DNA from: Loktanella sp. DSM 29012 | GTDB lineage: Bacteria > Pseudomonadota > Alphaproteobacteria > Rhodobacterales > Rhodobacteraceae | Reading direction: 5' to 3' | NCBI RefSeq assembly: GCF_900110705.1 | Contig: NZ_FOEJ01000007.1 | Location: forward strand, 62,001-126,000 | Length of the DNA stretch: 64,000 nt | Position numbers and translations under genes: made by a program | The notes under the pieces: model-generated | Database searches by the model: none | What the model saw: only the letters and a program-made list of their open reading frames with translations | What the model was told of the DNA's origin: nothing | Shown: positions 1 to 64,000 of the stretch, in pieces | Numbering within the stretch: position 1 is the stretch's first letter | Layout: each line of letters begins with the position of its first letter

Positions 1-1
1 G

Positions 2-616
2 TTGCGCGGATCGATCCTGGCGGTGGCACTGGCCGCACTCGCGGCTTGCGCCCTGCCGGGGACAGTGACCGGGCCGGACGCGACGACCTTGCGTCTGACC
101 GGGGGCATCGTCGTTGCGGCGCCGCAGGGCTACTGCATTGATCCGCAAGTGACGCGCCCGCAGCGCGGGTTCGCATTCCTCGCGGCCTGTGCCGCGATCA
201 ATGCGGCATCGGACAGGCCCCTGCCGGACCGGATGGCGCTGATCACCGTTCAGGTCGGCGATGCGAACAGCGCGCTTGTCGCGGGGTCCGAACCCGCCTT
301 TCGCGCCTTTCTGGAAACACAGCAGGGGGCAACCTTGCTGGGGGTGTCCGACATCGGCGGGCCAGTCGACGTGCTGAGCACGGGTGCCGCGACCAATGCC
401 GTGACTGTCTACACGCGCGACACGGCCCCCCCCGATATCGTCGGTAGCCAACCCGAAAGCTGGCGATTGTTCACCGACCTGAGCGGGCGTGTCGTGACCA
501 TCACGGTGCGCGGCCTGACCCAGGCTCCGTTGACGCAAGTTCAGTCGCGCGAAGTGCTGGACCAGATCTTACAGCAGTTGCGGGCGGCCAATAGCGTGCA
601 ACAATCGACGACGTGA
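2..616 (+). CDS. putative lipoprotein, function unknown (5' end at window edge)
   Basis: I do not recognise the family. Read from a TTG at base 2 it gives 204 residues with a short hydrophobic N-terminus and a lipobox Leu-Ala-Ala-Cys ending at Cys16, so an exported, lipid-anchored protein is likely. The rest is a soluble alpha/beta-looking domain with several Cys and no transmembrane segment. The signal peptide looks complete, so TTG may be the true start, but the window begins one base earlier and a start further upstream cannot be excluded. It is followed by a 94-bp gap and a different conserved hypothetical. Confidence 0.6.
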   Translation: MRGSILAVALAALAACALPGTVTGPDATTLRLTGGIVVAAPQGYCIDPQVTRPQRGFAFLAACAAINAASDRPLPDRMALITVQVGDANSALVAGSEPAFRAFLETQQGATLLGVSDIGGPVDVLSTGAATNAVTVYTRDTAPPDIVGSQPESWRLFTDLSGRVVTITVRGLTQAPLTQVQSREVLDQILQQLRAANSVQQSTT

Positions 617-710
617 TGACTTGGCATTGTTTCCATTTTGGAAATAGTCGTGCAGATCGTCCCATGGCCGGACATGCGCAGTTCGGCCCAGCAGACTAAA
701 GGAGCGTTGG

Positions 711-1481
711 GTGGGATTCGGCAAACAGGCAATCGGACGGCTCTTGCATCGGTGGAGCCTGCGACGCTGGACCCGGCTGGCCCGCGCGGCTGAAACGGCC
801 GACCTGGACAAGCTGCATCAGCAGCGCCTGATGGCGAGCCAGTTGATGACGCGCCTGTCTGAACTGAATTTCGTTGCCAACAGTCGACTGGCCTTGCCGC
901 GTGTCGGCACAAACGCGTTTGTCAGACCCGGTGGCACCCTTTGGTCCTGGCGACCGCGCGCCTGGCGCGGTCCGTTGCCGGAAATGGGAATTGCCGCGGT
1001 GGGCAACCGTGCGAGCCTGGGTGATCATCTGACGGTGTTTCATGACTGCGACATCAGTGAACTGACGCTTCGCCAGATCCGCAATACGCGCACCAGTGAC
1101 ATGGCGCCCTATGGCCTGCGACTGGATGTTTTCAGGTTTGACGGCAGTTTCCTCAGTCTCGTGCTGGACCTGCCCGCAGAGGCGATCGACGGGCTATTGA
1201 AACGGCACATCATCCGGTTGACCCTGAATGTGGAATTGGAACAGCCGCTGGAAATCTTTGCGCGGTTGAATGTCCGCCACGGTCCGAACACCGAACAGAT
1301 GGTGCAAGAGATCAGGAATGCGGATGGCGAAATGGTCGTCGAATTCGATCTGGCCTATAGCGACATCAATGAACGGCGGATCGAGGCAGCCTGGCTGGAC
1401 TTGATTTTCGAAGGGGCCGAGATGAACCAGATCACCCTGCGCGATGTCACCTTGTGTCGTTATCCGCGCGCCGAACTGTAA
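711..1481 (+). CDS. conserved hypothetical protein (DUF6478-like)
   Basis: A 256-residue protein starting at a GTG preceded by a clear AAAGGAG ribosome-binding site. It has no signal peptide or transmembrane helix. The N-terminal 40 residues are basic and helical, and the remainder is rich in beta-strand patterns with conserved-looking acidic positions. From memory it resembles the DUF6478 family found in Rhodobacterales; no function is known for that family. It precedes the next small gene by 12 bp, so the two are probably co-transcribed. Confidence 0.6.
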   Translation: MGFGKQAIGRLLHRWSLRRWTRLARAAETADLDKLHQQRLMASQLMTRLSELNFVANSRLALPRVGTNAFVRPGGTLWSWRPRAWRGPLPEMGIAAVGNRASLGDHLTVFHDCDISELTLRQIRNTRTSDMAPYGLRLDVFRFDGSFLSLVLDLPAEAIDGLLKRHIIRLTLNVELEQPLEIFARLNVRHGPNTEQMVQEIRNADGEMVVEFDLAYSDINERRIEAAWLDLIFEGAEMNQITLRDVTLCRYPRAEL

Positions 1482-1493
1482 GGAGCGACCGTC

Positions 1494-1871
1494 ATGTCGG
1501 AACTGAAACTGATCAAGCTGCGGATGATCGCCGGTCTGTGGCAGGGCGAATTGACGGGGGTCACGGGTGACGCGCCACCCGCCCTGATCGTGTCGCAGGG
1601 GGCAGAGGCGTTGCCCGCACCGACGCTGAACCGGCTGGAGGACGGCAAATGGCTGGTCGAGGTTCCGGTGCCGGCCGATCGGTTGGGCGATGGCGTGCAG
1701 ACCTTTGTGATCAGCACGCGCGATACCGGTGACACACTGGCGAGTTTCGCATTCATGGGGGGCGAGGCGCTCTCGAACGACATTCGCGCGGAACTCGACC
1801 TGTTGCGCGATGAATTGGACATGCTCAAACGCGCGTTTCGGCGGCACTGCGTGGAAACCGCAGGGAACTGA
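1494..1871 (+). CDS. hypothetical protein, 125 aa
   Basis: Small acidic cytoplasmic protein with an ATG start and GGAGCG ribosome-binding site, 12 bp after the DUF6478-like gene. The first 90 residues look like a beta-sandwich. The last 35 form a charged amphipathic helix, possibly a coiled coil (Leu-Asp/Glu-Leu-Leu spacing). I do not recognise the family. Codon use and spacing match its neighbour, so I take it as a real gene of the same operon. Confidence 0.55.
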   Translation: MSELKLIKLRMIAGLWQGELTGVTGDAPPALIVSQGAEALPAPTLNRLEDGKWLVEVPVPADRLGDGVQTFVISTRDTGDTLASFAFMGGEALSNDIRAELDLLRDELDMLKRAFRRHCVETAGN

Positions 1872-1879
1872 TGTACTGA

Positions 1880-3969
<2,090 letters not shown>

Positions 3970-3970
<1 letters not shown>

Positions 3971-4647
3971 TGCGGGCAGTCGCCAGCGTCGTATGCGCGC
4001 TGTTGGCTGGCTGTGCGCCGCCGCAGACGGGGCCTGTCACGATCACGGCGGTGGGCGATTCAGTGCTGTCGTGGAACCGGCTGTCGGGGCAGGACATTCC
4101 GCGTGTTGCGGCTGCCGCGCTGGACCGTGGGGTCGCGAACCGGTCGGTTCCGGGGGCGCGTTTTCTGACCGCGATCCCCGCTCAGTACCGCGCAGGCGAT
4201 TGGGATTGGGTCATCGTGAACGGTGGTGCCAACGACCTGTCGCGCGACTGCGGCTGTGATGGCTGCGATTTCACGCTGGACTCGTTGATTTCCGCAGACG
4301 GGCAGACCGGGGCCATGCCACGCTTTGTGCGGGATATCGCAGATCAGGGGCCGCGCGTCGTGGTGCTGGGATATTACGGCACATCCGTTGCCGGTGGTCC
4401 GCTGGCGGATTGCGCGGACGAATTGGCCGCACTGTCGACCCGATTGGCCGCCCTGGCCCAGGGCGACCCGCGCATTGTTTTCGTTGATGCCAAGGATGCG
4501 ATCGACCCGGCAAATCTGGATCTGTATGCGCGTGATCTGGTGCATCCCTCCGCGCTGGGCAGTGCGCGGATAGGTAGGGAAATTGCCCGCGCCATTGCCA
4601 TGGCGTACCCGGTCGCGGGGCGTTTCCAAACAGAGGCCAGTCGCTGA
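3970..4647 (+). CDS. SGNH/GDSL-type hydrolase, lipoprotein
   Basis: 225 residues from the ATG that overlaps the fadH stop; a GTG one codon earlier is also possible. The N-terminus is a lipoprotein signal with Leu-Leu-Ala-Gly-Cys. The SGNH family blocks are visible: Gly-Asp-Ser near residue 31 (nucleophile Ser), Gly-Gly-Ala-Asn-Asp (the block III Asn), and a C-terminal Asp-Leu-Val-His with the catalytic Asp and His. It is probably an envelope esterase or lipase; the substrate is unknown. Translational coupling to fadH may mean only shared expression. Confidence 0.75.
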
Positions 4648-4736
4648 TAAATCGCGGTATTGTCAGGCGCGTGACCCAATCCCGCCCGATTTGACAGGCA
4701 AGAACGGTCCAACAGTAAACAGTGTTAGGACCGGAC

Positions 4737-5642
4737 ATGGATCGCCTTACAGAGATGGAAGCCTTTGCCACGGTCGTGGATCAGGGTGGCTTTACCGACG
4801 CCGCCAAGAAGATGGGAATCTCTAAATCCGCCGTGTCAAAGCACGTCTCGTCACTCGAGGCGCGTTTGGGGGCCCGGCTCTTGAATCGCACGACCCGCAG
4901 GGTCAGTCCGACAGAAATCGGCCTGGCCTATTATGACCGCGCCCGTCGGGTGCTGAATGACGCAGGCGAGGCGGACGCGTTGGTCACATCCATGCAATCC
5001 GCCCCGTCGGGCCTACTGCGGATTTCGGTCGCCACTGATTTCGGGGTGAACCACCTGTCACCGGTCCTGGGTGAATTCCTGTCCGAATTCAGCGATATCA
5101 CCGTGAACATGGTGCTGAACAACCGCTACGTCGAACTGATTTCCGAAGGGTTCGACATGGCGATCCGCATCGGTGAACTGGAGGACAGCACCCTGCGCGC
5201 GCGCAAGCTGACGGAAACCAGCCGCCGGATGATCGCCTCGCCGGCCTATTTCGAACAATACGGCCGACCCGAAAAGATCGACGATTTGAACGATCATAAG
5301 TTGCTGCATTATTCCAATGCCGCCAATTCCGCAGTCTGGAAACTGACAGCGCCATCGGGTGAAAAGCGGCAGGTCCGAACGGCGGGCTGGCTGACCGTGA
5401 ACGACGGGCAGTCGCTGCTGAACGCCTGCGTCGGCGGCTTGGGCATCGCCTATCTGCCCAGCTTTCTTTATGCCGATGCCATGCGCAAAGGTTTGGTCGA
5501 AGAGGCGATCCCCGATCTGCCGGTCGAAACCCAAGGCATCTATGCGGTCTATCCGCCCGGTCGTTTCACACAGCCAAAGGTGCGTGCATTCATTGATTTT
5601 CTTGTGAATGCCTTTGCGGAAAAAGGCCCTGAATCCTGGTAA
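4737..5642 (+). CDS. LysR-family transcriptional regulator
   Basis: 301 residues from the ATG that begins the usual LysR N-terminus, with a TTAGGA ribosome-binding site 6 bp upstream; an upstream GTG at 4722 is less likely. Residues 1-60 form the winged helix-turn-helix and residues about 85-295 the periplasmic-binding-protein-like effector domain. It belongs to the aminoethylphosphonate/CrgA-type subgroup by overall look. It is not divergent from any gene, so a target cannot be named. Its stop abuts the stop of the convergent OmpA-like gene. Confidence 0.85.
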   Translation: MDRLTEMEAFATVVDQGGFTDAAKKMGISKSAVSKHVSSLEARLGARLLNRTTRRVSPTEIGLAYYDRARRVLNDAGEADALVTSMQSAPSGLLRISVATDFGVNHLSPVLGEFLSEFSDITVNMVLNNRYVELISEGFDMAIRIGELEDSTLRARKLTETSRRMIASPAYFEQYGRPEKIDDLNDHKLLHYSNAANSAVWKLTAPSGEKRQVRTAGWLTVNDGQSLLNACVGGLGIAYLPSFLYADAMRKGLVEEAIPDLPVETQGIYAVYPPGRFTQPKVRAFIDFLVNAFAEKGPESW

Positions 5643-6554
5643 TCAACGGGTTCCGGTGACCACGGCCTCAACCCGGCGGTTCGCACGGCGACCGTCGTCT
5701 GTCAGGTTGCTGGCCACCGGTGACAGGTAGCCCATGCCAGCGGGTGTCAGTTGGGCGCGCGGCACGCCGTAATCGGCGACCAGCCGTTCCACGACAGCGG
5801 CGGCACGGCTGCGCGAAATCGCGATATTGCCTTCCAGCGCGCCTTCGGCGTCGGTGTGGCCGACGATGCTGATCGCCAGATCCGGGTTGTCTGCCATAAA
5901 GTCGGCCAGCGCCCTCAGTGCAGTGGCGTCACCGCCTGCAAGGGCGGTCGCCCCCGTCGCGAATGTGACGCCGTCCAGAACAGCCCGCCCCTGCACCATC
6001 AGTTTTTCACCAAGATCTCCATTCACGGCGGTGGCGCGCAGGGTCGGTGCCTCGGTCGTGATGGTCGGCAGGTCATCCGATGTAGGTGCAATCCGGGTGA
6101 TCTGGACAAATCCCGCCTGCGGCGTGTGACTGACCAGCAGGCTGACGGCACTCTCGCCGTTCACGGCGGACAAGTGGCGAAAGGCTCCCAGATCGACCTG
6201 CATCTGGGGCGGCGGCGTCACGGGGATCGCAAATCGGAAATCGAAGCCCCCGCAATCCGCATCGGCGCATTCATGGATCACGTCGAAACCCGCGTTGATC
6301 AATTGATCGCGCAGGCTGCGCAAGATCGGCAAGGTATCGAGTCCCGGTGCGTCGATCCGCCAGACCTCGATCTGCTGTGCCCCCTCGAAGGGGCGGCTGG
6401 GCAGGACACCATCCACCCAAGGCCCCGTCGGCAGCAGATAGCGTACGTCGGTATCTTGTGCATCGTATGTCAGAGAGGCGTTGCCGGGAAGCGCCAGATC
6501 CTGCGCGGCCAGCGGGCCTGCGATCAGCCCAAGACAGAGCGTGAGCGTCTTCAT
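5643..6554 (-). CDS. OmpA-family protein (peptidoglycan-binding C-terminus)
   Basis: 303 residues with an N-terminal signal peptide (cleavage after Ala-Ala-Gln). A family-unknown region of about 165 residues follows, then an OmpA/MotB-like domain from about residue 190. This contains the Gly-His-Thr-Asp motif, the Ser-Arg-Ser-Arg-Ala helix and the terminal Arg-Arg-Ala-Asn-Arg-Arg-Val-Glu, which is the diaminopimelate-binding face. No beta-barrel is visible, so it is a periplasmic or surface-linked peptidoglycan binder. It is the last gene of a leftward operon whose members overlap by 4 bp. Confidence 0.85.
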   Translation of the reverse strand: MKTLTLCLGLIAGPLAAQDLALPGNASLTYDAQDTDVRYLLPTGPWVDGVLPSRPFEGAQQIEVWRIDAPGLDTLPILRSLRDQLINAGFDVIHECADADCGGFDFRFAIPVTPPPQMQVDLGAFRHLSAVNGESAVSLLVSHTPQAGFVQITRIAPTSDDLPTITTEAPTLRATAVNGDLGEKLMVQGRAVLDGVTFATGATALAGGDATALRALADFMADNPDLAISIVGHTDAEGALEGNIAISRSRAAAVVERLVADYGVPRAQLTPAGMGYLSPVASNLTDDGRRANRRVEAVVTGTR

Positions 6555-7117
6555 CTGGCCTGCGCGTGATATTCGGCGTTGGGCACCATTTCGGTGGCCG
6601 ACGCGACGCGGTTGGACATGTTGAAAAACGCGGCCACGCTGGCGATGTCCCAGATGGCACGGTCGCTGAACCCTGCGTCGCGCAAGGCCTGCCGGTCGGT
6701 TTCCTCGATCCGGGACGGCGTTTCGGTCAGCTTTTCGGCGAACCGCAGCATGGCTGTCTGGCGGGTGTCCAGATCAGCGGCACGCCAGTTCATGACCATC
6801 ATTTCGCCCAAGGCCGGGTTGCCGGACAATTGCCGCACGGCGGCACCATGGGCCGTCAGACAATAGTAGCACTTGTTCACGGAACTGACGACGACCGCGA
6901 TCATTTCGCGTTCCAGCTTCGTCAGGTCGGACTGTGCCAGCATCAGATCGTTGTACAGGGCGGTAAAGGCGTTCAGTTTTTCGATGTCAAAGGCATAGGC
7001 ACGCAGGACATTGGGCACCATTCCCAGTTTGTCCTGGCAGATGTCGAAATAGGCCTGCGTGGCATCGGGCAGCGGGTCGACCATCGGCAGGTCTAGGGCG
7101 GTCGGCGGGTTGGTCAT
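6551..7117 (-). CDS. AhpD-like peroxidase-related enzyme
   Basis: 188 residues, all helical, of the carboxymuconolactone decarboxylase/AhpD superfamily. The redox motif Cys-Tyr-Tyr-Cys followed by Leu-Thr-Ala-His-Gly sits in the middle of the chain, as in the uncharacterised peroxidase-related subfamily. These proteins use the CxxC pair and a nearby His for disulfide-linked peroxide reduction. It overlaps the OmpA-like gene downstream and the GNAT gene upstream by 4 bp, so it is inside an operon. The physiological reductant and substrate are unknown. Confidence 0.8.
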   Translation of the reverse strand: MTNPPTALDLPMVDPLPDATQAYFDICQDKLGMVPNVLRAYAFDIEKLNAFTALYNDLMLAQSDLTKLEREMIAVVVSSVNKCYYCLTAHGAAVRQLSGNPALGEMMVMNWRAADLDTRQTAMLRFAEKLTETPSRIEETDRQALRDAGFSDRAIWDIASVAAFFNMSNRVASATEMVPNAEYHAQAR

Positions 7118-7833
7118 GATCTGTCCTTTGGCTGTGCCCGATAATGATAGCGCCCGACCTCTGTCATCCCCAACCCCTGATACAGCGCATTCGCGCCTGC
7201 GTTCGCAACCGTGGTGAGCAGCGCAAAGGTTGATGCGCCATGGGCCTGCCCCCAGATTGCGGCGGCACGGGTCAGGGTCGCGGCCAACCCTTTGCGCCGG
7301 TGGGACTTGCTGACCTCCAGCGCGTGCAACATGGCCACACCGTCATGGATCGCCACGAACAAGGTGGCAGCCGGGCGGTCGTCGATGCGGCCAAGAATCG
7401 TCGTTTTCGGCCCCATCACCCGGTCCATCACCGCAAGGCGGGCAGGGCCGACACCACCCTGGGCCCAGATATCGCATTGCACCGCCAGGGGTGGCCAGAC
7501 GGTAAAGGCGCAGACAGGGGGCGGTTTCGGGGTCGCAAGGTCGGCGGCAGGGCAGGCGTAGATGATTGTTTCATCGCGCATGGCATAGCCAGCGTCCGCC
7601 AGCGTGGCGTCGGCGCTGTCGTCACCGGGCCGGATGCTGAAAACGACCTCCTGGCCCAGATCGCGCATCGCGGTTTCGGCCAGTGGCAGGTCCTCGCTGG
7701 TGACAGGTCGGATGGCTGTCGCAGCACTCACGCGGTTTCCGCCGCCGTTGCCCTGACGGATGATCCACGGACCAACCTGCTGCGTCCGGGCGGCGGGCCA
7801 GGTCGCATTTATCACCGCGCCCCAATTAGTCAT
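7114..7833 (-). CDS. GNAT-family N-acetyltransferase
   Basis: 239 residues. The C-terminal half (about 130-230) has the GNAT core, with a Val-Ser-Lys-x-His-Arg-Arg-Lys-Gly-Leu-Ala stretch that is the acetyl-CoA pyrophosphate loop, and a later Asn-Ala-x-Ala-Leu-Tyr-Gln-Gly-Leu-Gly-Met block. The N-terminal half is a degenerate second GNAT-like fold. The acceptor substrate cannot be told from sequence. It is translationally coupled to the CinA-like gene upstream and the AhpD-like gene downstream. Confidence 0.75.
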   Translation of the reverse strand: MTNWGAVINATWPAARTQQVGPWIIRQGNGGGNRVSAATAIRPVTSEDLPLAETAMRDLGQEVVFSIRPGDDSADATLADAGYAMRDETIIYACPAADLATPKPPPVCAFTVWPPLAVQCDIWAQGGVGPARLAVMDRVMGPKTTILGRIDDRPAATLFVAIHDGVAMLHALEVSKSHRRKGLAATLTRAAAIWGQAHGASTFALLTTVANAGANALYQGLGMTEVGRYHYRAQPKDRS

Positions 7834-8552
7834 GCGGGAAACAGCGCCTGCAATTGCGCCATGGCCGCATCGACCCGTGATGCATCGCGACCGCGTACCA
7901 CCAGATTGGTGCCATAGACGCCGTCTTTTTGGAACGGATAGCTGCCCAGTGACAATTCGGGGAAATCCTGAGCGACCTGCGCCAACGGGGCCGCGACATC
8001 GCCTTCGCCGCGCATGACGCGCCAGCTTTGTGACAACAGGGGCGCACCATGGGCCAGTTTGGACACGACGCTGGCGACCATTGCCTCGAACACCGCCGGC
8101 ACACCTGCCATCACGTTGACGTTGCCCAGCGTGAATCCTGGTGCCGTGCTGACGGGGTTGTCGATCAGGGTGGCACCGTCGGGAATACGGGCCATGCGCA
8201 GGCGCGCATCGTTCAGCGTGGTCCCGGCGCGGTCATAATGCGCCTGTAGCAATGCGCGGGCATCGTCGCGTACGTCGATCGGCACATCGAATGCTGCGGC
8301 CACCGCATCGGCGGTGATGTCGTCGTGGGTCGGCCCGATCCCGCCGGACGTAAAGACGTGATCGTAGGTTGCAGAGAGCGCCTGTACCGCCGCCACGATG
8401 GCGGGCTGTTCGTCACTGACGACACGGGCCTCGCACAGGTCGATCCCGGCCTCGGTCAGCACCTTGGCCAGATGGTTCATGTTGCTGTCGCGGGTGCGGC
8501 CCGACAGGATTTCATCACCGATGACAAGCATCGCCGCTGTGGGATTGGTCAT
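7830..8552 (-). CDS. CinA-like molybdopterin-binding domain protein
   Basis: 240 residues made of the MoCF/CinA N-terminal domain: an initial Gly-Asp-Glu-Ile-Leu-Ser-Gly-Arg motif, Thr-Ser-Gly-Gly-Ile-Gly-Pro-Thr-His-Asp-Asp-Ile in the middle and Pro-Gly-Phe with a Gly-Val-Pro later. The C-terminal nicotinamide-nucleotide amidase domain of full-length CinA is absent, as in the stand-alone family common in alphaproteobacteria. ADP-ribose pyrophosphatase activity is known for CinA relatives; here it is inferred. It is the first gene of the four-gene leftward operon and is divergent from sfsA. Confidence 0.8.
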   Translation of the reverse strand: MTNPTAAMLVIGDEILSGRTRDSNMNHLAKVLTEAGIDLCEARVVSDEQPAIVAAVQALSATYDHVFTSGGIGPTHDDITADAVAAAFDVPIDVRDDARALLQAHYDRAGTTLNDARLRMARIPDGATLIDNPVSTAPGFTLGNVNVMAGVPAVFEAMVASVVSKLAHGAPLLSQSWRVMRGEGDVAAPLAQVAQDFPELSLGSYPFQKDGVYGTNLVVRGRDASRVDAAMAQLQALFPA

Positions 8553-8587
8553 TCTAAACTCCGTTTTGTCCCGGTATAACTGCCGAC

Positions 8588-9301
8588 ATGAACTTTGCCA
8601 GACCGTTGATCCCCGCCACGCTGATCCGCCGCTACAAACGTTTTCTGGCGGATGTCACGCTGGATGACGGAACCGAGGTGACGGCGCATGTCGCAAACCC
8701 CGGCAAGATGACGGGGCTGGCCGAACCGGGCATGCAGGTCTGGCTGGAAACCAATGACGACCCCAAGCGCAAGCTGAAATACGCATGGCGGCTGGTCAAT
8801 GATGCTGGTGCGCTGGTCTGCGTGGATACGGCGCAGGCCAATCGCGTGGTGGGCGAAGGGTTGCGCGCGGGCCACGTGCCGGGACTGACAGGCTACACCG
8901 ACATCCGGTCAGAGGTGAAATATGCGACCAATTCACGTGTTGATTTCCTGCTGACGGGGGATGGCCCGGACCTGTGGCTGGAGGTCAAGAGCGCCACGAT
9001 CTGCCGGACGCCCGGCCTCGCCGAATTTCCGGACACGGCCACGGCGCGCGGTGCGCGGCACATGGCGGATCTGGCGGACCGGGTCGCGGCGGGTGACCGC
9101 GCGGCGGTGTTTTTTCTGGTCAATCGCACCGACTGCGACGCCTTTGACGTGGCCCGCGATATCGACCCGGTTTACGGCGCGGCCTTTGATGCGGCGGTTG
9201 CCGCAGGGGTCGAGGTCATTGTCATGGATGCGACAATGGACCGCGACGGGATCGCGCTGGGCCGCGTGCTGCCGCTGGGCCGGGGTGGCATGCAGGGATA
9301 A
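8588..9301 (+). CDS. sfsA: SfsA family DNA/RNA nuclease
   Basis: 237 residues, the normal SfsA length. The N-terminal OB-like part has the typical Leu-x-x-Arg-Tyr-Lys-Arg-Phe-Leu-Ala-Asp start. The C-terminal nuclease-like part has Arg-Val-Asp-Phe-Leu-Leu, then Leu-Glu-Val-Lys-Ser-Ala and Phe-Pro-Asp-Thr-Ala-Thr-x-Arg-Gly. E. coli SfsA was first named for sugar fermentation stimulation and binds DNA; a nuclease role is suggested by the fold. It is followed by map at a 25-bp gap, a frequent pairing in alphaproteobacteria. Confidence 0.9.
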   Translation: MNFARPLIPATLIRRYKRFLADVTLDDGTEVTAHVANPGKMTGLAEPGMQVWLETNDDPKRKLKYAWRLVNDAGALVCVDTAQANRVVGEGLRAGHVPGLTGYTDIRSEVKYATNSRVDFLLTGDGPDLWLEVKSATICRTPGLAEFPDTATARGARHMADLADRVAAGDRAAVFFLVNRTDCDAFDVARDIDPVYGAAFDAAVAAGVEVIVMDATMDRDGIALGRVLPLGRGGMQG

Positions 9302-9326
9302 AACGTCCTATGTGGCATCGCAGGCA

Positions 9327-10154
9327 ATGATAGGTGACGACGTGACGACCTCTTCGCAGAGTGTGACAAAGGACGGTATCCGTCTGTACGAACCATCCGA
9401 TTTCGCAGGTATGGAAAAGGCCGGGCGGCTGGCTGCAACGATCCTTGACGATATCGCGGAACATGTGTTCGTCGGTCAGACAACTGGCGTGATTGACCAA
9501 CTGATCACCGATTGGGTCACAGCTGCTGGTGCGACCTCTGCCACCATCGGGTATCGCGGCTATCAGCACGCCAGCTGCATCAGCGTGAACCACGTGGTCT
9601 GCCACGGTATTCCCGGTGACAAGGTGCTCAAGGACGGCGATATCCTGAACATTGATGTGACCGTGATTGTCGACGGTTGGTTCGGTGACTGTTCGCGCAT
9701 GTATTGGGCCGGCAAGATGAGCCGCAAGGCCGAACGTCTGGTGCAGGTGACGCACGATTGCCTGATGCTGGGGATCGAGGCGGCCAAGCCAGGCAACACA
9801 TTTGGCGATATCGGCCACGCCATCCAGACCTATGCGGAAAAGCAGCGCATGTCCGTTGTGCGCGATTTTTGCGGTCACGGGTTGGGCCGGGTATTTCATG
9901 CGCCGCCCAACGTGCTGCATTACGGTCGTCCCGGAACGGGTGCCGTGCTGGAAGAAGGCATGTTTTTCACCATCGAGCCGATGATCAACCTCGGCCGACC
10001 GGAAACCAAGATCCTCGCGGATGACTGGACGGCCGTGACGCGCGACAAGTCCCTGTCGGCGCAGTTCGAACATTCCATCGGGATCACCGCGCAGGGGTGC
10101 GAGATTTTCACGCTGTCGCCTGCAGGACGGTTCCACCCGACGATGCCAGAGTGA
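9327..10154 (+). CDS. map: type I methionine aminopeptidase
   Basis: About 275 residues; removes the initiator methionine from new proteins in the cytoplasm. The metal-binding pita-bread fold is visible in order: Asn-Ile-Asp-Val-Thr (first Asp), a second Asp in Gly-Asp-Cys-Ser-Arg, Cys-Gly-His-Gly-Leu-Gly (His), Ile-Glu-Pro (Glu) and the last Glu in Phe-Glu-His-Ser-Ile. The start is uncertain. ATG 9327 has a weak ribosome-binding site, while GTG 9342 follows an AGGTGA and would also give a complete enzyme. The stop overlaps the GTG of the MFS gene. Confidence 0.9.
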   Translation: MIGDDVTTSSQSVTKDGIRLYEPSDFAGMEKAGRLAATILDDIAEHVFVGQTTGVIDQLITDWVTAAGATSATIGYRGYQHASCISVNHVVCHGIPGDKVLKDGDILNIDVTVIVDGWFGDCSRMYWAGKMSRKAERLVQVTHDCLMLGIEAAKPGNTFGDIGHAIQTYAEKQRMSVVRDFCGHGLGRVFHAPPNVLHYGRPGTGAVLEEGMFFTIEPMINLGRPETKILADDWTAVTRDKSLSAQFEHSIGITAQGCEIFTLSPAGRFHPTMPE

Positions 10155-11308
10155 CCGAGGCCGGCGCGGGCCGCCGTCTGATCGGTGTCCTGAGTGTTGC
10201 AAATTTCGCCATCGGCATGGGTGCTTTTGTCCTGATCGGGATGCTGGTCCCTGTGGGCGACAGCTTTGGTATTTCGCCGGGTCGCACCGGATGGTTGATG
10301 ACCACCTATGCCTTGTCCTATGCCGTGCTCTCGCCCTTGCTGGTGTCGGCCACGGGGCGCATCGGGCGCAGGCGCATCCTGACGATCGCAATGGCAATCT
10401 TTGCCCTGGCGCATGTGGCATCGGCTGTCGCGCCGACCGAATTCACACTTCATCTCACGCGCATTGTTGCGGCGGCGGGCGCTGGCATGTTCACCCCCGT
10501 AAGTGCATCGGTCGCAGCCCGCCTGTCCACACCACAAACGCAGGGCAAGACCCTGGCCTGGGTGGTGTTCGGTCTGACCTTGGCGCAGGTGCTGGGCGTG
10601 CCTGCCGGCAGTTTCATCGCCTATACCTTTGGCTGGCGCGCCGCGATGCTGATCGTTGCGGTGCTGGCGCTGGCGATGCTGCCGCTGCTGTGGCGGATCG
10701 TGCCGCGCGGATTGAATTTTCAGCCGGTTTCGCTGCGCGAATTGGGTGCGATTCTGCGCAACGGACCGATGATGCTGGCGGTCACGTTTACCGCGACCTT
10801 TCTGGCGGCGGTTTATGTCGTCTATACCTATTTCGCCCCCCTGATGGAAAACGGGATGGGTTACGGGCGTGACGGGATCACGGCGCTGTTGCTGATGTTT
10901 GGTGTGGGCGCTGTGCTGGGCAACCTGATGGGCGGCTGGATGGCCGACCGCATCGGTCCGACGCGGACGCTGACGATCCTGTGCATCGCGCAGATTGCCC
11001 TGCTGCCGCTTTTCTCGCTCTTGCCTCTGCCGGGGATTGTGCTGGCGCTGCTGGTCGCTGTCTGGTCCGCAACGGGGTGGTCGTTCCTGGCGGGACAGCA
11101 GATGCGGATCATCGCTTTGCGTATCCAGGCGGCACCGGTTCTTCTCGCGCTCAATGCTGCGGCAATCTACATCGGGGCGGCATTGGGATCGGCCGTAGGG
11201 TCGGGGGCCATCGCGCTGGGTGGACTGATGGCGCTGGGGGTGACCGGCGGATTGCTGGGGCTGCTGGCGCTGGGTCATATCACCCTGTCACGGCGCATCA
11301 GTGGATAA
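10151..11308 (+). CDS. MFS transporter, drug/arabinose-efflux type
   Basis: About 385 residues with 12 predicted transmembrane helices. The motif A-like loop between helices 2 and 3 reads Gly-Arg-Ile-Gly-Arg-Arg-Arg, and a second copy, Ala-Asp-Arg-Ile-Gly-Pro-Thr-Arg, lies between helices 8 and 9. I chose GTG 10151 because it overlaps the map stop and places helix 1 at about residues 15-35. The family (DHA1-like) exports small molecules with protons; the substrate is unknown. Confidence 0.8.
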   Translation: MTEAGAGRRLIGVLSVANFAIGMGAFVLIGMLVPVGDSFGISPGRTGWLMTTYALSYAVLSPLLVSATGRIGRRRILTIAMAIFALAHVASAVAPTEFTLHLTRIVAAAGAGMFTPVSASVAARLSTPQTQGKTLAWVVFGLTLAQVLGVPAGSFIAYTFGWRAAMLIVAVLALAMLPLLWRIVPRGLNFQPVSLRELGAILRNGPMMLAVTFTATFLAAVYVVYTYFAPLMENGMGYGRDGITALLLMFGVGAVLGNLMGGWMADRIGPTRTLTILCIAQIALLPLFSLLPLPGIVLALLVAVWSATGWSFLAGQQMRIIALRIQAAPVLLALNAAAIYIGAALGSAVGSGAIALGGLMALGVTGGLLGLLALGHITLSRRISG

Positions 11309-11405
11309 ATTTGTCCGGCGCACTTGCGAACGGATCGCATCTGACCCATATCAAATGCGTCACTAGCGGTGATATCCCCCCAAAATTGACATGAGGATGC
11401 ACGCT

Positions 11406-12431
11406 ATGCACCGTTCACTGCTTGCCGCTGTCGCGGCCTGTCTGACCTTGCCCACTGCTGCACTGACCCAAGAGGTCACGTTGCGTTTCCAGCATTTCGT
11501 CTCGCCTGCCTCGGCGAACCCGACCTATTTCATGCAGCCTTGGGCCGACGCGATCGAGGAACAATCGGGCGGCCGGATCAAGGTCGAACTTTATCCCTTC
11601 ATGCAGTTGGGCGGGTCTGCCGCGTCGCAGTACGACTTGATCCGGGACGGTGCCATCGACGGTGGCTGGGTCATTCCGGGCTACGAGCCGGGTCGGTTCC
11701 CCGAGGCGGAGGCGCTGGAACTGCCGTTCATGACCAGCAAGCTGGGCGCAGAGGCGTCGCGTGCCGCATGGGATTTCACCCAAGACTATCTGATGGACGA
11801 TTTTGCCGATGTGCATGTGATAACCACCCACATGCATGGCCCCGGCATCATCCACCTGAAAGGTCCAGCGCCCGAAACGGTCGATGATCTGCGCGGCAAG
11901 GTCGTGCGCGGCCCGTCGCGCCCTGCAACGCTGCTGCTGGAAAAGCTGGGGGCCACACCCGTCGGCATGCCTGTTCCCGCATTCCCAGAGGCGCTGTCGC
12001 GCGGGGTCGTGGATGGTGGTGTGATCACCTGGGAAATGTCGCCGTCGCTGAAACTGGATGAACTGACCGACAGCCACACCGATGTCGCAGGCGACCGCGC
12101 GCTGTATAACCTGTTTTTCGTCTGGGCGATGAACAAGGACGTCTATGCGGCACTACCCGATGACCTGAAGGCCGTCATCGACGCCAATTCAGGCAAGATG
12201 GCCGCCGAATGGGCGGGCGGTGCCCATGACACCGGCGATTCCGAAGGGCGTGACCTGATGGAGGACGGCGGAAACCAGATCGCTGTCTTGTCAGAGGTGG
12301 AAACCGACGCGATCAAGGCATTGGGCCAAGAAGTTCGTGCAGACTGGATCGCGGATATGGATGCACGTGGGCTGGACGGAACTTCCCTTGTTCAGGCGGC
12401 AGAGGCTGCTGTGGCCGCCAACCTGAACTGA
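11406..12431 (+). CDS. TRAP transporter substrate-binding protein, DctP type (orphan)
   Basis: 341 residues from the ATG nearest the signal peptide; upstream in-frame ATGs at 11391 and 11397 are possible. A Sec signal precedes a mature DctP fold with the conserved Arg in Lys-Val-Val-Arg-Gly (about residue 165), which binds the substrate carboxylate in this family. No DctQ or DctM gene is next to it. It is flanked by an MFS gene and a convergent HAD gene, so it must pair with membrane partners encoded elsewhere or act as a scavenging binder. Confidence 0.85.
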   Translation: MHRSLLAAVAACLTLPTAALTQEVTLRFQHFVSPASANPTYFMQPWADAIEEQSGGRIKVELYPFMQLGGSAASQYDLIRDGAIDGGWVIPGYEPGRFPEAEALELPFMTSKLGAEASRAAWDFTQDYLMDDFADVHVITTHMHGPGIIHLKGPAPETVDDLRGKVVRGPSRPATLLLEKLGATPVGMPVPAFPEALSRGVVDGGVITWEMSPSLKLDELTDSHTDVAGDRALYNLFFVWAMNKDVYAALPDDLKAVIDANSGKMAAEWAGGAHDTGDSEGRDLMEDGGNQIAVLSEVETDAIKALGQEVRADWIADMDARGLDGTSLVQAAEAAVAANLN

Positions 12432-12452
12432 TCTGCACATCGTGATTGCGCG

Positions 12453-12479
12453 CGCCCCGCTGACAGTCTTGGCGGGGCG
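12453..12479. terminator. hairpin between convergent genes
   Basis: An 8-bp GC stem (CGCCCCGC with GCGGGGCG, 11-base loop) lies between the convergent ends of the DctP gene and the HAD gene. It lacks a clean T-run on the plus strand, so it is a terminator candidate only; on the minus strand it lies directly after the HAD stop codon. Confidence 0.4.
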
Positions 12480-13124
12480 TTAGCCCGTCAGGCCCAGGTC
12501 GCGTGCGACCTGCATCATGTCCGTGATGGGCTGGGCGGCATAACCTGTGGCGCGGGCAGGGCCACCATCGGCGACATAGGCGTAACAGCAGAGATCCGCA
12601 GCCTGCGCCGCCCGCCAGCCCGCGGGCATGTCGTCGATGAATATCGTTCCGCCCTCATCTGTGCCCGCCACCTGCATCGCGTGATGCAGCATGGCCGGGT
12701 CAGGTTTGGGGCGATGGTCATGACCGGTGTAGATGCGCCCGCGGAAACGGTCCCACAGACCAGAGGGGTCAAGGCTGACCTCCATCTTGGACATCGGACC
12801 GTTCGAGGCCACGGCGGTTGCGATACCGGCGGCGTTCAGCAGGTCCAGCAGATCGACGACACCGGGAATGACGGGTGGGCCGTCCTGCAGTGCTGCCCGG
12901 ATTTCGGCGTGGATCTCGTCCAGCCAGGTGTCGGGCAGTTGCGCGCCGCGCTGGATTGCCTCGCTTGCCGCACCGCGCATGGTGCCACCGGCAAACAGGG
13001 CGTGCACCTCGGCCGGTGAAATATGCAGACCATAGCGTGCGAAACTGTCGGACATGATCCGGTTGGTGGTGGGTTCGGTATCGACCAGCACCCCGTCGCA
13101 GTCGAAAATCACCAGATCGGTCAT
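12480..13124 (-). CDS. HAD-superfamily phosphatase / beta-phosphoglucomutase-like
   Basis: 214 residues. Motif I is Asp-Cys-Asp-Gly-Val-Leu-Val-Asp (nucleophile Asp8, acid/base Asp10). An alpha-helical cap follows at about residues 16-85, motif II is Ser in Ala-Ser-Asn-Gly, motif III is Lys in Lys-Pro-Asp-Pro and motif IV is Asp-Asp in Phe-Ile-Asp-Asp-Met. It hydrolyses or transfers phosphate on a small cytosolic molecule; phosphoglycolate, a sugar phosphate or a mutase reaction cannot be separated by eye. It overlaps rsmD by 4 bp. Confidence 0.8.
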   Translation of the reverse strand: MTDLVIFDCDGVLVDTEPTTNRIMSDSFARYGLHISPAEVHALFAGGTMRGAASEAIQRGAQLPDTWLDEIHAEIRAALQDGPPVIPGVVDLLDLLNAAGIATAVASNGPMSKMEVSLDPSGLWDRFRGRIYTGHDHRPKPDPAMLHHAMQVAGTDEGGTIFIDDMPAGWRAAQAADLCCYAYVADGGPARATGYAAQPITDMMQVARDLGLTG

Positions 13125-13678
13125 GGTGCCTCCAGCAGGGTGATCCAGGTGCTGCCGTATTGGCGTTGGTCCAGCCGTTTGTATCCCTTTGGGGCCATCT
13201 GAGCGGTTGATTCCTCCAACACGATCAGGGCACCTGCGGCGATCCAGCCGCCCTCTTGGCTGGCCAGAATGGCCTGTAGTCCAAGGCCCTGACCGTAGGG
13301 CGGGTCGACGAAAATCAGGTTACATGCCGTGTGGGCCATCGGGATCGCCGTGGCATCTGCCTTGATGATCACGGTGTCAGCGCGGCGCTTCAGCTTTGCA
13401 ATGTTGGCCTGCAACAACCGCCCTGCCGCCGCACCATTATCGACAAAGGTTGCATGTTGCGCGCCGCGCGACAGCGCCTCTAGCCCCAGCGCACCGGTGC
13501 CGGCGAATAGATCCAGCACGCGCCCGCCGCGCACTGGGCTACCGAAGCGGCCACCGTCCAGCACGTTGAACAGGCTTTCGCGGACGCGGTCGGACGTGGG
13601 TCGCAGATGTGCCGCCGGATCGCCGCCACCGACGTCAGCCAGTTGGGTGCCACGGTGCAGACCAGCGACAATCCTCAT
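13121..13678 (-). CDS. rsmD: 16S rRNA (guanine966-N2)-methyltransferase
   Basis: 185 residues, the normal RsmD length. SAM-binding motif I is Val-Leu-Asp-Leu-Phe-Ala-Gly-Thr-Gly-Ala-Leu-Gly, and the catalytic Asp-Pro-Pro-Tyr follows Leu-Ile-Phe-Val. The N-terminus carries the Arg-Ile-Val-Ala-Gly and Pro-Thr-Ser-Asp-Arg-Val-Arg-Glu stretches typical of the family. It methylates N2 of G966 in 16S rRNA on the assembled small subunit. It is the middle gene of a leftward three-gene operon with 4-bp overlaps on both sides. Confidence 0.9.
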   Translation of the reverse strand: MRIVAGLHRGTQLADVGGGDPAAHLRPTSDRVRESLFNVLDGGRFGSPVRGGRVLDLFAGTGALGLEALSRGAQHATFVDNGAAAGRLLQANIAKLKRRADTVIIKADATAIPMAHTACNLIFVDPPYGQGLGLQAILASQEGGWIAAGALIVLEESTAQMAPKGYKRLDQRQYGSTWITLLEAP

Positions 13679-14883
13679 GCGCGTAACAAAGCCTTAAGGT
13701 CGGTGTCCGCGTCAGTGACGACGGAAGGGGCAGGACTTTTGCCCGCCTCGATCAGGCGTTTGCCCACCATATAGGCGCGGGTGTCGGACAGGCTGTCGAT
13801 CGCCAGCAGGGTTTCGCCACGGTAGTACCAATGCGACCGCGCGCCATCTACGTCGCGCACATGCAGATCGGTATAGCCAGTGTTCAGTCCCGCAATCTGG
13901 AGTTTCACATCGTATTGATCCGACCAGAACCACGGCTTGGGCGTATAGGTCACGGGACGGCCCAGCAGGTTGTGGGCCACGATTTCAGCCTGATCGATGG
14001 CGTTGCCGACGCTTTCGATCCGCACGCGTCCGTCGCCACAGGGGGCAGAGGCACAATCGCCCGCCGCCCAGATATGCGGGTCAGAGGTGCGGCCGTGGGC
14101 GTCAGTGGAAATCCCGTTGTCGATCACAAGGCCCGCGCCTTCGGCCAATGCGGTCGCAGGCGCAATGCCGACGCCGACGATCGCGAAATCAATGTCCAAC
14201 GTCGTGCCGTCGGACAGGGTTGCCCCGGTGACGACATCGTCCCCGGTCAGCGCGGTCAGGCCGACGCCCTCGCGGATATCCACGCCGTGTCTGCGATGGA
14301 GGTCACGAAAGAAATCGGACGTTTCCGGCGCAGCGACCCGTTGCAGGATGCGGTCCGCCGCCTCGACCAGTGTTACGCTGACACCGCGCTTGGCCGCGAC
14401 GGCTGCCGCCTCGAGCCCGATATAGCCGCCACCGACGATCAGCGCGCGCGCACCCGCGACAAAAGCGGGTTCCATCGCGTCCGCATCGTCCAGATCGCGC
14501 ACGGCAAAGACATTGCCGAGCGTCCCACCGATACTGGCGGGCAGGGTGCGGGGATGGGCACCGGTGGTCAACACCAGTTCGTCGTAGGCCAGCACCTCGC
14601 CGCCATCCAGCGTGACGGTTTTTGCTGCCTTGTCGATGCTGTCGGCGCGGCTGTTCAACCGTACGTCGACACCGTGTTCATCATACCAGGCGGCAGGGCG
14701 AAAATAGAGACGGTCCTCGGCCATCTCGCCCAGCAGATAGGCCTTGGACAATGGCGGGCGCTGATAGGGCAGACGTGGTTCGGCACAGACAAGTGTGATC
14801 CGGTCATCGGATTTTTCGGCGACAAGCTTTGCAATCAACGCCGATGCAGCCTGACCGCCGCCGATGATGACAATTCTACGCAT
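13675..14883 (-). CDS. NAD(P)/FAD-dependent ferredoxin reductase-like oxidoreductase
   Basis: 402 residues of the putidaredoxin/rhodocoxin reductase family. An N-terminal Gly-Gly-Gly-Gln-Ala-Ala binds FAD, Pro-Tyr-Gln-Arg-Pro-Pro-Leu-Ser-Lys is the family signature, Gly-Gly-Gly-Tyr-Ile-Gly-Leu-Glu near residue 150 binds NAD(P)H, and Ala-Ala-Gly-Asp-Cys is the second FAD contact. A C-terminal reductase domain follows from about residue 315. It would pass electrons from NAD(P)H to a 2Fe-2S ferredoxin; no ferredoxin or P450 gene is adjacent, so the partner is unknown. Confidence 0.8.
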   Translation of the reverse strand: MRRIVIIGGGQAASALIAKLVAEKSDDRITLVCAEPRLPYQRPPLSKAYLLGEMAEDRLYFRPAAWYDEHGVDVRLNSRADSIDKAAKTVTLDGGEVLAYDELVLTTGAHPRTLPASIGGTLGNVFAVRDLDDADAMEPAFVAGARALIVGGGYIGLEAAAVAAKRGVSVTLVEAADRILQRVAAPETSDFFRDLHRRHGVDIREGVGLTALTGDDVVTGATLSDGTTLDIDFAIVGVGIAPATALAEGAGLVIDNGISTDAHGRTSDPHIWAAGDCASAPCGDGRVRIESVGNAIDQAEIVAHNLLGRPVTYTPKPWFWSDQYDVKLQIAGLNTGYTDLHVRDVDGARSHWYYRGETLLAIDSLSDTRAYMVGKRLIEAGKSPAPSVVTDADTDLKALLRA

Positions 14884-14957
14884 GCGTCCCGTCCTCTGGT
14901 TCTGCTGCGTCGCACCTTATATGTCTGAGGTACAGACGCAATTCGCAAGGAGCGATC

Positions 14958-15449
14958 ATGACCATCACCACTGGCGACAGCCTGCCAAACGCAACCGTTC
15001 TGACCATGGGGCCGGACGGACCGACTGGCGTGGACATTCACGACAAGATCAAGGGCCGCAAGGTTGTCATCTTTGGTTTGCCGGGGGCCTATACGGGCAC
15101 CTGCACGACGGCGCATGTGCCCAGTTTCATCCGCACCGCCCCGCAACTGCGTGACAAGGGCGTCGAGGAAATCATCTGTCTGTCGGTCAATGATCCATTC
15201 GTCATGCAGGCCTGGGGCGAAGCGACGGGTGCCATCGATGCGGGCATCACGATGCTGGGCGATGTCGAGGCGGCATTTACCAAGGCCATCGGCATGAATT
15301 TCACGGCCCCGCCTGTGGGTTTCATTGACCGGTCCAGGCGTTATGCGATGCTGGTCGATAACGGGGTCGTCACGATCCTGAACGAGGAACCCGGACCCGG
15401 TCAGTGCGATATTTCCGGCGGCGAAAACCTGCTGGACCAGATGGGCTGA
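14958..15449 (+). CDS. peroxiredoxin, Prx5 type
   Basis: 163 residues with a thioredoxin fold. The peroxidatic Cys49 lies in Pro-Gly-Ala-Tyr-Thr-Gly-Thr-Cys-Thr, the signature of the Prx5 group, and the later Arg in the Asp-Arg-Ser-Arg-Arg stretch is near the expected active-site position. It reduces hydrogen peroxide and organic peroxides in the cytoplasm, usually with glutaredoxin or thioredoxin. A good AAGGAG ribosome-binding site precedes the ATG. It is divergent from the ferredoxin reductase-like gene. Confidence 0.88.
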   Translation: MTITTGDSLPNATVLTMGPDGPTGVDIHDKIKGRKVVIFGLPGAYTGTCTTAHVPSFIRTAPQLRDKGVEEIICLSVNDPFVMQAWGEATGAIDAGITMLGDVEAAFTKAIGMNFTAPPVGFIDRSRRYAMLVDNGVVTILNEEPGPGQCDISGGENLLDQMG

Positions 15450-15462
15450 ATGCTACGTTTGC

Positions 15463-15485
15463 TGCGCCGGGGATGTCCCGGCGCA
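15463..15485. terminator. hairpin between convergent peroxiredoxin and MscS genes
   Basis: A perfect 9-bp stem (TGCGCCGGG / CCCGGCGCA) with a 5-base loop sits between two convergent genes. There is no T-run, so a role as a bidirectional terminator is an inference from position and stability. Confidence 0.45.
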
Positions 15486-15493
15486 GGATCATG

Positions 15494-16342
15494 TCATTCC
15501 GCGTTTTGCATCACAAGCGTGCGGGTCGGGAATGGGATTTCGACGCCCGCCTTGTCCAGCGCCTCTTTGACCGCGCGGGTCATGTCGGCCTGATATTGGA
15601 AATATTCAGTGCGTTCGCACCAGACACGCACCAGGAAATCGACGGAACTGGCGTTCATGTTGGTGACCTGAATGAAGGGTTCAGGATCTGACAGGGACCT
15701 GGGGTCGGCCATGATCGTGTCGATGATCGCCCTTTCTGCGACGGCCAGATCCGCGCCATAGGCGACACCGATCGTCCATTCGGCGCGTCGCTGCGGATAG
15801 ACCGAATAGTTCGTGATGATGTTGCCCCAAACCTCGGAGTTGGGGACGATGATCTGCACGTTCCCGATGCTGGCCAACTCGATGAAGTTGAGGTTGATGG
15901 ATTTCACCGTGCCCATCTGCCCGCCGATATCGACGAAATCGCCCAGTTTGATCGGCCGAAAGAACACGATCATGACCCCGGCGGCAACATTCGACAGCGT
16001 GCCTTGGAGGGCCAGACCAATGGCCAGACCGGCCGCACCGATGACAGCTACGACACTGGTTGTCTGAACGCCGAACGTGTTGAGGACGAACAGCAGCGCA
16101 AATCCGATGATGACATAGCGCACGATGTTGCTGAGAAAGGTGAACAGCGTTTCGTCAAGATGCGCGTTGCGCTGCCCCATGTTGGAAATACGGCGGCTCA
16201 GCCAGCCTGCGATCACAAAGCCGATCATCAGGATCAAGATGGCCGACAATACGTTTCCAAGGATCGACACGAGGAATTCGAGCGTCAACAAATCGGCGAG
16301 CGATTTGCCGTTCAGAATGGGGGTCGTCAAGAGATCGTTCAT
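15494..16342 (-). CDS. small-conductance mechanosensitive channel, MscS family
   Basis: 282 residues. Three transmembrane helices lie at about 25-45, 65-85 and 90-115, the third being the Gly/Ala-rich pore helix. The beta domain follows (Phe-Phe-Arg-Pro-Ile-Lys-Leu-Gly-Asp-Phe-Val), then the alpha-beta domain of the cytoplasmic cage. The length equals E. coli MscS. It opens under membrane tension to release solutes during hypo-osmotic shock. It overlaps phhB by 4 bp, apparently only for shared transcription. Confidence 0.9.
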   Translation of the reverse strand: MNDLLTTPILNGKSLADLLTLEFLVSILGNVLSAILILMIGFVIAGWLSRRISNMGQRNAHLDETLFTFLSNIVRYVIIGFALLFVLNTFGVQTTSVVAVIGAAGLAIGLALQGTLSNVAAGVMIVFFRPIKLGDFVDIGGQMGTVKSINLNFIELASIGNVQIIVPNSEVWGNIITNYSVYPQRRAEWTIGVAYGADLAVAERAIIDTIMADPRSLSDPEPFIQVTNMNASSVDFLVRVWCERTEYFQYQADMTRAVKEALDKAGVEIPFPTRTLVMQNAE

Positions 16343-16641
16343 GCAGTCCTCGCCAGATCGTCCATGATTTTCGCCAATTTTGCGTCGAGCGGCGACAAAC
16401 CATCTGCATCATGCGTCGTCAACGTCACCTGGACGGTTTTATAGACATTTGACCATTCGGGGTGGTGATTGAGTTTTTCGGCGTGGATCGCCGCTTGCGT
16501 CATCCAGCCAAAGGCCTGAACGAAATTCTTGAACACGAATTCCTTGTGAATGGCGTCACGGTCGTCCTGAGCGGTCCATCCGTTCGCCAGCAGTGGCGCA
16601 AGGGCATCATCACGGTCGCTGCCTGTCAGTTTGTCGGTCAT
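16339..16641 (-). CDS. phhB: 4a-hydroxytetrahydrobiopterin dehydratase
   Basis: 100 residues with the pterin-4a-carbinolamine dehydratase signature: Lys-Leu-Asn-His-His-Pro-Glu-Trp near the middle (the catalytic His pair) and a later Asp-Ala-Asp-Gly-Leu-Ser. It dehydrates 4a-hydroxytetrahydropterin formed by aromatic amino acid hydroxylases. Some homologues also serve in molybdopterin metabolism. No phenylalanine hydroxylase gene is in the window. It overlaps the neighbours on both sides by 4 bp. Confidence 0.92.
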   Translation of the reverse strand: MTDKLTGSDRDDALAPLLANGWTAQDDRDAIHKEFVFKNFVQAFGWMTQAAIHAEKLNHHPEWSNVYKTVQVTLTTHDADGLSPLDAKLAKIMDDLARTA

Positions 16642-17816
16642 TGTTGTTCCTCTCGGTTTTCGCGGCGGAAGGGGCCGTAGCTGGTCAGCACCTCGATTTC
16701 TTCGTCGACGGCGCGTTTCTCGGCTTGGACATAGCGGGCGATGGCGTCGCGGAAACCCGGATCACCGATCCAGTGCAGCGAATGGGTGGGGACTGGCAGA
16801 TATCCCCGGGCAAGCTTGTGTTCGCCCTGCGCACCGGCCTCGACCCGCTCCATGCCCTGTGCGATCGCGAAATCGATGGCCTGATAATAGCACAGCTCGA
16901 AATGCAGGGCAGGGTGGTATTCGGTGCTGCCCCAATAGCGGCCGAACAGCGTATTGCGCCCGATGAAATTCAGCGCGCCCGCAACAGGGCGGTCCCCGTC
17001 CAGCGCCAGCACCAGCAGCATGTCGTCGCGCAGGCTGTTCTGCGCGTGGTCAAAGAATGCCCGCGTCAGATAGGGCGTGCCCCATTTGCGGTTGCCGGTG
17101 TCCTGATAGAACCGCCAGAAGGCGTCCCAATGGTGCGGTTGGATCGCGTCACCGGTCAGTTGCACGATCCGTCCACCAAAACCTTGCGCGGTGGCGCGTT
17201 CCTTGCGGATGTTCTTGCGTTTGCGGCTGGACAGGTCGTTCAGAAAGGCATCGAAATCGGTATAACCATTGTTCACCCAATGAAATTGCTGGCCGATCCG
17301 GTGCAGCAGTCCCATTTCAGCCCCTGCCAGCGCCTCGGCTTCGGTGCAGAATGTGGCGTGGACCGACGACAGGTCGTTGTCGGCCGCGATCTGCACTGCC
17401 CCCTGGACAAGTGCGGCCATGCCAACGACCTCATGGCCTGGCCGGGTCAGGAAACGCCGCCCGGTGGCTGGCGTGAACGGCACGGCAATCTGCAACTTGG
17501 GGTAATAAGCACCACCTGCGTTTTCATAGGCGTGGGCCCAGTTGTGATCAAACATGTATTCGCCCTGTGAATGTCCTTTGGCGTAGAGAGGGCAGACCGC
17601 GATCACCTGACCTTCGGACTTGGCAACCAGATAACGCGGTTGCCAGCCGGATCGGCCGCCAACCGAACCTGAATCCTCCAGCGCGCGCAGGAACCGGTAG
17701 GTCGTAAACGGGTCAACGGGGCGGTCGCCACCGGGGGCGGCGCAGGCATCCCAGTCGGCGGCGTCTATGCCGTCCAGCGATGGCAGGGCGGTCAGTTCAA
17801 TGGCGGGTTCTGTCAT
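16638..17816 (-). CDS. GNAT/FemAB-like acyltransferase (DUF482, PF04339)
   Basis: About 392 residues from the ATG at 17816; an in-frame GTG at 17843 would add nine residues. The protein matches the widely conserved DUF482 family of peptidoglycan-biosynthesis-like acyltransferases. It has an N-terminal Leu-Pro-Ser-Leu-Asp-Gly-Ile start, a Ser-Ser-Arg-Lys-Arg-Lys-Asn-Ile-Arg-Lys-Glu-Arg stretch mid-chain and a C-terminal Ala-Gly-Ala-Gln-Gly-Glu-His-Lys. No substrate is established. It lies between phhB and the GDPD gene in a leftward run. Confidence 0.75.
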   Translation of the reverse strand: MTEPAIELTALPSLDGIDAADWDACAAPGGDRPVDPFTTYRFLRALEDSGSVGGRSGWQPRYLVAKSEGQVIAVCPLYAKGHSQGEYMFDHNWAHAYENAGGAYYPKLQIAVPFTPATGRRFLTRPGHEVVGMAALVQGAVQIAADNDLSSVHATFCTEAEALAGAEMGLLHRIGQQFHWVNNGYTDFDAFLNDLSSRKRKNIRKERATAQGFGGRIVQLTGDAIQPHHWDAFWRFYQDTGNRKWGTPYLTRAFFDHAQNSLRDDMLLVLALDGDRPVAGALNFIGRNTLFGRYWGSTEYHPALHFELCYYQAIDFAIAQGMERVEAGAQGEHKLARGYLPVPTHSLHWIGDPGFRDAIARYVQAEKRAVDEEIEVLTSYGPFRRENREEQQ

Positions 17817-17847
17817 GGGGTGCAACGTGGGCGGCAGGCCCACGGCG

Positions 17848-18600
17848 TCAAGCCGGGTAGCCCTCGAATGTGATGTTGTCCGCGATTTTGCGGGCTTCTG
17901 CCTCTTGTTCGGGCGATTTGATCGTCCATGTCAGCACCTGCGCCCCGCGGGATTTGAGGTCTGCCACCTGTGGGTGATCCAGTTCCGTGCGGTCATGGCT
18001 GATGAAGCTGGCCCCCACATGATCGTAGTCGGGAATGCCCGACAGCCGTTCAAGAGTCGGCTGCGGGATGGTGGGCCAGCCTGCGATGTCAAAGCCACCG
18101 GTCGTCAACCCACGCGGCACATCGGGAGCGACACGGGCCATTTCCGCAACATGGTGAGGATTGAACGACATGACGGCCACGTCGCCGGCGTAATGTTCCA
18201 GCAGCGCAGCGACGGCCCGGCCGATGGGTCCGGTATTGGGGCCCAGGCCGCCGTCCTGATCCTTGATTTCCAGCAGCAGCGGCACCCGGCCAGCCACTAC
18301 CTCTAGCAGCTGTTGCAGCGTCGGGATCGTGCCGCCGTCGCCCATCAGCGGAATTTGGGCCAGCTGCGCACTGCTGCGCTGTGCGATCGGCCCCATTTCG
18401 ATCGTCATGCGCCGTAGGTCGTAGTCGTGAAACACGACAGGCACCCCGTCAGAGGCGTATTGCAGATCGACCTCGATTCCATAGCCTTCTTCCACGGCAG
18501 CAGCGACGGATGACAAGGCGTTTTCAGCGCGGCCTTTGCCTGCGTCATGATAGGCGCGGTGCGCGATGGGCCGCGCGAGAAAGGACGATGGCAGCATCAC
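17848..18600 (-). CDS. glycerophosphodiester phosphodiesterase family protein
   Basis: 250 residues with the GDPD TIM barrel: Ala-His-Arg near residue 14, the Glu-Asn of the first loop, Glu-Val-Asp-Leu-Gln for the metal-binding Glu/Asp pair, and Val-Phe-His-Asp-Tyr-Asp-Leu for the catalytic His. There is no signal peptide, so it acts in the cytoplasm, splitting glycerophosphodiesters into glycerol-3-phosphate and an alcohol. The 4-bp overlap with the RidA gene upstream places it in that transcription unit. Confidence 0.85.
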   Translation of the reverse strand: MMLPSSFLARPIAHRAYHDAGKGRAENALSSVAAAVEEGYGIEVDLQYASDGVPVVFHDYDLRRMTIEMGPIAQRSSAQLAQIPLMGDGGTIPTLQQLLEVVAGRVPLLLEIKDQDGGLGPNTGPIGRAVAALLEHYAGDVAVMSFNPHHVAEMARVAPDVPRGLTTGGFDIAGWPTIPQPTLERLSGIPDYDHVGASFISHDRTELDHPQVADLKSRGAQVLTWTIKSPEQEAEARKIADNITFEGYPA

Positions 18601-19058
18601 GCGATTTCAAAGATCGCTTCGATCTCGACCATGACTCCAAGGGGGAGTGACGCGGCAGAGACAGCCGACCGCGCGTGCCGTCCCTTGTCACCCAAGGCTG
18701 CGACCAGAAAATCAGAGGCACCGTTGATGACTTTGGGTTGGTCGGTAAATCCGCTGGTCGAATTGACGAACCCGGTCAGCTTGATCACGCGGACCAGCCG
18801 GTCGATGTCACCGCCGCATGCCGCCTTGAGCTGCGCCAAAAGGCTGATTGCACAGGCGCGCGCCGCGGCGACACCATCCTCGACGGATGCGGTTTCACCC
18901 AGTTTGCCCAGCATGTTGCCCTGCGGCCCCTGGGAGATCTGGCCAGACACATAGACCATGTTGCCGGTGACGACATAGGGCACATAATTTGCCGCCGGGG
19001 CCGGAGCGTCCGGAAGGGTGACGTCCATCTGGGCCAGTTTTTCTTCGATCTTGCTCAT
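18597..19058 (-). CDS. RidA/YjgF-family protein
   Basis: 153 residues from an ATG with an AGGAG ribosome-binding site; a longer reading to 19109 adds a poor N-terminus. It has the family Tyr-Val-Ser-Gly-Gln-Ile start and the C-terminal Arg-Ser-Ala-Val-Ser-Ala-Ala-Ser-Leu-Pro-Leu-Gly, whose Arg binds the carboxylate of the 2-aminoacrylate/imine substrate in active members. It is probably an imine deaminase that protects PLP enzymes, although family members also have other roles. Confidence 0.85.
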   Translation of the reverse strand: MSKIEEKLAQMDVTLPDAPAPAANYVPYVVTGNMVYVSGQISQGPQGNMLGKLGETASVEDGVAAARACAISLLAQLKAACGGDIDRLVRVIKLTGFVNSTSGFTDQPKVINGASDFLVAALGDKGRHARSAVSAASLPLGVMVEIEAIFEIA

Positions 19059-19116
19059 GTGCGCGCGCTCCTGTCGGGTTTGGGTCGACGCTACGCGGGC
19101 AGGGCGCAAAGGGCAA

Positions 19117-20418
19117 TCACGACTCGCGGAAGGCCCGGGCGAAATAGTCCGACAGCGGCTTGATCAGATAGGACAGCGGGGATCGTCCGGCGGTCCGCAC
19201 GAAAACCTCGACCGGCATGCCGGGGATCAGTATCAGGCCAGGGGGCAGGCGTTCGATTTCACCAGGATTCAATACAACCTCTGCGCGAAAGAATGGCATG
19301 CCTGATTGTGCATCCTCAAAGGCATCGGCGCTGATCTGGGTCACCTGTGCGGACAGTTCAGGCGTGCGGCGCTGGTCGAATGCGGGAAATCGCACCGTCG
19401 CCTGCTGGCCCGGAAACAGCTGTTCGACGTCCCCGACCCTTACCCGGACGGTGATGATGCGCGGTCGGTCCTGCGGCACCAGATACATCAGGGGATCTGC
19501 TGGCTGGATCACCGACCGGGGTGCATGGACACGCAGCCCATAGACCACGCCGGACACCGGCGCGCGGATTGCCAGACGGTCCACACGGGTTTGCAGCAGC
19601 CTGCGGTGTTCGGCAAGGTCCAGCATGCTGGCGCGCAGATTGCGCAGATTTGTGATCGCCTCTTCGCGGCGCGTTATGGTGAGGCCAGCAATCTGAATGT
19701 CGATTTCCGTCATCCGTTCGGCGGCCCGTGCGGTTTCGGCCATCACCTGTCCCAAGCGTCCTGCCAGTTCTGCCTGTTCGCGTTGCAGCGCCATGACCAT
19801 GCTGGCCTGCGCCAATCCGCGATTCAGCAGCGATTGCTGGTCGGTCAAAGCACTGGCAATCAGGTCGAGTTGCGTGGTCAGCGCGGCCTGTTGCGCGTCC
19901 AGACCCAAAACCTGCGCTGCGAGTTGTTGGCGTTGCCGGGTGAGTTGTGCGGTCTTGCTGCGGATCGTGTCGATCCTGGCCGCAAAGAGCCTGCGTTGTC
20001 CGTCGATGATATCTTGTGCCGCGCCGCCCGATGATCGCAGGTCATGGGTAAACTGGACGGCGCTGTCGCCGTCGCGTTCCGCCACAAGCCGGGCCTGCTG
20101 CGCGCGCATGTCCAATATCTGTGCGTCGACCGCCGCCAGCGCACCGGCCAACTCGTCATGGTCCAGCGCAATCAACAGATCACCAGCCTGAACCGCCTCG
20201 CCTTCGCCCACGAGGATACGGTCAACGATGCCGCCGTCGGGGTGCTGGACGATCTGCCTGCTGCGGTCGACCTCGACCTGCCCCGGACTGATGACCGCGC
20301 CGCTGATATTTGCCAGCACGGCCCATCCCCCCAGGCCGCACAGCAGCATCAACAAAGTCAAACCACCCGTGATCACCGGACCACGCGCGGACCAGCGGTC
20401 GGTGACGTGCCTGGTCAT
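19117..20418 (-). CDS. type I secretion periplasmic adaptor, HlyD/PrtE family
   Basis: About 433 residues from the ATG that overlaps the end of the ABC gene; the open frame extends further upstream but inside that gene. One N-terminal transmembrane helix (about 18-38) is followed by a lipoyl/barrel-sandwich half, a long coiled coil (about 85-290) and the second lipoyl half with the beta-barrel. It links the inner-membrane ABC exporter to an outer-membrane TolC channel. No TolC gene is nearby. Confidence 0.87.
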   Translation of the reverse strand: MTRHVTDRWSARGPVITGGLTLLMLLCGLGGWAVLANISGAVISPGQVEVDRSRQIVQHPDGGIVDRILVGEGEAVQAGDLLIALDHDELAGALAAVDAQILDMRAQQARLVAERDGDSAVQFTHDLRSSGGAAQDIIDGQRRLFAARIDTIRSKTAQLTRQRQQLAAQVLGLDAQQAALTTQLDLIASALTDQQSLLNRGLAQASMVMALQREQAELAGRLGQVMAETARAAERMTEIDIQIAGLTITRREEAITNLRNLRASMLDLAEHRRLLQTRVDRLAIRAPVSGVVYGLRVHAPRSVIQPADPLMYLVPQDRPRIITVRVRVGDVEQLFPGQQATVRFPAFDQRRTPELSAQVTQISADAFEDAQSGMPFFRAEVVLNPGEIERLPPGLILIPGMPVEVFVRTAGRSPLSYLIKPLSDYFARAFRES

Positions 20419-22160
20419 GGTATTCCGGCGGCCTTGGCTGGCAGGGGTTGGATGTCCCTTGCGTTGTGCAGCACCTTGCGCATCACGGAATCCTTGGGGC
20501 CGAACGCCCGGCATGCCCCGCCTTCGAGCACGAGCAACAGGTCGCATTCCTGGATGGCCGCCGGCCGGTGCGCCATGATGAAGACAGCCTTGCCGGCGGT
20601 CTTGGCTGAGCGAATGGCCATGTTCAGCGCGGCAGAACCGTCATCGTCAAGGTTGCTGTTGGGTTCGTCCAGAACCAGCAGGACCGGGGCGCCATACAGC
20701 GCGCGCGCCAGACCGATACGCTGGATTTGCCCCCCCGACAGCTTGCCCCCACTGGTCGCCACGCGCGTGTCGTAGCCACCCGGCAGGCGCAGGATCATGT
20801 CGTGGGCCCCCGCCTTCCTGGCGGCTGTGACCACGGCGGCATCGTCCGGCTGCATCGACATGCGGGCAATGTTGTCCCTGATGGTGCCGTCGCATAGTTG
20901 CACCTGCTGTGGCAGATACCCGATGTGCCGACCCAATACGTCGGTATCGTATTGGTCCAATGCTGCGTCACCAAGCCGGATCGTTCCACCGGCCGGTCGC
21001 CAAACGCCCGTCAATGCGCGCGCCAGCGCCGATTTGCCTGCGCCTGAAGCGCCGATGACGCCGACGGCCTGGCCTGGTGCGACTGCGAAACTGACCATGC
21101 GCAACACCGCCTGATGCGCACCCGGCGGCACAACGGTGATCTGATCGACCAGCACATCTGCGCGGGGTGGTGGCAAGCACATGCGTCTGTGCGGCACTGG
21201 ATTGACGCCCAGCAGGACCGACAGGTTTTGCCACGCCGCGCGTCCCTGTTGGAATACGGTCCACTGCGCAACGATCTGTTCGACAGGCAAGAGCGCGCGC
21301 GCCATCAGGATGGACCCCGCGATCATCCCACCAGGGGTTAGTTCACCGCGCAGCACGAGATATGCCCCCAGCCCCAGCATCGCCGATTGCAAGAACAGGC
21401 GAAGTGTCTTGATCACGCCGGTACAAGTACTGCTGGTCTGTGCGGCAATGAGGCCTGCATCCAGCGCCCGATCACGCGCGGCCTGCCACCGGGCGTGACT
21501 GTCGTCGCGCATGCCCATCGCCTGGATCACCTGGCTGGCGTTGTGGATGTATGCGCATTGGGTTTCTGCCTCGTGCCGTGCGGCCTGCGCTGTCGAAAGC
21601 GGCGCGCGCGTCACACAGCGGTTGATCACCGCCACACCGATCAGAGCGGCGCATCCCGCCAGTGCAAGGCTGCCCAGCAGCGGGTGAAAGACGAATATCC
21701 CGAGGAAAAAGAGGGGCATCCACGGTAGGTCAAACGCCGACAGCAAGGCAGGAGAGGCGATCAACCTTTGCACGGCATCCAGGTCGCGCAGTCCTGCCTG
21801 TCCTTGGAGAGATGCCGGTTGTGATGCGTTCGCCTGCAAAACGGCGTCAAAGACCCGGCGATCGAGCCGGGTCTGAAAAAGCGCGGCCAGACGCATCATG
21901 ATCCGACCGCGCATCACATCAAGCAGCCCCATCATCGCATATAGGAATGCCACCAGGATCGTGAGTGCGACCAGGGTTTCCAGACTGCGCGACCCCAACA
22001 CGCGGTCATAGACGTTCAGCATGTAGATCGGTCCGGCCAGCATCAGCATGTTCACGACCAAGCTGAAAAGCCCGACGACCCAGCACAGCGGCAAGGCTTC
22101 GCGGTAGACCGCGCGCAGTTCGGTGCGCCCGGCACGGCGCAATTGTTCAAAAGCCTGCAT
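20415..22160 (-). CDS. type I secretion ABC transporter, permease/ATPase (PrtD family)
   Basis: 581 residues. The N-terminal half has about six transmembrane helices and lacks the C39 peptidase-like domain, which is the PrtD arrangement. The ATPase has Gly-Ala-Ser-Gly-Ala-Gly-Lys-Ser (Walker A), Leu-Ser-Gly-Gly-Gln (signature) and Asp-Glu-Pro-Asn-Ser-Asn-Leu-Asp (Walker B and D-loop, characteristic of this subfamily). It drives export of an unknown protein, possibly one with RTX repeats. No RTX gene is in the window. It overlaps the adaptor gene by 4 bp. Confidence 0.88.
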   Translation of the reverse strand: MQAFEQLRRAGRTELRAVYREALPLCWVVGLFSLVVNMLMLAGPIYMLNVYDRVLGSRSLETLVALTILVAFLYAMMGLLDVMRGRIMMRLAALFQTRLDRRVFDAVLQANASQPASLQGQAGLRDLDAVQRLIASPALLSAFDLPWMPLFFLGIFVFHPLLGSLALAGCAALIGVAVINRCVTRAPLSTAQAARHEAETQCAYIHNASQVIQAMGMRDDSHARWQAARDRALDAGLIAAQTSSTCTGVIKTLRLFLQSAMLGLGAYLVLRGELTPGGMIAGSILMARALLPVEQIVAQWTVFQQGRAAWQNLSVLLGVNPVPHRRMCLPPPRADVLVDQITVVPPGAHQAVLRMVSFAVAPGQAVGVIGASGAGKSALARALTGVWRPAGGTIRLGDAALDQYDTDVLGRHIGYLPQQVQLCDGTIRDNIARMSMQPDDAAVVTAARKAGAHDMILRLPGGYDTRVATSGGKLSGGQIQRIGLARALYGAPVLLVLDEPNSNLDDDGSAALNMAIRSAKTAGKAVFIMAHRPAAIQECDLLLVLEGGACRAFGPKDSVMRKVLHNARDIQPLPAKAAGIP

Positions 22161-22367
22161 GTCAGCTTTCCTGTGGCAGATCCTGTTTCGACCTGTCTGG
22201 GTTCACGTCATTCAGGATTCACGAGGCCGCGATGTAGAGGTGACATCGGCCTCGATGGTCCGACCCAAGCTTGTGCCACGTCGGGTCAAGATGCAGTTAA
22301 TGCGCAAGAGATGACAGATGGTGCCGCGGTGCGTAGTGTGGCAGCGCACGATAAGGGAGTCGCCGCA

Positions 22368-22748
22368 ATGCGCGTCATCATTCGCACGATCAGCCTGAGC
22401 CTGATGGCCTCGCCGGTGTTCGCCGGACCCTACGACGGGACCTACAAACAAACCGCGAATTCGGAATGCGCGCTGGTCGGTGTGGATGGCGGCGCAGTGC
22501 GGATCGCAGAAGGAATCTTCTACGGTGTCGAGGCGGAATGCCGGATGTCCGACCCGGTCAATGTCCTCGATATGGATGCGCTGCTCTATACAATGCAATG
22601 CAGCGGCGAAGATCAGCAATTCACTGAACGCGCGATGGTCATGGACAAGGCCGAAGACGACGGCATCATCATGGTCTGGAACGGCTATGCCTTTGTCTAT
22701 GATCGCTGCAACCCGGATCCGTTTGCCGCTGCAACGCAGGACGAATGA
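22368..22748 (+). CDS. small secreted protein, function unknown
   Basis: 126 residues from an ATG preceded by AAGGGAG. A Sec signal peptide ends at about Ala20 (Val-Phe-Ala). The mature part starts Gly-Pro-Tyr-Asp-Gly-Thr-Tyr and contains four Cys, probably two disulfides. The open frame continues upstream to 22143, but that part is antisense to the ABC gene start and has no signal peptide logic. I do not recognise the family. It is the last protein gene before the tRNA. Confidence 0.6.
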   Translation: MRVIIRTISLSLMASPVFAGPYDGTYKQTANSECALVGVDGGAVRIAEGIFYGVEAECRMSDPVNVLDMDALLYTMQCSGEDQQFTERAMVMDKAEDDGIIMVWNGYAFVYDRCNPDPFAAATQDE

Positions 22749-22837
22749 AGAAGCCTGTCCGGGCATTCGGTATTTGTTACCTCAACCGGTGGATTTACAC
22801 CTTGTTTCCCGGTGGAGCGCCCGTTAAACGCGTCGGC

Positions 22838-22927
22838 GGAGACGTGGCCGAGTGGTCGAAGGCGCTCCCCTGCTAAGGGAGTAGGCCCGGAAGGGTCTCG
22901 AGGGTTCGAATCCCTTCGTCTCCGCCA
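22838..22927 (+). tRNA. tRNA-Ser (anticodon GCU)
   Basis: A complete cloverleaf with a long variable arm. The acceptor stem GGAGACG pairs with CGTCTCC, followed by discriminator G and an encoded CCA. The anticodon stem CTCCC/GGGAG holds the loop CTGCTAA, giving anticodon GCT for AGC/AGU codons. The T-arm carries GGTTCGAATCC. The long variable arm is the mark of class II tRNA-Ser. Such genes are common integration sites, and gene content changes just after it. Confidence 0.95.
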
Positions 22928-23457
22928 CCACCTCATATTCTATGTATTTCGATGATTTGAATGGGGGCTCAGCGACATACGTTCGCCACCTGTTTTTTGC
23001 TTATGAAGTCCCCTCAGCCGGCGCGCACCTTCGACCTTTCGGCCACGTGGCTAGAACAAGGTTCATGGACAGCGGCTTGTGTCCAAATTTATAGGTCGCG
23101 GCTAAATTGGGATACCCCATTGAGCCTAATCTGTTCGGCAGCTTGTGTTTAGGTCCCACACGAGAAGGTATGTCAGTTTTCGATCACAATCGCAGTGCCT
23201 GACGCTACTAGGTGTTCCGTCCCGGCATCCGTGTGTATGGGATCAGGTGGTTTGGTTTGATGCGCGAAGGCCCGAGGCACATGATTGTCGGCAACGCTAC
23301 CTAGGACCCCGCGGCCCTGGCCAACCAGATGTTTCTCTCGCGCGTCGCGGGATGAAAGTCGCGGGATGAAAACTGCCGCATTTTGCCCAAGCGCGGAACT
23401 TATGAATGCGATGCCGGTTGGTTCACGAATCATGACCCATAATCGGAGCGGCGTCCC
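22928..23457. other. 530-bp stretch without a convincing gene after tRNA-Ser
   Basis: I see no coding region I can support here. The base composition is visibly less GC-rich around 22930-23160 than in neighbouring genes. A 14-bp tandem duplication lies at 23344-23371. The last bases carry the ribosome-binding site of the next operon. I could not find a second copy of the tRNA 3' end elsewhere in the window by reading. It may be decayed island DNA plus the promoter of the molybdenum hydroxylase genes. Confidence 0.5.
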
Positions 23458-23964
23458 ATGGAAACAAATCTGGCAATCAATGGAACGCAGCACAGGTTGG
23501 ATCTCGATCCACGCACGACGCTGCTGGATGCCTTGCGCCACCACCTCGGCCTGACGGGGAGCAAGAAGGGCTGTGATCATGGGCAATGCGGTGCCTGTAC
23601 GGTCATCGTCAACGGGCGGCGCATCAATTCATGCCTTACGCTGGCCTGCATGCACGACGGGGACGAGATTACCACGATCGAGGGGATCGGGCAGCCGGAC
23701 AACCTGAGCGCGCTGCAAGCGGCGTTTGTTGAGGAGGACGGTTTCCAATGCGGCTACTGCACGCCAGGGCAAATCTGTTCGGCTACCGCGATGCTCGAAG
23801 AGGTCCGCAATGGTTGGCCCAGCCATGTCACGGACGATATCGCCAATGGCGGTGAACTGACCGACGCAGAAATCTCTGAGCGGATGAGCGGGAACCTGTG
23901 CAGATGCGCAGCCTATCCCAATATCGTCGAGGCTATTCGCAAAGCCGCGGAGAAAGGCGCATGA
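23458..23964 (+). CDS. molybdenum hydroxylase 2Fe-2S subunit (PaoA/YagT-like)
   Basis: 168 residues with two 2Fe-2S clusters: Cys39, Cys44, Cys47 and Cys59 in the plant-ferredoxin-like domain, and Cys98, Cys101, Cys148 and Cys150 in the helical domain. It transfers electrons from the molybdenum centre to FAD. E. coli PaoA carries a twin-arginine signal; this one starts directly at the ferredoxin domain, so the complex should stay in the cytoplasm. It overlaps the FAD-subunit gene as ATGA. Confidence 0.9.
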
Positions 23965-24947
23965 GGGCCTTTGATTATGTGCGCGCAGACAGCGCCGAAG
24001 GTGCCGTGCGTGATGCCGCGGGCGGTGCTGCATTCATCGCCGGTGGAACCAACCTGATCGACCTGATGAAGCTTGAGGTGATGTCGCCCGAAACCCTGGT
24101 GGATATCAATCGCCTTGCGATGAAGGGGATCGAGGACACTGCCGATGGTGGCCTGCGGATCGGGGCTCTTGTGACCAACAGCGATCTTGCCAACGACAGC
24201 CGCGTGCGGCGTAATTGGCCGGTGCTGAGCCGCGCCTTGCTGGCCGGTGCCAGCGGACAGTTGCGCAACAAGGCGACGACCGGGGGAAACCTGCTGCAAC
24301 GGACACGCTGCCTCTACTTCTACGACCGCGCATCTGCCTGCAACAAACGCAAACCCGGAACCGGCTGTGCTGCACAAGAAGGCTTTAACCGTATCCTTGC
24401 GGTTCTGGGCACGTCGGAACACTGCATCGCCACCCACCCAAGCGACATGGCGGTCGCCATGCGCGCACTGGGAGCCGAGGTGCAGACGCTGAAGGAAGAC
24501 GGAACGACCCGACGTCTGTCGTTGGATTCGCTCTATCTGCTGCCGGGTGACCGGCCTGACCGCGAAACGGTACTCGCGCCGGGTGAATTGATCATCGACG
24601 TGATATTGCCTGCGCCTGTCCAGGGGCGACAAACCTATCGCAAGGTCCGCGACCGCGCATCCTATGCCTTTGCCCTCGTGTCCGTTGCCGGAATTGTCGA
24701 CGTCGAGGACGGCCGCATCACGCGAGCCGACCTTGCGTTCGGCGGACTGGCCCCGAAACCATGGCGGAATCCACAGGTCGAGGATTTGCTGATCGGGCAG
24801 GCCCCGTCCAAAGCGCTGTTCGGCAAGGCGGCCGATCTGTTGTTGGCCGAGGCCCGCGGCTTTGGCGAAAACGATTTCAAGATACCCCTCACGCGTCGCA
24901 CGCTCGTGTCGGTGCTGACAGAACTGACGCAAGAGGCAGGCATATGA
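23961..24947 (+). CDS. molybdenum hydroxylase FAD subunit (PaoB/YagS-like)
   Basis: 328 residues from the ATG overlapping the previous stop. The FAD-binding part has Ile-Ala-Gly-Gly-Thr-Asn and, near residue 110, Asn-Lys-Ala-Thr-Thr-Gly-Gly-Asn. An insert with Cys residues (Arg-Cys-Leu-Tyr-Phe-Tyr, then Ala-Cys-Asn-Lys-Arg and Gly-Cys) matches the extra 4Fe-4S site of PaoB-type subunits. It passes electrons from the iron-sulfur subunit to the final acceptor. It overlaps the next gene as ATGA. Confidence 0.88.
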
Positions 24948-27133
24948 CCGAGCATTTCAAAATGGACGCGCCGGCGACGAAACACCGGCTGGATGACATG
25001 GCGCAGGGGCTGGTCGGTGCGCCGCTGGATCGGCCGGATGGTCCATCCAAGGTGACCGGCACCGCCACCTACGCCAACGAGTGGCAGATAGAGGGCATGG
25101 TGCATGGGGTCATGGTGCGCAGCCCAGGCAACAGTGGTAAGGTCACGCTGGCCAATCGCGATGCGGTCGCCGCAATGCCGGGGGTTCTGGCTGTGATCCA
25201 GGATGACCGCCTGCTGCGCAACCCCGCGCAGGGCACAGCCGATGCCGCGCCAGTTCAGGGTGCGCGACATGCTGACTATACTGGACAGTTGATTGCCCTC
25301 GTGGTGGCCGAAAATTTCGAACAGGCCCGCCATGCCGCGCAATCACTGACCGTGGTTCTGGAAAACGGTGAAACCGTCACCGTCGATCCCGATACTGCAG
25401 CGGTCGAGCCGCAAGAAGGGCAGGCGGTCGATCAAGGCGATCTGGGTGGTGCGATGCGCGACGCGGCCCATAGCGTCGACGTGGTCTATTCCACACCCTC
25501 GCATTCCAGTTCGCCGATGGAGCCTCATGCATCGATCGCGACATGGGACGGTGACGATCTGACACTGCGCGGCAGCTATCAGATGCTGAAATACAACCGG
25601 AACGAACTGGCCGATGCGCTGGGCATCCACCCCGACCGTGTGCGGATCATATCGCCTTTTGTCGGAGGTGGTTTCGGGTCCAAGCTCGGGCTGTCGCCCG
25701 AGGCGGTTGCTGCCGCGATCGCGGCACAGGAACTGGGGCGCCCGGTATCGGTCGCGCTTACGCGGCCACAGGTCTATGAGGCGACGATGCGGCGGTCGGA
25801 AACCCGCCAGCGCGTCAGGCTTTCTGCGGATGGCGATGGGCGGCTGACGGGTCTTGGTCATGATGCACGCGTATCGAACCTGCCCGGCGAGACATTCGCC
25901 GAACCGGTGCTTCAGGCGTCGCATTTTCTGTATGCCGGATCGAACCGCCAGATGTCGTTGGATCTGGTGCGTCTGCACCGCATGTGTGCGGGGTCTGTAC
26001 GCGCGCCCGGCGAGGCAGTCGGGGTCACCGTGTTGGAAAACGCGATGGACGAACTGGCACACGAGATCGGCATTGATCCGGTCGCGCTGCGGCTGCGCAA
26101 CATCCCCGAAACAGATCCCGAGAGCGGCAAGGATTTTTCGTCAAGCCGCTTCCGCGAGGCACTTGAAAGTGGGGCAGAGGCATTCGGTTGGGCCGACAGG
26201 CCCGGACTAAAAGAACGGCGCGAGGGAGAGTGGCTGATCGGCTACGGCATGGCATCCGCCGCGCGCGTCAACATGTTGATGGAAAGCCAGGCGCGCGTTA
26301 CGCTGTTGCCCAACGGCACGGCCCGCGTCGAGACTGACATGACCGACATCGGCACGGGTACCTATGCCATACTAGGGCAGATTGCCGGCGAGATGCTGGG
26401 CCTGCCCCGCGACGCGGTCACGGTGGTCCTGGGCGACACTGGTTTGCCACCGTCGGCCGGTTCGGGCGGATCATGGGGGGCGGCTTCCAGTGGGACGTCG
26501 GTCTATGTCGCCTGCGAGGCGATCCGCCGGCAGCTTGCGGAACGACTGGGTGTGGCGGAACCGGACCTGATGCTGAAGGATGGTCGCGCAACCTATGCCA
26601 ACCAGACACAGGCGCTAAGCGATATCCTGAACGGGGACGAGATCGCAAAGCTGGGTCATGTGACCCCTGGTGACACGTCCAAGGCTGTGCGTCAGGCGAC
26701 CTTTGGCGCTTACTTCGCCGAAGTCGCCGTTCATGCCGCAACCGGGGAAACCCGTGTCCGCAGAATGCACGGCAGTTTTGCCGCTGGCCGGATTTTGAAT
26801 GCGAAAACCGCGCGTTCGCAATGCCTGGGCGGGATGACATTCGGTATCGGCATCGCACTGACCGAAGAAATGGCTTTCGATCCGCGTGACGGGCATGTGA
26901 CGAACCACAATCTGGCCGAGTATCATATCCCGGTGAATGCGGATGTGCCGCAACTGACCGTCGAGTTGCTGGAGGAACGCGACGACTGGGCCAATCCGTT
27001 GCAGGCCAAAGGTATCGGAGAATTGGGCATCTGCGGCGCCGCGGCTGCGATCACGAATGCGATTTTCAATGCGACCGGCGTGCGCGTGCGCGACTATCCG
27101 GCGACGCTGGACAAGGTCATCGCAGGGATGTGA
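24944..27133 (+). CDS. molybdenum hydroxylase large subunit (PaoC/YagR-like)
   Basis: 729 residues, close to E. coli PaoC. It binds the molybdenum-pterin cofactor. Visible landmarks are Gly-Gly-Gly-Phe-Gly-Ser-Lys near residue 240, Gly-Ser-Gly-Gly-Ser-Trp-Gly in the middle, and Gly-Ile-Gly-Glu-Leu-Gly with Glu693 as the catalytic base at the C-terminus. Members oxidise aldehydes, including aromatic ones, to acids; purine oxidation is less likely from the subunit type. No XdhC/PaoD cofactor-loading gene is next to it. The start is set by the ATGA overlap. Confidence 0.88.
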
Positions 27134-27803
27134 CGATACAGGGCGTTCGGATCTGTTCGGCCGCCCGCGCCCTGATCGGTTGGACAGGGGTGGCACGCAG
27201 TCAGCTGTCATGCTGCGTGCTGCTATTAAGACGTATCGAAATGCGATAGGTCTGCGCCGCCAGTCGACTTTCTTTGCCGAGATGTCAGAGGGCAGGGCAC
27301 ATGTCCCAGTCAGGTATGGGCCTTTACCGTCATATTCTTGAAAGACATCTCGAGGAGGGCGCGCGCCGACCCCAGACATCATTGCGCGTCATTCGTGGCC
27401 TGCCTCGTCGAGATGCAGAACTACATCCTTTGTCACGCCGCTGATATGCGTGAATGGCGTGCCGCCAGAGACCTGCCCACCGCGAAATACTTCGCCGTCG
27501 TTTACAAACTGCGCCAACTCTAAAGGAGCAGACACATGGGAAGGAGCTTTTTTGACCGCGCGCAGATATCTGGAGTGGTCAAGGCGCAGCGTCGACGCAT
27601 TGCGTCAGGGGCACGGCCATGAACAACAATTCCGAACAGCCTTTTCCTGCCTTTGCAATTTGCACAGATCTCTTACGCGTGCCGCAGATCAGCACGTTGC
27701 GCATAAAATTTAAGCAGCTCTCCGGATACCTCGCTCGGAATGCGCAAAGACTTTGACAGCCGAAGATGATTTGCGCAGGTTGAGATCAACATATTGGCAA
27801 TAG
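27134..27803 (+). other. 670-bp intergenic region and leader upstream of the amide operon
   Basis: I see no gene I can name. Two small frames with plausible starts are present. One is 27536-27622 (28 codons, preceded by AAAGGAG); the other, 27619-27756 (45 codons), overlaps the first as ATGA. They could be leader peptides or decayed coding DNA. Toward the 3' end the bases 27741-27777 form an imperfectly closed hairpin with perfect 8-bp arms (TGCGCAAA / TTTGCGCA). Its 3' arm overlaps a segment able to pair with the terminator downstream. The transcription start is not visible. Confidence 0.45.
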
Positions 27804-27858
27804 CGCCTCGCAACCGGTCGGTCGTCATTTTGACCCGTCTCGGTTGCGAGGCGTTTTT
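27804..27858 (+). terminator. intrinsic terminator in the leader of the amide operon
   Basis: A perfect 13-bp stem (27804-27816 with 27841-27853, CGCCTCGCAACCG against CGGTTGCGAGGCG) encloses a small inner hairpin (GGTC/GACC) and is followed at once by five T. It ends 17 bp before the GTG of the AmiC-like gene, so it cannot be terminating an upstream gene usefully. It is best read as a regulated terminator. The 5' arm 27806-27813 can alternatively pair with 27771-27779 (eight pairs, one bulge), which would release the gene. An ANTAR-type antiterminator protein is encoded two genes in. Confidence 0.75.
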
Positions 27859-27875
27859 CGTTTCTGGAGCATCGC

Positions 27876-28976
27876 GTGACGCGTCACATCGACCTCGGAG
27901 TCTTGTTTTCGACAACCGGCCCTTACAGTCTCATGGGGCAGGCAAGCCGCTTGGGTGTGACAAAGGCAATCCAGCAAATCAACGCGGATCCCTCGATCAA
28001 TCTGATGTTCCATCCGATTGAACGTGACCCTGGCGGGGATATCGACGCCTACGCACCGCAGTGCGAAGACATTCTGAAATCGAGTGCCGCACGCCATGTG
28101 ATCGGCTGTACGACCAGCTGGAGCCGCAAGGAAGTTATTCCCAGCCTGGAGCGCCTGGGTGGCGCGTTGTGGTATCCGACCCCCTACGAAGGGTTCGAGG
28201 CCTCGGATCGGGTTGTCTACGCACACGCCTGCCCGAACCAGCACCTTCTGCCTTTGCTCGATCACTGCTTCACGACTTACGGCAAGCGTATTTATCTGAC
28301 CGGGTCGAACTATATCTGGGGCTGGGAAATGAACCGGATCGCCCGCGAAACCGGTGCCAAGATCGATGCCGACGTGCTGGGCGAAAGATATGTGCCCATC
28401 GGGTCCGTCGACATCGCCCGACTGATCGACGAAATCGCCGCCGTGAAACCCGATTTCGTTCTGAACCAGCTGATCGGGCCCTCACAATATGCGTTTCTGG
28501 ACGCAATGACCGCGCTGCGGGCCAGCGATCCGACCTTTGCGCAGGGGCGCTGCCCCGTTCTGTCGTGCAATATGACCGAAGCGGAATTGGATGCGATCGG
28601 TGCGTCCGCCGAGGGCGTGATATCGGCAGGCCCGTGGTTTTGCGGGCAATCGCCCGCCTTGCCCGGCAACGAAGGACGCAATGATTTCGGATCATCATTC
28701 GAGGCGGCCGCGCATGCCTCTGTGATGATGTTGGCCCGCCTGTTGTCGACAAGTCCGGATGCAGAAGATTTGTCTTTGCGCCAGTTGCTTGCCCTGCCTG
28801 ACGCCGCCCGTATCGGGATCAGCCCGCGCACGCATCATGTATCGCTGCCAGTGGCCATCGCGCAGGTGCGTGACGGCGCATTTGTTCCGATCAAGACCTA
28901 CGCCCCCATCGCGGGTGACCCGTATCTGACGCAGGGCCCTGCGCTGCTGGAACCCATGCTGCGGATCGTGCCATGA
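27876..28976 (+). CDS. amiC: AmiC-like amide-sensing protein
   Basis: 366 residues with a type I periplasmic-binding-protein fold but no signal peptide, as in AmiC, the cytoplasmic amide sensor that holds AmiR inactive. The GTG start follows CTGGAG at good spacing. The N-terminal Gly-Val-Leu-Phe-Ser-Thr-Thr-Gly-Pro-Tyr and the Cys-Thr-Thr-Ser loop match the AmiC/FmdD/UrtA group. The next gene is AmiR-like, which supports the sensor role over a transport role. The ligand is inferred to be a short amide such as formamide or acetamide, or urea. Confidence 0.8.
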   Translation: MTRHIDLGVLFSTTGPYSLMGQASRLGVTKAIQQINADPSINLMFHPIERDPGGDIDAYAPQCEDILKSSAARHVIGCTTSWSRKEVIPSLERLGGALWYPTPYEGFEASDRVVYAHACPNQHLLPLLDHCFTTYGKRIYLTGSNYIWGWEMNRIARETGAKIDADVLGERYVPIGSVDIARLIDEIAAVKPDFVLNQLIGPSQYAFLDAMTALRASDPTFAQGRCPVLSCNMTEAELDAIGASAEGVISAGPWFCGQSPALPGNEGRNDFGSSFEAAAHASVMMLARLLSTSPDAEDLSLRQLLALPDAARIGISPRTHHVSLPVAIAQVRDGAFVPIKTYAPIAGDPYLTQGPALLEPMLRIVP

Positions 28977-29572
28977 AACGTCGACTGCGCATTCCCGAAC
29001 TGGGCGGCGCGCGCGCGGTGATCCTTCATCGCCCCCACGCCAATGTCACGGCGCTGGTCAGACAGTTACAGGCCGTCGGATTGGAATTCGAATGCCACTG
29101 GCCGGATCTACCAGCCACCATCGGTGCCGCCGATTACCTGTTCATCGACGTGGATACGGCTCATGAGGACCAGTTTCCCTGGAACCCGGGCGAAGCGCCG
29201 TTCCCGACGATCGCCCTGATCGGATCAGAAGCGCCGGGCCGGATTGAATGGTTGATGAATTTCGGTGTCGACGCGCAGATCCTGAAACCTGTGGGTGACA
29301 ATGGTGTCTTTTCGGCGCTGTTGATTGCGCGCGCCGCATTCGACGCCCGGATAAGCCAGGCTGGCGAAATCGACACCCTGCGCAGGCGTCTTGGGCAGCG
29401 ACAGACGGTGGTGCAGGCCGTGGCGATCCTCGCCGCGCGCGGAAAATCCGAGGATCAGGCTTTCGAGCAGTTGCGCGGCCTCGCAATGGCGTGGCGCGTC
29501 AGTTTCGAGGAAGCCGCAGACCGGATCGTCGCCTCTGTGCGCGATACCTGCAAAGGAGAGGATCATGTCTGA
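28973..29572 (+). CDS. amiR: AmiR-like ANTAR-domain antiterminator
   Basis: 199 residues. An N-terminal pseudo-receiver (about 10-125) lacks the normal acidic pocket and phospho-acceptor arrangement. A coiled coil (about 126-145) and an ANTAR domain (about 140-195, with the Ala-x-x-x-Leu and Ala pattern of three helices) follow. Known AmiR binds leader RNA and prevents termination when AmiC releases it on binding amide. Gene order AmiC-AmiR, the ATGA overlap and the regulated-looking terminator upstream all agree. Regulation of its own operon is inferred. Confidence 0.8.
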   Translation: MKRRLRIPELGGARAVILHRPHANVTALVRQLQAVGLEFECHWPDLPATIGAADYLFIDVDTAHEDQFPWNPGEAPFPTIALIGSEAPGRIEWLMNFGVDAQILKPVGDNGVFSALLIARAAFDARISQAGEIDTLRRRLGQRQTVVQAVAILAARGKSEDQAFEQLRGLAMAWRVSFEEAADRIVASVRDTCKGEDHV

Positions 29573-30446
29573 CGTCTCTGTGGCACCTGTCGCCCCGACG
29601 GGAACGCTTCGCCGTCTGATGCGGCGCAAGCTCGCCCTGTTCGGGCTTGCGATCATCGCAGTGGTTCTGGGCGGCGCAGTCTTTGCGCCCTGGATTGCAC
29701 CCTATGCGCCCGACGACCAGTTGTTCGAAGGATTGACGCTATTCGGGGAACCGATGCCGCCCAGTGGTGATTTCCTGATGGGGACCGACCTTCTGGGGCG
29801 CGATCTGTTCAGCCGCATGCTCTATGGCGCGCAAACATCACTGATCATCGGCGTCGTCGCCAATGGCATTGCCCTGCTGATCGGAACACTAGTCGGTGTC
29901 GTCGCGGGTTTTGTAAGGGGGTGGGTCGGTGCAGTCCTGATGCGGTTTACCGACCTGATGATGGCCTTTCCCGCGTTGCTACTGGCCATCTGCCTGGCCG
30001 CGATTTTCCAGCCGTCGCTGTGGATCGTGGCCATGGTGATCGCGCTGGTCAACTGGGTCCAGACGGCACGGGTAGTCTATACCGAAACGACCTCGCTTGC
30101 CGAACGTGAATTCATTGCCGCCGAGAGGACATTGGGGGCTTCGCAGACGCGCATTCTGTTCAAACACATCCTGCCGCACCTTGTGCCGACATTGATCGTT
30201 TGGGGCACGCTCGGGATTTCGGTCACCGTCCTGCTGGAGGCGACCTTGTCATTCCTGGGTGTCGGCGTTCAGCCTCCGACACCCAGCTGGGGCAACATCA
30301 TCTTTGAAAACCAGACCTATTTTCAGGCTGCGCCCTGGCTGGTCTTTATCCCGGGTGCCGCGATCCTGCTGCTGGCCCTTGCCTTCAATCTGGTCGGCGA
30401 CGCGCTGCGCGATGTGCTTGACCCCACACAACGGGGGAATGACTGA
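29565..30446 (+). CDS. ABC transporter permease, peptide/nickel (DppC) type
   Basis: 293 residues from the ATG with AAGGAGAG ribosome-binding site, overlapping the AmiR-like stop by 8 bp. One N-terminal transmembrane helix, a periplasmic segment with Gly-Thr-Asp-x-Leu-Gly-Arg-Asp (the DppC signature) and five further helices are present. The coupling loop reads Glu-Arg-Thr-Leu-Gly-Ala-Ser. It pairs with the next permease. Unusually, the DppC-type gene precedes the DppB-type gene. Confidence 0.88.
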   Translation: MSDVSVAPVAPTGTLRRLMRRKLALFGLAIIAVVLGGAVFAPWIAPYAPDDQLFEGLTLFGEPMPPSGDFLMGTDLLGRDLFSRMLYGAQTSLIIGVVANGIALLIGTLVGVVAGFVRGWVGAVLMRFTDLMMAFPALLLAICLAAIFQPSLWIVAMVIALVNWVQTARVVYTETTSLAEREFIAAERTLGASQTRILFKHILPHLVPTLIVWGTLGISVTVLLEATLSFLGVGVQPPTPSWGNIIFENQTYFQAAPWLVFIPGAAILLLALAFNLVGDALRDVLDPTQRGND

Positions 30447-31366
30447 TGGCCGGATACCTTCTTCGCCGCCTGATCCAATCCACTTTGATCCTGCTGGGCG
30501 TCAGCTTTGTCACTTTCTTGCTGCTGTACGTGCTACCGGCCGACCCTGTGCGCCAGATCGCCGGACGGTCCGCAACCGCACAAACGGTCGAAAACATCCG
30601 CGCCCAACTTGGCCTCGATCAACCGATGCTCGTGCAATACGGCCGCTACTTGGCCGGTCTGGTTCAGGGCGATATGGGCCGTAGTTACCTGCAAAAAACC
30701 GAAGTCGCGACGTTGATTGCGGCGCGTCTGCCCGCATCACTGCTGCTGATGGCAGGTGGCATCGCCTGCGAACTGCTGATCGGCCTCACCTTGGGTATCG
30801 TGGCCGCCGTATTTCGGGGCCGGCCCTTGGATCAAGGTCTGATGGTCGTCTCTTTTGTTGCTGTGTCCGCGCCGCAATTCGTCGTGGGCCTGCTATTGCT
30901 ATATGTCTTTGCCGTGCAGCTTGGCTGGTTTCCAATCGGTGGCTACGGCACGGCGGCGCATCTGGTCCTTCCGGCGCTTACGTTGGGGATCATGGGTTCT
31001 GGCTGGTATTCCCGCATGATGCGGTCCTCGATGGTCGAGGTTCTGCGCCAAGACTACATTCGCACGGCCCGTGCCAAGGGTCTTGGCCGCGCGCGCGTGC
31101 TGATCCGTCACGCGCTTCCCAATGCGATCCTGCCCATCATCGCAATGATCGGCATCGATATCGGCATCTTTATCGGCGGCATCGTCGTTGTTGAATCCGT
31201 CTTTGGCTGGCCAGGTATCGGCCAGCTGGCATGGCAGGCAATTCAGCGCGTCGACATTCCGATCATCATGGGCGTCACCATGGTGTCCGCCACAGCCATC
31301 GTGCTGGGCAACCTTCTCGCTGACCTCATTACCCCGCTCATCGATCCGCGCATCAAGCTGCGGTGA
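30446..31366 (+). CDS. ABC transporter permease, peptide/nickel (DppB) type
   Basis: 306 residues, six transmembrane helices, with the DppB-type N-terminus (Tyr-Leu-Leu-Arg-Arg-Leu) and the Glu-Gln-like family loop replaced here by Asn-Ile-Arg-Ala-Gln-Leu-Gly-Leu. The coupling helix has Arg-Thr-Ala-Arg-Ala-Lys-Gly-Leu. Its ATG overlaps the preceding stop by one base (TGATG). The pair forms the membrane channel for the substrate captured by the binding protein encoded next. Confidence 0.88.
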   Translation: MAGYLLRRLIQSTLILLGVSFVTFLLLYVLPADPVRQIAGRSATAQTVENIRAQLGLDQPMLVQYGRYLAGLVQGDMGRSYLQKTEVATLIAARLPASLLLMAGGIACELLIGLTLGIVAAVFRGRPLDQGLMVVSFVAVSAPQFVVGLLLLYVFAVQLGWFPIGGYGTAAHLVLPALTLGIMGSGWYSRMMRSSMVEVLRQDYIRTARAKGLGRARVLIRHALPNAILPIIAMIGIDIGIFIGGIVVVESVFGWPGIGQLAWQAIQRVDIPIIMGVTMVSATAIVLGNLLADLITPLIDPRIKLR

Positions 31367-31403
31367 GCATCAACTGCAACCACCAACCAACAGGGACATG
31401 ACA

Positions 31404-33023
31404 ATGAAAAATCTTCTCCTCTCAACGGCGATCGTGGCAGCAACCGCGCTACCCGGCTTTGCACAGGAATACACACCCGATCCCAATGCACAGCCCGGTG
31501 GCATGATCACTGTCACCTACAAGGACGATGTGGCCACGCTAGACCCCGCCATCGGCTACGACTGGCAGAACTGGTCGATGATCAAATCACTCTTTGACGG
31601 GCTGATGGACTATGTGCCGGGCACAACCGAACTGCGTCCCGGTCTTGCGTCGAGCTACGAGATTTCGGACGACGGCACTGTCTTTACGTTCACCCTGCGT
31701 GATGGCGTTCTGTTCCACAACGGCCGCGCGATGACAGCACAGGACGTGAAATACTCTCTCGATCGCGTGACGGATCCAGAAACGCAATCACCCGGTGCCG
31801 GCTTCTTTGCATCGATTGCAGGCTATGACGCAGTGACAAACGGCGAGGCAGACAGCCTGGCCGGTGTTGAGGTCGTCGACGACATGACCGTCAGGATCAC
31901 GCTGTCGCGGCCCGATGCGACGTTCCTGCATGTCATGGCTTTGAACTTTGCATCGATTGTCCCAAAGGAAGCGGTCGACGAATTCGGCACGGACTTTGGC
32001 AAGAACCCGGTTGGAACCGGCGCATTCAAGCTGGGCGAATGGACCATCGGTCAGCGGCTCGTGTTTGAAAAGAACGCGGATTACTGGCGCGACGGTGTCC
32101 CTTATCTGGACGGGGTAACGTTTGAAGTTGGTCAGGAACCGATTGTGGCCTTGCTCCGCCTGCAACAAGGCGAGGTCGACGTGCCCGGTGACGGCATCCC
32201 GCCCGCAAAGTTCCAGGAAGTCATGTCCGACCCTGCGCAGGCCGCGCGTGTGGTCGAGGGGGGCCAGCTGCATACCGGCTATATCACCCTGAATGTCGGG
32301 ATGGCACCGCTGGACCAGTTGCCGGTCCGCGAGGCGATCAACATGGCGATCAACAAGGAACGCATCACGCAGATCATCAATGGCCGGGCGATTCCCGCGA
32401 CACAGCCTCTGCCGCCCACCATGCCGGGCTACACGGACGGGTTTGAAGGCTATGCCTTTGACGTTGCCGCAGCGCAGGCCAAACTGGCAGAGGCAGGACT
32501 GGCCGACGGGTTCACGACGGAACTCTATGTCATGAACACCGACCCCAACCCGCGGATCGCACAGGCCATCCAGCAAGATCTGAAGGCCATTGGCGTCGAA
32601 GTCGAAATTCGGTCCCTGGCGCAGGCCAACGTCATCGAGGCAGGCGGTGCGGGTCAGGCCCCGATGATCTGGTCGGGCGGCATGGCATGGATCGCGGATT
32701 TCCCCGATCCCTCCAACTTCTACGGGCCGATCCTTGGCTGTGCGGGTGCAGGCGAGGGCGGATGGAACTGGTCCAAGTTCTGTAACGAGGACATCGATGC
32801 CATGGCCATCGCCGCAGACAGCATGACCGATCCGGCTGCGCCCGAGCGGCTGGAGATGTGGTCTGACGTCTATATGCAGGTGATGGAACAGGCCCCTTGG
32901 GTCCCCGTGTTCAACGAACAGCGCTACACCATGAAATCAGAACGCATGGGCGGTGACGATGCCCTGTATGTCGATCCGGTCTCGATCCCGGTCAACTACG
33001 ACTATGTCTACGTGACCGAGTAA
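31404..33023 (+). CDS. ABC transporter substrate-binding protein, family 5
   Basis: 539 residues. A Sec signal ends near Ala-Gln (about residue 21). The mature protein has the family 5 landmarks: Thr-Leu-Asp-Pro-Ala, then Asn-Pro-Val-Gly-Thr-Gly-Ala-Phe-Lys and the Ala-Ile-Asn-Met-Ala-Ile-Asn-Lys helix. The start was chosen by the CAGGGA ribosome-binding site; an ATG two codons earlier is possible. Usual ligands are peptides, nickel complexes or sugars, but the operon suggests an amide or amide-containing compound. Confidence 0.88.
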   Translation: MKNLLLSTAIVAATALPGFAQEYTPDPNAQPGGMITVTYKDDVATLDPAIGYDWQNWSMIKSLFDGLMDYVPGTTELRPGLASSYEISDDGTVFTFTLRDGVLFHNGRAMTAQDVKYSLDRVTDPETQSPGAGFFASIAGYDAVTNGEADSLAGVEVVDDMTVRITLSRPDATFLHVMALNFASIVPKEAVDEFGTDFGKNPVGTGAFKLGEWTIGQRLVFEKNADYWRDGVPYLDGVTFEVGQEPIVALLRLQQGEVDVPGDGIPPAKFQEVMSDPAQAARVVEGGQLHTGYITLNVGMAPLDQLPVREAINMAINKERITQIINGRAIPATQPLPPTMPGYTDGFEGYAFDVAAAQAKLAEAGLADGFTTELYVMNTDPNPRIAQAIQQDLKAIGVEVEIRSLAQANVIEAGGAGQAPMIWSGGMAWIADFPDPSNFYGPILGCAGAGEGGWNWSKFCNEDIDAMAIAADSMTDPAAPERLEMWSDVYMQVMEQAPWVPVFNEQRYTMKSERMGGDDALYVDPVSIPVNYDYVYVTE

Positions 33024-33027
33024 GCGC

Positions 33028-33987
33028 ATGTGCAAAGCCTGTGAATACACGATCCACGGGGCACAGCACCATTTCGGCTGGGACAACACCATTGCCCCGG
33101 TCGAGACGGTCGCACCCGGTACGACGATCTGCTTCAATTGCATGGATTCTTCGGCGGGCCAGCTTGGCCCGTCGAGCACGGTGGCCGATGTGGTCGCGCT
33201 GGATTTCGGCAAGATCAATCCGGTCTCCGGGCCAATCTACATTGACGGTGCTGAACCCGGTGACGCCCTCAAGATCACGCTGGAAGGATTTGCCCCGCGC
33301 GAACAAGAGGGATCAGCTTGGGGCTGGACCGCCAACATTCCGGGTTTCGGACTCTTGGCGGACCAGTTCGAGGACCCCGCGCTGACGATCTGGAAATATG
33401 ACGCCAAAACGATGGCGCCGTCATTGTGGGGTGACATGGGGCGCGTTCCGCTCAAGCCCTTTACGGGCACGATCGGGGTCGCCTTGGCGGAACCGGGACT
33501 GCACAGCATCGTTCCACCCCGTCGCACTGGCGGAAATCTCGATATCCGGGACCTGTCGGCAGGTGCCGAACTCTATCTGCCAGTCGAGGTTGCCGGTGCC
33601 CTGTTCTCGGTTGGTGACACCCATGCCGCACAGGGCGATGGCGAAGTCTGCGGCACGGCCATCGAAAGTCCGATGGACGTGACGCTGACGCTGGACCTGG
33701 TCAAGGGCGCAAATCTCAGGATGCCGCGGTTCACCACGCCCGGTCCGGTCACCAACCACCTCGATCAGAAAGGATACGAGGTCACGACAGGAATCGGTCC
33801 TGATCTGATGAGCGGCGCACGCGATGCCGTCTCGGGCATGATCGACCTGCTGACTGCGCGCTACGGCATGGCACCCGTTGACGCCTACATGCTGGTGTCC
33901 ACCTGTGGTGACCTGCGCATTTCGGAAATCGTCGACATGCCCAATTGGGTCGTGTCGTTCTATTTTCCGCGCATGGTGCTTGAATGA
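33028..33987 (+). CDS. acetamidase/formamidase family amidohydrolase
   Basis: 319 residues, the length of the short acetamidase/formamidase (FmdA/AmdA) family. It has an early His-His-Phe-Gly-Trp-Asp-Asn, a Pro-Gly-Asp motif (Glu-Pro-Gly-Asp-Ala-Leu), Val-Gly-Asp-x-His-Ala-Ala-Gln-Gly-Asp-Gly-Glu (metal/active-site loop) and a C-terminal Asp-Ala-Tyr-Met-Leu-Val-Ser. It hydrolyses formamide or acetamide to ammonia and the acid in the cytoplasm. It starts 4 bp after the binding-protein stop and overlaps the ATPase gene. Confidence 0.88.
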   Translation: MCKACEYTIHGAQHHFGWDNTIAPVETVAPGTTICFNCMDSSAGQLGPSSTVADVVALDFGKINPVSGPIYIDGAEPGDALKITLEGFAPREQEGSAWGWTANIPGFGLLADQFEDPALTIWKYDAKTMAPSLWGDMGRVPLKPFTGTIGVALAEPGLHSIVPPRRTGGNLDIRDLSAGAELYLPVEVAGALFSVGDTHAAQGDGEVCGTAIESPMDVTLTLDLVKGANLRMPRFTTPGPVTNHLDQKGYEVTTGIGPDLMSGARDAVSGMIDLLTARYGMAPVDAYMLVSTCGDLRISEIVDMPNWVVSFYFPRMVLE

Positions 33988-35765
33988 TGACGACACACAC
34001 AGCGACCGCCCCTTCGGGGGCGACCGCAGCCCTGCTGTCGGTGCGTGATATGACCGTGTCGGTCAGGGATCGCGGCGTCGTCCGCCCGTTGGTGGCCGGA
34101 CTATCGTTTGAACTGTATCCCGGGGAAACGCTTGCCATCGCGGGTGAAAGCGGATCGGGGAAATCCATCACTTCGCTTGCCCTGATGGGTTTGCTTCCCA
34201 ACAACGTCACCGTCACATCCGGTCAGGCGCTGCTTGACGGTGTTAACCTGCCGGACCTGCCAGAGGCGAGGATGCGCGCCTGGCGTGGCGCCAAACTGGC
34301 GATGATCTTTCAAGAGCCGATGACGTCGTTGAATCCGGTCCATACCATTGGCAGTCAGATGACCGAGGCGATCCGTGCCCACGAGGCCGTGTCGAGAGGT
34401 GCTGCCCGCAGCGCCGCGATCGAGGCGCTGCGGCGCGTTCGTATCCCCGAACCCGAACGCCGGATGAAGCAGTATCCCCATGAACTTTCGGGTGGCATGC
34501 GTCAGCGCGTGATGATCGCCATGGCGCTGGCCCTGCGTCCTGCTCTGCTGATCGCGGATGAGCCGACTACGGCCCTCGATGTAACCGTCCAACGCGAAGT
34601 GCTGGACCTTCTGCGTGAGTTGCAGGCCGAAACCGGCACTGCGATCATTCTCATCACACACGACATGGGCGTCGTCGCCGAAAGTGCGGACCGCGTTGTG
34701 GTCATGCGTCAAGGCCGCATGATCGAGAGCGCGCCTGTCGACACCCTTTTTACTGCGCCAAAGCAGGAATATACCCGCGCACTTTTGTCTGCCGTCCCAC
34801 GCCTGGGATCGGGGGCAGCCCGCGCCAAACCCCTGCCGCCCACGGCATCTGTTCCGGTCGCCAGACTGGTTGGCGCGCAGGTCCATTTCGATATCGGCGC
34901 AAATTTTCTCGGTCGCCCTACGCACAGGGTGCATGCGGTCGAGGGTGCGACCCTCGACATTCAACCCGGAGAAACCTTTGGTCTGGTTGGCGAATCCGGT
35001 TGCGGGAAATCGACAATTGCCAAGGCATTGGTCGGGCTCGTGCCCCATGCCGGCCACGTCGAAGTCGACGGAAAAGCGCTGGGCGGGCTGACAAGTCTGG
35101 GCCGACGTCAAATCTGCCGAGACGTCCAGATGGTCTTCCAGGACCCGATGGCGGCGCTCGACCCGCGCATGACGGTGGGCGAAGCTGTGGCAGAGCCACT
35201 CTTGATACATGGGATCGGGACGGCGGCGGAACGTCACGCGCGTGCAGCCGATCTGTTTGCACGTGTCGGCCTGACACAAGATCAGATGACACGCTACCCG
35301 CACGAATTTTCAGGCGGGCAGCGTCAGCGCATCTGCGTGGCCCGTGCGCTTGCCCTGAAACCAAAGCTGATCATCTGCGACGAAAGCGTATCCGCGCTTG
35401 ATGTGTCGGTCCAAGCGCAGGTCCTCGATTTGTTGGAGGAATTGCAGGCCGAGATGGGTGTGGCATATCTGTTTATCAGCCATGATATGGCTGTTGTCGA
35501 AAATGTCGTGGACCGACTGGCTGTGATGTACCTCGGTCAAATCGTCGAAATGGGGACACGCGACCAGGTGTTCGGAAATCCACAACACAGCTATACGCGG
35601 CGGCTCTTGGATGCCGTGCCGATCCCAGATCCACAGCGAAAGAGACCACCGCAGCCACAACGGCCCGGTGACCTGCCTTCACCGATTTGGCCGATCGGCA
35701 AGGCCCCGGCGCGTGTTCATCTGCGCGATATCGGGGACAACCACCTCGTTGCGCAAGAAGCCTGA
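33984..35765 (+). CDS. fused peptide-type ABC ATPase (DppD-DppF)
   Basis: 593 residues with two ATPase domains in one chain. Domain 1 (about 10-275) has Gly-Glu-Ser-Gly-Ser-Gly-Lys-Ser, Leu-Ser-Gly-Gly-Met and Ala-Asp-Glu-Pro. Domain 2 (about 295-570) has Gly-Glu-Ser-Gly-Cys-Gly-Lys-Ser, Phe-Ser-Gly-Gly-Gln and Cys-Asp-Glu-Ser. The last is Ser where Pro is usual, as often seen in DppF. The oligopeptide C-terminal extension is present after each domain. It energises the two permeases of this operon. It is the last gene of the unit. Confidence 0.9.
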   Translation: MMTTHTATAPSGATAALLSVRDMTVSVRDRGVVRPLVAGLSFELYPGETLAIAGESGSGKSITSLALMGLLPNNVTVTSGQALLDGVNLPDLPEARMRAWRGAKLAMIFQEPMTSLNPVHTIGSQMTEAIRAHEAVSRGAARSAAIEALRRVRIPEPERRMKQYPHELSGGMRQRVMIAMALALRPALLIADEPTTALDVTVQREVLDLLRELQAETGTAIILITHDMGVVAESADRVVVMRQGRMIESAPVDTLFTAPKQEYTRALLSAVPRLGSGAARAKPLPPTASVPVARLVGAQVHFDIGANFLGRPTHRVHAVEGATLDIQPGETFGLVGESGCGKSTIAKALVGLVPHAGHVEVDGKALGGLTSLGRRQICRDVQMVFQDPMAALDPRMTVGEAVAEPLLIHGIGTAAERHARAADLFARVGLTQDQMTRYPHEFSGGQRQRICVARALALKPKLIICDESVSALDVSVQAQVLDLLEELQAEMGVAYLFISHDMAVVENVVDRLAVMYLGQIVEMGTRDQVFGNPQHSYTRRLLDAVPIPDPQRKRPPQPQRPGDLPSPIWPIGKAPARVHLRDIGDNHLVAQEA

Positions 35766-36096
35766 GTGATCGAAGTCTGAGCGCCTGCGGCGTTCTGTCG
35801 TCAGATCCGCTTGCGCTTTAGCAGCTTGAAGTAGCTCTCGGTAAATCGGTAGGGGGATCATCCATCGCCTCCATGGGCAACTTGCAGCGGACCCCATGGA
35901 ACGCGGGGGATCACGCTGAACCGCGCCGGGTTTGCGGCTGGACATGTCAAGGTACGTCTGGTGCGTGGGCGTCACCTCTGCGCGAATTTTCAAAGGTCCA
36001 TTTGCCTTTGTTTGCTGCGACATCGACAAAGCCGCCAGTCATGATCCCTGCGTGGTTGCGGTCAGGGTGCCATCGTCGCGTCGCAGACCGCAGCGG
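35766..36096. other. 331-bp intergenic region between convergent genes, no gene seen
   Basis: No coding region I can support. A 116-codon minus-strand frame (35679-36029) overlaps the end of the ATPase gene and shows no family resemblance, so I reject it. No strong hairpin with T-run is visible after the ATPase gene. Confidence 0.4.
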
Positions 36097-36477
36097 TCAG
36101 TCTGGTTTCGGGCTGGTTGCCAAGTCTGCAATATCAATCACCCGGCGCAATTCGTCAGGCAACAATGGTTTCGACAACATTGCCAACGGGTGGATCGCTG
36201 TTTCCTCGGCATCGCTTATCTGGTGCAGGCTGCCACTGACGATAATCGAGGGGATGCCGAAATCCTGCCATAGGGCGATGGCTGCATCCTGGCCCCGTGT
36301 GCCCTCGGCCAGTTGCAGGTCGATGATCGCCATATCAGGTTTCGCACCGCCCGCCATCGCGATGGCCGCAGGCGCTGTCGTCGCAATTCCGATGACACCA
36401 TGACCCATTTCAAGGAGCTGTGCCTCGAGGTCGATCGCAATCAGAAAGTTGTCTTCGACGATCAGGAAGTTCAGCAA
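36097..36477 (-). CDS. stand-alone response-regulator receiver protein
   Basis: 126 residues from a TTG at 36477, chosen because the receiver fold begins there (Phe-Leu-Ile-Val-Glu-Asp) and AAGG lies upstream; longer readings run into the kinase gene. Phospho-acceptor Asp is in Ile-Ile-Asp-Leu-Gln-Leu, the switch Ser in Val-Ser-Gly-Ser and the conserved Lys in Ser-Lys-Pro. No output domain exists, so it works by protein contact or as a phosphate relay. It lies 10 bp after the sensor kinase. Confidence 0.75.
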   Translation of the reverse strand: MLNFLIVEDNFLIAIDLEAQLLEMGHGVIGIATTAPAAIAMAGGAKPDMAIIDLQLAEGTRGQDAAIALWQDFGIPSIIVSGSLHQISDAEETAIHPLAMLSKPLLPDELRRVIDIADLATSPKPD

Positions 36478-36487
36478 TTTGAAAACC

Positions 36488-37945
36488 TTACTCAGGGAAC
36501 AGGATACGTGTGCGCCAGCCGTTCGTCTGATCTTCCTCGATCGTTCCGCCAAGGCTTGCGGCCATCCCCGCAATCAGACGCTGTCCGAGGCCCGAGGATT
36601 TTGCATCCGATGACGCACGATCTGCACCGGGGCCGGTTCCGTCATCCGCGACCTCGAGCAGGATCATGTTTTCGTCGGCGCGGCGCAGCGTGATTGTGAC
36701 CGTCCCGTCGTCTTCGGGCCCGTAGGCGTGCTTGAACGAATTGGTGACCAGCTCATTGACCGCCAGCGAAAGCGACACGGCCCTGTCGGTGTCCAGCCGG
36801 ATGGATTCGGCGTCATAGGTGATTTGCAGGCCGCGCGCATCGCTGGCTAGCGATAACCGAAGATGCGTTGTCAGACGTTTCAGGTATCGATCGATCCAGA
36901 CCGAGCTGACGTCCTCGTCTTCGTACAAAGATGCATGGATCGCGGCCACGGCATTGACCCGCGCGGTTGCCGCGCGAAGCGAGGCACGCGCCGCTGGGTC
37001 GACGGTGGCAGAGCCCTCGAGGTTGAGAATGCTGGTCACCATCTGAAGCGAATTTTTGACCCTGTGATTGACCTCGGCGATCATCAGGTCCCGTGCGGCG
37101 AGGGCCTCGCTCAACCGGGCCTCGTTTTCGTGGATGGCGGTCACATCCAGAACGATGCCCACAATCCGGACGGTCTGCGTGTCGGGGTCGCGCACGGATT
37201 CGCCGCGACCGAGCACCCAACGCATTGTGCCGTCGGGCAGGATAATCCTGCTGTTCAGATGCAGATCTGCCCCGATGGTGCGGGCGACCCGTTCGATTTC
37301 GGCGCGGGCTTCGGCGCGATCATCGGGGTGGAAACGATCAAGAAACGGTTCGACGGCGTCGTAGGTGTCTTCGGGATCGAAACCGAACAGCGCATCCAGT
37401 TGCGGCGACTGGATCAGATGACCGGAAACCGGGTCTAGTTCGAAATAGCTGAGTTCGGCACCGCGCATCGCAGCACGCTGTCTGGCGGCGTCTGCACGTT
37501 CGCCCAGCGTGTTGCGGGTCACATCCTCGGCGGTTTGGATGATATGCGTGACCTTGTCAGGCCGTGCTTCGTCAGCAAAGATCGGAGAGTTCCGCACCCG
37601 CCAATAGCGCGTGGCATAGCGCCCATCCGCCTCGCGCACATCATGCTGCCGCAGCGGCATTTGCTGTTCTTTGCCGGTTGCCACGACAGCCTCGATTGAC
37701 GCGGTAAGCTCGGCTTCGGCGCTGGCTTCGGGATCATCCGGATTTGCCGGAAAGGCTTCGAAAACCTTGTAGCCGATCAGGTCACGTGGCTGGCGGCCCA
37801 ACAGCGCACAATAGCGTTTGTTGGCCGCGACGATGCGCAAGTCGGGTGTAAAAACCAACTGTGCGGTCGCTGCTGAATCAAAGAATATGCCCGGATTGAG
37901 TCCATCGTAGTGATCCATGGATCGGCCTTTGCTGTTGCGTGCCAT
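36488..37945 (-). CDS. PAS-domain sensor histidine kinase, HisKA_2 type
   Basis: About 485 residues; a start at 37918 with a better AAAGG site is also plausible. There is no transmembrane segment. PAS 1 spans about 15-135 and PAS 2 about 165-275, then the H-box Glu-Val-Asn-His-Arg-Val-Lys-Asn-Ser-Leu-Gln (HisKA_2) and a HATPase with Asn-Glu-Leu-Val-Thr-Asn-Ser and Asp-Asp-Gly-Thr-Gly-Pro. Relatives are cytosolic light, redox or general-stress sensors. PAS 1 has no Asn-Cys-Arg-Phe LOV motif, so the signal is unknown. Confidence 0.85.
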   Translation of the reverse strand: MARNSKGRSMDHYDGLNPGIFFDSAATAQLVFTPDLRIVAANKRYCALLGRQPRDLIGYKVFEAFPANPDDPEASAEAELTASIEAVVATGKEQQMPLRQHDVREADGRYATRYWRVRNSPIFADEARPDKVTHIIQTAEDVTRNTLGERADAARQRAAMRGAELSYFELDPVSGHLIQSPQLDALFGFDPEDTYDAVEPFLDRFHPDDRAEARAEIERVARTIGADLHLNSRIILPDGTMRWVLGRGESVRDPDTQTVRIVGIVLDVTAIHENEARLSEALAARDLMIAEVNHRVKNSLQMVTSILNLEGSATVDPAARASLRAATARVNAVAAIHASLYEDEDVSSVWIDRYLKRLTTHLRLSLASDARGLQITYDAESIRLDTDRAVSLSLAVNELVTNSFKHAYGPEDDGTVTITLRRADENMILLEVADDGTGPGADRASSDAKSSGLGQRLIAGMAASLGGTIEEDQTNGWRTRILFPE

Positions 37946-38161
37946 CAAAAAGGCAGGTGGACCGGACGTGGTTCGACAGGACGCACATTCACGATGGCGT
38001 CAGTTTGATCCAAGGTATCAATCATAGCCTGGCCAGCGCAAGCCGCGCTATCACAGCCCATGTCGGCCTGTCGACGGCGCGACATGGCTGTAATGCCCAT
38101 TTCCCTCGGGATCAAAATGGCGTGGCGGGCGTTGGCCGTCGAACGCGCAAAAAGGGCCGAC

Positions 38162-39754
38162 ATGACCAACCGGAAATTGACCGACCGTGACCATGACCTG
38201 TTGTTCGGCGACGACAAGCTGGAACCGGGTGATGCCGTCGTCCATTTCGAGCACGGCCTTGCAAGGTATGGCGGGCAGTTCGAAACGGATCTGGGTGACA
38301 CGCAGCAGACATTGACAACATTCGTTTACCGTCATGATGGCAAGATGATGCTGCCCGCCCGCGTAGGCCATGATTTCTGGCCATACGGTGCCCCTGCCGA
38401 AAACTTGACCCTGGATCGACTGAATTCGGACGACTGGGTCAAGCGGCGCGACGAGATGATCGTCGAATTGCGACAAAGTGCCGAGAATATGGTTGCCGCT
38501 GACCAGGCCCGCCGGCGCGCGCAGGCATCCAGTGTCGCGGTCCCGAACGGGATGCTTGATGATTTTGTCGCGGCGTTTCCGCATGAAATGACGGTGGATC
38601 AGATCCGCGCGACCGACGCTGTTTTTGCGGATTTGCAACGCACGACGCCGATGAACCGAATGTTGGTCGGCGACGTCGGTTTTGGAAAGACAGAGGTCGC
38701 CTTGCGGGCGGCGGCAGCGGCCGCGCTGACCGGGCATCAGGTCGTGATCGCCGCACCGACGACGGTGCTGGCGCGTCAGCACTTTGAAACCTTTGCCCAG
38801 CGGTTTCATGAGACCGATATCACGGTGGCAGAGCTGTCGCGCCTGACTGATCCCGCACAAAGACAGGAGCTTTTGTCGGGGCTTGCATCCGGGGATGTCG
38901 GCATTGTGGTCGGAACGCAGGCACTGCTGGACGACGCGATCGCATTCACGCACCTCGGTCTGCTGATCATTGACGAGGAACAGCGATTTGGCGAAGACGA
39001 TAAGGCGCAATTGCGCGACCTGACAGACGGGCTCCATGTCCTCAGCATGACGGCGACGCCGATCCCGCGCACCCTTGCCACAGCCGAAGTCGGTTTGATT
39101 GACGTGTCTGTCTTGGCGACCGCACCGCAGAACCGTCAGCCTGTGGAAACGCAGGTTCAGGCATGCGACGTGGACAGGATGCTGGCCGCCATCGCGACAG
39201 AAACCGCGCGGGGCGGTCAATGCTACATCGTGTGTCCGCGCATCTCGGACGTCGAAGAGCTGGACGCCGCATTCACGGATCGCGATGCGGCATTCAGCCA
39301 TGTTGTGGCGCATGGGCAAATGGCGGATGCGGACATGGCCGAGACGATGTTCAGTTTCATGTCGGGTCAGGTTGATGTGCTGATCTCCACCACGATCGTC
39401 GAAAGCGGGCTGGATAACGCCCGCGCAAACACGATGGTGGTCTGGGATGCTGATCGGTTCGGTCTGGCCCAGCTGCATCAATTGCGGGGGCGCATCGGGC
39501 GCAGTCATGTGCAAGCGCGCATGCTGTTGATGACGGCGATCGACCGGCAAGACGACAGTGATGCCAATGTGCGACTGTCAGCATTTGCAGAAATGACCGA
39601 AATCGGTGCCGGTTTCCGCATTGCCCGCAAGGACCGTGATATTCGCGGTTTCGGCAATCTGGATGGCACCGAACAATCGGGGCAGATGTCCCGGCTGGGT
39701 ATCGGATTGTACCGCCACATCCTGAAAAACCACATTGATCGGATCGCGTCGTAG
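38162..39754 (+). CDS. truncated Mfd-like translocase (RNAP-interaction domain plus helicase)
   Basis: 530 residues from an ATG with AAAGGG upstream; an open frame to 38060 adds a poor N-terminus. A CarD/RID domain (about 18-75, Glu-Pro-Gly-Asp-Ala-Val-Val-His) is followed by an SF2 translocase: Walker A 170-177, Asp-Glu-Glu-Gln 271-274, Met-Thr-Ala-Thr-Pro-Ile-Pro-Arg-Thr-Leu, Gly-Arg-x-Gly-Arg and the TRG motif near the C-terminus. Normal Mfd is about 1150 residues. The UvrB-homology module and the C-terminal D7 domain are missing here. It may act on stalled RNA polymerase without UvrA recruitment; this is an inference. Confidence 0.8.
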   Translation: MTNRKLTDRDHDLLFGDDKLEPGDAVVHFEHGLARYGGQFETDLGDTQQTLTTFVYRHDGKMMLPARVGHDFWPYGAPAENLTLDRLNSDDWVKRRDEMIVELRQSAENMVAADQARRRAQASSVAVPNGMLDDFVAAFPHEMTVDQIRATDAVFADLQRTTPMNRMLVGDVGFGKTEVALRAAAAAALTGHQVVIAAPTTVLARQHFETFAQRFHETDITVAELSRLTDPAQRQELLSGLASGDVGIVVGTQALLDDAIAFTHLGLLIIDEEQRFGEDDKAQLRDLTDGLHVLSMTATPIPRTLATAEVGLIDVSVLATAPQNRQPVETQVQACDVDRMLAAIATETARGGQCYIVCPRISDVEELDAAFTDRDAAFSHVVAHGQMADADMAETMFSFMSGQVDVLISTTIVESGLDNARANTMVVWDADRFGLAQLHQLRGRIGRSHVQARMLLMTAIDRQDDSDANVRLSAFAEMTEIGAGFRIARKDRDIRGFGNLDGTEQSGQMSRLGIGLYRHILKNHIDRIAS

Positions 39755-39888
39755 CGCCCGAAACTTGCCCCGTGGGTCCGGGTCGTATTCGGGCTGCGTC
39801 CGATGGCCCCCGTGGTTGCGCTGTTCTGTCCCCGCATCACGCGCGATTCTGTCTGTAATTACATGCAGCAATCGGGCATGTTGCCACG

Positions 39889-41667
39889 ATGAACGCGCAG
39901 CGACGTCGCATTTTTCTCTTTACCGGTGGGCTTGCGCTGGCGACGGTGCTGGTAGGCGCATTGTCTGTGCCGTCGCTCGAGAGGCACTATCTGAGGCAGC
40001 AAGCCGAACAGGACGGGCCGCTGCTGGAATTGGCCAAGGAAAGCCTGAGTGCGGCATTGGACCGCTATGCGCCACTACCTGCATTGATCGCGGAACGTGC
40101 CAGTCTTGCGGACCTTTTGGCCGCGCCCCCCGATGCGGCGCTGCTGGCCGAGGTGAACGAGGATCTGCGGCAGACCGCGCTGATGGTGCAAGCATCCGAC
40201 GTATTTCTGATGGACATTTCGGGGCGCACGATCGCCGCTGCCACATATCGCGAACCGGGCAGTTTCATTGACCGAAATTTCAGCCATCAATCCTATTTCA
40301 TGAACGCCCGGGAAGGTGCGCTGACCAGTTTCCAGGTGTCTGGCACCACCACCGGAGAGCGTGGCTATTACTATGCGGCCCCGGTCGAGGAGGGCGACCG
40401 GATCGTCGGTGTCCTGGCGGTCAAGTTCAACATCCAGGCATTCAATAGTGTCTGGAACGGTGCTGGCAGCGAATTCATGGTGTCCGATGCAAACGGGTTT
40501 GTGCTGATGTCATCGCGCCCGGACTGGCATTTTCGCGCCATGCGCCCGCTGACCGATACAACCCGGCGGGTGATCGCGCAGAATCTTCAATATCCGATCG
40601 ACCGGATCGAACTGCTGCCGATCAACAAGATCGCGCTGGATGATACCGCCCAACTGGTCAGCTTTGCCGAAACAAGCGGCGAAAGCTATGTCATGACCTC
40701 GACGGCATTGCCGCAGCGTGGCTGGGTCATGACGTCTTTGACACCGACCGGGCCTGCACGTCTGATGGCGCTGAAATTGCTGTTGATCCTGGGGCTGACG
40801 GGGCTTTTGCTGTTCGGGGGCCTGCTGTCGTATCTGTTGAAACAGGCGCGTCAACGCGAGGCATTGGTGCGCGAGCAGGGGGCGAAACGCCTGCTGGAGG
40901 CCACCGTCGATGAACGCACGGCCGATCTGCAAAAGGCGCTGGAGCACCTCAAGTCGACCCAGACCGATCTGATCCAGGCGGGTAAACTGACAGGCCTGGG
41001 CCAGATGTCGGCGGCCCTGTCGCATGAATTCAACCAGCCGCTAGCCGCTGTCAAAACCTATGCCGACAATGCGCGCGCCTTTCTGAAACGTGACAGGATC
41101 GCCGAGGCGCAGGACAACATCACGCGTATTTCCAGGATGGTGGACCGCATGGCGTCGATTTCGGCACATCTGCGCAACTTTGCCCGGCGTCCGCAGCAGG
41201 CCGCGGGGCCGCTGCTGCTGAACCAGGTCGTTCAGGATGCACTGGCGGTGTTTGACGTGCGTCTGGCAACGACAGGTGGACGGATCGACTATACACCGCC
41301 CGCGGGCGAGGTCTGGGTGATCGGCGGCCACGTCCGGTTGCAGCAAGTGATCGTCAACATGCTCAACAACGCGCTGGACGCGATGGAAGGTCAGGACGAT
41401 CAGGTCGTTTCCCTGCGGGTCGACGGGCCTCGCATCACGGTCCGGGACAACGGACCGGGGATCGATCCGGCCGCGCTGGACCAGCTCTTTGATCCGTTTT
41501 TCACGACCAAGCCACCGGGCAAGGGGTTGGGGCTGGGACTGTCGATTTCGTATAATATCGTCACGGACTTCGGGGGAATGATGACGGCGGCCAATCATCC
41601 CGATGGTGGAGCGATCTTTGTGGTGACGCTACAGCCGGCACAGGCGATGCGGACGGCGGCGGAATGA
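39889..41667 (+). CDS. dctB: sensor histidine kinase, DctB family
   Basis: 592 residues. Transmembrane helix 1 (about 9-29) and helix 2 (about 297-318) flank a periplasmic double-PAS sensor of about 265 residues with a Tyr-Arg-Glu-Pro-Gly and Phe-Ile-Asp-Arg-Asn-Phe pattern. A short coiled coil leads to the dimerisation helix with Ser-His-Glu-Phe-Asn-Gln-Pro-Leu and the ATPase (Asn-Asn-Ala-Leu-Asp-Ala, Asp-Asn-Gly-Pro-Gly, Gly-Leu-Gly-Leu-Gly-Leu-Ser). DctB proteins sense C4-dicarboxylates. Here the adjacent transporter is a TAXI-type TRAP system, so the ligand may differ. It overlaps dctD by 4 bp. Confidence 0.87.
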   Translation: MNAQRRRIFLFTGGLALATVLVGALSVPSLERHYLRQQAEQDGPLLELAKESLSAALDRYAPLPALIAERASLADLLAAPPDAALLAEVNEDLRQTALMVQASDVFLMDISGRTIAAATYREPGSFIDRNFSHQSYFMNAREGALTSFQVSGTTTGERGYYYAAPVEEGDRIVGVLAVKFNIQAFNSVWNGAGSEFMVSDANGFVLMSSRPDWHFRAMRPLTDTTRRVIAQNLQYPIDRIELLPINKIALDDTAQLVSFAETSGESYVMTSTALPQRGWVMTSLTPTGPARLMALKLLLILGLTGLLLFGGLLSYLLKQARQREALVREQGAKRLLEATVDERTADLQKALEHLKSTQTDLIQAGKLTGLGQMSAALSHEFNQPLAAVKTYADNARAFLKRDRIAEAQDNITRISRMVDRMASISAHLRNFARRPQQAAGPLLLNQVVQDALAVFDVRLATTGGRIDYTPPAGEVWVIGGHVRLQQVIVNMLNNALDAMEGQDDQVVSLRVDGPRITVRDNGPGIDPAALDQLFDPFFTTKPPGKGLGLGLSISYNIVTDFGGMMTAANHPDGGAIFVVTLQPAQAMRTAAE

Positions 41668-42998
41668 AACAGACCGTCCTGTTCGTCGACGACGAAGAAG
41701 AATTGCGTAACGCCGGTTTGCAGACTCTGATGCTGCACGATCTGCCGGCCGAGGCTTTTGCCAGCGCTGAAGACGCGCTGGCGCGGATCACACGCGGATT
41801 CGAAGGTATTCTGGTGACGGACATTCGAATGCCCGGCCGGGACGGAAGCTGGCTGATGCAGCAGGTGCTGGAAATTGACCCGGAATTTCCGGTTATTCTG
41901 GTGACTGGACATGGCGACGTCGATCTGGCGGTTCAGTCCATGCGCGAAGGGGCCTATGATTTTATCGAGAAACCCTTTGCGCCGACCCGTCTGATCAGCA
42001 CGATCCATCATGCGCTGGAAAAACGGCGGCTGACCATCGAGAACAGGTCCCTCAAGCGTGAGGTCGGTTGCCGGGACAAGGTCGAGTCCCGCCTGATCGG
42101 TCGGTCCGATGCCATGGTTGCCTTGCGCAAGAACATCCGCGCCATTGCGCGCACCGATGCCGATGTGCTGATCACCGGACCAACCGGTGCGGGCAAGGAT
42201 CTGACCGCACGCGCGTTGCACGACATGTCGGATCGCGCGGCGCATCCTTTCGTGCATATCAACTGTGCGGCATTGCCCGTCGATCTGGTCGAGGCGGAAC
42301 TGTTCGGTCACGAGGCGGGCGCCTTTGCCGGGGCGCTGCGTACCCGTTTCGGGAAATTCGAATATGCGCGACAGGGTAGCGTGTTTCTTGATGAAATCGA
42401 CAGTCTGCCGGTTAGCGTGCAGGCCAAGTTGCTGCATGCCATTCAGGCGCGGGAAATCACGCGACTGGGGTCGAATGATCCTGTTGCACTGGATATCCGC
42501 ATCATGGCTGCGGTCAAAACCGATCTGGCCGAGGCGGTCGCGGCGGGCATGTTCCGCGCCGATTTGCTGTACAGGTTGAATGTGGTGACGATCAACGTGC
42601 CCGCGCTGGAGGAGCGTCGCGATGACATTCCTTCGCTGTTTCTCAACCTCGCGGCACAGGCGGCGGCGCGTTATTCGCGGTCAATGCCGGATGTCGGAGC
42701 TGATGTATTGGCGCGGATGGCGACGCGGACCTGGCCGGGTAACGTGCGCGAGTTGCGCAATGCCGCCGAACGTTTCGTCCTCGGGCTCGATCCGGTGGAT
42801 ATACCAGCGGGGGCGGTGGATCAGACCATGACGCTGGCCGATGCGGTTGCAGCACACGAAAAGGCGCTGATCGTCGCAGCCCTGACGGCGCAAGACGGAC
42901 GGCTGAAACCGACCTATGAGGCGTTGGGCCTTTCCCGCAAAGCGCTCTATGAAAAGATGCAGAAATACGGAATCAACAAGCAGGACGTGGAACCCTGA
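41664..42998 (+). CDS. dctD: sigma-54-type response regulator, DctD family (GAFAGA variant)
   Basis: 444 residues. The receiver has Asp53, the AAA+ domain has Walker A at 171-178 (Gly-Pro-Thr-Gly-Ala-Gly-Lys-Asp) and Walker B Val-Phe-Leu-Asp-Glu-Ile, and a Fis-type helix-turn-helix closes the C-terminus (Leu-Gly-Leu-Ser-Arg-Lys-Ala-Leu-Tyr). The sigma-54 contact loop, normally Gly-Ala-Phe-Thr-Gly-Ala, reads Gly-Ala-Phe-Ala-Gly-Ala at 218-223. This may alter or abolish sigma-54 remodelling. A -24/-12-like site nevertheless precedes the TRAP gene downstream. The start overlaps dctB. Confidence 0.87.
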   Translation: MKQTVLFVDDEEELRNAGLQTLMLHDLPAEAFASAEDALARITRGFEGILVTDIRMPGRDGSWLMQQVLEIDPEFPVILVTGHGDVDLAVQSMREGAYDFIEKPFAPTRLISTIHHALEKRRLTIENRSLKREVGCRDKVESRLIGRSDAMVALRKNIRAIARTDADVLITGPTGAGKDLTARALHDMSDRAAHPFVHINCAALPVDLVEAELFGHEAGAFAGALRTRFGKFEYARQGSVFLDEIDSLPVSVQAKLLHAIQAREITRLGSNDPVALDIRIMAAVKTDLAEAVAAGMFRADLLYRLNVVTINVPALEERRDDIPSLFLNLAAQAAARYSRSMPDVGADVLARMATRTWPGNVRELRNAAERFVLGLDPVDIPAGAVDQTMTLADAVAAHEKALIVAALTAQDGRLKPTYEALGLSRKALYEKMQKYGINKQDVEP

Positions 42999-43182
42999 CA
43001 GCCGGCCCGCTGGCATGTTTCGATTTCCACCCGCCGGATATCCGTTTTGCACCCTTTGCGACCCATCTGAACGCGTGGCCGGGTAATTTTATGTCGCCAC
43101 CGCGCAAAGATGGTTGCACTCGGCACATAACTGCTTTGATATCCGCGACTGTCGGGGCCTCAGGCCTGTCTGATGAAACCGT

Positions 43183-43197
43183 CGGCACGGGAGTGGC
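43183..43197 (+). promoter_or_regulatory. candidate sigma-54 (-24/-12) promoter of the TAXI-TRAP operon
   Basis: CGGCACG, four bases, then TGGC matches TGGCACG-N4-TTGC at the key GG (-24) and GC (-12) with correct spacing. It would start transcription near 43209, just before the GGAGG ribosome-binding site of the TRAP binding protein. Support comes from the DctD-type regulator encoded immediately upstream. The short leader and the two mismatches keep confidence moderate. Confidence 0.45.
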
Positions 43198-43223
43198 CGG
43201 CGACATTTGTGGAGGAAACACAC

Positions 43224-44210
43224 ATGAAATTCGCAGCACTTATTGCGACCACGGCACTGACGGCATCGTCTGCCTATGCCGCGGCACACGAGGACCGCAC
43301 AGGCTGGCCCGAAAGCTTTACCGTTGGCACGGCGTCGCAGGGCGGCACCTATTTTGCCTATGGTTCGGGCTGGGGCAACCTGGTGGCCGAAGAGCTGGGC
43401 CTGACCGGCGGCGGTGAAGTCACTGGTGGTCCGATGCAGAACATGGCGCTGGTCCACACTGGTGACGCACAGTTCGGCATGACGACCATGGGGCCGGCAG
43501 CTGAATCCATCGCCGGGACCAACCCGATTGCGCCCGGTCTGGAAATGACCGGTGCCTGTGCGATGTTCCCGATGTACCAGACGCCGTTCTCGGTGACGAC
43601 GCTGGCCTCTTCGGGGATCACGTCCGTGTCCGAAATCCCTGCTGGTGCACGTATCGGTTTTGGTCCGGCCGGTTCGACATCCGATACCTATTTCCCGCGC
43701 ATGATGGAAACGCTGGGCGTTGAATTTGAACGTCGTAACGGTGCATGGGCCGACCTTGGTGGTCAGCTTCAGGATGGTCTACTGGATGTGATCGCCTTTG
43801 CGGCAGGTGTGCCAGTTCCGGCCGTCAGCCAGCTGGAAGTGCAGACGGACGTGAATATCATCGAGTTCACCGAAGAGGAGCAGGCCCAGTTGATGGAAGC
43901 GTTCCCGGTTGCCAACTTTGAAATCGCGGCAGACACCTATACCACGCTCGAGGCACCGGCGCGTTCGGTGTCCATGTGGAACTTTGCCATCGCAAACTGC
44001 GATCTGCCCGCCAGCTTTGTCAAAGCGGCCGTGGATGTCGTCATGTCCGACAACGAGCGTATGGTGAACATCCACCGCGCCGCCCGTTCCACACTGCCCG
44101 AGAACTGGGACAAGAACGCCGGCGTCATGAAGTGGCACCCCGGTGCGGCTGAATGGTTCATCGAAAACGCTGGCGCGGACATTCCCGCCGATCAGATCTA
44201 CGGGAACTAA
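43224..44210 (+). CDS. TRAP transporter substrate-binding protein, TAXI family
   Basis: 328 residues from the ATG behind a GGAGG site. A signal peptide ends at about Ala20. The mature start has Gly-Thr-Ala-Ser-Gln-Gly-Gly-Thr-Tyr-Phe, the TAXI landmark, and further on Gly-Pro-Ala-Gly-Ser-Thr-Ser near residue 150. TAXI proteins feed TRAP permeases; reported ligands are few (glutamate, C4/C5 acids). It is expressed with the fused permease gene downstream and probably controlled by the adjacent DctBD pair. Confidence 0.88.
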   Translation: MKFAALIATTALTASSAYAAAHEDRTGWPESFTVGTASQGGTYFAYGSGWGNLVAEELGLTGGGEVTGGPMQNMALVHTGDAQFGMTTMGPAAESIAGTNPIAPGLEMTGACAMFPMYQTPFSVTTLASSGITSVSEIPAGARIGFGPAGSTSDTYFPRMMETLGVEFERRNGAWADLGGQLQDGLLDVIAFAAGVPVPAVSQLEVQTDVNIIEFTEEEQAQLMEAFPVANFEIAADTYTTLEAPARSVSMWNFAIANCDLPASFVKAAVDVVMSDNERMVNIHRAARSTLPENWDKNAGVMKWHPGAAEWFIENAGADIPADQIYGN

Positions 44211-44222
44211 AGCCCGATCAGT

Positions 44223-44250
44223 CCGGGGCCGCGCCACTGCGCGGCCCCGG
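44223..44250 (+). terminator. intercistronic hairpin between TRAP binding protein and permease
   Basis: A perfect 12-bp GC stem (CCGGGGCCGCGC / GCGCGGCCCCGG) with a 4-base loop begins 13 bp after the binding-protein stop. There is no T-run. Such structures commonly stabilise the upstream message or cut down read-through so that more binding protein than permease is made; the role here is inferred. Confidence 0.5.
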
Positions 44251-44327
44251 CGCATCTGACTGACACATCACATAATTCATGCGCAGATCTGCCCCCTGGG
44301 GCCGGGATGCGCCTATGGGGCTGCTGT

Positions 44328-46562
44328 ATGACCACCAATACGCAAATGGACGACCAGACTGACGGGCCCGTCATCGCCGAAGGCGTTGACGACGAACCCG
44401 TTGAACACAATCGGCGCATTTTCGACGGCAGGGCCTATCTTGCCATCGCGGCGGTCTCTGCGTTTTATGCGCTGTTTCACATGGCAGCCCTGAACGGCTG
44501 GTCGATCTCTGCCTGGACGGGCATCGATATTCCGTTTCTGCCGGTCTTTCCGATGGAGACGTGGAATTTCCGGATCGTCCACATCGCTGGTGCGCTGATC
44601 CTCGGCTTTTTGCTTTATTCAGCGCGCGGCTTTCCTGACAATGACCATGGCGGTCACAAGCATTCCCTCGATTTACTGGCCTATGTCGCAATCCTGCCCG
44701 CACTCTATGCGCTGTATACCGCGCTTTCGTTCGCGTCGCAGATCGCCGGTGGCGTGATGTGGAACGGTATGGACGCCGGTATCCGCAGCGCGGAAATCTA
44801 TCACTACGGCGTCCCGCTGATCATCGCGACCGCAACGGGTATCATTCTGGGTTGGATGCGCCCGCGCGTGCGCGGATCCATCGCCGCCGCTGACGTGGTT
44901 CTGGCCATTTGTTCTGTCGCTGTCGCAGCCTATCTGATCACGATCTACGGCACGCTGATGCGCAACTCGACCGGCACACCCTTTGCCCCGATCGGCATGA
45001 GCCTGGCCGCCGTGGCCGGGACGGCACTGATCATGGAAATGACCCGCCGTGTCGCTGGTCTGGCCTTGATCGTCATCGCTGGCGTGTTTCTGGTTTATGT
45101 CTTCGTCGGTGATCTGCTGCCGGGGTTCCTGAACGCACCCAACATCGCCTGGGACCGTTTCTTTAGCCAAGTCTATACCGACGCCGGCATCCTTGGGCCA
45201 ACCACGGCCGTGTCGTCGACCTATATCATCCTGTTCATCATCTTTGCCGCCTTTCTCCAGGCGTCCAAAGTGGGCGATTATTTTGTGAACTTTGCCTTTG
45301 CTGCTGCGGGCCGCGCCCGTGGTGGACCGGCCAAGGTTGCCATTTTCGCCTCGGGCCTGATGGGCATGATCAACGGCACCTCTGCCGGTAACGTCGTGGC
45401 CACGGGGTCGCTGACCATTCCGCTGATGAAAAAGGTGGGCTACAAGCCGCAGACCGCAGGTGCCGTCGAGGCTGCCGCATCCACAGGTGGTCAGATCATG
45501 CCGCCGATCATGGGTGCCGGCGCGTTCATCATGGCGGAAATCACGGGCATCCCCTACACTGACATCGCCATTGCGGCGATCATCCCCGCAGTGCTGTATT
45601 TCGTGTCGATCTATTTCATGGTCGATTTCGAAGCAGCAAAGCTGGGCATGCGCGGCATGCGCGAGGACGAGCTGCCCAAGTTCCGCGACATGGTGCGCCG
45701 GGTGTTCCTGTTTCTGCCGATCATCATTCTGATTGCGGCCTTGTTCATGGGCTATTCCGTCATCAGGGCAGGCACGCTTGCCACGGCCTCGGCTGCGGTG
45801 GTCAGTTGGTTCACCCCGTATCGCATGGGTATCAAATCGGTGTCCAAGGCGTTCGAGATGGCGGGCATCATGTCGATCCAGATCATCGCGGTCTGCGCAT
45901 GTGCCGGTATCATCGTGGGTGTCATTTCGTTGACCGGTGTCGGCGCACGCTTCTCTTCGGTGCTGCTGAACATCGCTGACGCGAACCAGTTGCTGGCCTT
46001 GTTCTTTGCCATGTGCATCTCGATCCTGCTTGGGATGGGCATGCCGACAACGGCGGCCTACGCGGTTGCGGCCTCGGTCGTGGCACCGGGTCTGATCCAG
46101 CTGGGCATTCCGGCCCTGACGGCGCATTTCTTTGTGTTCTACTTTGCTGTTGTGTCAGCGATCACGCCACCCGTTGCCTTGGCCAGCTATGCTGCTGCGG
46201 GCATTTCGGGATCAAACCCGATGTCGACCTCTGTCGCGTCGTTCAAGATCGGCATTTCTGCCTTCATCGTGCCGTTCATGTTCTTCTACAACAGCGCGAT
46301 CCTGTTCGACGGGGCATGGTACGAAATCGCCCGTGCTGCGGCGACTGCCATCTTTGGCGTGTTCCTGCTGTCGTCGGGTGTGCAGGGCTGGTGGATCGGC
46401 GCGCGCGCTTCTGCACCGATCCGTGTCGGCCTGATCGTCGTGGCGCTGTTCATGATCGAAGGTGGGCTGATTTCTGACGCCATCGGGGTGGGCGGTGCGG
46501 TGGCCCTCTATCTGCTGGCAAAGGCGACCCGCAAGGACGGCCAGACGGCATCCCAAACCTAG
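44328..46562 (+). CDS. TRAP transporter fused permease (4TM-12TM)
   Basis: About 744 residues; an ATG at 44307 is an alternative. The first third contains the small-subunit-like helices and the rest the DctM-like large subunit. Gly-Met-Gly-Met-Pro-Thr-Thr-Ala-Ala-Tyr and Gly-Gly-Gln-Ile-Met-Pro-Pro-Ile-Met-Gly-Ala are the conserved TRAP re-entrant loops. Fused permeases of this length are the normal partners of TAXI binding proteins. The system uses the sodium or proton gradient. A strong terminator follows. Confidence 0.92.
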   Translation: MTTNTQMDDQTDGPVIAEGVDDEPVEHNRRIFDGRAYLAIAAVSAFYALFHMAALNGWSISAWTGIDIPFLPVFPMETWNFRIVHIAGALILGFLLYSARGFPDNDHGGHKHSLDLLAYVAILPALYALYTALSFASQIAGGVMWNGMDAGIRSAEIYHYGVPLIIATATGIILGWMRPRVRGSIAAADVVLAICSVAVAAYLITIYGTLMRNSTGTPFAPIGMSLAAVAGTALIMEMTRRVAGLALIVIAGVFLVYVFVGDLLPGFLNAPNIAWDRFFSQVYTDAGILGPTTAVSSTYIILFIIFAAFLQASKVGDYFVNFAFAAAGRARGGPAKVAIFASGLMGMINGTSAGNVVATGSLTIPLMKKVGYKPQTAGAVEAAASTGGQIMPPIMGAGAFIMAEITGIPYTDIAIAAIIPAVLYFVSIYFMVDFEAAKLGMRGMREDELPKFRDMVRRVFLFLPIIILIAALFMGYSVIRAGTLATASAAVVSWFTPYRMGIKSVSKAFEMAGIMSIQIIAVCACAGIIVGVISLTGVGARFSSVLLNIADANQLLALFFAMCISILLGMGMPTTAAYAVAASVVAPGLIQLGIPALTAHFFVFYFAVVSAITPPVALASYAAAGISGSNPMSTSVASFKIGISAFIVPFMFFYNSAILFDGAWYEIARAAATAIFGVFLLSSGVQGWWIGARASAPIRVGLIVVALFMIEGGLISDAIGVGGAVALYLLAKATRKDGQTASQT

Positions 46563-46584
46563 GCTTGCTATCATGCAATACCGA

Positions 46585-46621
46585 GGGCCGGCGCTGTCAA
46601 TGAACAGCGCCGGCCCTTTTT
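46585..46621 (+). terminator. rho-independent terminator after the TRAP operon
   Basis: A 13-bp perfect stem (GGGCCGGCGCTGT / ACAGCGCCGGCCC) with a 6-base loop is directly followed by five T, 22 bp after the permease stop. It ends the TRAP transcription unit and separates it from the catabolic cluster. Confidence 0.9.
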
Positions 46622-46769
46622 CGTACGCAGGCGAGAATCTGGATACCGTTGGTGAACTTGATGCAATGCTAAGGTGGCGATAGCGCGCTTCTTTCACGCG
46701 ACAACGAGGTCGTTCCTGATACCGCGTAGATGGATTTGCGCCGGGACCATTCCGACCGACCAGTTCGGG

Positions 46770-47025
46770 GGGCATGACGCATGTGAATTACCTCGGGACC
46801 CGACAACGAGAATAGAGTCGCCCCAGGTGGGTGCAGGGGCTGGGGTGAGTAGCACGACAGCCATCCTGTTCGGCCATAGTTATGGACGTTGCAGTGGTTA
46901 TCCGGTGGTCTGTGTTCCCGCGATCGTCGACGCTTTTGCAACCTGCTCCCCGGCATACTTCAACCAGTGGTATCAAGCATCCGATAGATCGGCGATTTTT
47001 GGAATCGCAGGCTCGGGTGGAAGGA
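46770..47025. repeat. left copy of a ~260-bp imperfect direct repeat
   Basis: Aligns by eye, in the same orientation, with 62464-62725. Shared blocks include the region starting GGGCAT, a run around CGGGAC, GTGCAG then TTCGG-CAT, and the best-matched end segment CAAGCATC(C/T)GA near 46975 with GATTT, GGAA and GGGTGG-AGGA. I estimate roughly two thirds identity, with several small gaps. No gene is convincing in it. The rest of the 46622-47170 interval holds nothing I recognise. Confidence 0.6.
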
Positions 47026-47170
47026 TCCCAGCCGGGCCATCATGGTCAAGCAATAGCTTGATATTAAACGAAACCTCTTTTGCATCTGGTTGTCTGATGC
47101 ACTAATTTCGCACAATAAATCCTTGTCAATCTTCTATGACGTTGTGACTGACGTAGGGCATGGATGACAT

Positions 47171-48895
47171 TCATTGAGACAATCCCCGAAGGATTTCGTT
47201 TTCGGCATCCCGAATGGCTTGCTTCGGTGATTTGCCACCGAACACCGCGTCGTGGATTTCGCGGCCCAAGGTTCTCTCGATCAGGTTGAAGGCGGGAACT
47301 GGCGGGCGTGACCATGTCACGAGTTCGTTGCGCCGTGCCATCTGGTCGACCATGCGGACGATGGGCGATGATGCCAGTGCTTCTGGATCTGCACAGACCG
47401 AAAAGCGTGGGGCCACGGGGAACCCGTTCTTGACATGCGCCTTCATCGCCTCAGGAGAGACCATCCATGCGATGGCGTTGATGATCTGCCGCTGGCGTGC
47501 TGGGTTCACATTCGCCGGAATCGTCATCAAAAACCCCCCGATCGGGGCCGCCACCTTGCCCATGCGGCGGGAAGGCGGCGACAGGTAGGCCACCCTGCGC
47601 GTTACGCGTGAACTCAGCTCATGTTCGAAGCGCGCCGCACGCATGGTCCAGCAATAGGCCATGCCGGCCTGGCCGGACATGAAACAGGAAATCCGCTTTT
47701 CCCAGTCCATGTTCGCGATGTCGGGGGGCGATACTTCGGCCAGTTGCTTCATGTAGTCGATGACTTCCAATGCATCGCTGGTATCGATCTGGAGCTTCAA
47801 CCGTTCGAAGCGATCGAACCGCCACCTGTCCTGATTGTGCAGCGGCATATCGATGACGGTCTTCTGGCAGGCTGCAAGGAAGAACATGAACGAGTTTGCG
47901 ATCGGCATGCCGCGTTGGCCATTCCACGCGATGCCATAGAGTTCGGACGCGGGGCGATGCAATTCGCGGGCAGCACGAATCGTGTCGTCGAAAGTCTTCG
48001 GGAAGGCGATACCCTTGTCCTCGAACAAGTCGCGTCGTACGGCCAGAATCTCGATCGTGCAATACAGCGGAATGCCGTATTGCGTGCCGTTCCAGTTGCC
48101 CGTTCCCCATACGGACGGATGAAAATCAAGCGCGTTGATCGCGGCGTCGGTCAAAAGCTCATCGAGCGGTGCAAGCAGGCCCTTTTCCGCGAATTCCCCC
48201 AGCCAAGGCATATTGAGTGATACCACGTCGTGCGCTGGCGATGCACTTTGCCCGGTGGCCAGCGCATTGGCATAAAGGTCGGGCAGGCGCTGCAGGTCAA
48301 AGCTGCTTTTGCGCCCCAGATCGTTGCGGAAGTCCGACCACATGTTCCGCATGGATGTGAAGTAATTGTCGTCGTTCAGCAGGAAACGAATGTCGTTCGG
48401 CACGCTGCCGCCGATGTCATGGGTCTGGATGGGCGAAATGATCTGCGACGCGAAGTAGCTGCCGCCGAAGTAGTATTCGTTCGCTTCGGTGCCTTTGCGC
48501 AGACCGAAGGTCTGGGCGAGGTGCGCTTTGACGTGGTTTGCGTAGTCCATGAACGCGCTCAACAACCGTTCGGAGGGTTGCAGGAAATGCGTCTTCAGCC
48601 CGTGACCGCGCGGTACCTGTTGGATCAGCGCGTCGGCGATCATCTTCGTGACCATCCGATTGCCCGTGCTGTAGGGGACGCGAGCCAGCGCGATCAGGCC
48701 AGATTTGTCCACGGGGCGGTCGCGCAGCTGCGCATCGACCAGTTCCAGCACGATATTCCAGAAAACATCCGGTTTCGCATCCGGCATCTGGTCGTCGAAT
48801 GGCATGCGAAGCTGCCGCAAAAAGTCGACGATCCGCGATAATTCGTGGCTGGTGAGTTCGGCCTTTGGGCCGTGTTGTGGAATTTGCTGGTTCAT
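47171..48895 (-). CDS. MarR-like winged helix fused to solute-binding-protein fold (putative sensor-regulator)
   Basis: 574 residues with no signal peptide and no transmembrane helix. Residues about 15-130 look like a MarR-type winged helix: a first long helix, a second region with Ala-Leu-Ala-Arg-Val-Pro-Tyr-Ser-Thr-Gly-Asn-Arg-Met as recognition helix, a wing and a Leu-x-Pro-Ser-Glu-Arg-Leu segment. Residues about 150-565 resemble a family 1 extracellular sugar-binding protein (Leu-Asp-Glu-Leu-Leu, Tyr-Gly-Ile-Pro-Leu-Tyr, Phe-Met-Ser-Gly-Gln-Ala-Gly-Met). It probably binds DNA in response to the pathway substrate. It is the last gene of the leftward arm. Confidence 0.7.
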   Translation of the reverse strand: MNQQIPQHGPKAELTSHELSRIVDFLRQLRMPFDDQMPDAKPDVFWNIVLELVDAQLRDRPVDKSGLIALARVPYSTGNRMVTKMIADALIQQVPRGHGLKTHFLQPSERLLSAFMDYANHVKAHLAQTFGLRKGTEANEYYFGGSYFASQIISPIQTHDIGGSVPNDIRFLLNDDNYFTSMRNMWSDFRNDLGRKSSFDLQRLPDLYANALATGQSASPAHDVVSLNMPWLGEFAEKGLLAPLDELLTDAAINALDFHPSVWGTGNWNGTQYGIPLYCTIEILAVRRDLFEDKGIAFPKTFDDTIRAARELHRPASELYGIAWNGQRGMPIANSFMFFLAACQKTVIDMPLHNQDRWRFDRFERLKLQIDTSDALEVIDYMKQLAEVSPPDIANMDWEKRISCFMSGQAGMAYCWTMRAARFEHELSSRVTRRVAYLSPPSRRMGKVAAPIGGFLMTIPANVNPARQRQIINAIAWMVSPEAMKAHVKNGFPVAPRFSVCADPEALASSPIVRMVDQMARRNELVTWSRPPVPAFNLIERTLGREIHDAVFGGKSPKQAIRDAENEILRGLSQ

Positions 48896-48904
48896 CCCGA
48901 CACC

Positions 48905-49825
48905 TTACAGTTTCGCCTTGCCCCCGCGCCATTTCACCAAAGCGAAGAAATCGTCGTCGTTCAACCCGGCTTTGGCCGCATCACGGTATTGTTCCAGGAT
49001 GAGAGAAGTGACGGCCTGTGGCACGTCATGCGCGTGCGCGGCATCGGTAATCAGAATGAAATCCTTGATCATTTGTTCGACGGAAAACGCCGGTGTGAAG
49101 TCGTCTGCGACGATGGCATCTGCCTTGTAGGCCAGCAATGGTGAGGCGACAGCACTTTCGCCCACGACATCCATCATCGCCCGGCGGTTGAGCCCGCCGC
49201 TTTCGCCAAGCGCGAGTGCCTCTGCCATGATCGCGGATGTCGCACCGACAAGCGTATTCAGGACAAGCTTCATGTAGCGGGCCTCTTCGCCGCCACCCAG
49301 ATAGAAGCGCCGCGCCGAGAGATGTGCGAGGTAGGGCTCGACCGTGTCCCATGCCGCTTTGTCGCCTGACGCAAGAACCGTCAAGGCGGCCTTTTCTGCC
49401 AGCGCCGTACTACCTGACAAGGGTGCGCGGAGATAGTGGATATTCCTTGATTTCAAGGCTGCTGCCACCTCCGACGAACAGTCCGGCGATACCGTGCTCA
49501 TTTCCACGAAAATCGCCCCAGGGCGCAGAACGTCCGCCAGTCCGGGGGAGGTTTCATCGCCGAAAACAACGTGCCGCAGCACCGCATCGTTGGGGAGTGT
49601 CGCAAAAACGATGTCGGATGATCGGTGCCGTGATGCGTCGGCCGCCACAGTCGCCCCAACGCCGGCAAGCTCTGCTACAGCCTGAGCAACAGGGTCCGTA
49701 ACCGCGACGGGAATGTCTTGAGCCAACAGATTACGGATCATCGGGGTACCCATCTTTCCCGCGCCGATCCATCCCACCGCCAAGACCGCGCCTGCCGCTT
49801 TGACGTCGTCAACTTCAATCCCCAC
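48905..49825 (-). CDS. NAD(P)-dependent oxidoreductase, 3-hydroxyisobutyrate dehydrogenase family
   Basis: 306 residues from a GTG behind GGAGGAG. The N-terminal Rossmann fold has Gly-Trp-Ile-Gly-Ala-Gly-Lys-Met-Gly-Thr-Pro-Met. Later blocks are Phe-Val-Glu-Met-Ser-Thr-Val and Ala-Pro-Leu-Ser-Gly-Ser, and Lys-Leu-Val-Leu-Asn-Thr carries the catalytic Lys of beta-hydroxyacid dehydrogenases. It oxidises a beta-hydroxy acid or reduces a semialdehyde; the substrate is unknown. It is the first gene of the leftward arm, 9 bp before the regulator. Confidence 0.82.
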   Translation of the reverse strand: MGIEVDDVKAAGAVLAVGWIGAGKMGTPMIRNLLAQDIPVAVTDPVAQAVAELAGVGATVAADASRHRSSDIVFATLPNDAVLRHVVFGDETSPGLADVLRPGAIFVEMSTVSPDCSSEVAAALKSRNIHYLRAPLSGSTALAEKAALTVLASGDKAAWDTVEPYLAHLSARRFYLGGGEEARYMKLVLNTLVGATSAIMAEALALGESGGLNRRAMMDVVGESAVASPLLAYKADAIVADDFTPAFSVEQMIKDFILITDAAHAHDVPQAVTSLILEQYRDAAKAGLNDDDFFALVKWRGGKAKL

Positions 49826-49890
49826 GATCTGCTCCTCCGGGCATGCTACCGCGACACGTTATGCCAGCGGGGTGGACTGGCGATGTCGGA

Positions 49891-49911
49891 ATTTATCCGT
49901 TTCGGATAAAT
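49891..49911. promoter_or_regulatory. dyad operator 1 in divergent intergenic region
   Basis: Perfect 9-bp inverted repeat ATTTATCCG / CGGATAAAT with a 3-base spacer, in the 184-bp region between the divergent arms of the catabolic cluster. The core CCG-N3-CGG recurs in the second dyad 29 bp away. A dimeric regulator, most simply the adjacent MarR-like fusion, would bind it; this is not shown. Confidence 0.65.
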
Positions 49912-49922
49912 CATTCGGATAT

Positions 49923-49937
49923 TCTCCGAAGCGGAGA
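49923..49937. promoter_or_regulatory. dyad operator 2 in divergent intergenic region
   Basis: Inverted repeat TCTCCG / CGGAGA with a 3-base spacer. It shares the CCG-N3-CGG core with operator 1 and is centred 29 bp from it. A further overlapping TCGGA-N5-TCCGA lies at about 49915-49929. It sits about 75-85 bp before the start of the rightward arm. Confidence 0.6.
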
Positions 49938-50009
49938 GATAGGCTCTTGGAGTGAGGCACGGCTGGGAGCAACGTTGCCTTACCGAAGACACGTAGGAGG
50001 AGAGACCAG

Positions 50010-51077
50010 ATGAAGGCAGTGCGTTTCCACGGAGCAAAGGACATCCGCGTTGAAGATGTGGCAGAGCCGTCAGGCGATCTGGCCGCCGACGATGTGCTGA
50101 TCGCCCCCTTCGTCACAGGCATCTGCGGCACCGACCTGCACGAATACATCGCAGGCCCGATCGTGACCCCGCAAGAGCAACATATTTATACCGGCGCCAC
50201 AAACCCGCAGATTCTGGGCCACGAATTTTCCGCCAGGGTACTGGCCGTCGGGTCCGGTGTGGATCACGTTTCCGCAGGAGACCGCATCTCCGTTCAGCCG
50301 CTGCTGTCGCCACGGGGCGACTATTACGGCAAGCGCGGGCTCTATCACCTCTCGCCGTCAATGGGCTGCGTCGGCCTGTCCTGGGCTTGGGGCGGCATGG
50401 GCGAGAAGGCCGTGATCAAGGATTATAACGCGCAGCCTGTGCCGGACAACATCACGGATGAACAGGCAGCGATGATCGAACCTGCGGCTGTTGCGCTTTA
50501 CGGTGTTGACCGTGGCGGCGTGACGGCAGGATCGACAGTGCTGGTGTCGGGCGCCGGCCCCATCGGCGCACTGACCGTATTGGCGGCCCACGCCGCCGGT
50601 GCTGCGACGATCATCGTGTCCGAAACCAACCCCAATCGTCGCCGCATCATCAAGGAAATTGCTCCCTATGCGTATGTTGTCGACCCGCGCGGTCAGGACC
50701 TCGCAGCTATCGTGGGTGATCTGACCGAAGAAGGCGTCGGCGTTGATGTTGCGCTGGAATGCGTAGGGTTGGAGGTATCGCTGAATGCCTGTGTCCACGC
50801 CGTGCGCCGTCAGGGCCGCGTCGTGCAGGTCGGCCTGCATATGAAACCTGCCAGCATCGACGCGATGCTGTGGGCGCTGAAGGATATCACGGTCGAGGCG
50901 ACCTGGTGCTACCCGACGCAAATCTGGCCCCGGATCGCCCGGATGATCGCTGCAGGGACGTTCCCTGTCGAGAAGGTCATCACCGCCCGCATCAACGCCG
51001 AGGATGTCGTCGCCAAGGGGTTCGAAGCACTGCTCGATCCTGCAGGCGAACACCTGAAAATTCTCGTCACCACCTGA
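50010..51077 (+). CDS. zinc-type alcohol dehydrogenase (butanediol/sorbitol-dehydrogenase-like)
   Basis: 355 residues of the medium-chain dehydrogenase family. Catalytic zinc ligands Cys39, His71 and Glu72 are present, and the NAD fold has Gly-Ala-Gly-Pro-Ile-Gly-Ala. The four structural-zinc cysteines normally found near residues 95-110 are absent. That loop is longer and carries Ser, Arg, Gly and Tyr instead. It probably oxidises a secondary alcohol of the imported polyol. It is the first gene of the rightward arm, with AGGAGGAG ribosome-binding site. Confidence 0.82.
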   Translation: MKAVRFHGAKDIRVEDVAEPSGDLAADDVLIAPFVTGICGTDLHEYIAGPIVTPQEQHIYTGATNPQILGHEFSARVLAVGSGVDHVSAGDRISVQPLLSPRGDYYGKRGLYHLSPSMGCVGLSWAWGGMGEKAVIKDYNAQPVPDNITDEQAAMIEPAAVALYGVDRGGVTAGSTVLVSGAGPIGALTVLAAHAAGAATIIVSETNPNRRRIIKEIAPYAYVVDPRGQDLAAIVGDLTEEGVGVDVALECVGLEVSLNACVHAVRRQGRVVQVGLHMKPASIDAMLWALKDITVEATWCYPTQIWPRIARMIAAGTFPVEKVITARINAEDVVAKGFEALLDPAGEHLKILVTT

Positions 51078-51107
51078 ATTGACTGAAACTGAGAAAGACC
51101 TGATTTC

Positions 51108-52175
51108 ATGACCAAGAACATCGCACTGATCGTCGGCGCGACCGGCTTGTCTGGCAGCTATACCGGACGCCAGTTGAAAGACGCGGGCTGGACGGTCGTG
51201 ACCGTATCGCGCAGCGCCGTGGATCTCGACTTTTCCGATCGACATATCGCCGCCGATCTCGAAGATGCATCCGGTGCGAAAGCCGCGCTGCAAGAAGCGC
51301 AGGATGTGACCCACGTGTTTTATTGCACCTGGTCGCGTCAGGCATCCGAGGATGAAAACGTCCGCGTCAACGCCGCGATGATCCGCAACCTGTTCGACGG
51401 CATTGCCGATGCACCCGTGCAGCACGCGGCACTTGTCACGGGTCTGAAGCATTACCTCGGGTCGTTCGACGACTATGCCAAGGTTACGCCCTACACGCCG
51501 TTTCTGGAAAGCAGCCCGCGCCTGCCGGGACCGAACTTCTATTACGCGCAAGAGGATGTGCTGTTCGAGAAAGCAAAAGAGCAGGGCTTTACCTGGTCCG
51601 TCCACCGTCCGCACACGATGATCGGCTTCGTCGTCGGCAACGCGATGAACATGGCCGTGACGCTGGCCGTTTATGCCAGCATCTGCAAGCACACGGGGCG
51701 ACCCTTTGTCTATCCCGGCTCGCCAGAGCAATATAACGCCGTCACTGATGTGACCGACGCACGCATTCTGGCAAAGCAGCTGCAATGGGCCGCGACCACA
51801 CCGGAGGCCGCTGATACACCATTCAACATCGTCAACGGAGACGTGTTTCGCTGGACATGGCTCTGGCAGCAAATCGCGGATTACTTCGATGTGCCGGTGG
51901 CGGATTACCCGGGCCACACCACACCGCTTGAAGAAACGATGTCGGACGCCGCCGACATCTGGGCCGATATCGTGGCCAAGCACGGCTTGCAGGACATTCC
52001 GGTCGGCAAGCTGGCGTCCTGGTGGCATTCGGATGCCGACCTCAGCCGCACGCTGGAATGTTTTACCGACATGACCAACAGCCGCGTGCTGGGCTTCGAT
52101 GCCTACCAGCCGACGTCTGCCAGCTTCTTCGACGTCTTCGACACGCTGCGCGCGCAGAACATCATTCCCGCCTGA
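51108..52175 (+). CDS. PRISE-type SDR (progesterone 5-beta-reductase/iridoid synthase-like)
   Basis: 355 residues. The cofactor loop is Gly-Ala-Thr-Gly-Leu-Ser-Gly at 10-16. The PRISE catalytic pair is visible as Lys114 in Thr-Gly-Leu-Lys-His-Tyr and the Tyr-Tyr of Asn-Phe-Tyr-Tyr at 143-146. This differs from the ordinary SDR Tyr-x-x-x-Lys. PRISE enzymes reduce enones (1,4-reduction) with NADPH. In this pathway it could reduce or, in reverse, form a conjugated ketone on a six-membered ring. It lies 30 bp after the dehydrogenase. Confidence 0.78.
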   Translation: MTKNIALIVGATGLSGSYTGRQLKDAGWTVVTVSRSAVDLDFSDRHIAADLEDASGAKAALQEAQDVTHVFYCTWSRQASEDENVRVNAAMIRNLFDGIADAPVQHAALVTGLKHYLGSFDDYAKVTPYTPFLESSPRLPGPNFYYAQEDVLFEKAKEQGFTWSVHRPHTMIGFVVGNAMNMAVTLAVYASICKHTGRPFVYPGSPEQYNAVTDVTDARILAKQLQWAATTPEAADTPFNIVNGDVFRWTWLWQQIADYFDVPVADYPGHTTPLEETMSDAADIWADIVAKHGLQDIPVGKLASWWHSDADLSRTLECFTDMTNSRVLGFDAYQPTSASFFDVFDTLRAQNIIPA

Positions 52176-52187
52176 AGGACCAGACCG

Positions 52188-52472
52188 ATGCATTACGTGA
52201 TCCATTGCCTTGACCATGATGGTGCCGTTGAAAAGCGGCTTGCAAATTACGAGGCGCACAAGGCCTATCTGGCCGCCGCTACCGTCAAGACGCTGGTGTC
52301 TGGCCCGCTGCTGGCGGATGATGAAGAAACGATGATCGGCAGTTGTTTTTTGCTTGAGGCGGACTCTCTGGCCGAGGTTGAGGCGTTCAACCAGAACGAT
52401 CCGTTTCATCATGCGGGGCTGTGGAAAACCGTCTCGATCCGGCCTTTCGCCAAGCGCGTGGACAATCGCTGA
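52188..52472 (+). CDS. YciI-family protein
   Basis: 94 residues with the YciI/YCII ferredoxin-like fold: an early His (His-Tyr-Val-Ile-His-Cys-x-Asp), Arg-x-x-His-x-x-Tyr-Leu, Gly-Pro-Leu-Leu and the terminal Asp-Pro-Phe. Some relatives, such as the 5-chlorohydroxyhydroquinone dehydrochlorinase TftG, act in hydroxyquinol pathways. This makes a small dehydratase or elimination role here attractive, though unproven. Its stop overlaps the next start as TGATG. Confidence 0.82.
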   Translation: MHYVIHCLDHDGAVEKRLANYEAHKAYLAAATVKTLVSGPLLADDEETMIGSCFLLEADSLAEVEAFNQNDPFHHAGLWKTVSIRPFAKRVDNR

Positions 52473-53479
52473 TGTCTGGTCCCGTTGGTATTGCGCTGGT
52501 CGGAATGGGCTGGTGGGGGCAAAAGATGCTCAACGTGCTGCAAGCCGCTCCTGAAGAAATCAGGGTAGTCCGCGCCGTTGAACCGAACGAAGCCACGGTA
52601 CGCGAATTGTGCGACAGCAAGGGCATCCCGCTATCCGCCGACTATGCCGATGCGCTGAACGATCCGGCGGTTGAGGCCGTCGTGCTGGCCACGCCGCACA
52701 GTCTGCATACCGACCAGATCGCGCAGGCCGTGGCGGCCGGAAAGCACATCTTTTGCGAAAAACCGCTCGCCCTGACCAAGGTCGAGGCGGAAACATCGGT
52801 AAAGCTTTGCGCCGATGCGGGCCTGGTGCTGGGCATGGGCCATGAGCGCCGGTGGGAGCCGCCAATCGCCGACATGCTGGCGAAGGCGGATGCGGGAGAG
52901 CTGGGTCGCATCCATCAGATCGAATCCAACTTCAGCCACGACAAGTTCCTGTCGCTTGATCGTGACAACTGGCGGCTGAAGGCGGATCAGGCACCGGCGG
53001 GCGGCATGACGGCGACAGGTATTCACCTGCTCGATCTTTCCGTCCGTCTGCTGGGACGTGCCGAAAGCGTGCTTTGCATCTGTGAACAGCTTTCAAGCGA
53101 TCTGCCGCAGGGCGACACTGTAGCGGCCTATGTCAAATTCGCGGGCGGTGGGACCTCCTATGTTTCGGCCTCGCTGGCCAATCCGTTCATGTCCCGCTTT
53201 ACGGTCTATGGATCGAAGGGCTGGATCGACATTCGCGACAAGGCCCATGTCGAAAGCCCCGACGGCTGGATCGTGACGTCCGCCATGGCGGGCGGGCCGA
53301 TCGAGACAGTCGAAATCGGCAAGGCCGAGCCGGTGAAAGATAACCTTGTCGCCTTTGCCCGTGCCGTGCGGGGACAAGAGACCTACCCGATCACCGGCGA
53401 TCATCTTGTTAATAACATTGCCCTGCTGGAAGCGGTTTTTGCATCCGCGACCAGCGGCCAAATCGAACGCGTGGCCTGA
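52472..53479 (+). CDS. Gfo/Idh/MocA-family oxidoreductase
   Basis: 335 residues from the ATG overlapping the YciI-like stop. The N-terminal Rossmann motif is Gly-Met-Gly-Trp-Trp-Gly. The family Glu-Lys-Pro-Leu-Ala-Leu lies near residue 97, and the C-terminal domain has Gly-Ile-His-Leu-Leu-Asp-Leu with the catalytic His. Members oxidise inositols, sugars or glycosides at one hydroxyl with NAD(P). With the ribose-type importer nearby it is a good candidate for first attack on the imported polyol. Confidence 0.87.
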   Translation: MSGPVGIALVGMGWWGQKMLNVLQAAPEEIRVVRAVEPNEATVRELCDSKGIPLSADYADALNDPAVEAVVLATPHSLHTDQIAQAVAAGKHIFCEKPLALTKVEAETSVKLCADAGLVLGMGHERRWEPPIADMLAKADAGELGRIHQIESNFSHDKFLSLDRDNWRLKADQAPAGGMTATGIHLLDLSVRLLGRAESVLCICEQLSSDLPQGDTVAAYVKFAGGGTSYVSASLANPFMSRFTVYGSKGWIDIRDKAHVESPDGWIVTSAMAGGPIETVEIGKAEPVKDNLVAFARAVRGQETYPITGDHLVNNIALLEAVFASATSGQIERVA

Positions 53480-53503
53480 ACGGCCAATACGGGAGGATAC
53501 GAT

Positions 53504-54484
53504 ATGAAAGCCCTGATTTTCGATGAGCCAAACAAGCCTGTCGTGACCGACGTCCAGACACCCGGGATCACCGAGAACGAGGTGATAATCCGCACCAGCC
53601 GTGTCGGCATCTGTCATTCGGATTATGAACTGCTGTCGGGCAACTACATCATTCCGATCAGCTATCCCGTGACCCCTGGCCACGAATGGGTGGGCGAGGT
53701 CGTCGAGGTGGGATCGAACGTCAAAAGCCTCAAAGCGGGCGACCGCGTGGTGGGCGAATGCGTCATCAATACGCCTGAGCGCATCCATCACTTCGGCTTT
53801 TCCATGGACGGGGCAGATCGCGAATACTTCGCGGCGCGTCCCGAATGGCTGCACAAACTGCCCGACGGCGTGGATGATGCAAAGGGTGCGCTGATCGAAC
53901 CATTTACCTGCGGGTATTACGCAGTGCTGCGGCACGGCGGGGTGGATGCCTCGCAAACCGTCGTGATTTCCGGCGGCGGTACCATCGGGCTTGTGTCGGC
54001 GGCTGCGGCCATCGGGATGGGCGCACGGGTTATCGTGGTCGATCCGGTACCGTTGCGCCGCGAGATCGCGATGAAGCTGGGTGCCGATGCGACCGTCGAC
54101 CCGACCAAAGGTGATCCGATCGAGGCTGTCACAGAGATGACCAAGGGCGGGGCCGATCTGGTCGTTGAATGTGCGGGCCACGCCGCATCGCTGGCGAATG
54201 TGTTCGACTACGCACGGCCCGAAGGTTTTGTGTCGATGGTGGGTATCAACATCGGCCAGAAATTCCCGGTGGAGCTGGGCAAGATCCAGATCAAGGACCT
54301 GACTGTGCGTGGCTGCATCGGGTCTCCCGGCGTCTGGCCCGGTGCGATCAGGTTTCTGGAGCGCACGGGCCTCGATCTCTCGCCGATCCAGACGCACAGC
54401 TTCGGGCTGGATGACGCGGTGGCGGCGTTCGATCTAGGCAAGAACCCCGAGAAGGCCGTCAAGGTCACGCTGAACATCGGCTGA
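53504..54484 (+). CDS. zinc-type alcohol dehydrogenase, second copy (short form)
   Basis: 326 residues of the medium-chain dehydrogenase family. Catalytic ligands Cys37, His60 and Glu61 are present, and the NAD motif is Gly-Gly-Gly-Thr-Ile-Gly-Leu. The structural zinc cysteines are missing. It is shorter than, and not a recent duplicate of, the enzyme at 50010. It resembles galactitol, threonine or erythritol/sorbitol dehydrogenases at the family level. It probably performs another oxidation on the same substrate. A GGAGGAT ribosome-binding site precedes the ATG. Confidence 0.82.
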   Translation: MKALIFDEPNKPVVTDVQTPGITENEVIIRTSRVGICHSDYELLSGNYIIPISYPVTPGHEWVGEVVEVGSNVKSLKAGDRVVGECVINTPERIHHFGFSMDGADREYFAARPEWLHKLPDGVDDAKGALIEPFTCGYYAVLRHGGVDASQTVVISGGGTIGLVSAAAAIGMGARVIVVDPVPLRREIAMKLGADATVDPTKGDPIEAVTEMTKGGADLVVECAGHAASLANVFDYARPEGFVSMVGINIGQKFPVELGKIQIKDLTVRGCIGSPGVWPGAIRFLERTGLDLSPIQTHSFGLDDAVAAFDLGKNPEKAVKVTLNIG

Positions 54485-54509
54485 AAGAAAAAAGGGGAGG
54501 GAGCAGAAC

Positions 54510-55529
54510 ATGACTCAGACCGCAGACATCGCCGCCCCCCGTTTGGGCCTGACGCAGATCCCTCTTGCGCGCGGCTTCGTCACGGTCGCGGCGTCGACCA
54601 TCGTGCTCGTGATCCTATGCCTGATTTTTGCTCCCTCGGCCGTGTCCTACGGTGGCCTGGCGGGGAGCCTGCCGTTCGCTGCCGTTATCGCCATCGTGGG
54701 CCTTGGGCAGATGCTGGTCGTGCAGCAGGGCGGGTTCGATCTGTCATTGGCGGGTGGAGTATCGTTGTCGGTTGTGATGGTCACGCACTATCCGTCGGGC
54801 GACAACGCCCAGTTGCTGCCTGCGGTGATGATTGCTTTCAGTCTGGCCATTGCGGCGGGTCTTGCGAATGGTTTTCTGGTCGGTGTCATGCGGCTGAATG
54901 CAATTGTCGCTACCATCGGGATGAATGCGCTGCTTTACGGGGTCGTCTTTGCCGTATCTGGCGGCGTGCCACGCACGACCACGCCACTTCTGGCGCAAAT
55001 TGCGGGCGGCAAGACGCTGGGCATTCCGCATTCGGTCTTCTTCGCGCTGGCAATCCTTGCCCTCGTGACATTCGTGATGAAGAAAACTGCCGCCGGGCGC
55101 CGGTTCGAGGTGATCGGGGCCAATCCGCTGGCCGCCCATGCGGCGGGGCTGCGTGTACGGCTGTATCAGGCGATGGCGTACGTTTGTGCGCAGCTGCACT
55201 ACTGTGTGGCAGGCATCATGATTGCGGGGATCACCCGGGAACCGACGGCTTTCCAAGGCGACGCTTTGCTGCTGCCATCCGTCGCGGTGGTGGTGCTGGC
55301 AGGCACGTCTCTCCTGGGTGGGCGGGGCTTTCCGGTCACAACCGTGATTGCGGCGTTTTTCTTAAATCTCCTGAGCCAGTTCGCACTTTCGGTCGGGGTG
55401 CCGTTTTCGGCCCAGACCATCATTCAGGCCTTGGCGCTTGTTTTCGGGATCGGTGTCTATTCGATCCAATGGCGCCGCCAAAATACGATCAAAGAAAAGT
55501 CCAAAATGGAGGATACGGACAATGCTTGA
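54510..55529 (+). CDS. ABC transporter permease, ribose (RbsC) type
   Basis: 339 residues with eight to ten transmembrane helices and no ATPase part. Family landmarks are Ala-Val-Ile-Ala-Ile-Val-Gly-Leu-Gly-Gln, Gly-Gly-Phe-Asp-Leu-Ser and Val-Leu-Ala-Gly-Thr-Ser-Leu-Leu-Gly-Gly-Arg-Gly. It forms the channel together with the permease half fused to the ATPase at 56646. The C-terminus is charged and overlaps the start of the binding-protein gene by 8 bp. Confidence 0.86.
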   Translation: MTQTADIAAPRLGLTQIPLARGFVTVAASTIVLVILCLIFAPSAVSYGGLAGSLPFAAVIAIVGLGQMLVVQQGGFDLSLAGGVSLSVVMVTHYPSGDNAQLLPAVMIAFSLAIAAGLANGFLVGVMRLNAIVATIGMNALLYGVVFAVSGGVPRTTTPLLAQIAGGKTLGIPHSVFFALAILALVTFVMKKTAAGRRFEVIGANPLAAHAAGLRVRLYQAMAYVCAQLHYCVAGIMIAGITREPTAFQGDALLLPSVAVVVLAGTSLLGGRGFPVTTVIAAFFLNLLSQFALSVGVPFSAQTIIQALALVFGIGVYSIQWRRQNTIKEKSKMEDTDNA

Positions 55530-56577
55530 TAACACACTGAAAATCGCAGTCTCAGCGCTTGCACTGACAGTTGGTGCAACCGCTGCCATGGCGCAAGACG
55601 TGCCAAGCTGGTGCGGCCCGAACGAGGCGTCGTTGGCGCTGCTCGACGGCTTCGGCGGCAACAGCTGGCGGCTGGTCACGACAGCATCGGGCGCTGAAGA
55701 AGTCGCCAAATGCCCCAGCATCACGCAATTCGAATATGCGGACGGCCAGGGGGATACGCAAAAGGCGATCTCCGACATCAATTCAATGGTCGCACGTGGT
55801 ATCAATGCGTTGGTGGTCTTCGGCGATGCCGGCCCGGCGGTCCTGCCTGCCTTGACCAACGCCTATCGCGCGGGTGCCATCGTGGTGCCCTACCGCGTCA
55901 ACGTGGGCGGCGAAGCCGGCACCAACTATACCAAGTTCATCGGCTCGTCCTTCAAGGATGACGGCGTGAACTGGGGCAACTGGATCAAGGAACAGCTGCC
56001 GGACGGCGGCAACCTGTTGTTCCTGTCGGGCCCCGCAGGCAACAGCCAGGGCGTCGATGAACTGGCCGGTATGAAGGAGGTTCTGGACGACAGCTATGTC
56101 TTCATCAACCCCGAACCCTTTGCCGTCACCAATTGGGACCCGTCGCTGACACAGCAGGTCCTGTCGGCTGAAATCGCAAAGAACGACCAGATCGACATGA
56201 TCGTGTCCGACTTTGGTCCATCACTGGTCGGCGCGCTGCCCGTATTTGCGGAATTCGGCCGGTCCATCCCTGCCATTGCGACGTCTGACGGCAACTCTCT
56301 GTCGTGCTTCTGGGCAGAAAATCAGGAATCCAACCCGGATTTCAAACTGTTCACGGTCGCGACCGGCAACGACAACGTAAGGCTTGCGGTGCAGTGGGCC
56401 GTGGCCGAAGCGACGGGCGGCACACCGCCGACTGATGAAATCTTCAAGGCACCTGTTTTTGAAGACTCCGTCAGCGGCACGCCAAACCCTGTCGACTGCC
56501 GCCCGGAACTGCCTGGTTCGATCTACCTGTCTGCGGAAATGACGGGCGAAGATCAGGCGAAAGCCGTCGGGCAGTAA
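55522..56577 (+). CDS. ABC transporter sugar/polyol-binding protein (type I PBP)
   Basis: 351 residues from an ATG with GGAGGA upstream. A signal peptide ends after Ala-Met-Ala-Gln (about residue 25). The fold is that of the ribose/galactose group: Phe-Glu-Tyr-Ala-Asp-Gly-Gln-Gly-Asp, then Gly-Asp-Ala-Gly-Pro, and Asp-Phe-Gly-Pro-Ser-Leu later. Three or more Cys in the mature chain could form a disulfide. It captures the transported compound in the periplasm. A terminator-like hairpin follows, favouring high expression of this gene. Confidence 0.86.
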   Translation: MLDNTLKIAVSALALTVGATAAMAQDVPSWCGPNEASLALLDGFGGNSWRLVTTASGAEEVAKCPSITQFEYADGQGDTQKAISDINSMVARGINALVVFGDAGPAVLPALTNAYRAGAIVVPYRVNVGGEAGTNYTKFIGSSFKDDGVNWGNWIKEQLPDGGNLLFLSGPAGNSQGVDELAGMKEVLDDSYVFINPEPFAVTNWDPSLTQQVLSAEIAKNDQIDMIVSDFGPSLVGALPVFAEFGRSIPAIATSDGNSLSCFWAENQESNPDFKLFTVATGNDNVRLAVQWAVAEATGGTPPTDEIFKAPVFEDSVSGTPNPVDCRPELPGSIYLSAEMTGEDQAKAVGQ

Positions 56578-56585
56578 GAGATACC

Positions 56586-56617
56586 GGTCCGGGCGCAATC
56601 CGCGCCCGGATCTTTTT
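56586..56617 (+). terminator. terminator-like hairpin after the binding-protein gene
   Basis: Stem TCCGGGCGC / GCGCCCGGA (9 bp, extendable by wobble) with a 5-base loop, then TC and five T, starting about 10 bp after the stop codon. As the operon continues at 56646 it probably acts as a partial terminator that gives more binding protein than ATPase-permease. Confidence 0.7.
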
Positions 56618-56645
56618 CAAAACTGACGCCATCGCAGGACAGTTT

Positions 56646-59171
56646 ATGACAGTGATCGACACAATCACCGCATCTGAAACAGGCCATAATCCTGTTACGG
56701 CCCCGGCGCTGCGACTGACCGGCGTGACCAAGTATTTCGCCAGCGTGGCGGCGCTTGTCGACGTTTCTGTTGATATCTATCCCGGAGAGGTCCACGCGAT
56801 CCTTGGAGAAAACGGCGCTGGCAAGTCGACGTTGATGAATATCATTTCCGGCGTGCTTCAACCGTCCGAGGGTAAGCTGGAAGTCGCGGGCGATCCCGTA
56901 TCACCGATGACTCCGTCCCGTTCGACCGAGCTGGGTATTTCCATTGCCTATCAACATCCGGCCGTCTTGAACGACCTGACTGTGCTCGAAAACCTCCGCG
57001 TTGCCTTGCCAGACGAGGTCTTTGCGGGCGGTGATAGCCTTAAGATTGCGCGCGATATGCTGGATGCCGTGGGGCTGCATGTGCCGTTGAATGCGCGTGC
57101 CGCCGATCTGCCGGTGCCGCAGCGCCATCTACTGGAGATCGCAAAGGCGCTGGCGGTGCAGCCGCGTATCCTGATCATGGACGAACCAACGGCAGCACTG
57201 GACCAAGATGCGACCGACATGCTGTTTGCCCGCATTCGCGCACTGGCGGCGCAAGGCACCGCCGTCATCTACATCACGCACCGCATGGCGGAACTGCGCC
57301 AAATCGCAGACCGTGTCACGGTTCTGCGTGACGGTCGGATGCGCGGTACATCGCTGGCCAACGACGTGACCGATCAGGCGCTGCTTGACATGATCGTCGG
57401 GCGGTCGCTTGTGTCGGCGTTCCCGCCCAAAGCGGTGGGCGCTGCCGCGACAATCAATTTCGCGGTGAGGGGGCTGACAGGAAAGAACTTCAGCGATGTC
57501 AGCTTTGACGTCGGACGTGGCCGGATCATCGGGATAGCGGGTGTCGACGGAAACGGACAGGCCGAACTGATGCGCGCCCTAGCGGGCCTGTTGCCTTATA
57601 CTGGGCAGGTGCTGCTGAACGGTGATGCATTGAAAGCCGACACGCTGTCCCGCACTGCCGCCTATATGCCCGCCGACCGACATGAAGAAGGGCTGGCGGC
57701 GGACCTGACCGTGCGCGAAAACGCGACCTTCACGGCACTTGACCGGTTTGCCAGCGGCGGTGTGATGAACCGAAGCCGCGAACTGGCGGACGTCCGCGAC
57801 ATTTTTGGACAGCTTGCCGTCAAGACGCCGGGGCTGGACGCAAAGGTCCTGTCGCTGTCGGGCGGCAACCAGCAAAAGATCGTCATGTCGCGCGCGCTGC
57901 TGTCGCGTCCTGGCTATATCATTGCCGACCAGCCGACGCAGGGCGTCGATGTTGGTGCAAGGTTCGAGATTTACCGCATCCTGCGCGAAGTGTCCGACGC
58001 AGGCACGCCCGTCATCGTCAATTCGTCTGATGCCGCTGAACTTGAAGGGTTGTGCGACACCGTCGTCGTGATGTCGCGTGGCCGCGTGGCACAGGTGTTG
58101 GAAGGCGACGCGATCACCGAAGAACGGATCGTTGGTGCTGCCGTGCAGGCTGAAACCCATGCACCGAACATGGGGGAACCGACGGTCCAAGTGCAAAAGT
58201 CACGTGGCGGCTGGCGGCATCTGGTGCAAAGCGACAACGCGACAGCGATCCCGCTGGCGGCGGTGATCGTGCTACTTGGACTTTACGTCTTTGGTCAGAA
58301 TGCAAACTATCTGTCGGCCTTCAACATCTCGAACATTTTGCTGCTGGCGACTGCCCTTGGCTTTATTGCGATGGGTCAGACCATTGCCTTGCTGATGGGC
58401 GGCATCGATCTGTCGGTCGGGCCTTTGGCAGGGTTCCTTGTGGTTGTGGGATCATTCTTCATCAATGATGGGCAGGGGGCGTCGACAATCGCGCTGGGCT
58501 TTGTGCTGATGTTTGCCTGCGCGGCTGTCGTCGGCGCGGTGAACGGCAGCCTGATGCGCTATGCCAATTTCACCCCGATCGCCGCGACCTTGGCGATGTA
58601 TATCGGGTTGCAGGGTCTCAGCTTCGTGCTGCGTGATGGCCCCGGTGGCTACATCAATTTCACGGTGATGGACTGGCTGACATGGAAGCTGGGGCCGATC
58701 CCGGTTGCGTTCATCGTACTCATTGTATTCGGCATCACGGCAGAAATACTGTTGCGCCGGTCCCGTGGCGGCTGGCAACTGCGGGCCGTGGGATCGGACG
58801 AAGGCGCCGCGCGGCGGCTTGGCGTGCGGGTCAATCGCGTATTCATTCTTGGCTATGTTGCCGTATCGCTGCTAACGGCCTGCGGCGCGGTCATGCTGAT
58901 GGCCCAGATCGGCGTTGGCGATCCTTCGCAGGGCATCACCTACACCCTGTCGAGCATCACGGCAGTCGTTCTGGGCGGCACCAGCCTGCGCGGCGGGCGT
59001 GGCACGTTTATCGGCACGATCCTCGGTGCGGTTCTGTTGACCGAAGTGCTGAACGCCGTGTCTTTCCTCGGGCTGTCGCAAGCCTATCAATACTTCTTTC
59101 AGGGCGCGCTGATTGTCGTGGCCGCACTGATCTACGCCACCGCACGTAGCCGGGCAGAGGCACCGACATGA
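56646..59171 (+). CDS. fused ribose-type ABC ATPase and permease (RbsA-RbsC fusion)
   Basis: 841 residues. Residues about 15-255 are ATPase 1 (Gly-Glu-Asn-Gly-Ala-Gly-Lys-Ser; signature degenerate, Leu-Pro-Val-Pro-Gln). Residues about 270-500 are ATPase 2 (Walker A degenerate, Gly-Val-Asp-Gly-Asn-Gly-Gln; signature intact, Leu-Ser-Gly-Gly-Asn-Gln). This asymmetry is usual for RbsA. After a linker (about 500-535), residues 540-830 are an RbsC-type permease with Gly-Gly-Ile-Asp-Leu-Ser-Val-Gly. Rbs-type ATPases and permeases are normally separate chains. It overlaps the next gene by 4 bp. Confidence 0.87.
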   Translation: MTVIDTITASETGHNPVTAPALRLTGVTKYFASVAALVDVSVDIYPGEVHAILGENGAGKSTLMNIISGVLQPSEGKLEVAGDPVSPMTPSRSTELGISIAYQHPAVLNDLTVLENLRVALPDEVFAGGDSLKIARDMLDAVGLHVPLNARAADLPVPQRHLLEIAKALAVQPRILIMDEPTAALDQDATDMLFARIRALAAQGTAVIYITHRMAELRQIADRVTVLRDGRMRGTSLANDVTDQALLDMIVGRSLVSAFPPKAVGAAATINFAVRGLTGKNFSDVSFDVGRGRIIGIAGVDGNGQAELMRALAGLLPYTGQVLLNGDALKADTLSRTAAYMPADRHEEGLAADLTVRENATFTALDRFASGGVMNRSRELADVRDIFGQLAVKTPGLDAKVLSLSGGNQQKIVMSRALLSRPGYIIADQPTQGVDVGARFEIYRILREVSDAGTPVIVNSSDAAELEGLCDTVVVMSRGRVAQVLEGDAITEERIVGAAVQAETHAPNMGEPTVQVQKSRGGWRHLVQSDNATAIPLAAVIVLLGLYVFGQNANYLSAFNISNILLLATALGFIAMGQTIALLMGGIDLSVGPLAGFLVVVGSFFINDGQGASTIALGFVLMFACAAVVGAVNGSLMRYANFTPIAATLAMYIGLQGLSFVLRDGPGGYINFTVMDWLTWKLGPIPVAFIVLIVFGITAEILLRRSRGGWQLRAVGSDEGAARRLGVRVNRVFILGYVAVSLLTACGAVMLMAQIGVGDPSQGITYTLSSITAVVLGGTSLRGGRGTFIGTILGAVLLTEVLNAVSFLGLSQAYQYFFQGALIVVAALIYATARSRAEAPT

Positions 59172-60229
59172 TGCGTGAATTCATCTATCAGGCCGCACCA
59201 TCGCGCGTGATTTTCGGTGCCGGCACATTGTCGCAGGTCAGCGCAGAGGTGGCGCGTCTTGGCTGCAAACGCGCCTTCCTGCTGTCGACCGCGTTCCAGG
59301 CGAAAGACCTGACCGCGCTGGCGGAACAGCTTGGGCCACTGGCCGCAGGGCAATTCAATGACGCCGCGATGCACACCCCGGTCGCAGTGACGGAAAAGGC
59401 GCTGGCGGCCTATGATGCCTGCGGTGCCGATTGCATCGTGGCGCTGGGCGGCGGTTCCACCATCGGGCTGGGCAAGGCCATCGCCTGGCGCAACGACGCG
59501 CCGCAGATCGTCGTCGCCACGACCTATGCCGGGTCAGAGGTGACGGATATTCTGGGCCAAACGAAGGATGGCGAAAAATCTACCGTCCGCGATCCGAAGA
59601 TCAGGCCAGAGGTGGTAATCTACGACCCCGCCCTGACAACGGGACTGCCTGTCGCGATGAGTGTGGCAAGCGGCTTGAATGCCATGGCTCATGCTGTCGA
59701 AGGGCTCTATGCACCAGACGGCAATCCTGTCACATCCTTGCTGGCTGTCGAAGGCATCCGCGCCCTGCGCGACGCGCTGCCCGCAATCGTGACTGACCCG
59801 ACCGATATAAACGCCCGCAGTGCCGCACTTTATGGCTCGTGGCTATGCGGTGTGGTTCTGGGATCGGTGGCCATGTCGCTGCACCACAAGCTGTGTCATA
59901 CGCTGGGCGGCACTTGCGATCTGCCGCACGCCGAAACCCACGCGATCCTGCTGCCCCACACGGCTGCCTACAACGCCCCTGCCGCGCGCGATGCGCTTGC
60001 CCCTGCTGCCGCGCTTTTCGGCGGAGACCTGGGCGGGGGTCTTCATGATCTTGCCCGCGCGCTGGGCGCGCCGCTGGCGTTGAAGGACCTCGGTCTTGCC
60101 CGTGATGACATTGCGAAGGTGGCCGGACTGGCAGTGAAGAACCCCTACGCGAATCCGCGCGACGTGACGCGCGATGGCATCGAGGCACTGCTGACGCGGG
60201 CCTACGAAGGCGCCCGTCCTGAGAGCTGA
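59168..60229 (+). CDS. maleylacetate reductase
   Basis: 353 residues of the iron-containing alcohol dehydrogenase superfamily, in the short form typical of maleylacetate reductase. Landmarks are Gly-Gly-Gly-Ser-Thr (NAD loop, near residue 96), Thr-Tyr-Ala-Gly-Ser-Glu, Ala-Met-Ala-His-Ala-Val-Glu and His-His-Lys-Leu-Cys-His-Thr-Leu-Gly-Gly with the metal-site His residues. It reduces maleylacetate to 3-oxoadipate with NAD(P)H. The ring-cleavage enzyme that makes maleylacetate is encoded 17 bp downstream. Confidence 0.9.
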   Translation: MMREFIYQAAPSRVIFGAGTLSQVSAEVARLGCKRAFLLSTAFQAKDLTALAEQLGPLAAGQFNDAAMHTPVAVTEKALAAYDACGADCIVALGGGSTIGLGKAIAWRNDAPQIVVATTYAGSEVTDILGQTKDGEKSTVRDPKIRPEVVIYDPALTTGLPVAMSVASGLNAMAHAVEGLYAPDGNPVTSLLAVEGIRALRDALPAIVTDPTDINARSAALYGSWLCGVVLGSVAMSLHHKLCHTLGGTCDLPHAETHAILLPHTAAYNAPAARDALAPAAALFGGDLGGGLHDLARALGAPLALKDLGLARDDIAKVAGLAVKNPYANPRDVTRDGIEALLTRAYEGARPES

Positions 60230-60246
60230 CCCAAGAAAGGCCACCC

Positions 60247-61107
60247 ATGTCTGACTCTGCAATCGCCTATTTTACCGAAGACGACTCTGTCGCCGCCGTG
60301 ACAGGGCGGGTGGGCAGCGACACCGATCCGCGACTGGCCAAGGTCATGAACGCGCTGGTCTCGCACCTGCACGCCTTCATCAAGGAAGTGGAGCTGACAC
60401 AGGCGGAATGGGCGCAGGCGATAGCGTTCCTGACCAAGACCGGCCAGATGTGCGACGGTAACCGGCAGGAATTCATCCTGCTCTCTGACGTGCTGGGTGT
60501 GTCGATGCTGGTTGACGCGATCAACAACCGTCGCCCTGATGGGGCGACCGAAAACACCGTGCTGGGGCCTTTCCATGTGGACGGCGTGCCCGAAATGCCG
60601 ATGGGGACGAATATCAGCAAGGATGGCGTGGGAGAAAGCTGCCTTTTCGAAGGTCGCGTGACCGACCTGCATGGCGCACCCCTCGCGGGCGCACGGATCG
60701 ACGTCTGGTCCGACAATGCCGACGGGTTCTACGACGTACAGCAACCCGATGTTCAGCCGCAGCCCAACAATCGCGGGATTTTCGTGACCGGCGAGGACGG
60801 GCGCTACTGGTTTGCGGGTATAAAGCCGGTATCTTATCCGATCCCCGATGACGGCCCTGTCGGACAGATGCTGGAGCATCTCGGGCGGCATCCGTACAGG
60901 CCCGCGCATATGCACTTCATCGTGAGCGCGCCAGGACATGAAACAGTCATTACACATACTTTCGTAAGGGGTGACGATTATCTGCGCTCTGACGCCGTCT
61001 TTGGCGTCAAAAAGACCCTGATCGCCGACTACGAAGCGACGCCGGACGCGGCGACGGCCTGGCGTTCGACCTTCGATTTCAAAATGGTGCCGGAGGCCGC
61101 GACATGA
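60247..61107 (+). CDS. intradiol dioxygenase, hydroxyquinol 1,2-dioxygenase type
   Basis: 286 residues. The N-terminal helical dimerisation domain contains the stretch around Leu-Leu-Ser-Asp-Val-Leu-Gly-Val-Ser-Met-Leu-Val-Asp, typical of hydroxyquinol enzymes. The iron ligands are Tyr162, Tyr197, His221 and His223. It opens hydroxyquinol (1,2,4-benzenetriol) between C1 and C2 to maleylacetate. Chlorocatechol or catechol dioxygenases share the fold; adjacency to maleylacetate reductase favours hydroxyquinol. It overlaps the next gene by 4 bp. Confidence 0.88.
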   Translation: MSDSAIAYFTEDDSVAAVTGRVGSDTDPRLAKVMNALVSHLHAFIKEVELTQAEWAQAIAFLTKTGQMCDGNRQEFILLSDVLGVSMLVDAINNRRPDGATENTVLGPFHVDGVPEMPMGTNISKDGVGESCLFEGRVTDLHGAPLAGARIDVWSDNADGFYDVQQPDVQPQPNNRGIFVTGEDGRYWFAGIKPVSYPIPDDGPVGQMLEHLGRHPYRPAHMHFIVSAPGHETVITHTFVRGDDYLRSDAVFGVKKTLIADYEATPDAATAWRSTFDFKMVPEAAT

Positions 61108-62138
61108 AACTCAACCCGCGCATCGCGTTTCTTGGCACCGGGGCGCAGGGGGCATCCATCGCCGCCGATTTCACCCGCGCGGGCCTTGATGTCACATTCA
61201 TCGACCAGTGGCCCGCCCATGTGGAGGCGATGCGCGAAAATGGGCTGACTGTCCACATGCCGACACGCACGATCCACACACCGGTAAAGGCACTGCACCT
61301 GTGCGAGGTCGCAGAGGTGAAGGAACCGTTTGACCTCGTGTTTCTTGTAGTGAAAGCCTACGATACGCGCTGGGCGACAGAGCTGATCAAGCCGGTGCTG
61401 GCATCCGATGGCTTTATCATCGGCCTTCAGAACGGCATGACCCATGAACAGATTGCGTCTATCGTTGGCCGCGATCGGACGATCGGCGCGGTGATCCAAA
61501 TCGCATCAAACATGTGGACCCCCGGCGTGACAACCCGGCAAAACGACCATGATGAAAGCTGGTTCGCTTTGGGCGCGCTGGATCCGGCAAAGCAAGCCGA
61601 GGTCGAGGACGTGGCCACGTTGCTGCGCCATGCTGGCCGGGTCGAGGTGACGGATGATATTCATTCGGCCAAGTGGATGAAACTGGTGGTCAATGCTGCC
61701 GAGCTGATCCCTTCAGCAATTATCGATACCGCCTTGAACGACGCGGCGTGCAAACCCGGTATGCTCGATTTCATGCGTAAGGCAGGCTATGAGGCGATGG
61801 AGGCGGCGCTGGCGGACGGTGCGAGGATCATGCCGATCATCGGCATGCCCCCGGTCATGAGCAATCACCCGGAACGTTTCGTTGACGAAATTTTCGAAGA
61901 GGTTCTGAAAACCTTTTCACGCGAGGATACCCTTACAACCTCACTTCAGGACTGGCGCAAAGGGCGGCGGGCTGAAATCGAGGATGTAAATGGATGGGTC
62001 GTCAATACGCTGGCCGCCCATGACAAAGCTGCACCAATCAACGATCATGTTGTGCGTATGGCACTTCAGATTGAAGCCGGCACGCGCGATTTCACGGACC
62101 GGAACATCGACGCGCTGCTGCAGATCGGCAAATCATAG
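61104..62138 (+). CDS. ketopantoate-reductase-family oxidoreductase
   Basis: 344 residues. The N-terminal Gly-Thr-Gly-Ala-Gln-Gly binds NAD(P), Val-Lys-Ala-Tyr-Asp lies near residue 88, Gln-Asn-Gly with the next helix near 110, and Ala-Lys-Trp-Met-Lys-Leu-Val-Val-Asn (catalytic Lys and Asn) near 190. It is longer than PanE (about 300). In a catabolic operon it more likely reduces or oxidises another hydroxy/oxo acid than ketopantoate. It is the last gene of the rightward arm. Confidence 0.8.
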   Translation: MKLNPRIAFLGTGAQGASIAADFTRAGLDVTFIDQWPAHVEAMRENGLTVHMPTRTIHTPVKALHLCEVAEVKEPFDLVFLVVKAYDTRWATELIKPVLASDGFIIGLQNGMTHEQIASIVGRDRTIGAVIQIASNMWTPGVTTRQNDHDESWFALGALDPAKQAEVEDVATLLRHAGRVEVTDDIHSAKWMKLVVNAAELIPSAIIDTALNDAACKPGMLDFMRKAGYEAMEAALADGARIMPIIGMPPVMSNHPERFVDEIFEEVLKTFSREDTLTTSLQDWRKGRRAEIEDVNGWVVNTLAAHDKAAPINDHVVRMALQIEAGTRDFTDRNIDALLQIGKS

Positions 62139-62463
62139 ACTCGGGTTTGTCACAGATAGGATAATCGATCGGGCTCAAACTCTCTACCTGTCTTGCTTCG
62201 CCGGTCGGATCAGGAACACCATCACGGGCACAGCAACCTTCACATCAGGGGTTTTGCGGCTGGAAAACGGTCCGGCTACTGCGGACAGAGGTGGTCGCAG
62301 AAATTCGGACCAGTAGTTACGGTGGATCGCATGATGAAAGTGACGATCCAAAATGAAGAAACGCAAGAACCATTCGCCAGAGTTTGAGGCCACTGCGTGC
62401 GGTCAGTTGCAAACATAACCTAAGCGCAGTCGTTCGATCCGTCGTCCCCAAGGACAGCATCAC

Positions 62464-62725
62464 GGGCATATGACATGTGGATAACCCCGGGACACGCCGC
62501 CGGAACTAGAATCGCCCTCGGCGAGTGCAGAGGTAGGGAATGGTGAGCATGACGACCGCTTGCCAGTTCGGTCATCGCTTGGGATGGCGTCTTGGTCTAA
62601 CCGCGGGGCTTGTGCGACCTCGCGTGTAAACGCCTGTTTAAACTGCAACTCGGCCCTACCCAGCCAGAAAGGTCAAGCATCTGAAAGAACGGTGATTTCC
62701 GGAAGCGCTGGCTGGGGTGGTAGGA
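62464..62725. repeat. right copy of the ~260-bp imperfect direct repeat
   Basis: Partner of 46770-47025 in the same orientation. The pair brackets the whole catabolic cluster. This copy ends about 110 bp before the integrase start and includes the tRNA-end-like segment 62709-62725. The rest of the 62139-62834 interval shows no gene I can support. Confidence 0.6.
62709..62725 (-). other. possible attachment-site core resembling a tRNA 3' end
   Basis: Read on the minus strand the 17 bases are TCCTACCACCCCAGCCA. This has the look of the last part of a tRNA: T-stem strand, acceptor strand, discriminator and CCA, similar to tRNA-Gln from memory. No full tRNA follows. Position about 110 bp upstream of an integrase gene fits an att core. 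The matching part of the left repeat is diverged. Confidence 0.35.
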
Positions 62726-62834
62726 CAAGATTTCAATCGGTGCTAAGTCCCTTTAACCCTTATATTATTGACCATAACTGCCCTTAACTGCTACACAGCA
62801 GTGCACCACGAGGGTGGTCTTAAGAGTATTTTTT

Positions 62835-64000
62835 ATGTCCCTAGCTTCAAATCTCGTCCGCCGCGGCGGTGCCTATTCTGCCAGACTGCGAGTTCCTGCA
62901 GACCTTGTTGAACGCATTGGTCGGAAGGAACTAACAAAGGGTCTGGGAACCTCGGATCCTCACGAGGCAAAGCGCAGAGTGCGCATTGTTGTCGATGGCT
63001 GGTTGAGGCAGTTTGACGAGTTCCGCCGCCAGCGCTTGGTGACTGATGAAGATATAGCTGCAGCTCCTGGCACACATTACGATGCTGCGCTGCTTCGAGA
63101 CGATCAAGCGCGCGCTCGTATTCCCTCAGAAGCCGACCTCGAGGCTGCTATTGAACGCGCAACACGCGAAGCTGAACGGATCGGTTTGGATCCCAAAAAT
63201 GCATTCGCTATTCTGGACGTGGGTCTTGAGGCTATGATGATCGCGGATGCTCGCAAAGGCGCGGCGAGTATGGCAGCCAAGTCACGTCTCACCCGGCGCG
63301 ATATTTTGCGGGAACATCTGTCAAAAGGTGAGACGGTTTTGGTCGAACATGAGACCGACGCTTTTCTGTCGCGCAACAATGTCGTTGCATTGCATGGAAG
63401 CAAGGAACGCAACGCCTTGTCCCTTGGTATACTAAGAGCCGAGATAGAGGCGCTCGAGAGGGCCATAGAACGAGAGCAGGGCAACTATGCCGGTGAGCCT
63501 CGCGATAGCATCGTCAAGGCTAAGGGGGCACCCCGCATCTCTCCTGCTGCCGACGGGGAAACTATACTCGAAATCTTCGCGATTTATCGCGCCGAGAATC
63601 CTCGTGGTGTGAAATCAGATACCCTCAATCAGGCCCGTCGTGACATTGGTTGGTTCGTCGATCTAGTTGGGGATCAGATGCCAGTCACAGCCATCACGAA
63701 AAAAACGTGCGCGAGTTCAAAGCGCTTCTGACCAGATTTCCGGTGAAGGGCTCTGAAATCACAGCCTTCGCCGGTATGAACTTTCCCCAGATCGTCGCAG
63801 CAAATGAGAAGTTAGGAAAGCCAACCCTGACAAATCGAACCATCAACCGTTACCTCGCCTCAGTGAGCGCGTTCTGCCGTTGGCTCGTGTCAAATGGATA
63901 CCTCGACGTTAACTCAGTCGAGGGAATGTCACTGGCGAAGGGTGATGAGAACGGTGGGGTGCCTTACACCACTGACCAGCTGAACGTCCTGTTCAGGTCG
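62835..64000 (+). pseudogene. tyrosine-type site-specific integrase, frameshifted and cut by window end
   Basis: From ATG 62835 the first frame gives 298 residues to a TGA at 63731. It begins with a DUF6538-like N-terminal domain (Arg-Gly-Gly-x-Tyr-x-Ala-Arg-Leu-Arg-Val-Pro) and continues with a helical region. From 63707 the -1 frame stays open to the last base and reads as the core-binding domain (Thr-Ile-Asn-Arg-Tyr-Leu-Ala-Ser) leading into the catalytic domain. The break is at seven A (63699-63705). The catalytic Arg-His-Tyr residues lie beyond the window. It could be a decayed gene, a sequencing error or a slippage site. Confidence 0.8.

What the first reader, a model, noticed from the sequence alone, without database searches (positions are those of the whole stretch)
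47171..62138. Dehydrogenase-rich cluster that may convert an imported polyol to hydroxyquinol before ring cleavage
Seen: hydroxyquinol 1,2-dioxygenase-type and maleylacetate-reductase genes share an operon with a ribose-type ABC importer, two zinc-type alcohol dehydrogenases, a Gfo/Idh/MocA oxidoreductase, a PRISE-type enone reductase and a YciI-like protein. A ketopantoate-reductase-like enzyme closes the operon, and a 3-hydroxyisobutyrate-dehydrogenase-like enzyme is on the other arm. Known: these two end enzymes take hydroxyquinol to 3-oxoadipate. No aromatic hydroxylase or decarboxylase, the usual sources of hydroxyquinol, is present. Inferred: the aromatic ring could be made from a non-aromatic ring compound. 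Inositol minus three waters has the formula of benzenetriol, and deoxyinositol (quercitol) needs one oxidation and two dehydrations. A glycoside of an aromatic compound is a competing explanation.
Basis: partly seen in the sequence, partly recalled or inferred. Interest (0 to 1): 0.82.

Follow-up and report, generated by a model that had tools for sequence, protein, structure and literature searches.

The report
Oxygenase-free route to hydroxyquinol, probably from cyclitols
A conserved bacterial gene cluster imports a sugar-like compound and seems to turn it into the aromatic ring hydroxyquinol using dehydrogenases and a dehydratase-like protein instead of an oxygenase, before breaking the ring open for food; the exact starting compound is still unknown.

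Summary
Window 47171-62138 holds a divergent cluster: a regulator-like protein and a HIBADH-like dehydrogenase on one arm; Zn-ADH, PRISE, YciI, Gfo/Idh/MocA, Zn-ADH, ribose-type ABC importer, maleylacetate reductase, hydroxyquinol 1,2-dioxygenase and PanE-like genes on the other. In 22 other clusters, picked for their front-end genes, front-end enzymes are better conserved (median 82-90%) than ring-cleavage enzymes (about 73%). No relative of the usual aromatic hydroxylases was found in 33 clusters, the window's included. Of 80 dioxygenase loci, 19 have YciI, 39 a hydroxylase, none both, but independent origins are too few for a tree-corrected test. YciI's best solved relative is TftG, which makes hydroxybenzoquinone just before hydroxyquinol. 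A sister variant has a rhizopine-type binding protein and a QuiC-like protein. The idea of making the ring from a non-aromatic polyol is strengthened. Against it: Gfo is no canonical inositol dehydrogenase, the genome has the ordinary inositol pathway and an unassigned FAD monooxygenase elsewhere, and no substrate was shown. Myo-inositol is unlikely; another cyclitol is my best guess.

The parts
47171..48895 (-). REG: N-terminal region with helix-turn-helix look plus SBP_bac_1 domain, no signal peptide; putative ligand-sensing transcription regulator of the cluster
   Evidence: Pfam SBP_bac_1 77 bits over residues 210-420 only; in 22 of 22 other clusters, 61-89% identical; HTH assignment is my reading of the sequence, no profile hit
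48905..49825 (-). HIB: 3-hydroxyisobutyrate-dehydrogenase/L-threonate-dehydrogenase-like
   Evidence: NAD_binding_2 and NAD_binding_11; called in 21 of 22 other clusters, in the 22nd (L129) found by tblastn at 61%
49894..49908 (.). putative operator palindrome TATCCGTTTCGGATA
   Evidence: identical 15-mer in rhizobial clusters L098 and L099
49923..49937 (.). second putative operator TCTCCGAAGCGGAGA
50010..51077 (+). ADH1: zinc-type medium-chain dehydrogenase (Tdh/IolM/2,3-butanediol-dehydrogenase-like)
   Evidence: Cys39, His71, Glu72 and Glu157 invariant in 48 rows, gaps ignored
51108..52175 (+). PRISE: progesterone-5-beta-reductase/iridoid-synthase-like enone reductase
   Evidence: PF22917 76.6 bits, cut-off 27; 244 bits to 5mlm; Lys114 and Tyr145/146 invariant in 32 rows
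52188..52472 (+). YciI: TftG-like small protein, candidate dehydratase/eliminase
   Evidence: YCII 61.5 bits, cut-off 24; best PDB hit TftG 53 bits; His24, Asp71 and Arg17 invariant in 24 sequences
52472..53479 (+). Gfo/Idh/MocA oxidoreductase (ORF opens at 52421; start at 52472 likelier, overlapping the YciI stop, as annotated in Loktanella)
   Evidence: PF01408 89.5 bits; EKP lysine and His kept, triad Asp position is Ala
53504..54484 (+). ADH2: zinc-type medium-chain dehydrogenase, nearest curated model IolM (scyllo-inosose 3-dehydrogenase), far under cut-off
   Evidence: 165.6 bits, cut-off 450
54510..55529 (+). importer permease (BPD_transp_2)
55522..56577 (+). importer periplasmic binding protein (Peripla_BP_4) with signal peptide-like N-terminus
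   Evidence: start; nearest structures by profile YtfQ 48.5 bits, 4irx 37.3 bits (that 4irx is an inositol-binding protein is recalled)
56646..59171 (+). importer: two ATPase domains fused to a second permease
   Evidence: ABC_tran two stretches plus BPD_transp_2
59168..60229 (+). maleylacetate reductase
   Evidence: 459 bits to 3w5s
60247..61107 (+). hydroxyquinol 1,2-dioxygenase
   Evidence: 431 bits to 8r2x; Tyr162, Tyr197, His221, His223 invariant in 92 rows, gaps ignored
61104..62138 (+). PanE/ApbA ketopantoate-reductase-like enzyme
   Evidence: ApbA 97.7 bits; in 20 of 22 other clusters, not found by tblastn in the other two

Best explanation
The cluster is a catabolic unit for a polar, non-aromatic polyhydroxylated six-ring compound, most likely a cyclitol other than myo-inositol (a deoxyinositol such as quercitol, an O-methyl-inositol or a cyclohexanetetrol). 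The ribose-type ABC importer brings it in. The dehydrogenases (ADH1, ADH2, perhaps Gfo) oxidise ring hydroxyls to ketones; the ketones acidify neighbouring C-H bonds so that water (or methanol) can be eliminated. The YciI protein, like TftG, uses a His-Asp pair as acid/base for such an elimination and yields hydroxybenzoquinone or hydroxyquinol. PRISE supplies the enone/quinone reduction that some routes need. Hydroxyquinol 1,2-dioxygenase and maleylacetate reductase then give 3-oxoadipate, which CoA transferase and thiolase split. REG senses a sugar-like ligand through its SBP domain and binds the TNTCCGNNNCGGANA palindrome. Shown by sequence comparison: gene content, synteny, lower pathway, importer class, no hydroxylase in the cluster. 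Inferred: substrate, order of steps, YciI as eliminase, PRISE as reductase, REG as regulator.
For: In 22 other clusters the front end is more conserved (ADH1 median 90%, ADH2 87, Gfo 86, YciI 84, PRISE 82) than the dioxygenase and maleylacetate reductase (about 73 each). On the dioxygenase tree the front end sits with several separate lineages (6 changes, at least 4 forced by starred branches, quick tree), so the ring-cleavage half was exchanged while the front end stayed: the front end should end at hydroxyquinol. Among 80 loci YciI and hydroxylase were never found together (19, 39, 0, 22). YciI's best PDB match is TftG, which per PMC3975901 (passages) makes hydroxybenzoquinone that is reduced to benzenetriol, i.e. 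hydroxyquinol; the His and Asp are invariant in 24 sequences. The 11 YciI neighbourhoods opened (of 43 plasmid records) all hold an intradiol dioxygenase and 10 of 11 a maleylacetate reductase. Sister variant L100 has a binding protein nearest the rhizopine family (260 bits, cut-off 420) and a TIM-barrel-type protein nearest QuiC, 3-dehydroshikimate dehydratase (44 bits, cut-off 1200). PcaI/J/F genes adjoin several clusters. Chemistry: myo-inositol and inosose have been aromatised chemically to 1,2,4-trihydroxybenzene derivatives and tetrahydroxybenzene (PMC11467972, passages).
Against: No substrate evidence. Gfo scores 113 bits against an IolG cut-off of 355 and has Ala where inositol dehydrogenases have the catalytic Asp. 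ADH1 and ADH2 are under every NCBIfam cut-off listed. The binding protein is only weakly similar to any solved one, galactofuranose-binding YtfQ first. No IolE-type dehydratase is in the window's variant; the elimination is assigned to a 94-residue protein by analogy. PRISE is missing in L097 and in six of the seven distal variants, so its step is not essential. HIB and PanE have no clear role. Distal variants L104 and L106 carry amidohydrolase-family genes and L106 a GMC oxidoreductase, so not all YciI clusters need share a substrate class. The window's genome has, on contig C15, a 384-aa FAD monooxygenase nearest to 3-hydroxybenzoate 6- and salicylate 1-hydroxylases but far under their cut-offs (196 of 459, 101 of 446 bits); a supply of hydroxyquinol from there is not excluded. 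The YciI/hydroxylase exclusion is not significant once relatedness is allowed for (2 to 6 independent pairs). L003, which has the importer, reductase, dioxygenase and PanE at a contig end, lies in a MAG with no ADH1 match at E <= 1e-100. No pcaF over cut-off in the window's genome among the two best thiolases scanned; best is BktB-like.
Confidence: 0.48

Rival explanations
1. The substrate is a glycoside or other polar conjugate of an already aromatic hydroxyquinol-type compound: imported as a sugar, the sugar part oxidised by Gfo and ADH and eliminated, the freed hydroxyquinol cleaved.
For: Sugar-type importer; Gfo proteins include glycoside 3-dehydrogenases (BT_2158/BT_2159 families hit weakly; DgpA hit); sister variants carry a sugar-isomerase-like protein of the fold used by C-glycoside lyases (recalled).
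Against: No glycosidase, 3-keto-glycoside lyase or sugar-processing gene in the window's operon; other clusters were checked only for the listed genes. PRISE, ADH1, ADH2 and YciI are left without a job.
Confidence: 0.17
2. The cluster degrades a chlorinated or other substituted aromatic: YciI acts as TftG does on a chlorohydroxyquinol, and the hydroxylase is elsewhere in the genome.
For: Best PDB matches are a 6-chlorohydroxyquinol dioxygenase and TftG; the genome has an unassigned 384-aa FAD monooxygenase on contig C15; PMC10673129 (passage) read maleylacetate reductase and hydroxyquinol dioxygenase genes of lake Roseobacteraceae, with a tfdB monooxygenase, as chlorobenzene degradation.
Against: No hydroxylase relative in 33 clusters; 14 of 22 host genomes lack a 585-aa-type hydroxylase at E <= 1e-60; of the window genome's 14 FAD_binding_3 matches the three over 100 bits are a 4-hydroxybenzoate hydroxylase and two UbiH-type proteins; importer is sugar-type.
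Confidence: 0.12
3. A hydroaromatic acid of the quinate/shikimate kind is converted to hydroxyquinol with loss of CO2.
For: Quinate/shikimate genes (shikimate dehydrogenase, QuiC, type II dehydroquinate dehydratase, TRAP) lie next to the Loktanella cluster; type II dehydroquinate dehydratase is also near two distal YciI clusters.
Against: That neighbour looks like a separate route to protocatechuate; I did not search the other clusters for it; CUT2 importers usually carry neutral sugars (recalled); no decarboxylase in the window's cluster.
Confidence: 0.08
4. The imported compound is broken down to something else, and the dioxygenase cleaves a different polyphenol such as a tetrahydroxybenzene, or merely mops up a quinone by-product.
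For: Close hydroxyquinol dioxygenases accept substituted substrates (recalled); inosose dehydration chemically gives tetrahydroxybenzenes.
Against: Maleylacetate reductase and in several clusters pcaIJF follow, as for hydroxyquinol itself.
Confidence: 0.15

Closest known systems
Resorcinol/hydroxyquinol catabolic clusters (hydroxylase, hydroxyquinol 1,2-dioxygenase, maleylacetate reductase)
   Same: Lower pathway enzymes are true homologues; dioxygenases of the 39 hydroxylase loci are 68-74% identical to the window's
   Different: The representative L010 has FAD_binding_3 hydroxylases and a Peripla_BP_6 binding protein, the rest of its branched-chain-type importer being inferred from gene sizes; here dehydrogenases, PRISE, YciI and a ribose-type importer stand in their place
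2,4,5-T pathway TftG / hydroxybenzoquinone reductase / benzenetriol dioxygenase
   Same: YciI homologue next to a hydroxyquinol-type dioxygenase and maleylacetate reductase
   Different: No chlorophenol monooxygenase; sugar importer; several dehydrogenases
Quinate/shikimate pathway (dehydrogenase, dehydratase, aromatising 3-dehydroshikimate dehydratase QuiC)
   Same: Works like it if right: oxidise a hydroaromatic ring and dehydrate it to an aromatic polyol without O2
   Different: No carboxylate, different enzymes, product hydroxyquinol instead of protocatechuate
Inositol (iol) and rhizopine (moc) catabolism
   Same: Gfo/Idh/MocA dehydrogenase, IolM-like dehydrogenases, CUT2 importer; sister variant has a rhizopine-type binding protein
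   Different: No IolE/IolD/IolB/IolC in the cluster; ring would be aromatised and cleaved by a dioxygenase instead of hydrolysed

Membership tests
Hydroxyquinol 1,2-dioxygenase | Closer to hydroxyquinol than to catechol or chlorocatechol dioxygenases | tested here: met
   431/264/261 bits to 8r2x, 1tmx, 3n9t against 134 or less for catechol 1,2-dioxygenases; chlorocatechol and catechol NCBIfam models under cut-off
Hydroxyquinol 1,2-dioxygenase | Two Tyr and two His iron ligands | tested here: met
   Tyr162, Tyr197, His221, His223 invariant in 92 rows, gaps ignored; ligand identity recalled
Maleylacetate reductase | Homology to characterised enzymes over full length | tested here: met
   459 and 451 bits to 3w5s and 3hl0
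Classical hydroxyquinol (resorcinol) cluster | Aromatic hydroxylase in the cluster | tested here: not met
   0 of 33 clusters hold a relative of the three hydroxylase queries; none in the window's cluster by Pfam
IolG inositol 2-dehydrogenase | Score over curated cut-off | tested here: not met
   113 bits, cut-off 355
IolG inositol 2-dehydrogenase | K-D-H catalytic triad (PMC5969746, passages) | tested here: not met
   Lys of EKP and His kept; four places before that His, where the paper's D191/H195 spacing puts the Asp, is Ala in 26 of 28 sequences (by spacing, not by structure). In L098 and L099 my pattern hit another place, so they were not read
IolM scyllo-inosose 3-dehydrogenase | Score over curated cut-off | tested here: not met
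   ADH2 166 and ADH1 136 bits, cut-off 450
YCII / TftG | YCII domain and conserved His-Asp pair | tested here: met
   61.5 bits, cut-off 24; His24 and Asp71 invariant in 24; that these are TftG's dyad is recalled
YCII / TftG | Elimination activity giving hydroxybenzoquinone | not testable with these tools
   needs enzyme assay
PRISE enone reductase | PRISE domain with catalytic Lys and Tyr | tested here: met
   76.6 bits, cut-off 27; Lys114, Tyr145, Tyr146 invariant in 32 rows; catalytic role recalled
CUT2 (ribose-type) ABC importer | Tandem ATPase, BPD_transp_2 permease, Peripla_BP_4 binding protein | tested here: met
Classical myo-inositol pathway | IolE, IolD, IolB, IolC | tested here: not met
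   no such gene among the cluster's family matches; all four present over cut-off elsewhere in the genome

The most novel reading that the evidence does not exclude
Bacteria aromatise free cyclitols (deoxy-, O-methyl- or other inositol relatives) to hydroxyquinol without any oxygenase, by dehydrogenation and elimination with a YciI-family eliminase, and feed it into the 3-oxoadipate pathway: a cyclitol-to-arene catabolic route spread over Rhodobacterales, rhizobia, Burkholderiales and an acidobacterial MAG, with interchangeable stereospecific front ends.
Probability: 0.4. Interest if true: 0.82.

Novelty: new variant of a known kind. Interest (0 to 1): 0.63.

Why it matters
If right, it adds a second biological way, beside quinate/shikimate, by which a saturated polyhydroxylated ring becomes aromatic in catabolism, gives a role to YciI proteins (a common family with few known functions, recalled), and names a fate for plant and algal cyclitols such as quercitol, for which I saw no bacterial pathway in the listings of my paper searches. 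It also warns that hydroxyquinol dioxygenase genes in genomes need not mean pollutant degradation.

Tried and rejected
Rejected: that the gene at 47171 is an importer subunit (no signal peptide-like start, conserved divergent position, shared palindrome). Rejected: myo-inositol as sole substrate (IolB, C/J, D, E elsewhere in the genome). Rejected: that the missing hydroxylase is a flank artefact (upstream flanks refetched and read; still none of the three query kinds).

Led nowhere: the binding protein's ligand could not be inferred from sequence; a neighbour family of about 110 aa has no Pfam hit; the four genes beside the L094 cluster are a separate sugar operon and the two beside L136's dioxygenase a two-component system. 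PRISE homologues in L088-L091 gave no context. Papers: in the listings of searches I saw no title or abstract start on cyclitol-to-hydroxyquinol conversion; others found nothing, 27, 55 and 77 list only the best of more papers (20 of 23, 15 of 397, 12 of 160), and the library is open-licence PMC text only.

Limits: gene calls in fetched loci come from my own codon-usage caller, which missed HIB in L129, YciI in L102 and the dioxygenases of L013 and L074 (found by tblastn). Labels are best BLAST hits with a relative score over 0.12. Hydroxylases were searched as relatives of three query proteins, so an unrelated one in a flank would be missed. The 22 and the 33 clusters were chosen because they carry front-end genes or YciI, so the presence of those genes there is partly by selection. 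Of the 22 loci with neither YciI nor hydroxylase, L002, L003 and L011 are cut by contig ends and L042 has its YciI beyond the flank (L134). The dioxygenase tree holds 78 of the 80 loci; L003 and L011 were labelled front-end type from the genes they keep.

Full report
What is there. The window is G000:C16:62001-126000 of a 3.4-Mb genome whose nearest dioxygenase relatives in named genomes are Puniceibacterium antarcticum (89%) and a Loktanella MAG (80%). Between 47171 and 62138 lie two divergent arms. Minus strand: REG (47171-48895) and a HIBADH-like dehydrogenase. Plus strand: ADH1, PRISE, YciI, Gfo, ADH2, importer permease, binding protein, fused ATPase-permease, maleylacetate reductase, hydroxyquinol dioxygenase, PanE-like. 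Gaps on the plus strand run from -8 to 68 bases.

Lower pathway. The dioxygenase is of the hydroxyquinol type: 431 bits to 8r2x, 264 to 1tmx, 261 to 3n9t, against 134 or less for catechol enzymes; Tyr162, Tyr197, His221 and His223 are invariant in 92 rows (iron-ligand role recalled). The reductase matches solved maleylacetate reductases at 459 and 451 bits. In several relatives CoA-transferase subunits and a thiolase follow or flank the cluster (pcaI in 6, pcaJ in 7, pcaF in 7 of 33 clusters, counting one weak 29% pcaI match in L032+L130). The window's genome has one relative of the pcaJ query, at 50%. Of its four thiolase matches I scanned the best two; the better is BktB-like and both are under the pcaF cut-off, so the last step there is a gap.

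Comparative anatomy. A scan of one genome per species with the dioxygenase gave 174 relatives, of which the best 80 were kept. Neighbourhoods fall into two main kinds, plus a rest. In one, hydroxylases accompany the dioxygenase; the representative L010 has FAD_binding_3 hydroxylases and a Peripla_BP_6 binding protein, the rest of its importer being inferred from gene sizes. In the other, the window's set does. With flanks refetched and the annotated plasmid of Loktanella salsilacus, 22 other clusters of the window's kind were complete enough to count. They were chosen for their front-end genes, so presence is partly by selection. REG, ADH1, PRISE, YciI, Gfo, ADH2, the three importer genes and the dioxygenase are in 22 of 22; HIB in 21 by gene call and in the last by tblastn; PanE in 20; maleylacetate reductase in 17, one of them on the other flank (L007+L122). 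L003 and L011 are cut by contig ends and were left out of that count. In L042+L134 and L094+L136 the genes form two units, and L002+L135 pools two contigs of one genome. One of the 22 is a MAG labelled Terriglobia (L042). In rhizobial plasmids (L097, L098, L099) the same genes occur in another order, L097 without PRISE.

The front end is the conserved half. Median identities to the window: ADH1 90, ADH2 87, Gfo 86, YciI 84, PRISE 82, against dioxygenase 73.5 and reductase 72.7. On the dioxygenase tree (92 rows, quick method) the front-end label needs 6 changes and starred branches force at least 4: L136, L042, L098 and the pair L097/L099 sit apart from a 24-row clade (support 88, not starred) that holds the other 23. 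L003 and L011 were labelled from the genes they keep. So the same front end has been paired with different hydroxyquinol dioxygenases, which is what one expects if its product is hydroxyquinol.

No hydroxylase. Among the 80 loci, 19 have YciI without a hydroxylase, 39 a hydroxylase without YciI, 22 neither, none both; four of the 22 are front-end clusters cut or reaching beyond the flank (L002, L003, L011, L042). Fisher's exact test gives 3e-7, but the loci are related; with independent pairs only 2 (or 6 with added loci) can be formed and no significance can be reached, although none goes the other way. Of 22 host genomes searched (19 of the 22 counted clusters, plus L003, L020 and L041), 14 have no relative of the 585-aa hydroxylase at E <= 1e-60 and 8 have one, on a contig other than that of ADH1 in all eight. 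In the window's genome there are 14 FAD_binding_3 matches. The three over 100 bits are a 4-hydroxybenzoate hydroxylase (642 bits, cut-off 539) and two UbiH/UbiF-type proteins. A fourth, a 384-aa frame on contig C15, is nearest to 3-hydroxybenzoate 6-monooxygenase (196 bits, cut-off 459) and salicylate 1-monooxygenase (101, cut-off 446) but far under both; its substrate is open, and it stands against a firm claim that the whole cell lacks a possible hydroxylase.

What YciI may do. Its best solved relative is TftG (53 bits). A review says that TftG turns 5-chloro-hydroxyhydroquinone into hydroxybenzoquinone, which is reduced to benzenetriol, that is hydroxyquinol (PMC3975901, passages). His24, Asp71 and Arg17 are invariant among 24 cluster YciI proteins. 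All 11 plasmid neighbourhoods that I opened (of 43 YciI records) hold an intradiol dioxygenase, 10 of 11 a maleylacetate reductase. I infer that YciI performs an elimination that ends in hydroxybenzoquinone or hydroxyquinol, and that PRISE, where present, reduces an enone or quinone.

What the substrate may be. The importer is CUT2-like (Pfam), a class for neutral sugars and polyols (recalled). REG carries an SBP_bac_1 domain. A sister variant (L100, Rhizobium) pairs YciI, reductase and dioxygenase with a binding protein nearest to the rhizopine family (260 bits, cut-off 420), a Gfo protein, two SDRs and a protein nearest to QuiC, the 3-dehydroshikimate dehydratase (44 bits, cut-off 1200); L102 and L103 have the same protein at 67 and 45%. 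PMC6668481 (passages) describes moc rhizopine catabolism genes and mocB as a putative binding protein. Arithmetic: inositol minus 3 H2O, quercitol minus 2 H and 2 H2O, and cyclohexanetetrol minus 4 H and 1 H2O all equal C6H6O3. Chemical aromatisation of inositol to 1,2,4-trihydroxybenzene derivatives, and of inosose to a tetrahydroxybenzene, is on record (PMC11467972, passages). The window's genome has the ordinary inositol pathway (IolC/J 687, IolD 905, IolE 376, IolB 345 bits, all over cut-off), so I favour another cyclitol; three or more dehydrogenases suggest a less oxygenated ring or several stereoisomers (inference).

Results against. Gfo is far under the IolG cut-off and has Ala for the Asp of the K-D-H triad that PMC5969746 (passages) gives for inositol dehydrogenases, in 26 of 28 sequences. 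Neither ADH passes an NCBIfam cut-off. The binding protein is nearest to galactofuranose-binding YtfQ at 48 bits, with 4irx, recalled as inositol-binding, at 37. HIB and PanE are unexplained. PRISE is absent from 7 of 33 clusters. Distal variants L104 and L106 carry amidohydrolase-family genes that might be decarboxylases. The genome of L003 has no ADH1 match at E <= 1e-100.

Regulation. The palindrome TNTCCGNNNCGGANA occurs twice before ADH1 (49894, 49923), exactly in 14 of 26 homologous intergenic regions and with at most one mismatch in 22 of 26, against 0.03 and 0.64 in shuffles. The motif was chosen from these sequences, so the contrast is somewhat inflated, but the identical 15-mer in rhizobial clusters L098 and L099 is striking. 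I take it as REG's operator (inference; SgrR is a recalled precedent for an HTH-SBP regulator).

Verdict. A real, conserved and unusual hydroxyquinol cluster whose front end holds no oxygenase. A published genome paper on lake Roseobacteraceae read such reductase and dioxygenase genes as chlorobenzene degradation (PMC10673129, passage); whether those are this cluster was not checked.

Noticed in passing
window 47171-48895 and homologues in 22 other clusters: Regulator-like protein made of an N-terminal DNA-binding-like part and an ABC solute-binding domain without signal peptide, with a shared palindrome between it and its likely targets; a possible family of cytoplasmic binding-protein sensors.
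   Followed up: partly
window 62814-64000: Reading frame with DUF6538 (recalled as an integrase N-terminal part) ending at 63731, with a second, recombinase-like frame starting inside it; looks like a broken integrase just beyond the cluster and near the contig end (126192). The Loktanella cluster also has an integrase nearby.
   Followed up: no
33 loci, e.g. L006:11934-12263: A family of about 110 aa, whose one scanned member has no Pfam match, sits near hydroxyquinol dioxygenase in both hydroxylase and dehydrogenase clusters.
   Followed up: no
L104 (pTiCFBP4996, Agrobacterium leguminum) and L100 (Rhizobium plasmid): YciI-type hydroxyquinol clusters lie on rhizobial accessory plasmids and on a Ti plasmid.
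   Followed up: no
window 43173-46562: TAXI-type TRAP transporter pair directly beside the cluster, on the strand opposite to REG.
   Followed up: no
L004, L006, L007, L012, L016, L018: These clusters lack maleylacetate reductase between importer and dioxygenase; L007 has one on its other flank with pcaFJI, and in five of the six genomes a 585-aa-type hydroxylase exists on another contig.
   Followed up: partly
L096:28662-34779: Shikimate dehydrogenase, QuiC-like, TRAP and type II dehydroquinate dehydratase genes lie next to the Loktanella cluster.
   Followed up: partly
G000:C15, L110:1357-2508 (-): Unassigned FAD monooxygenase of the 3-hydroxybenzoate/salicylate hydroxylase superfamily in the window's genome.
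   Followed up: partly
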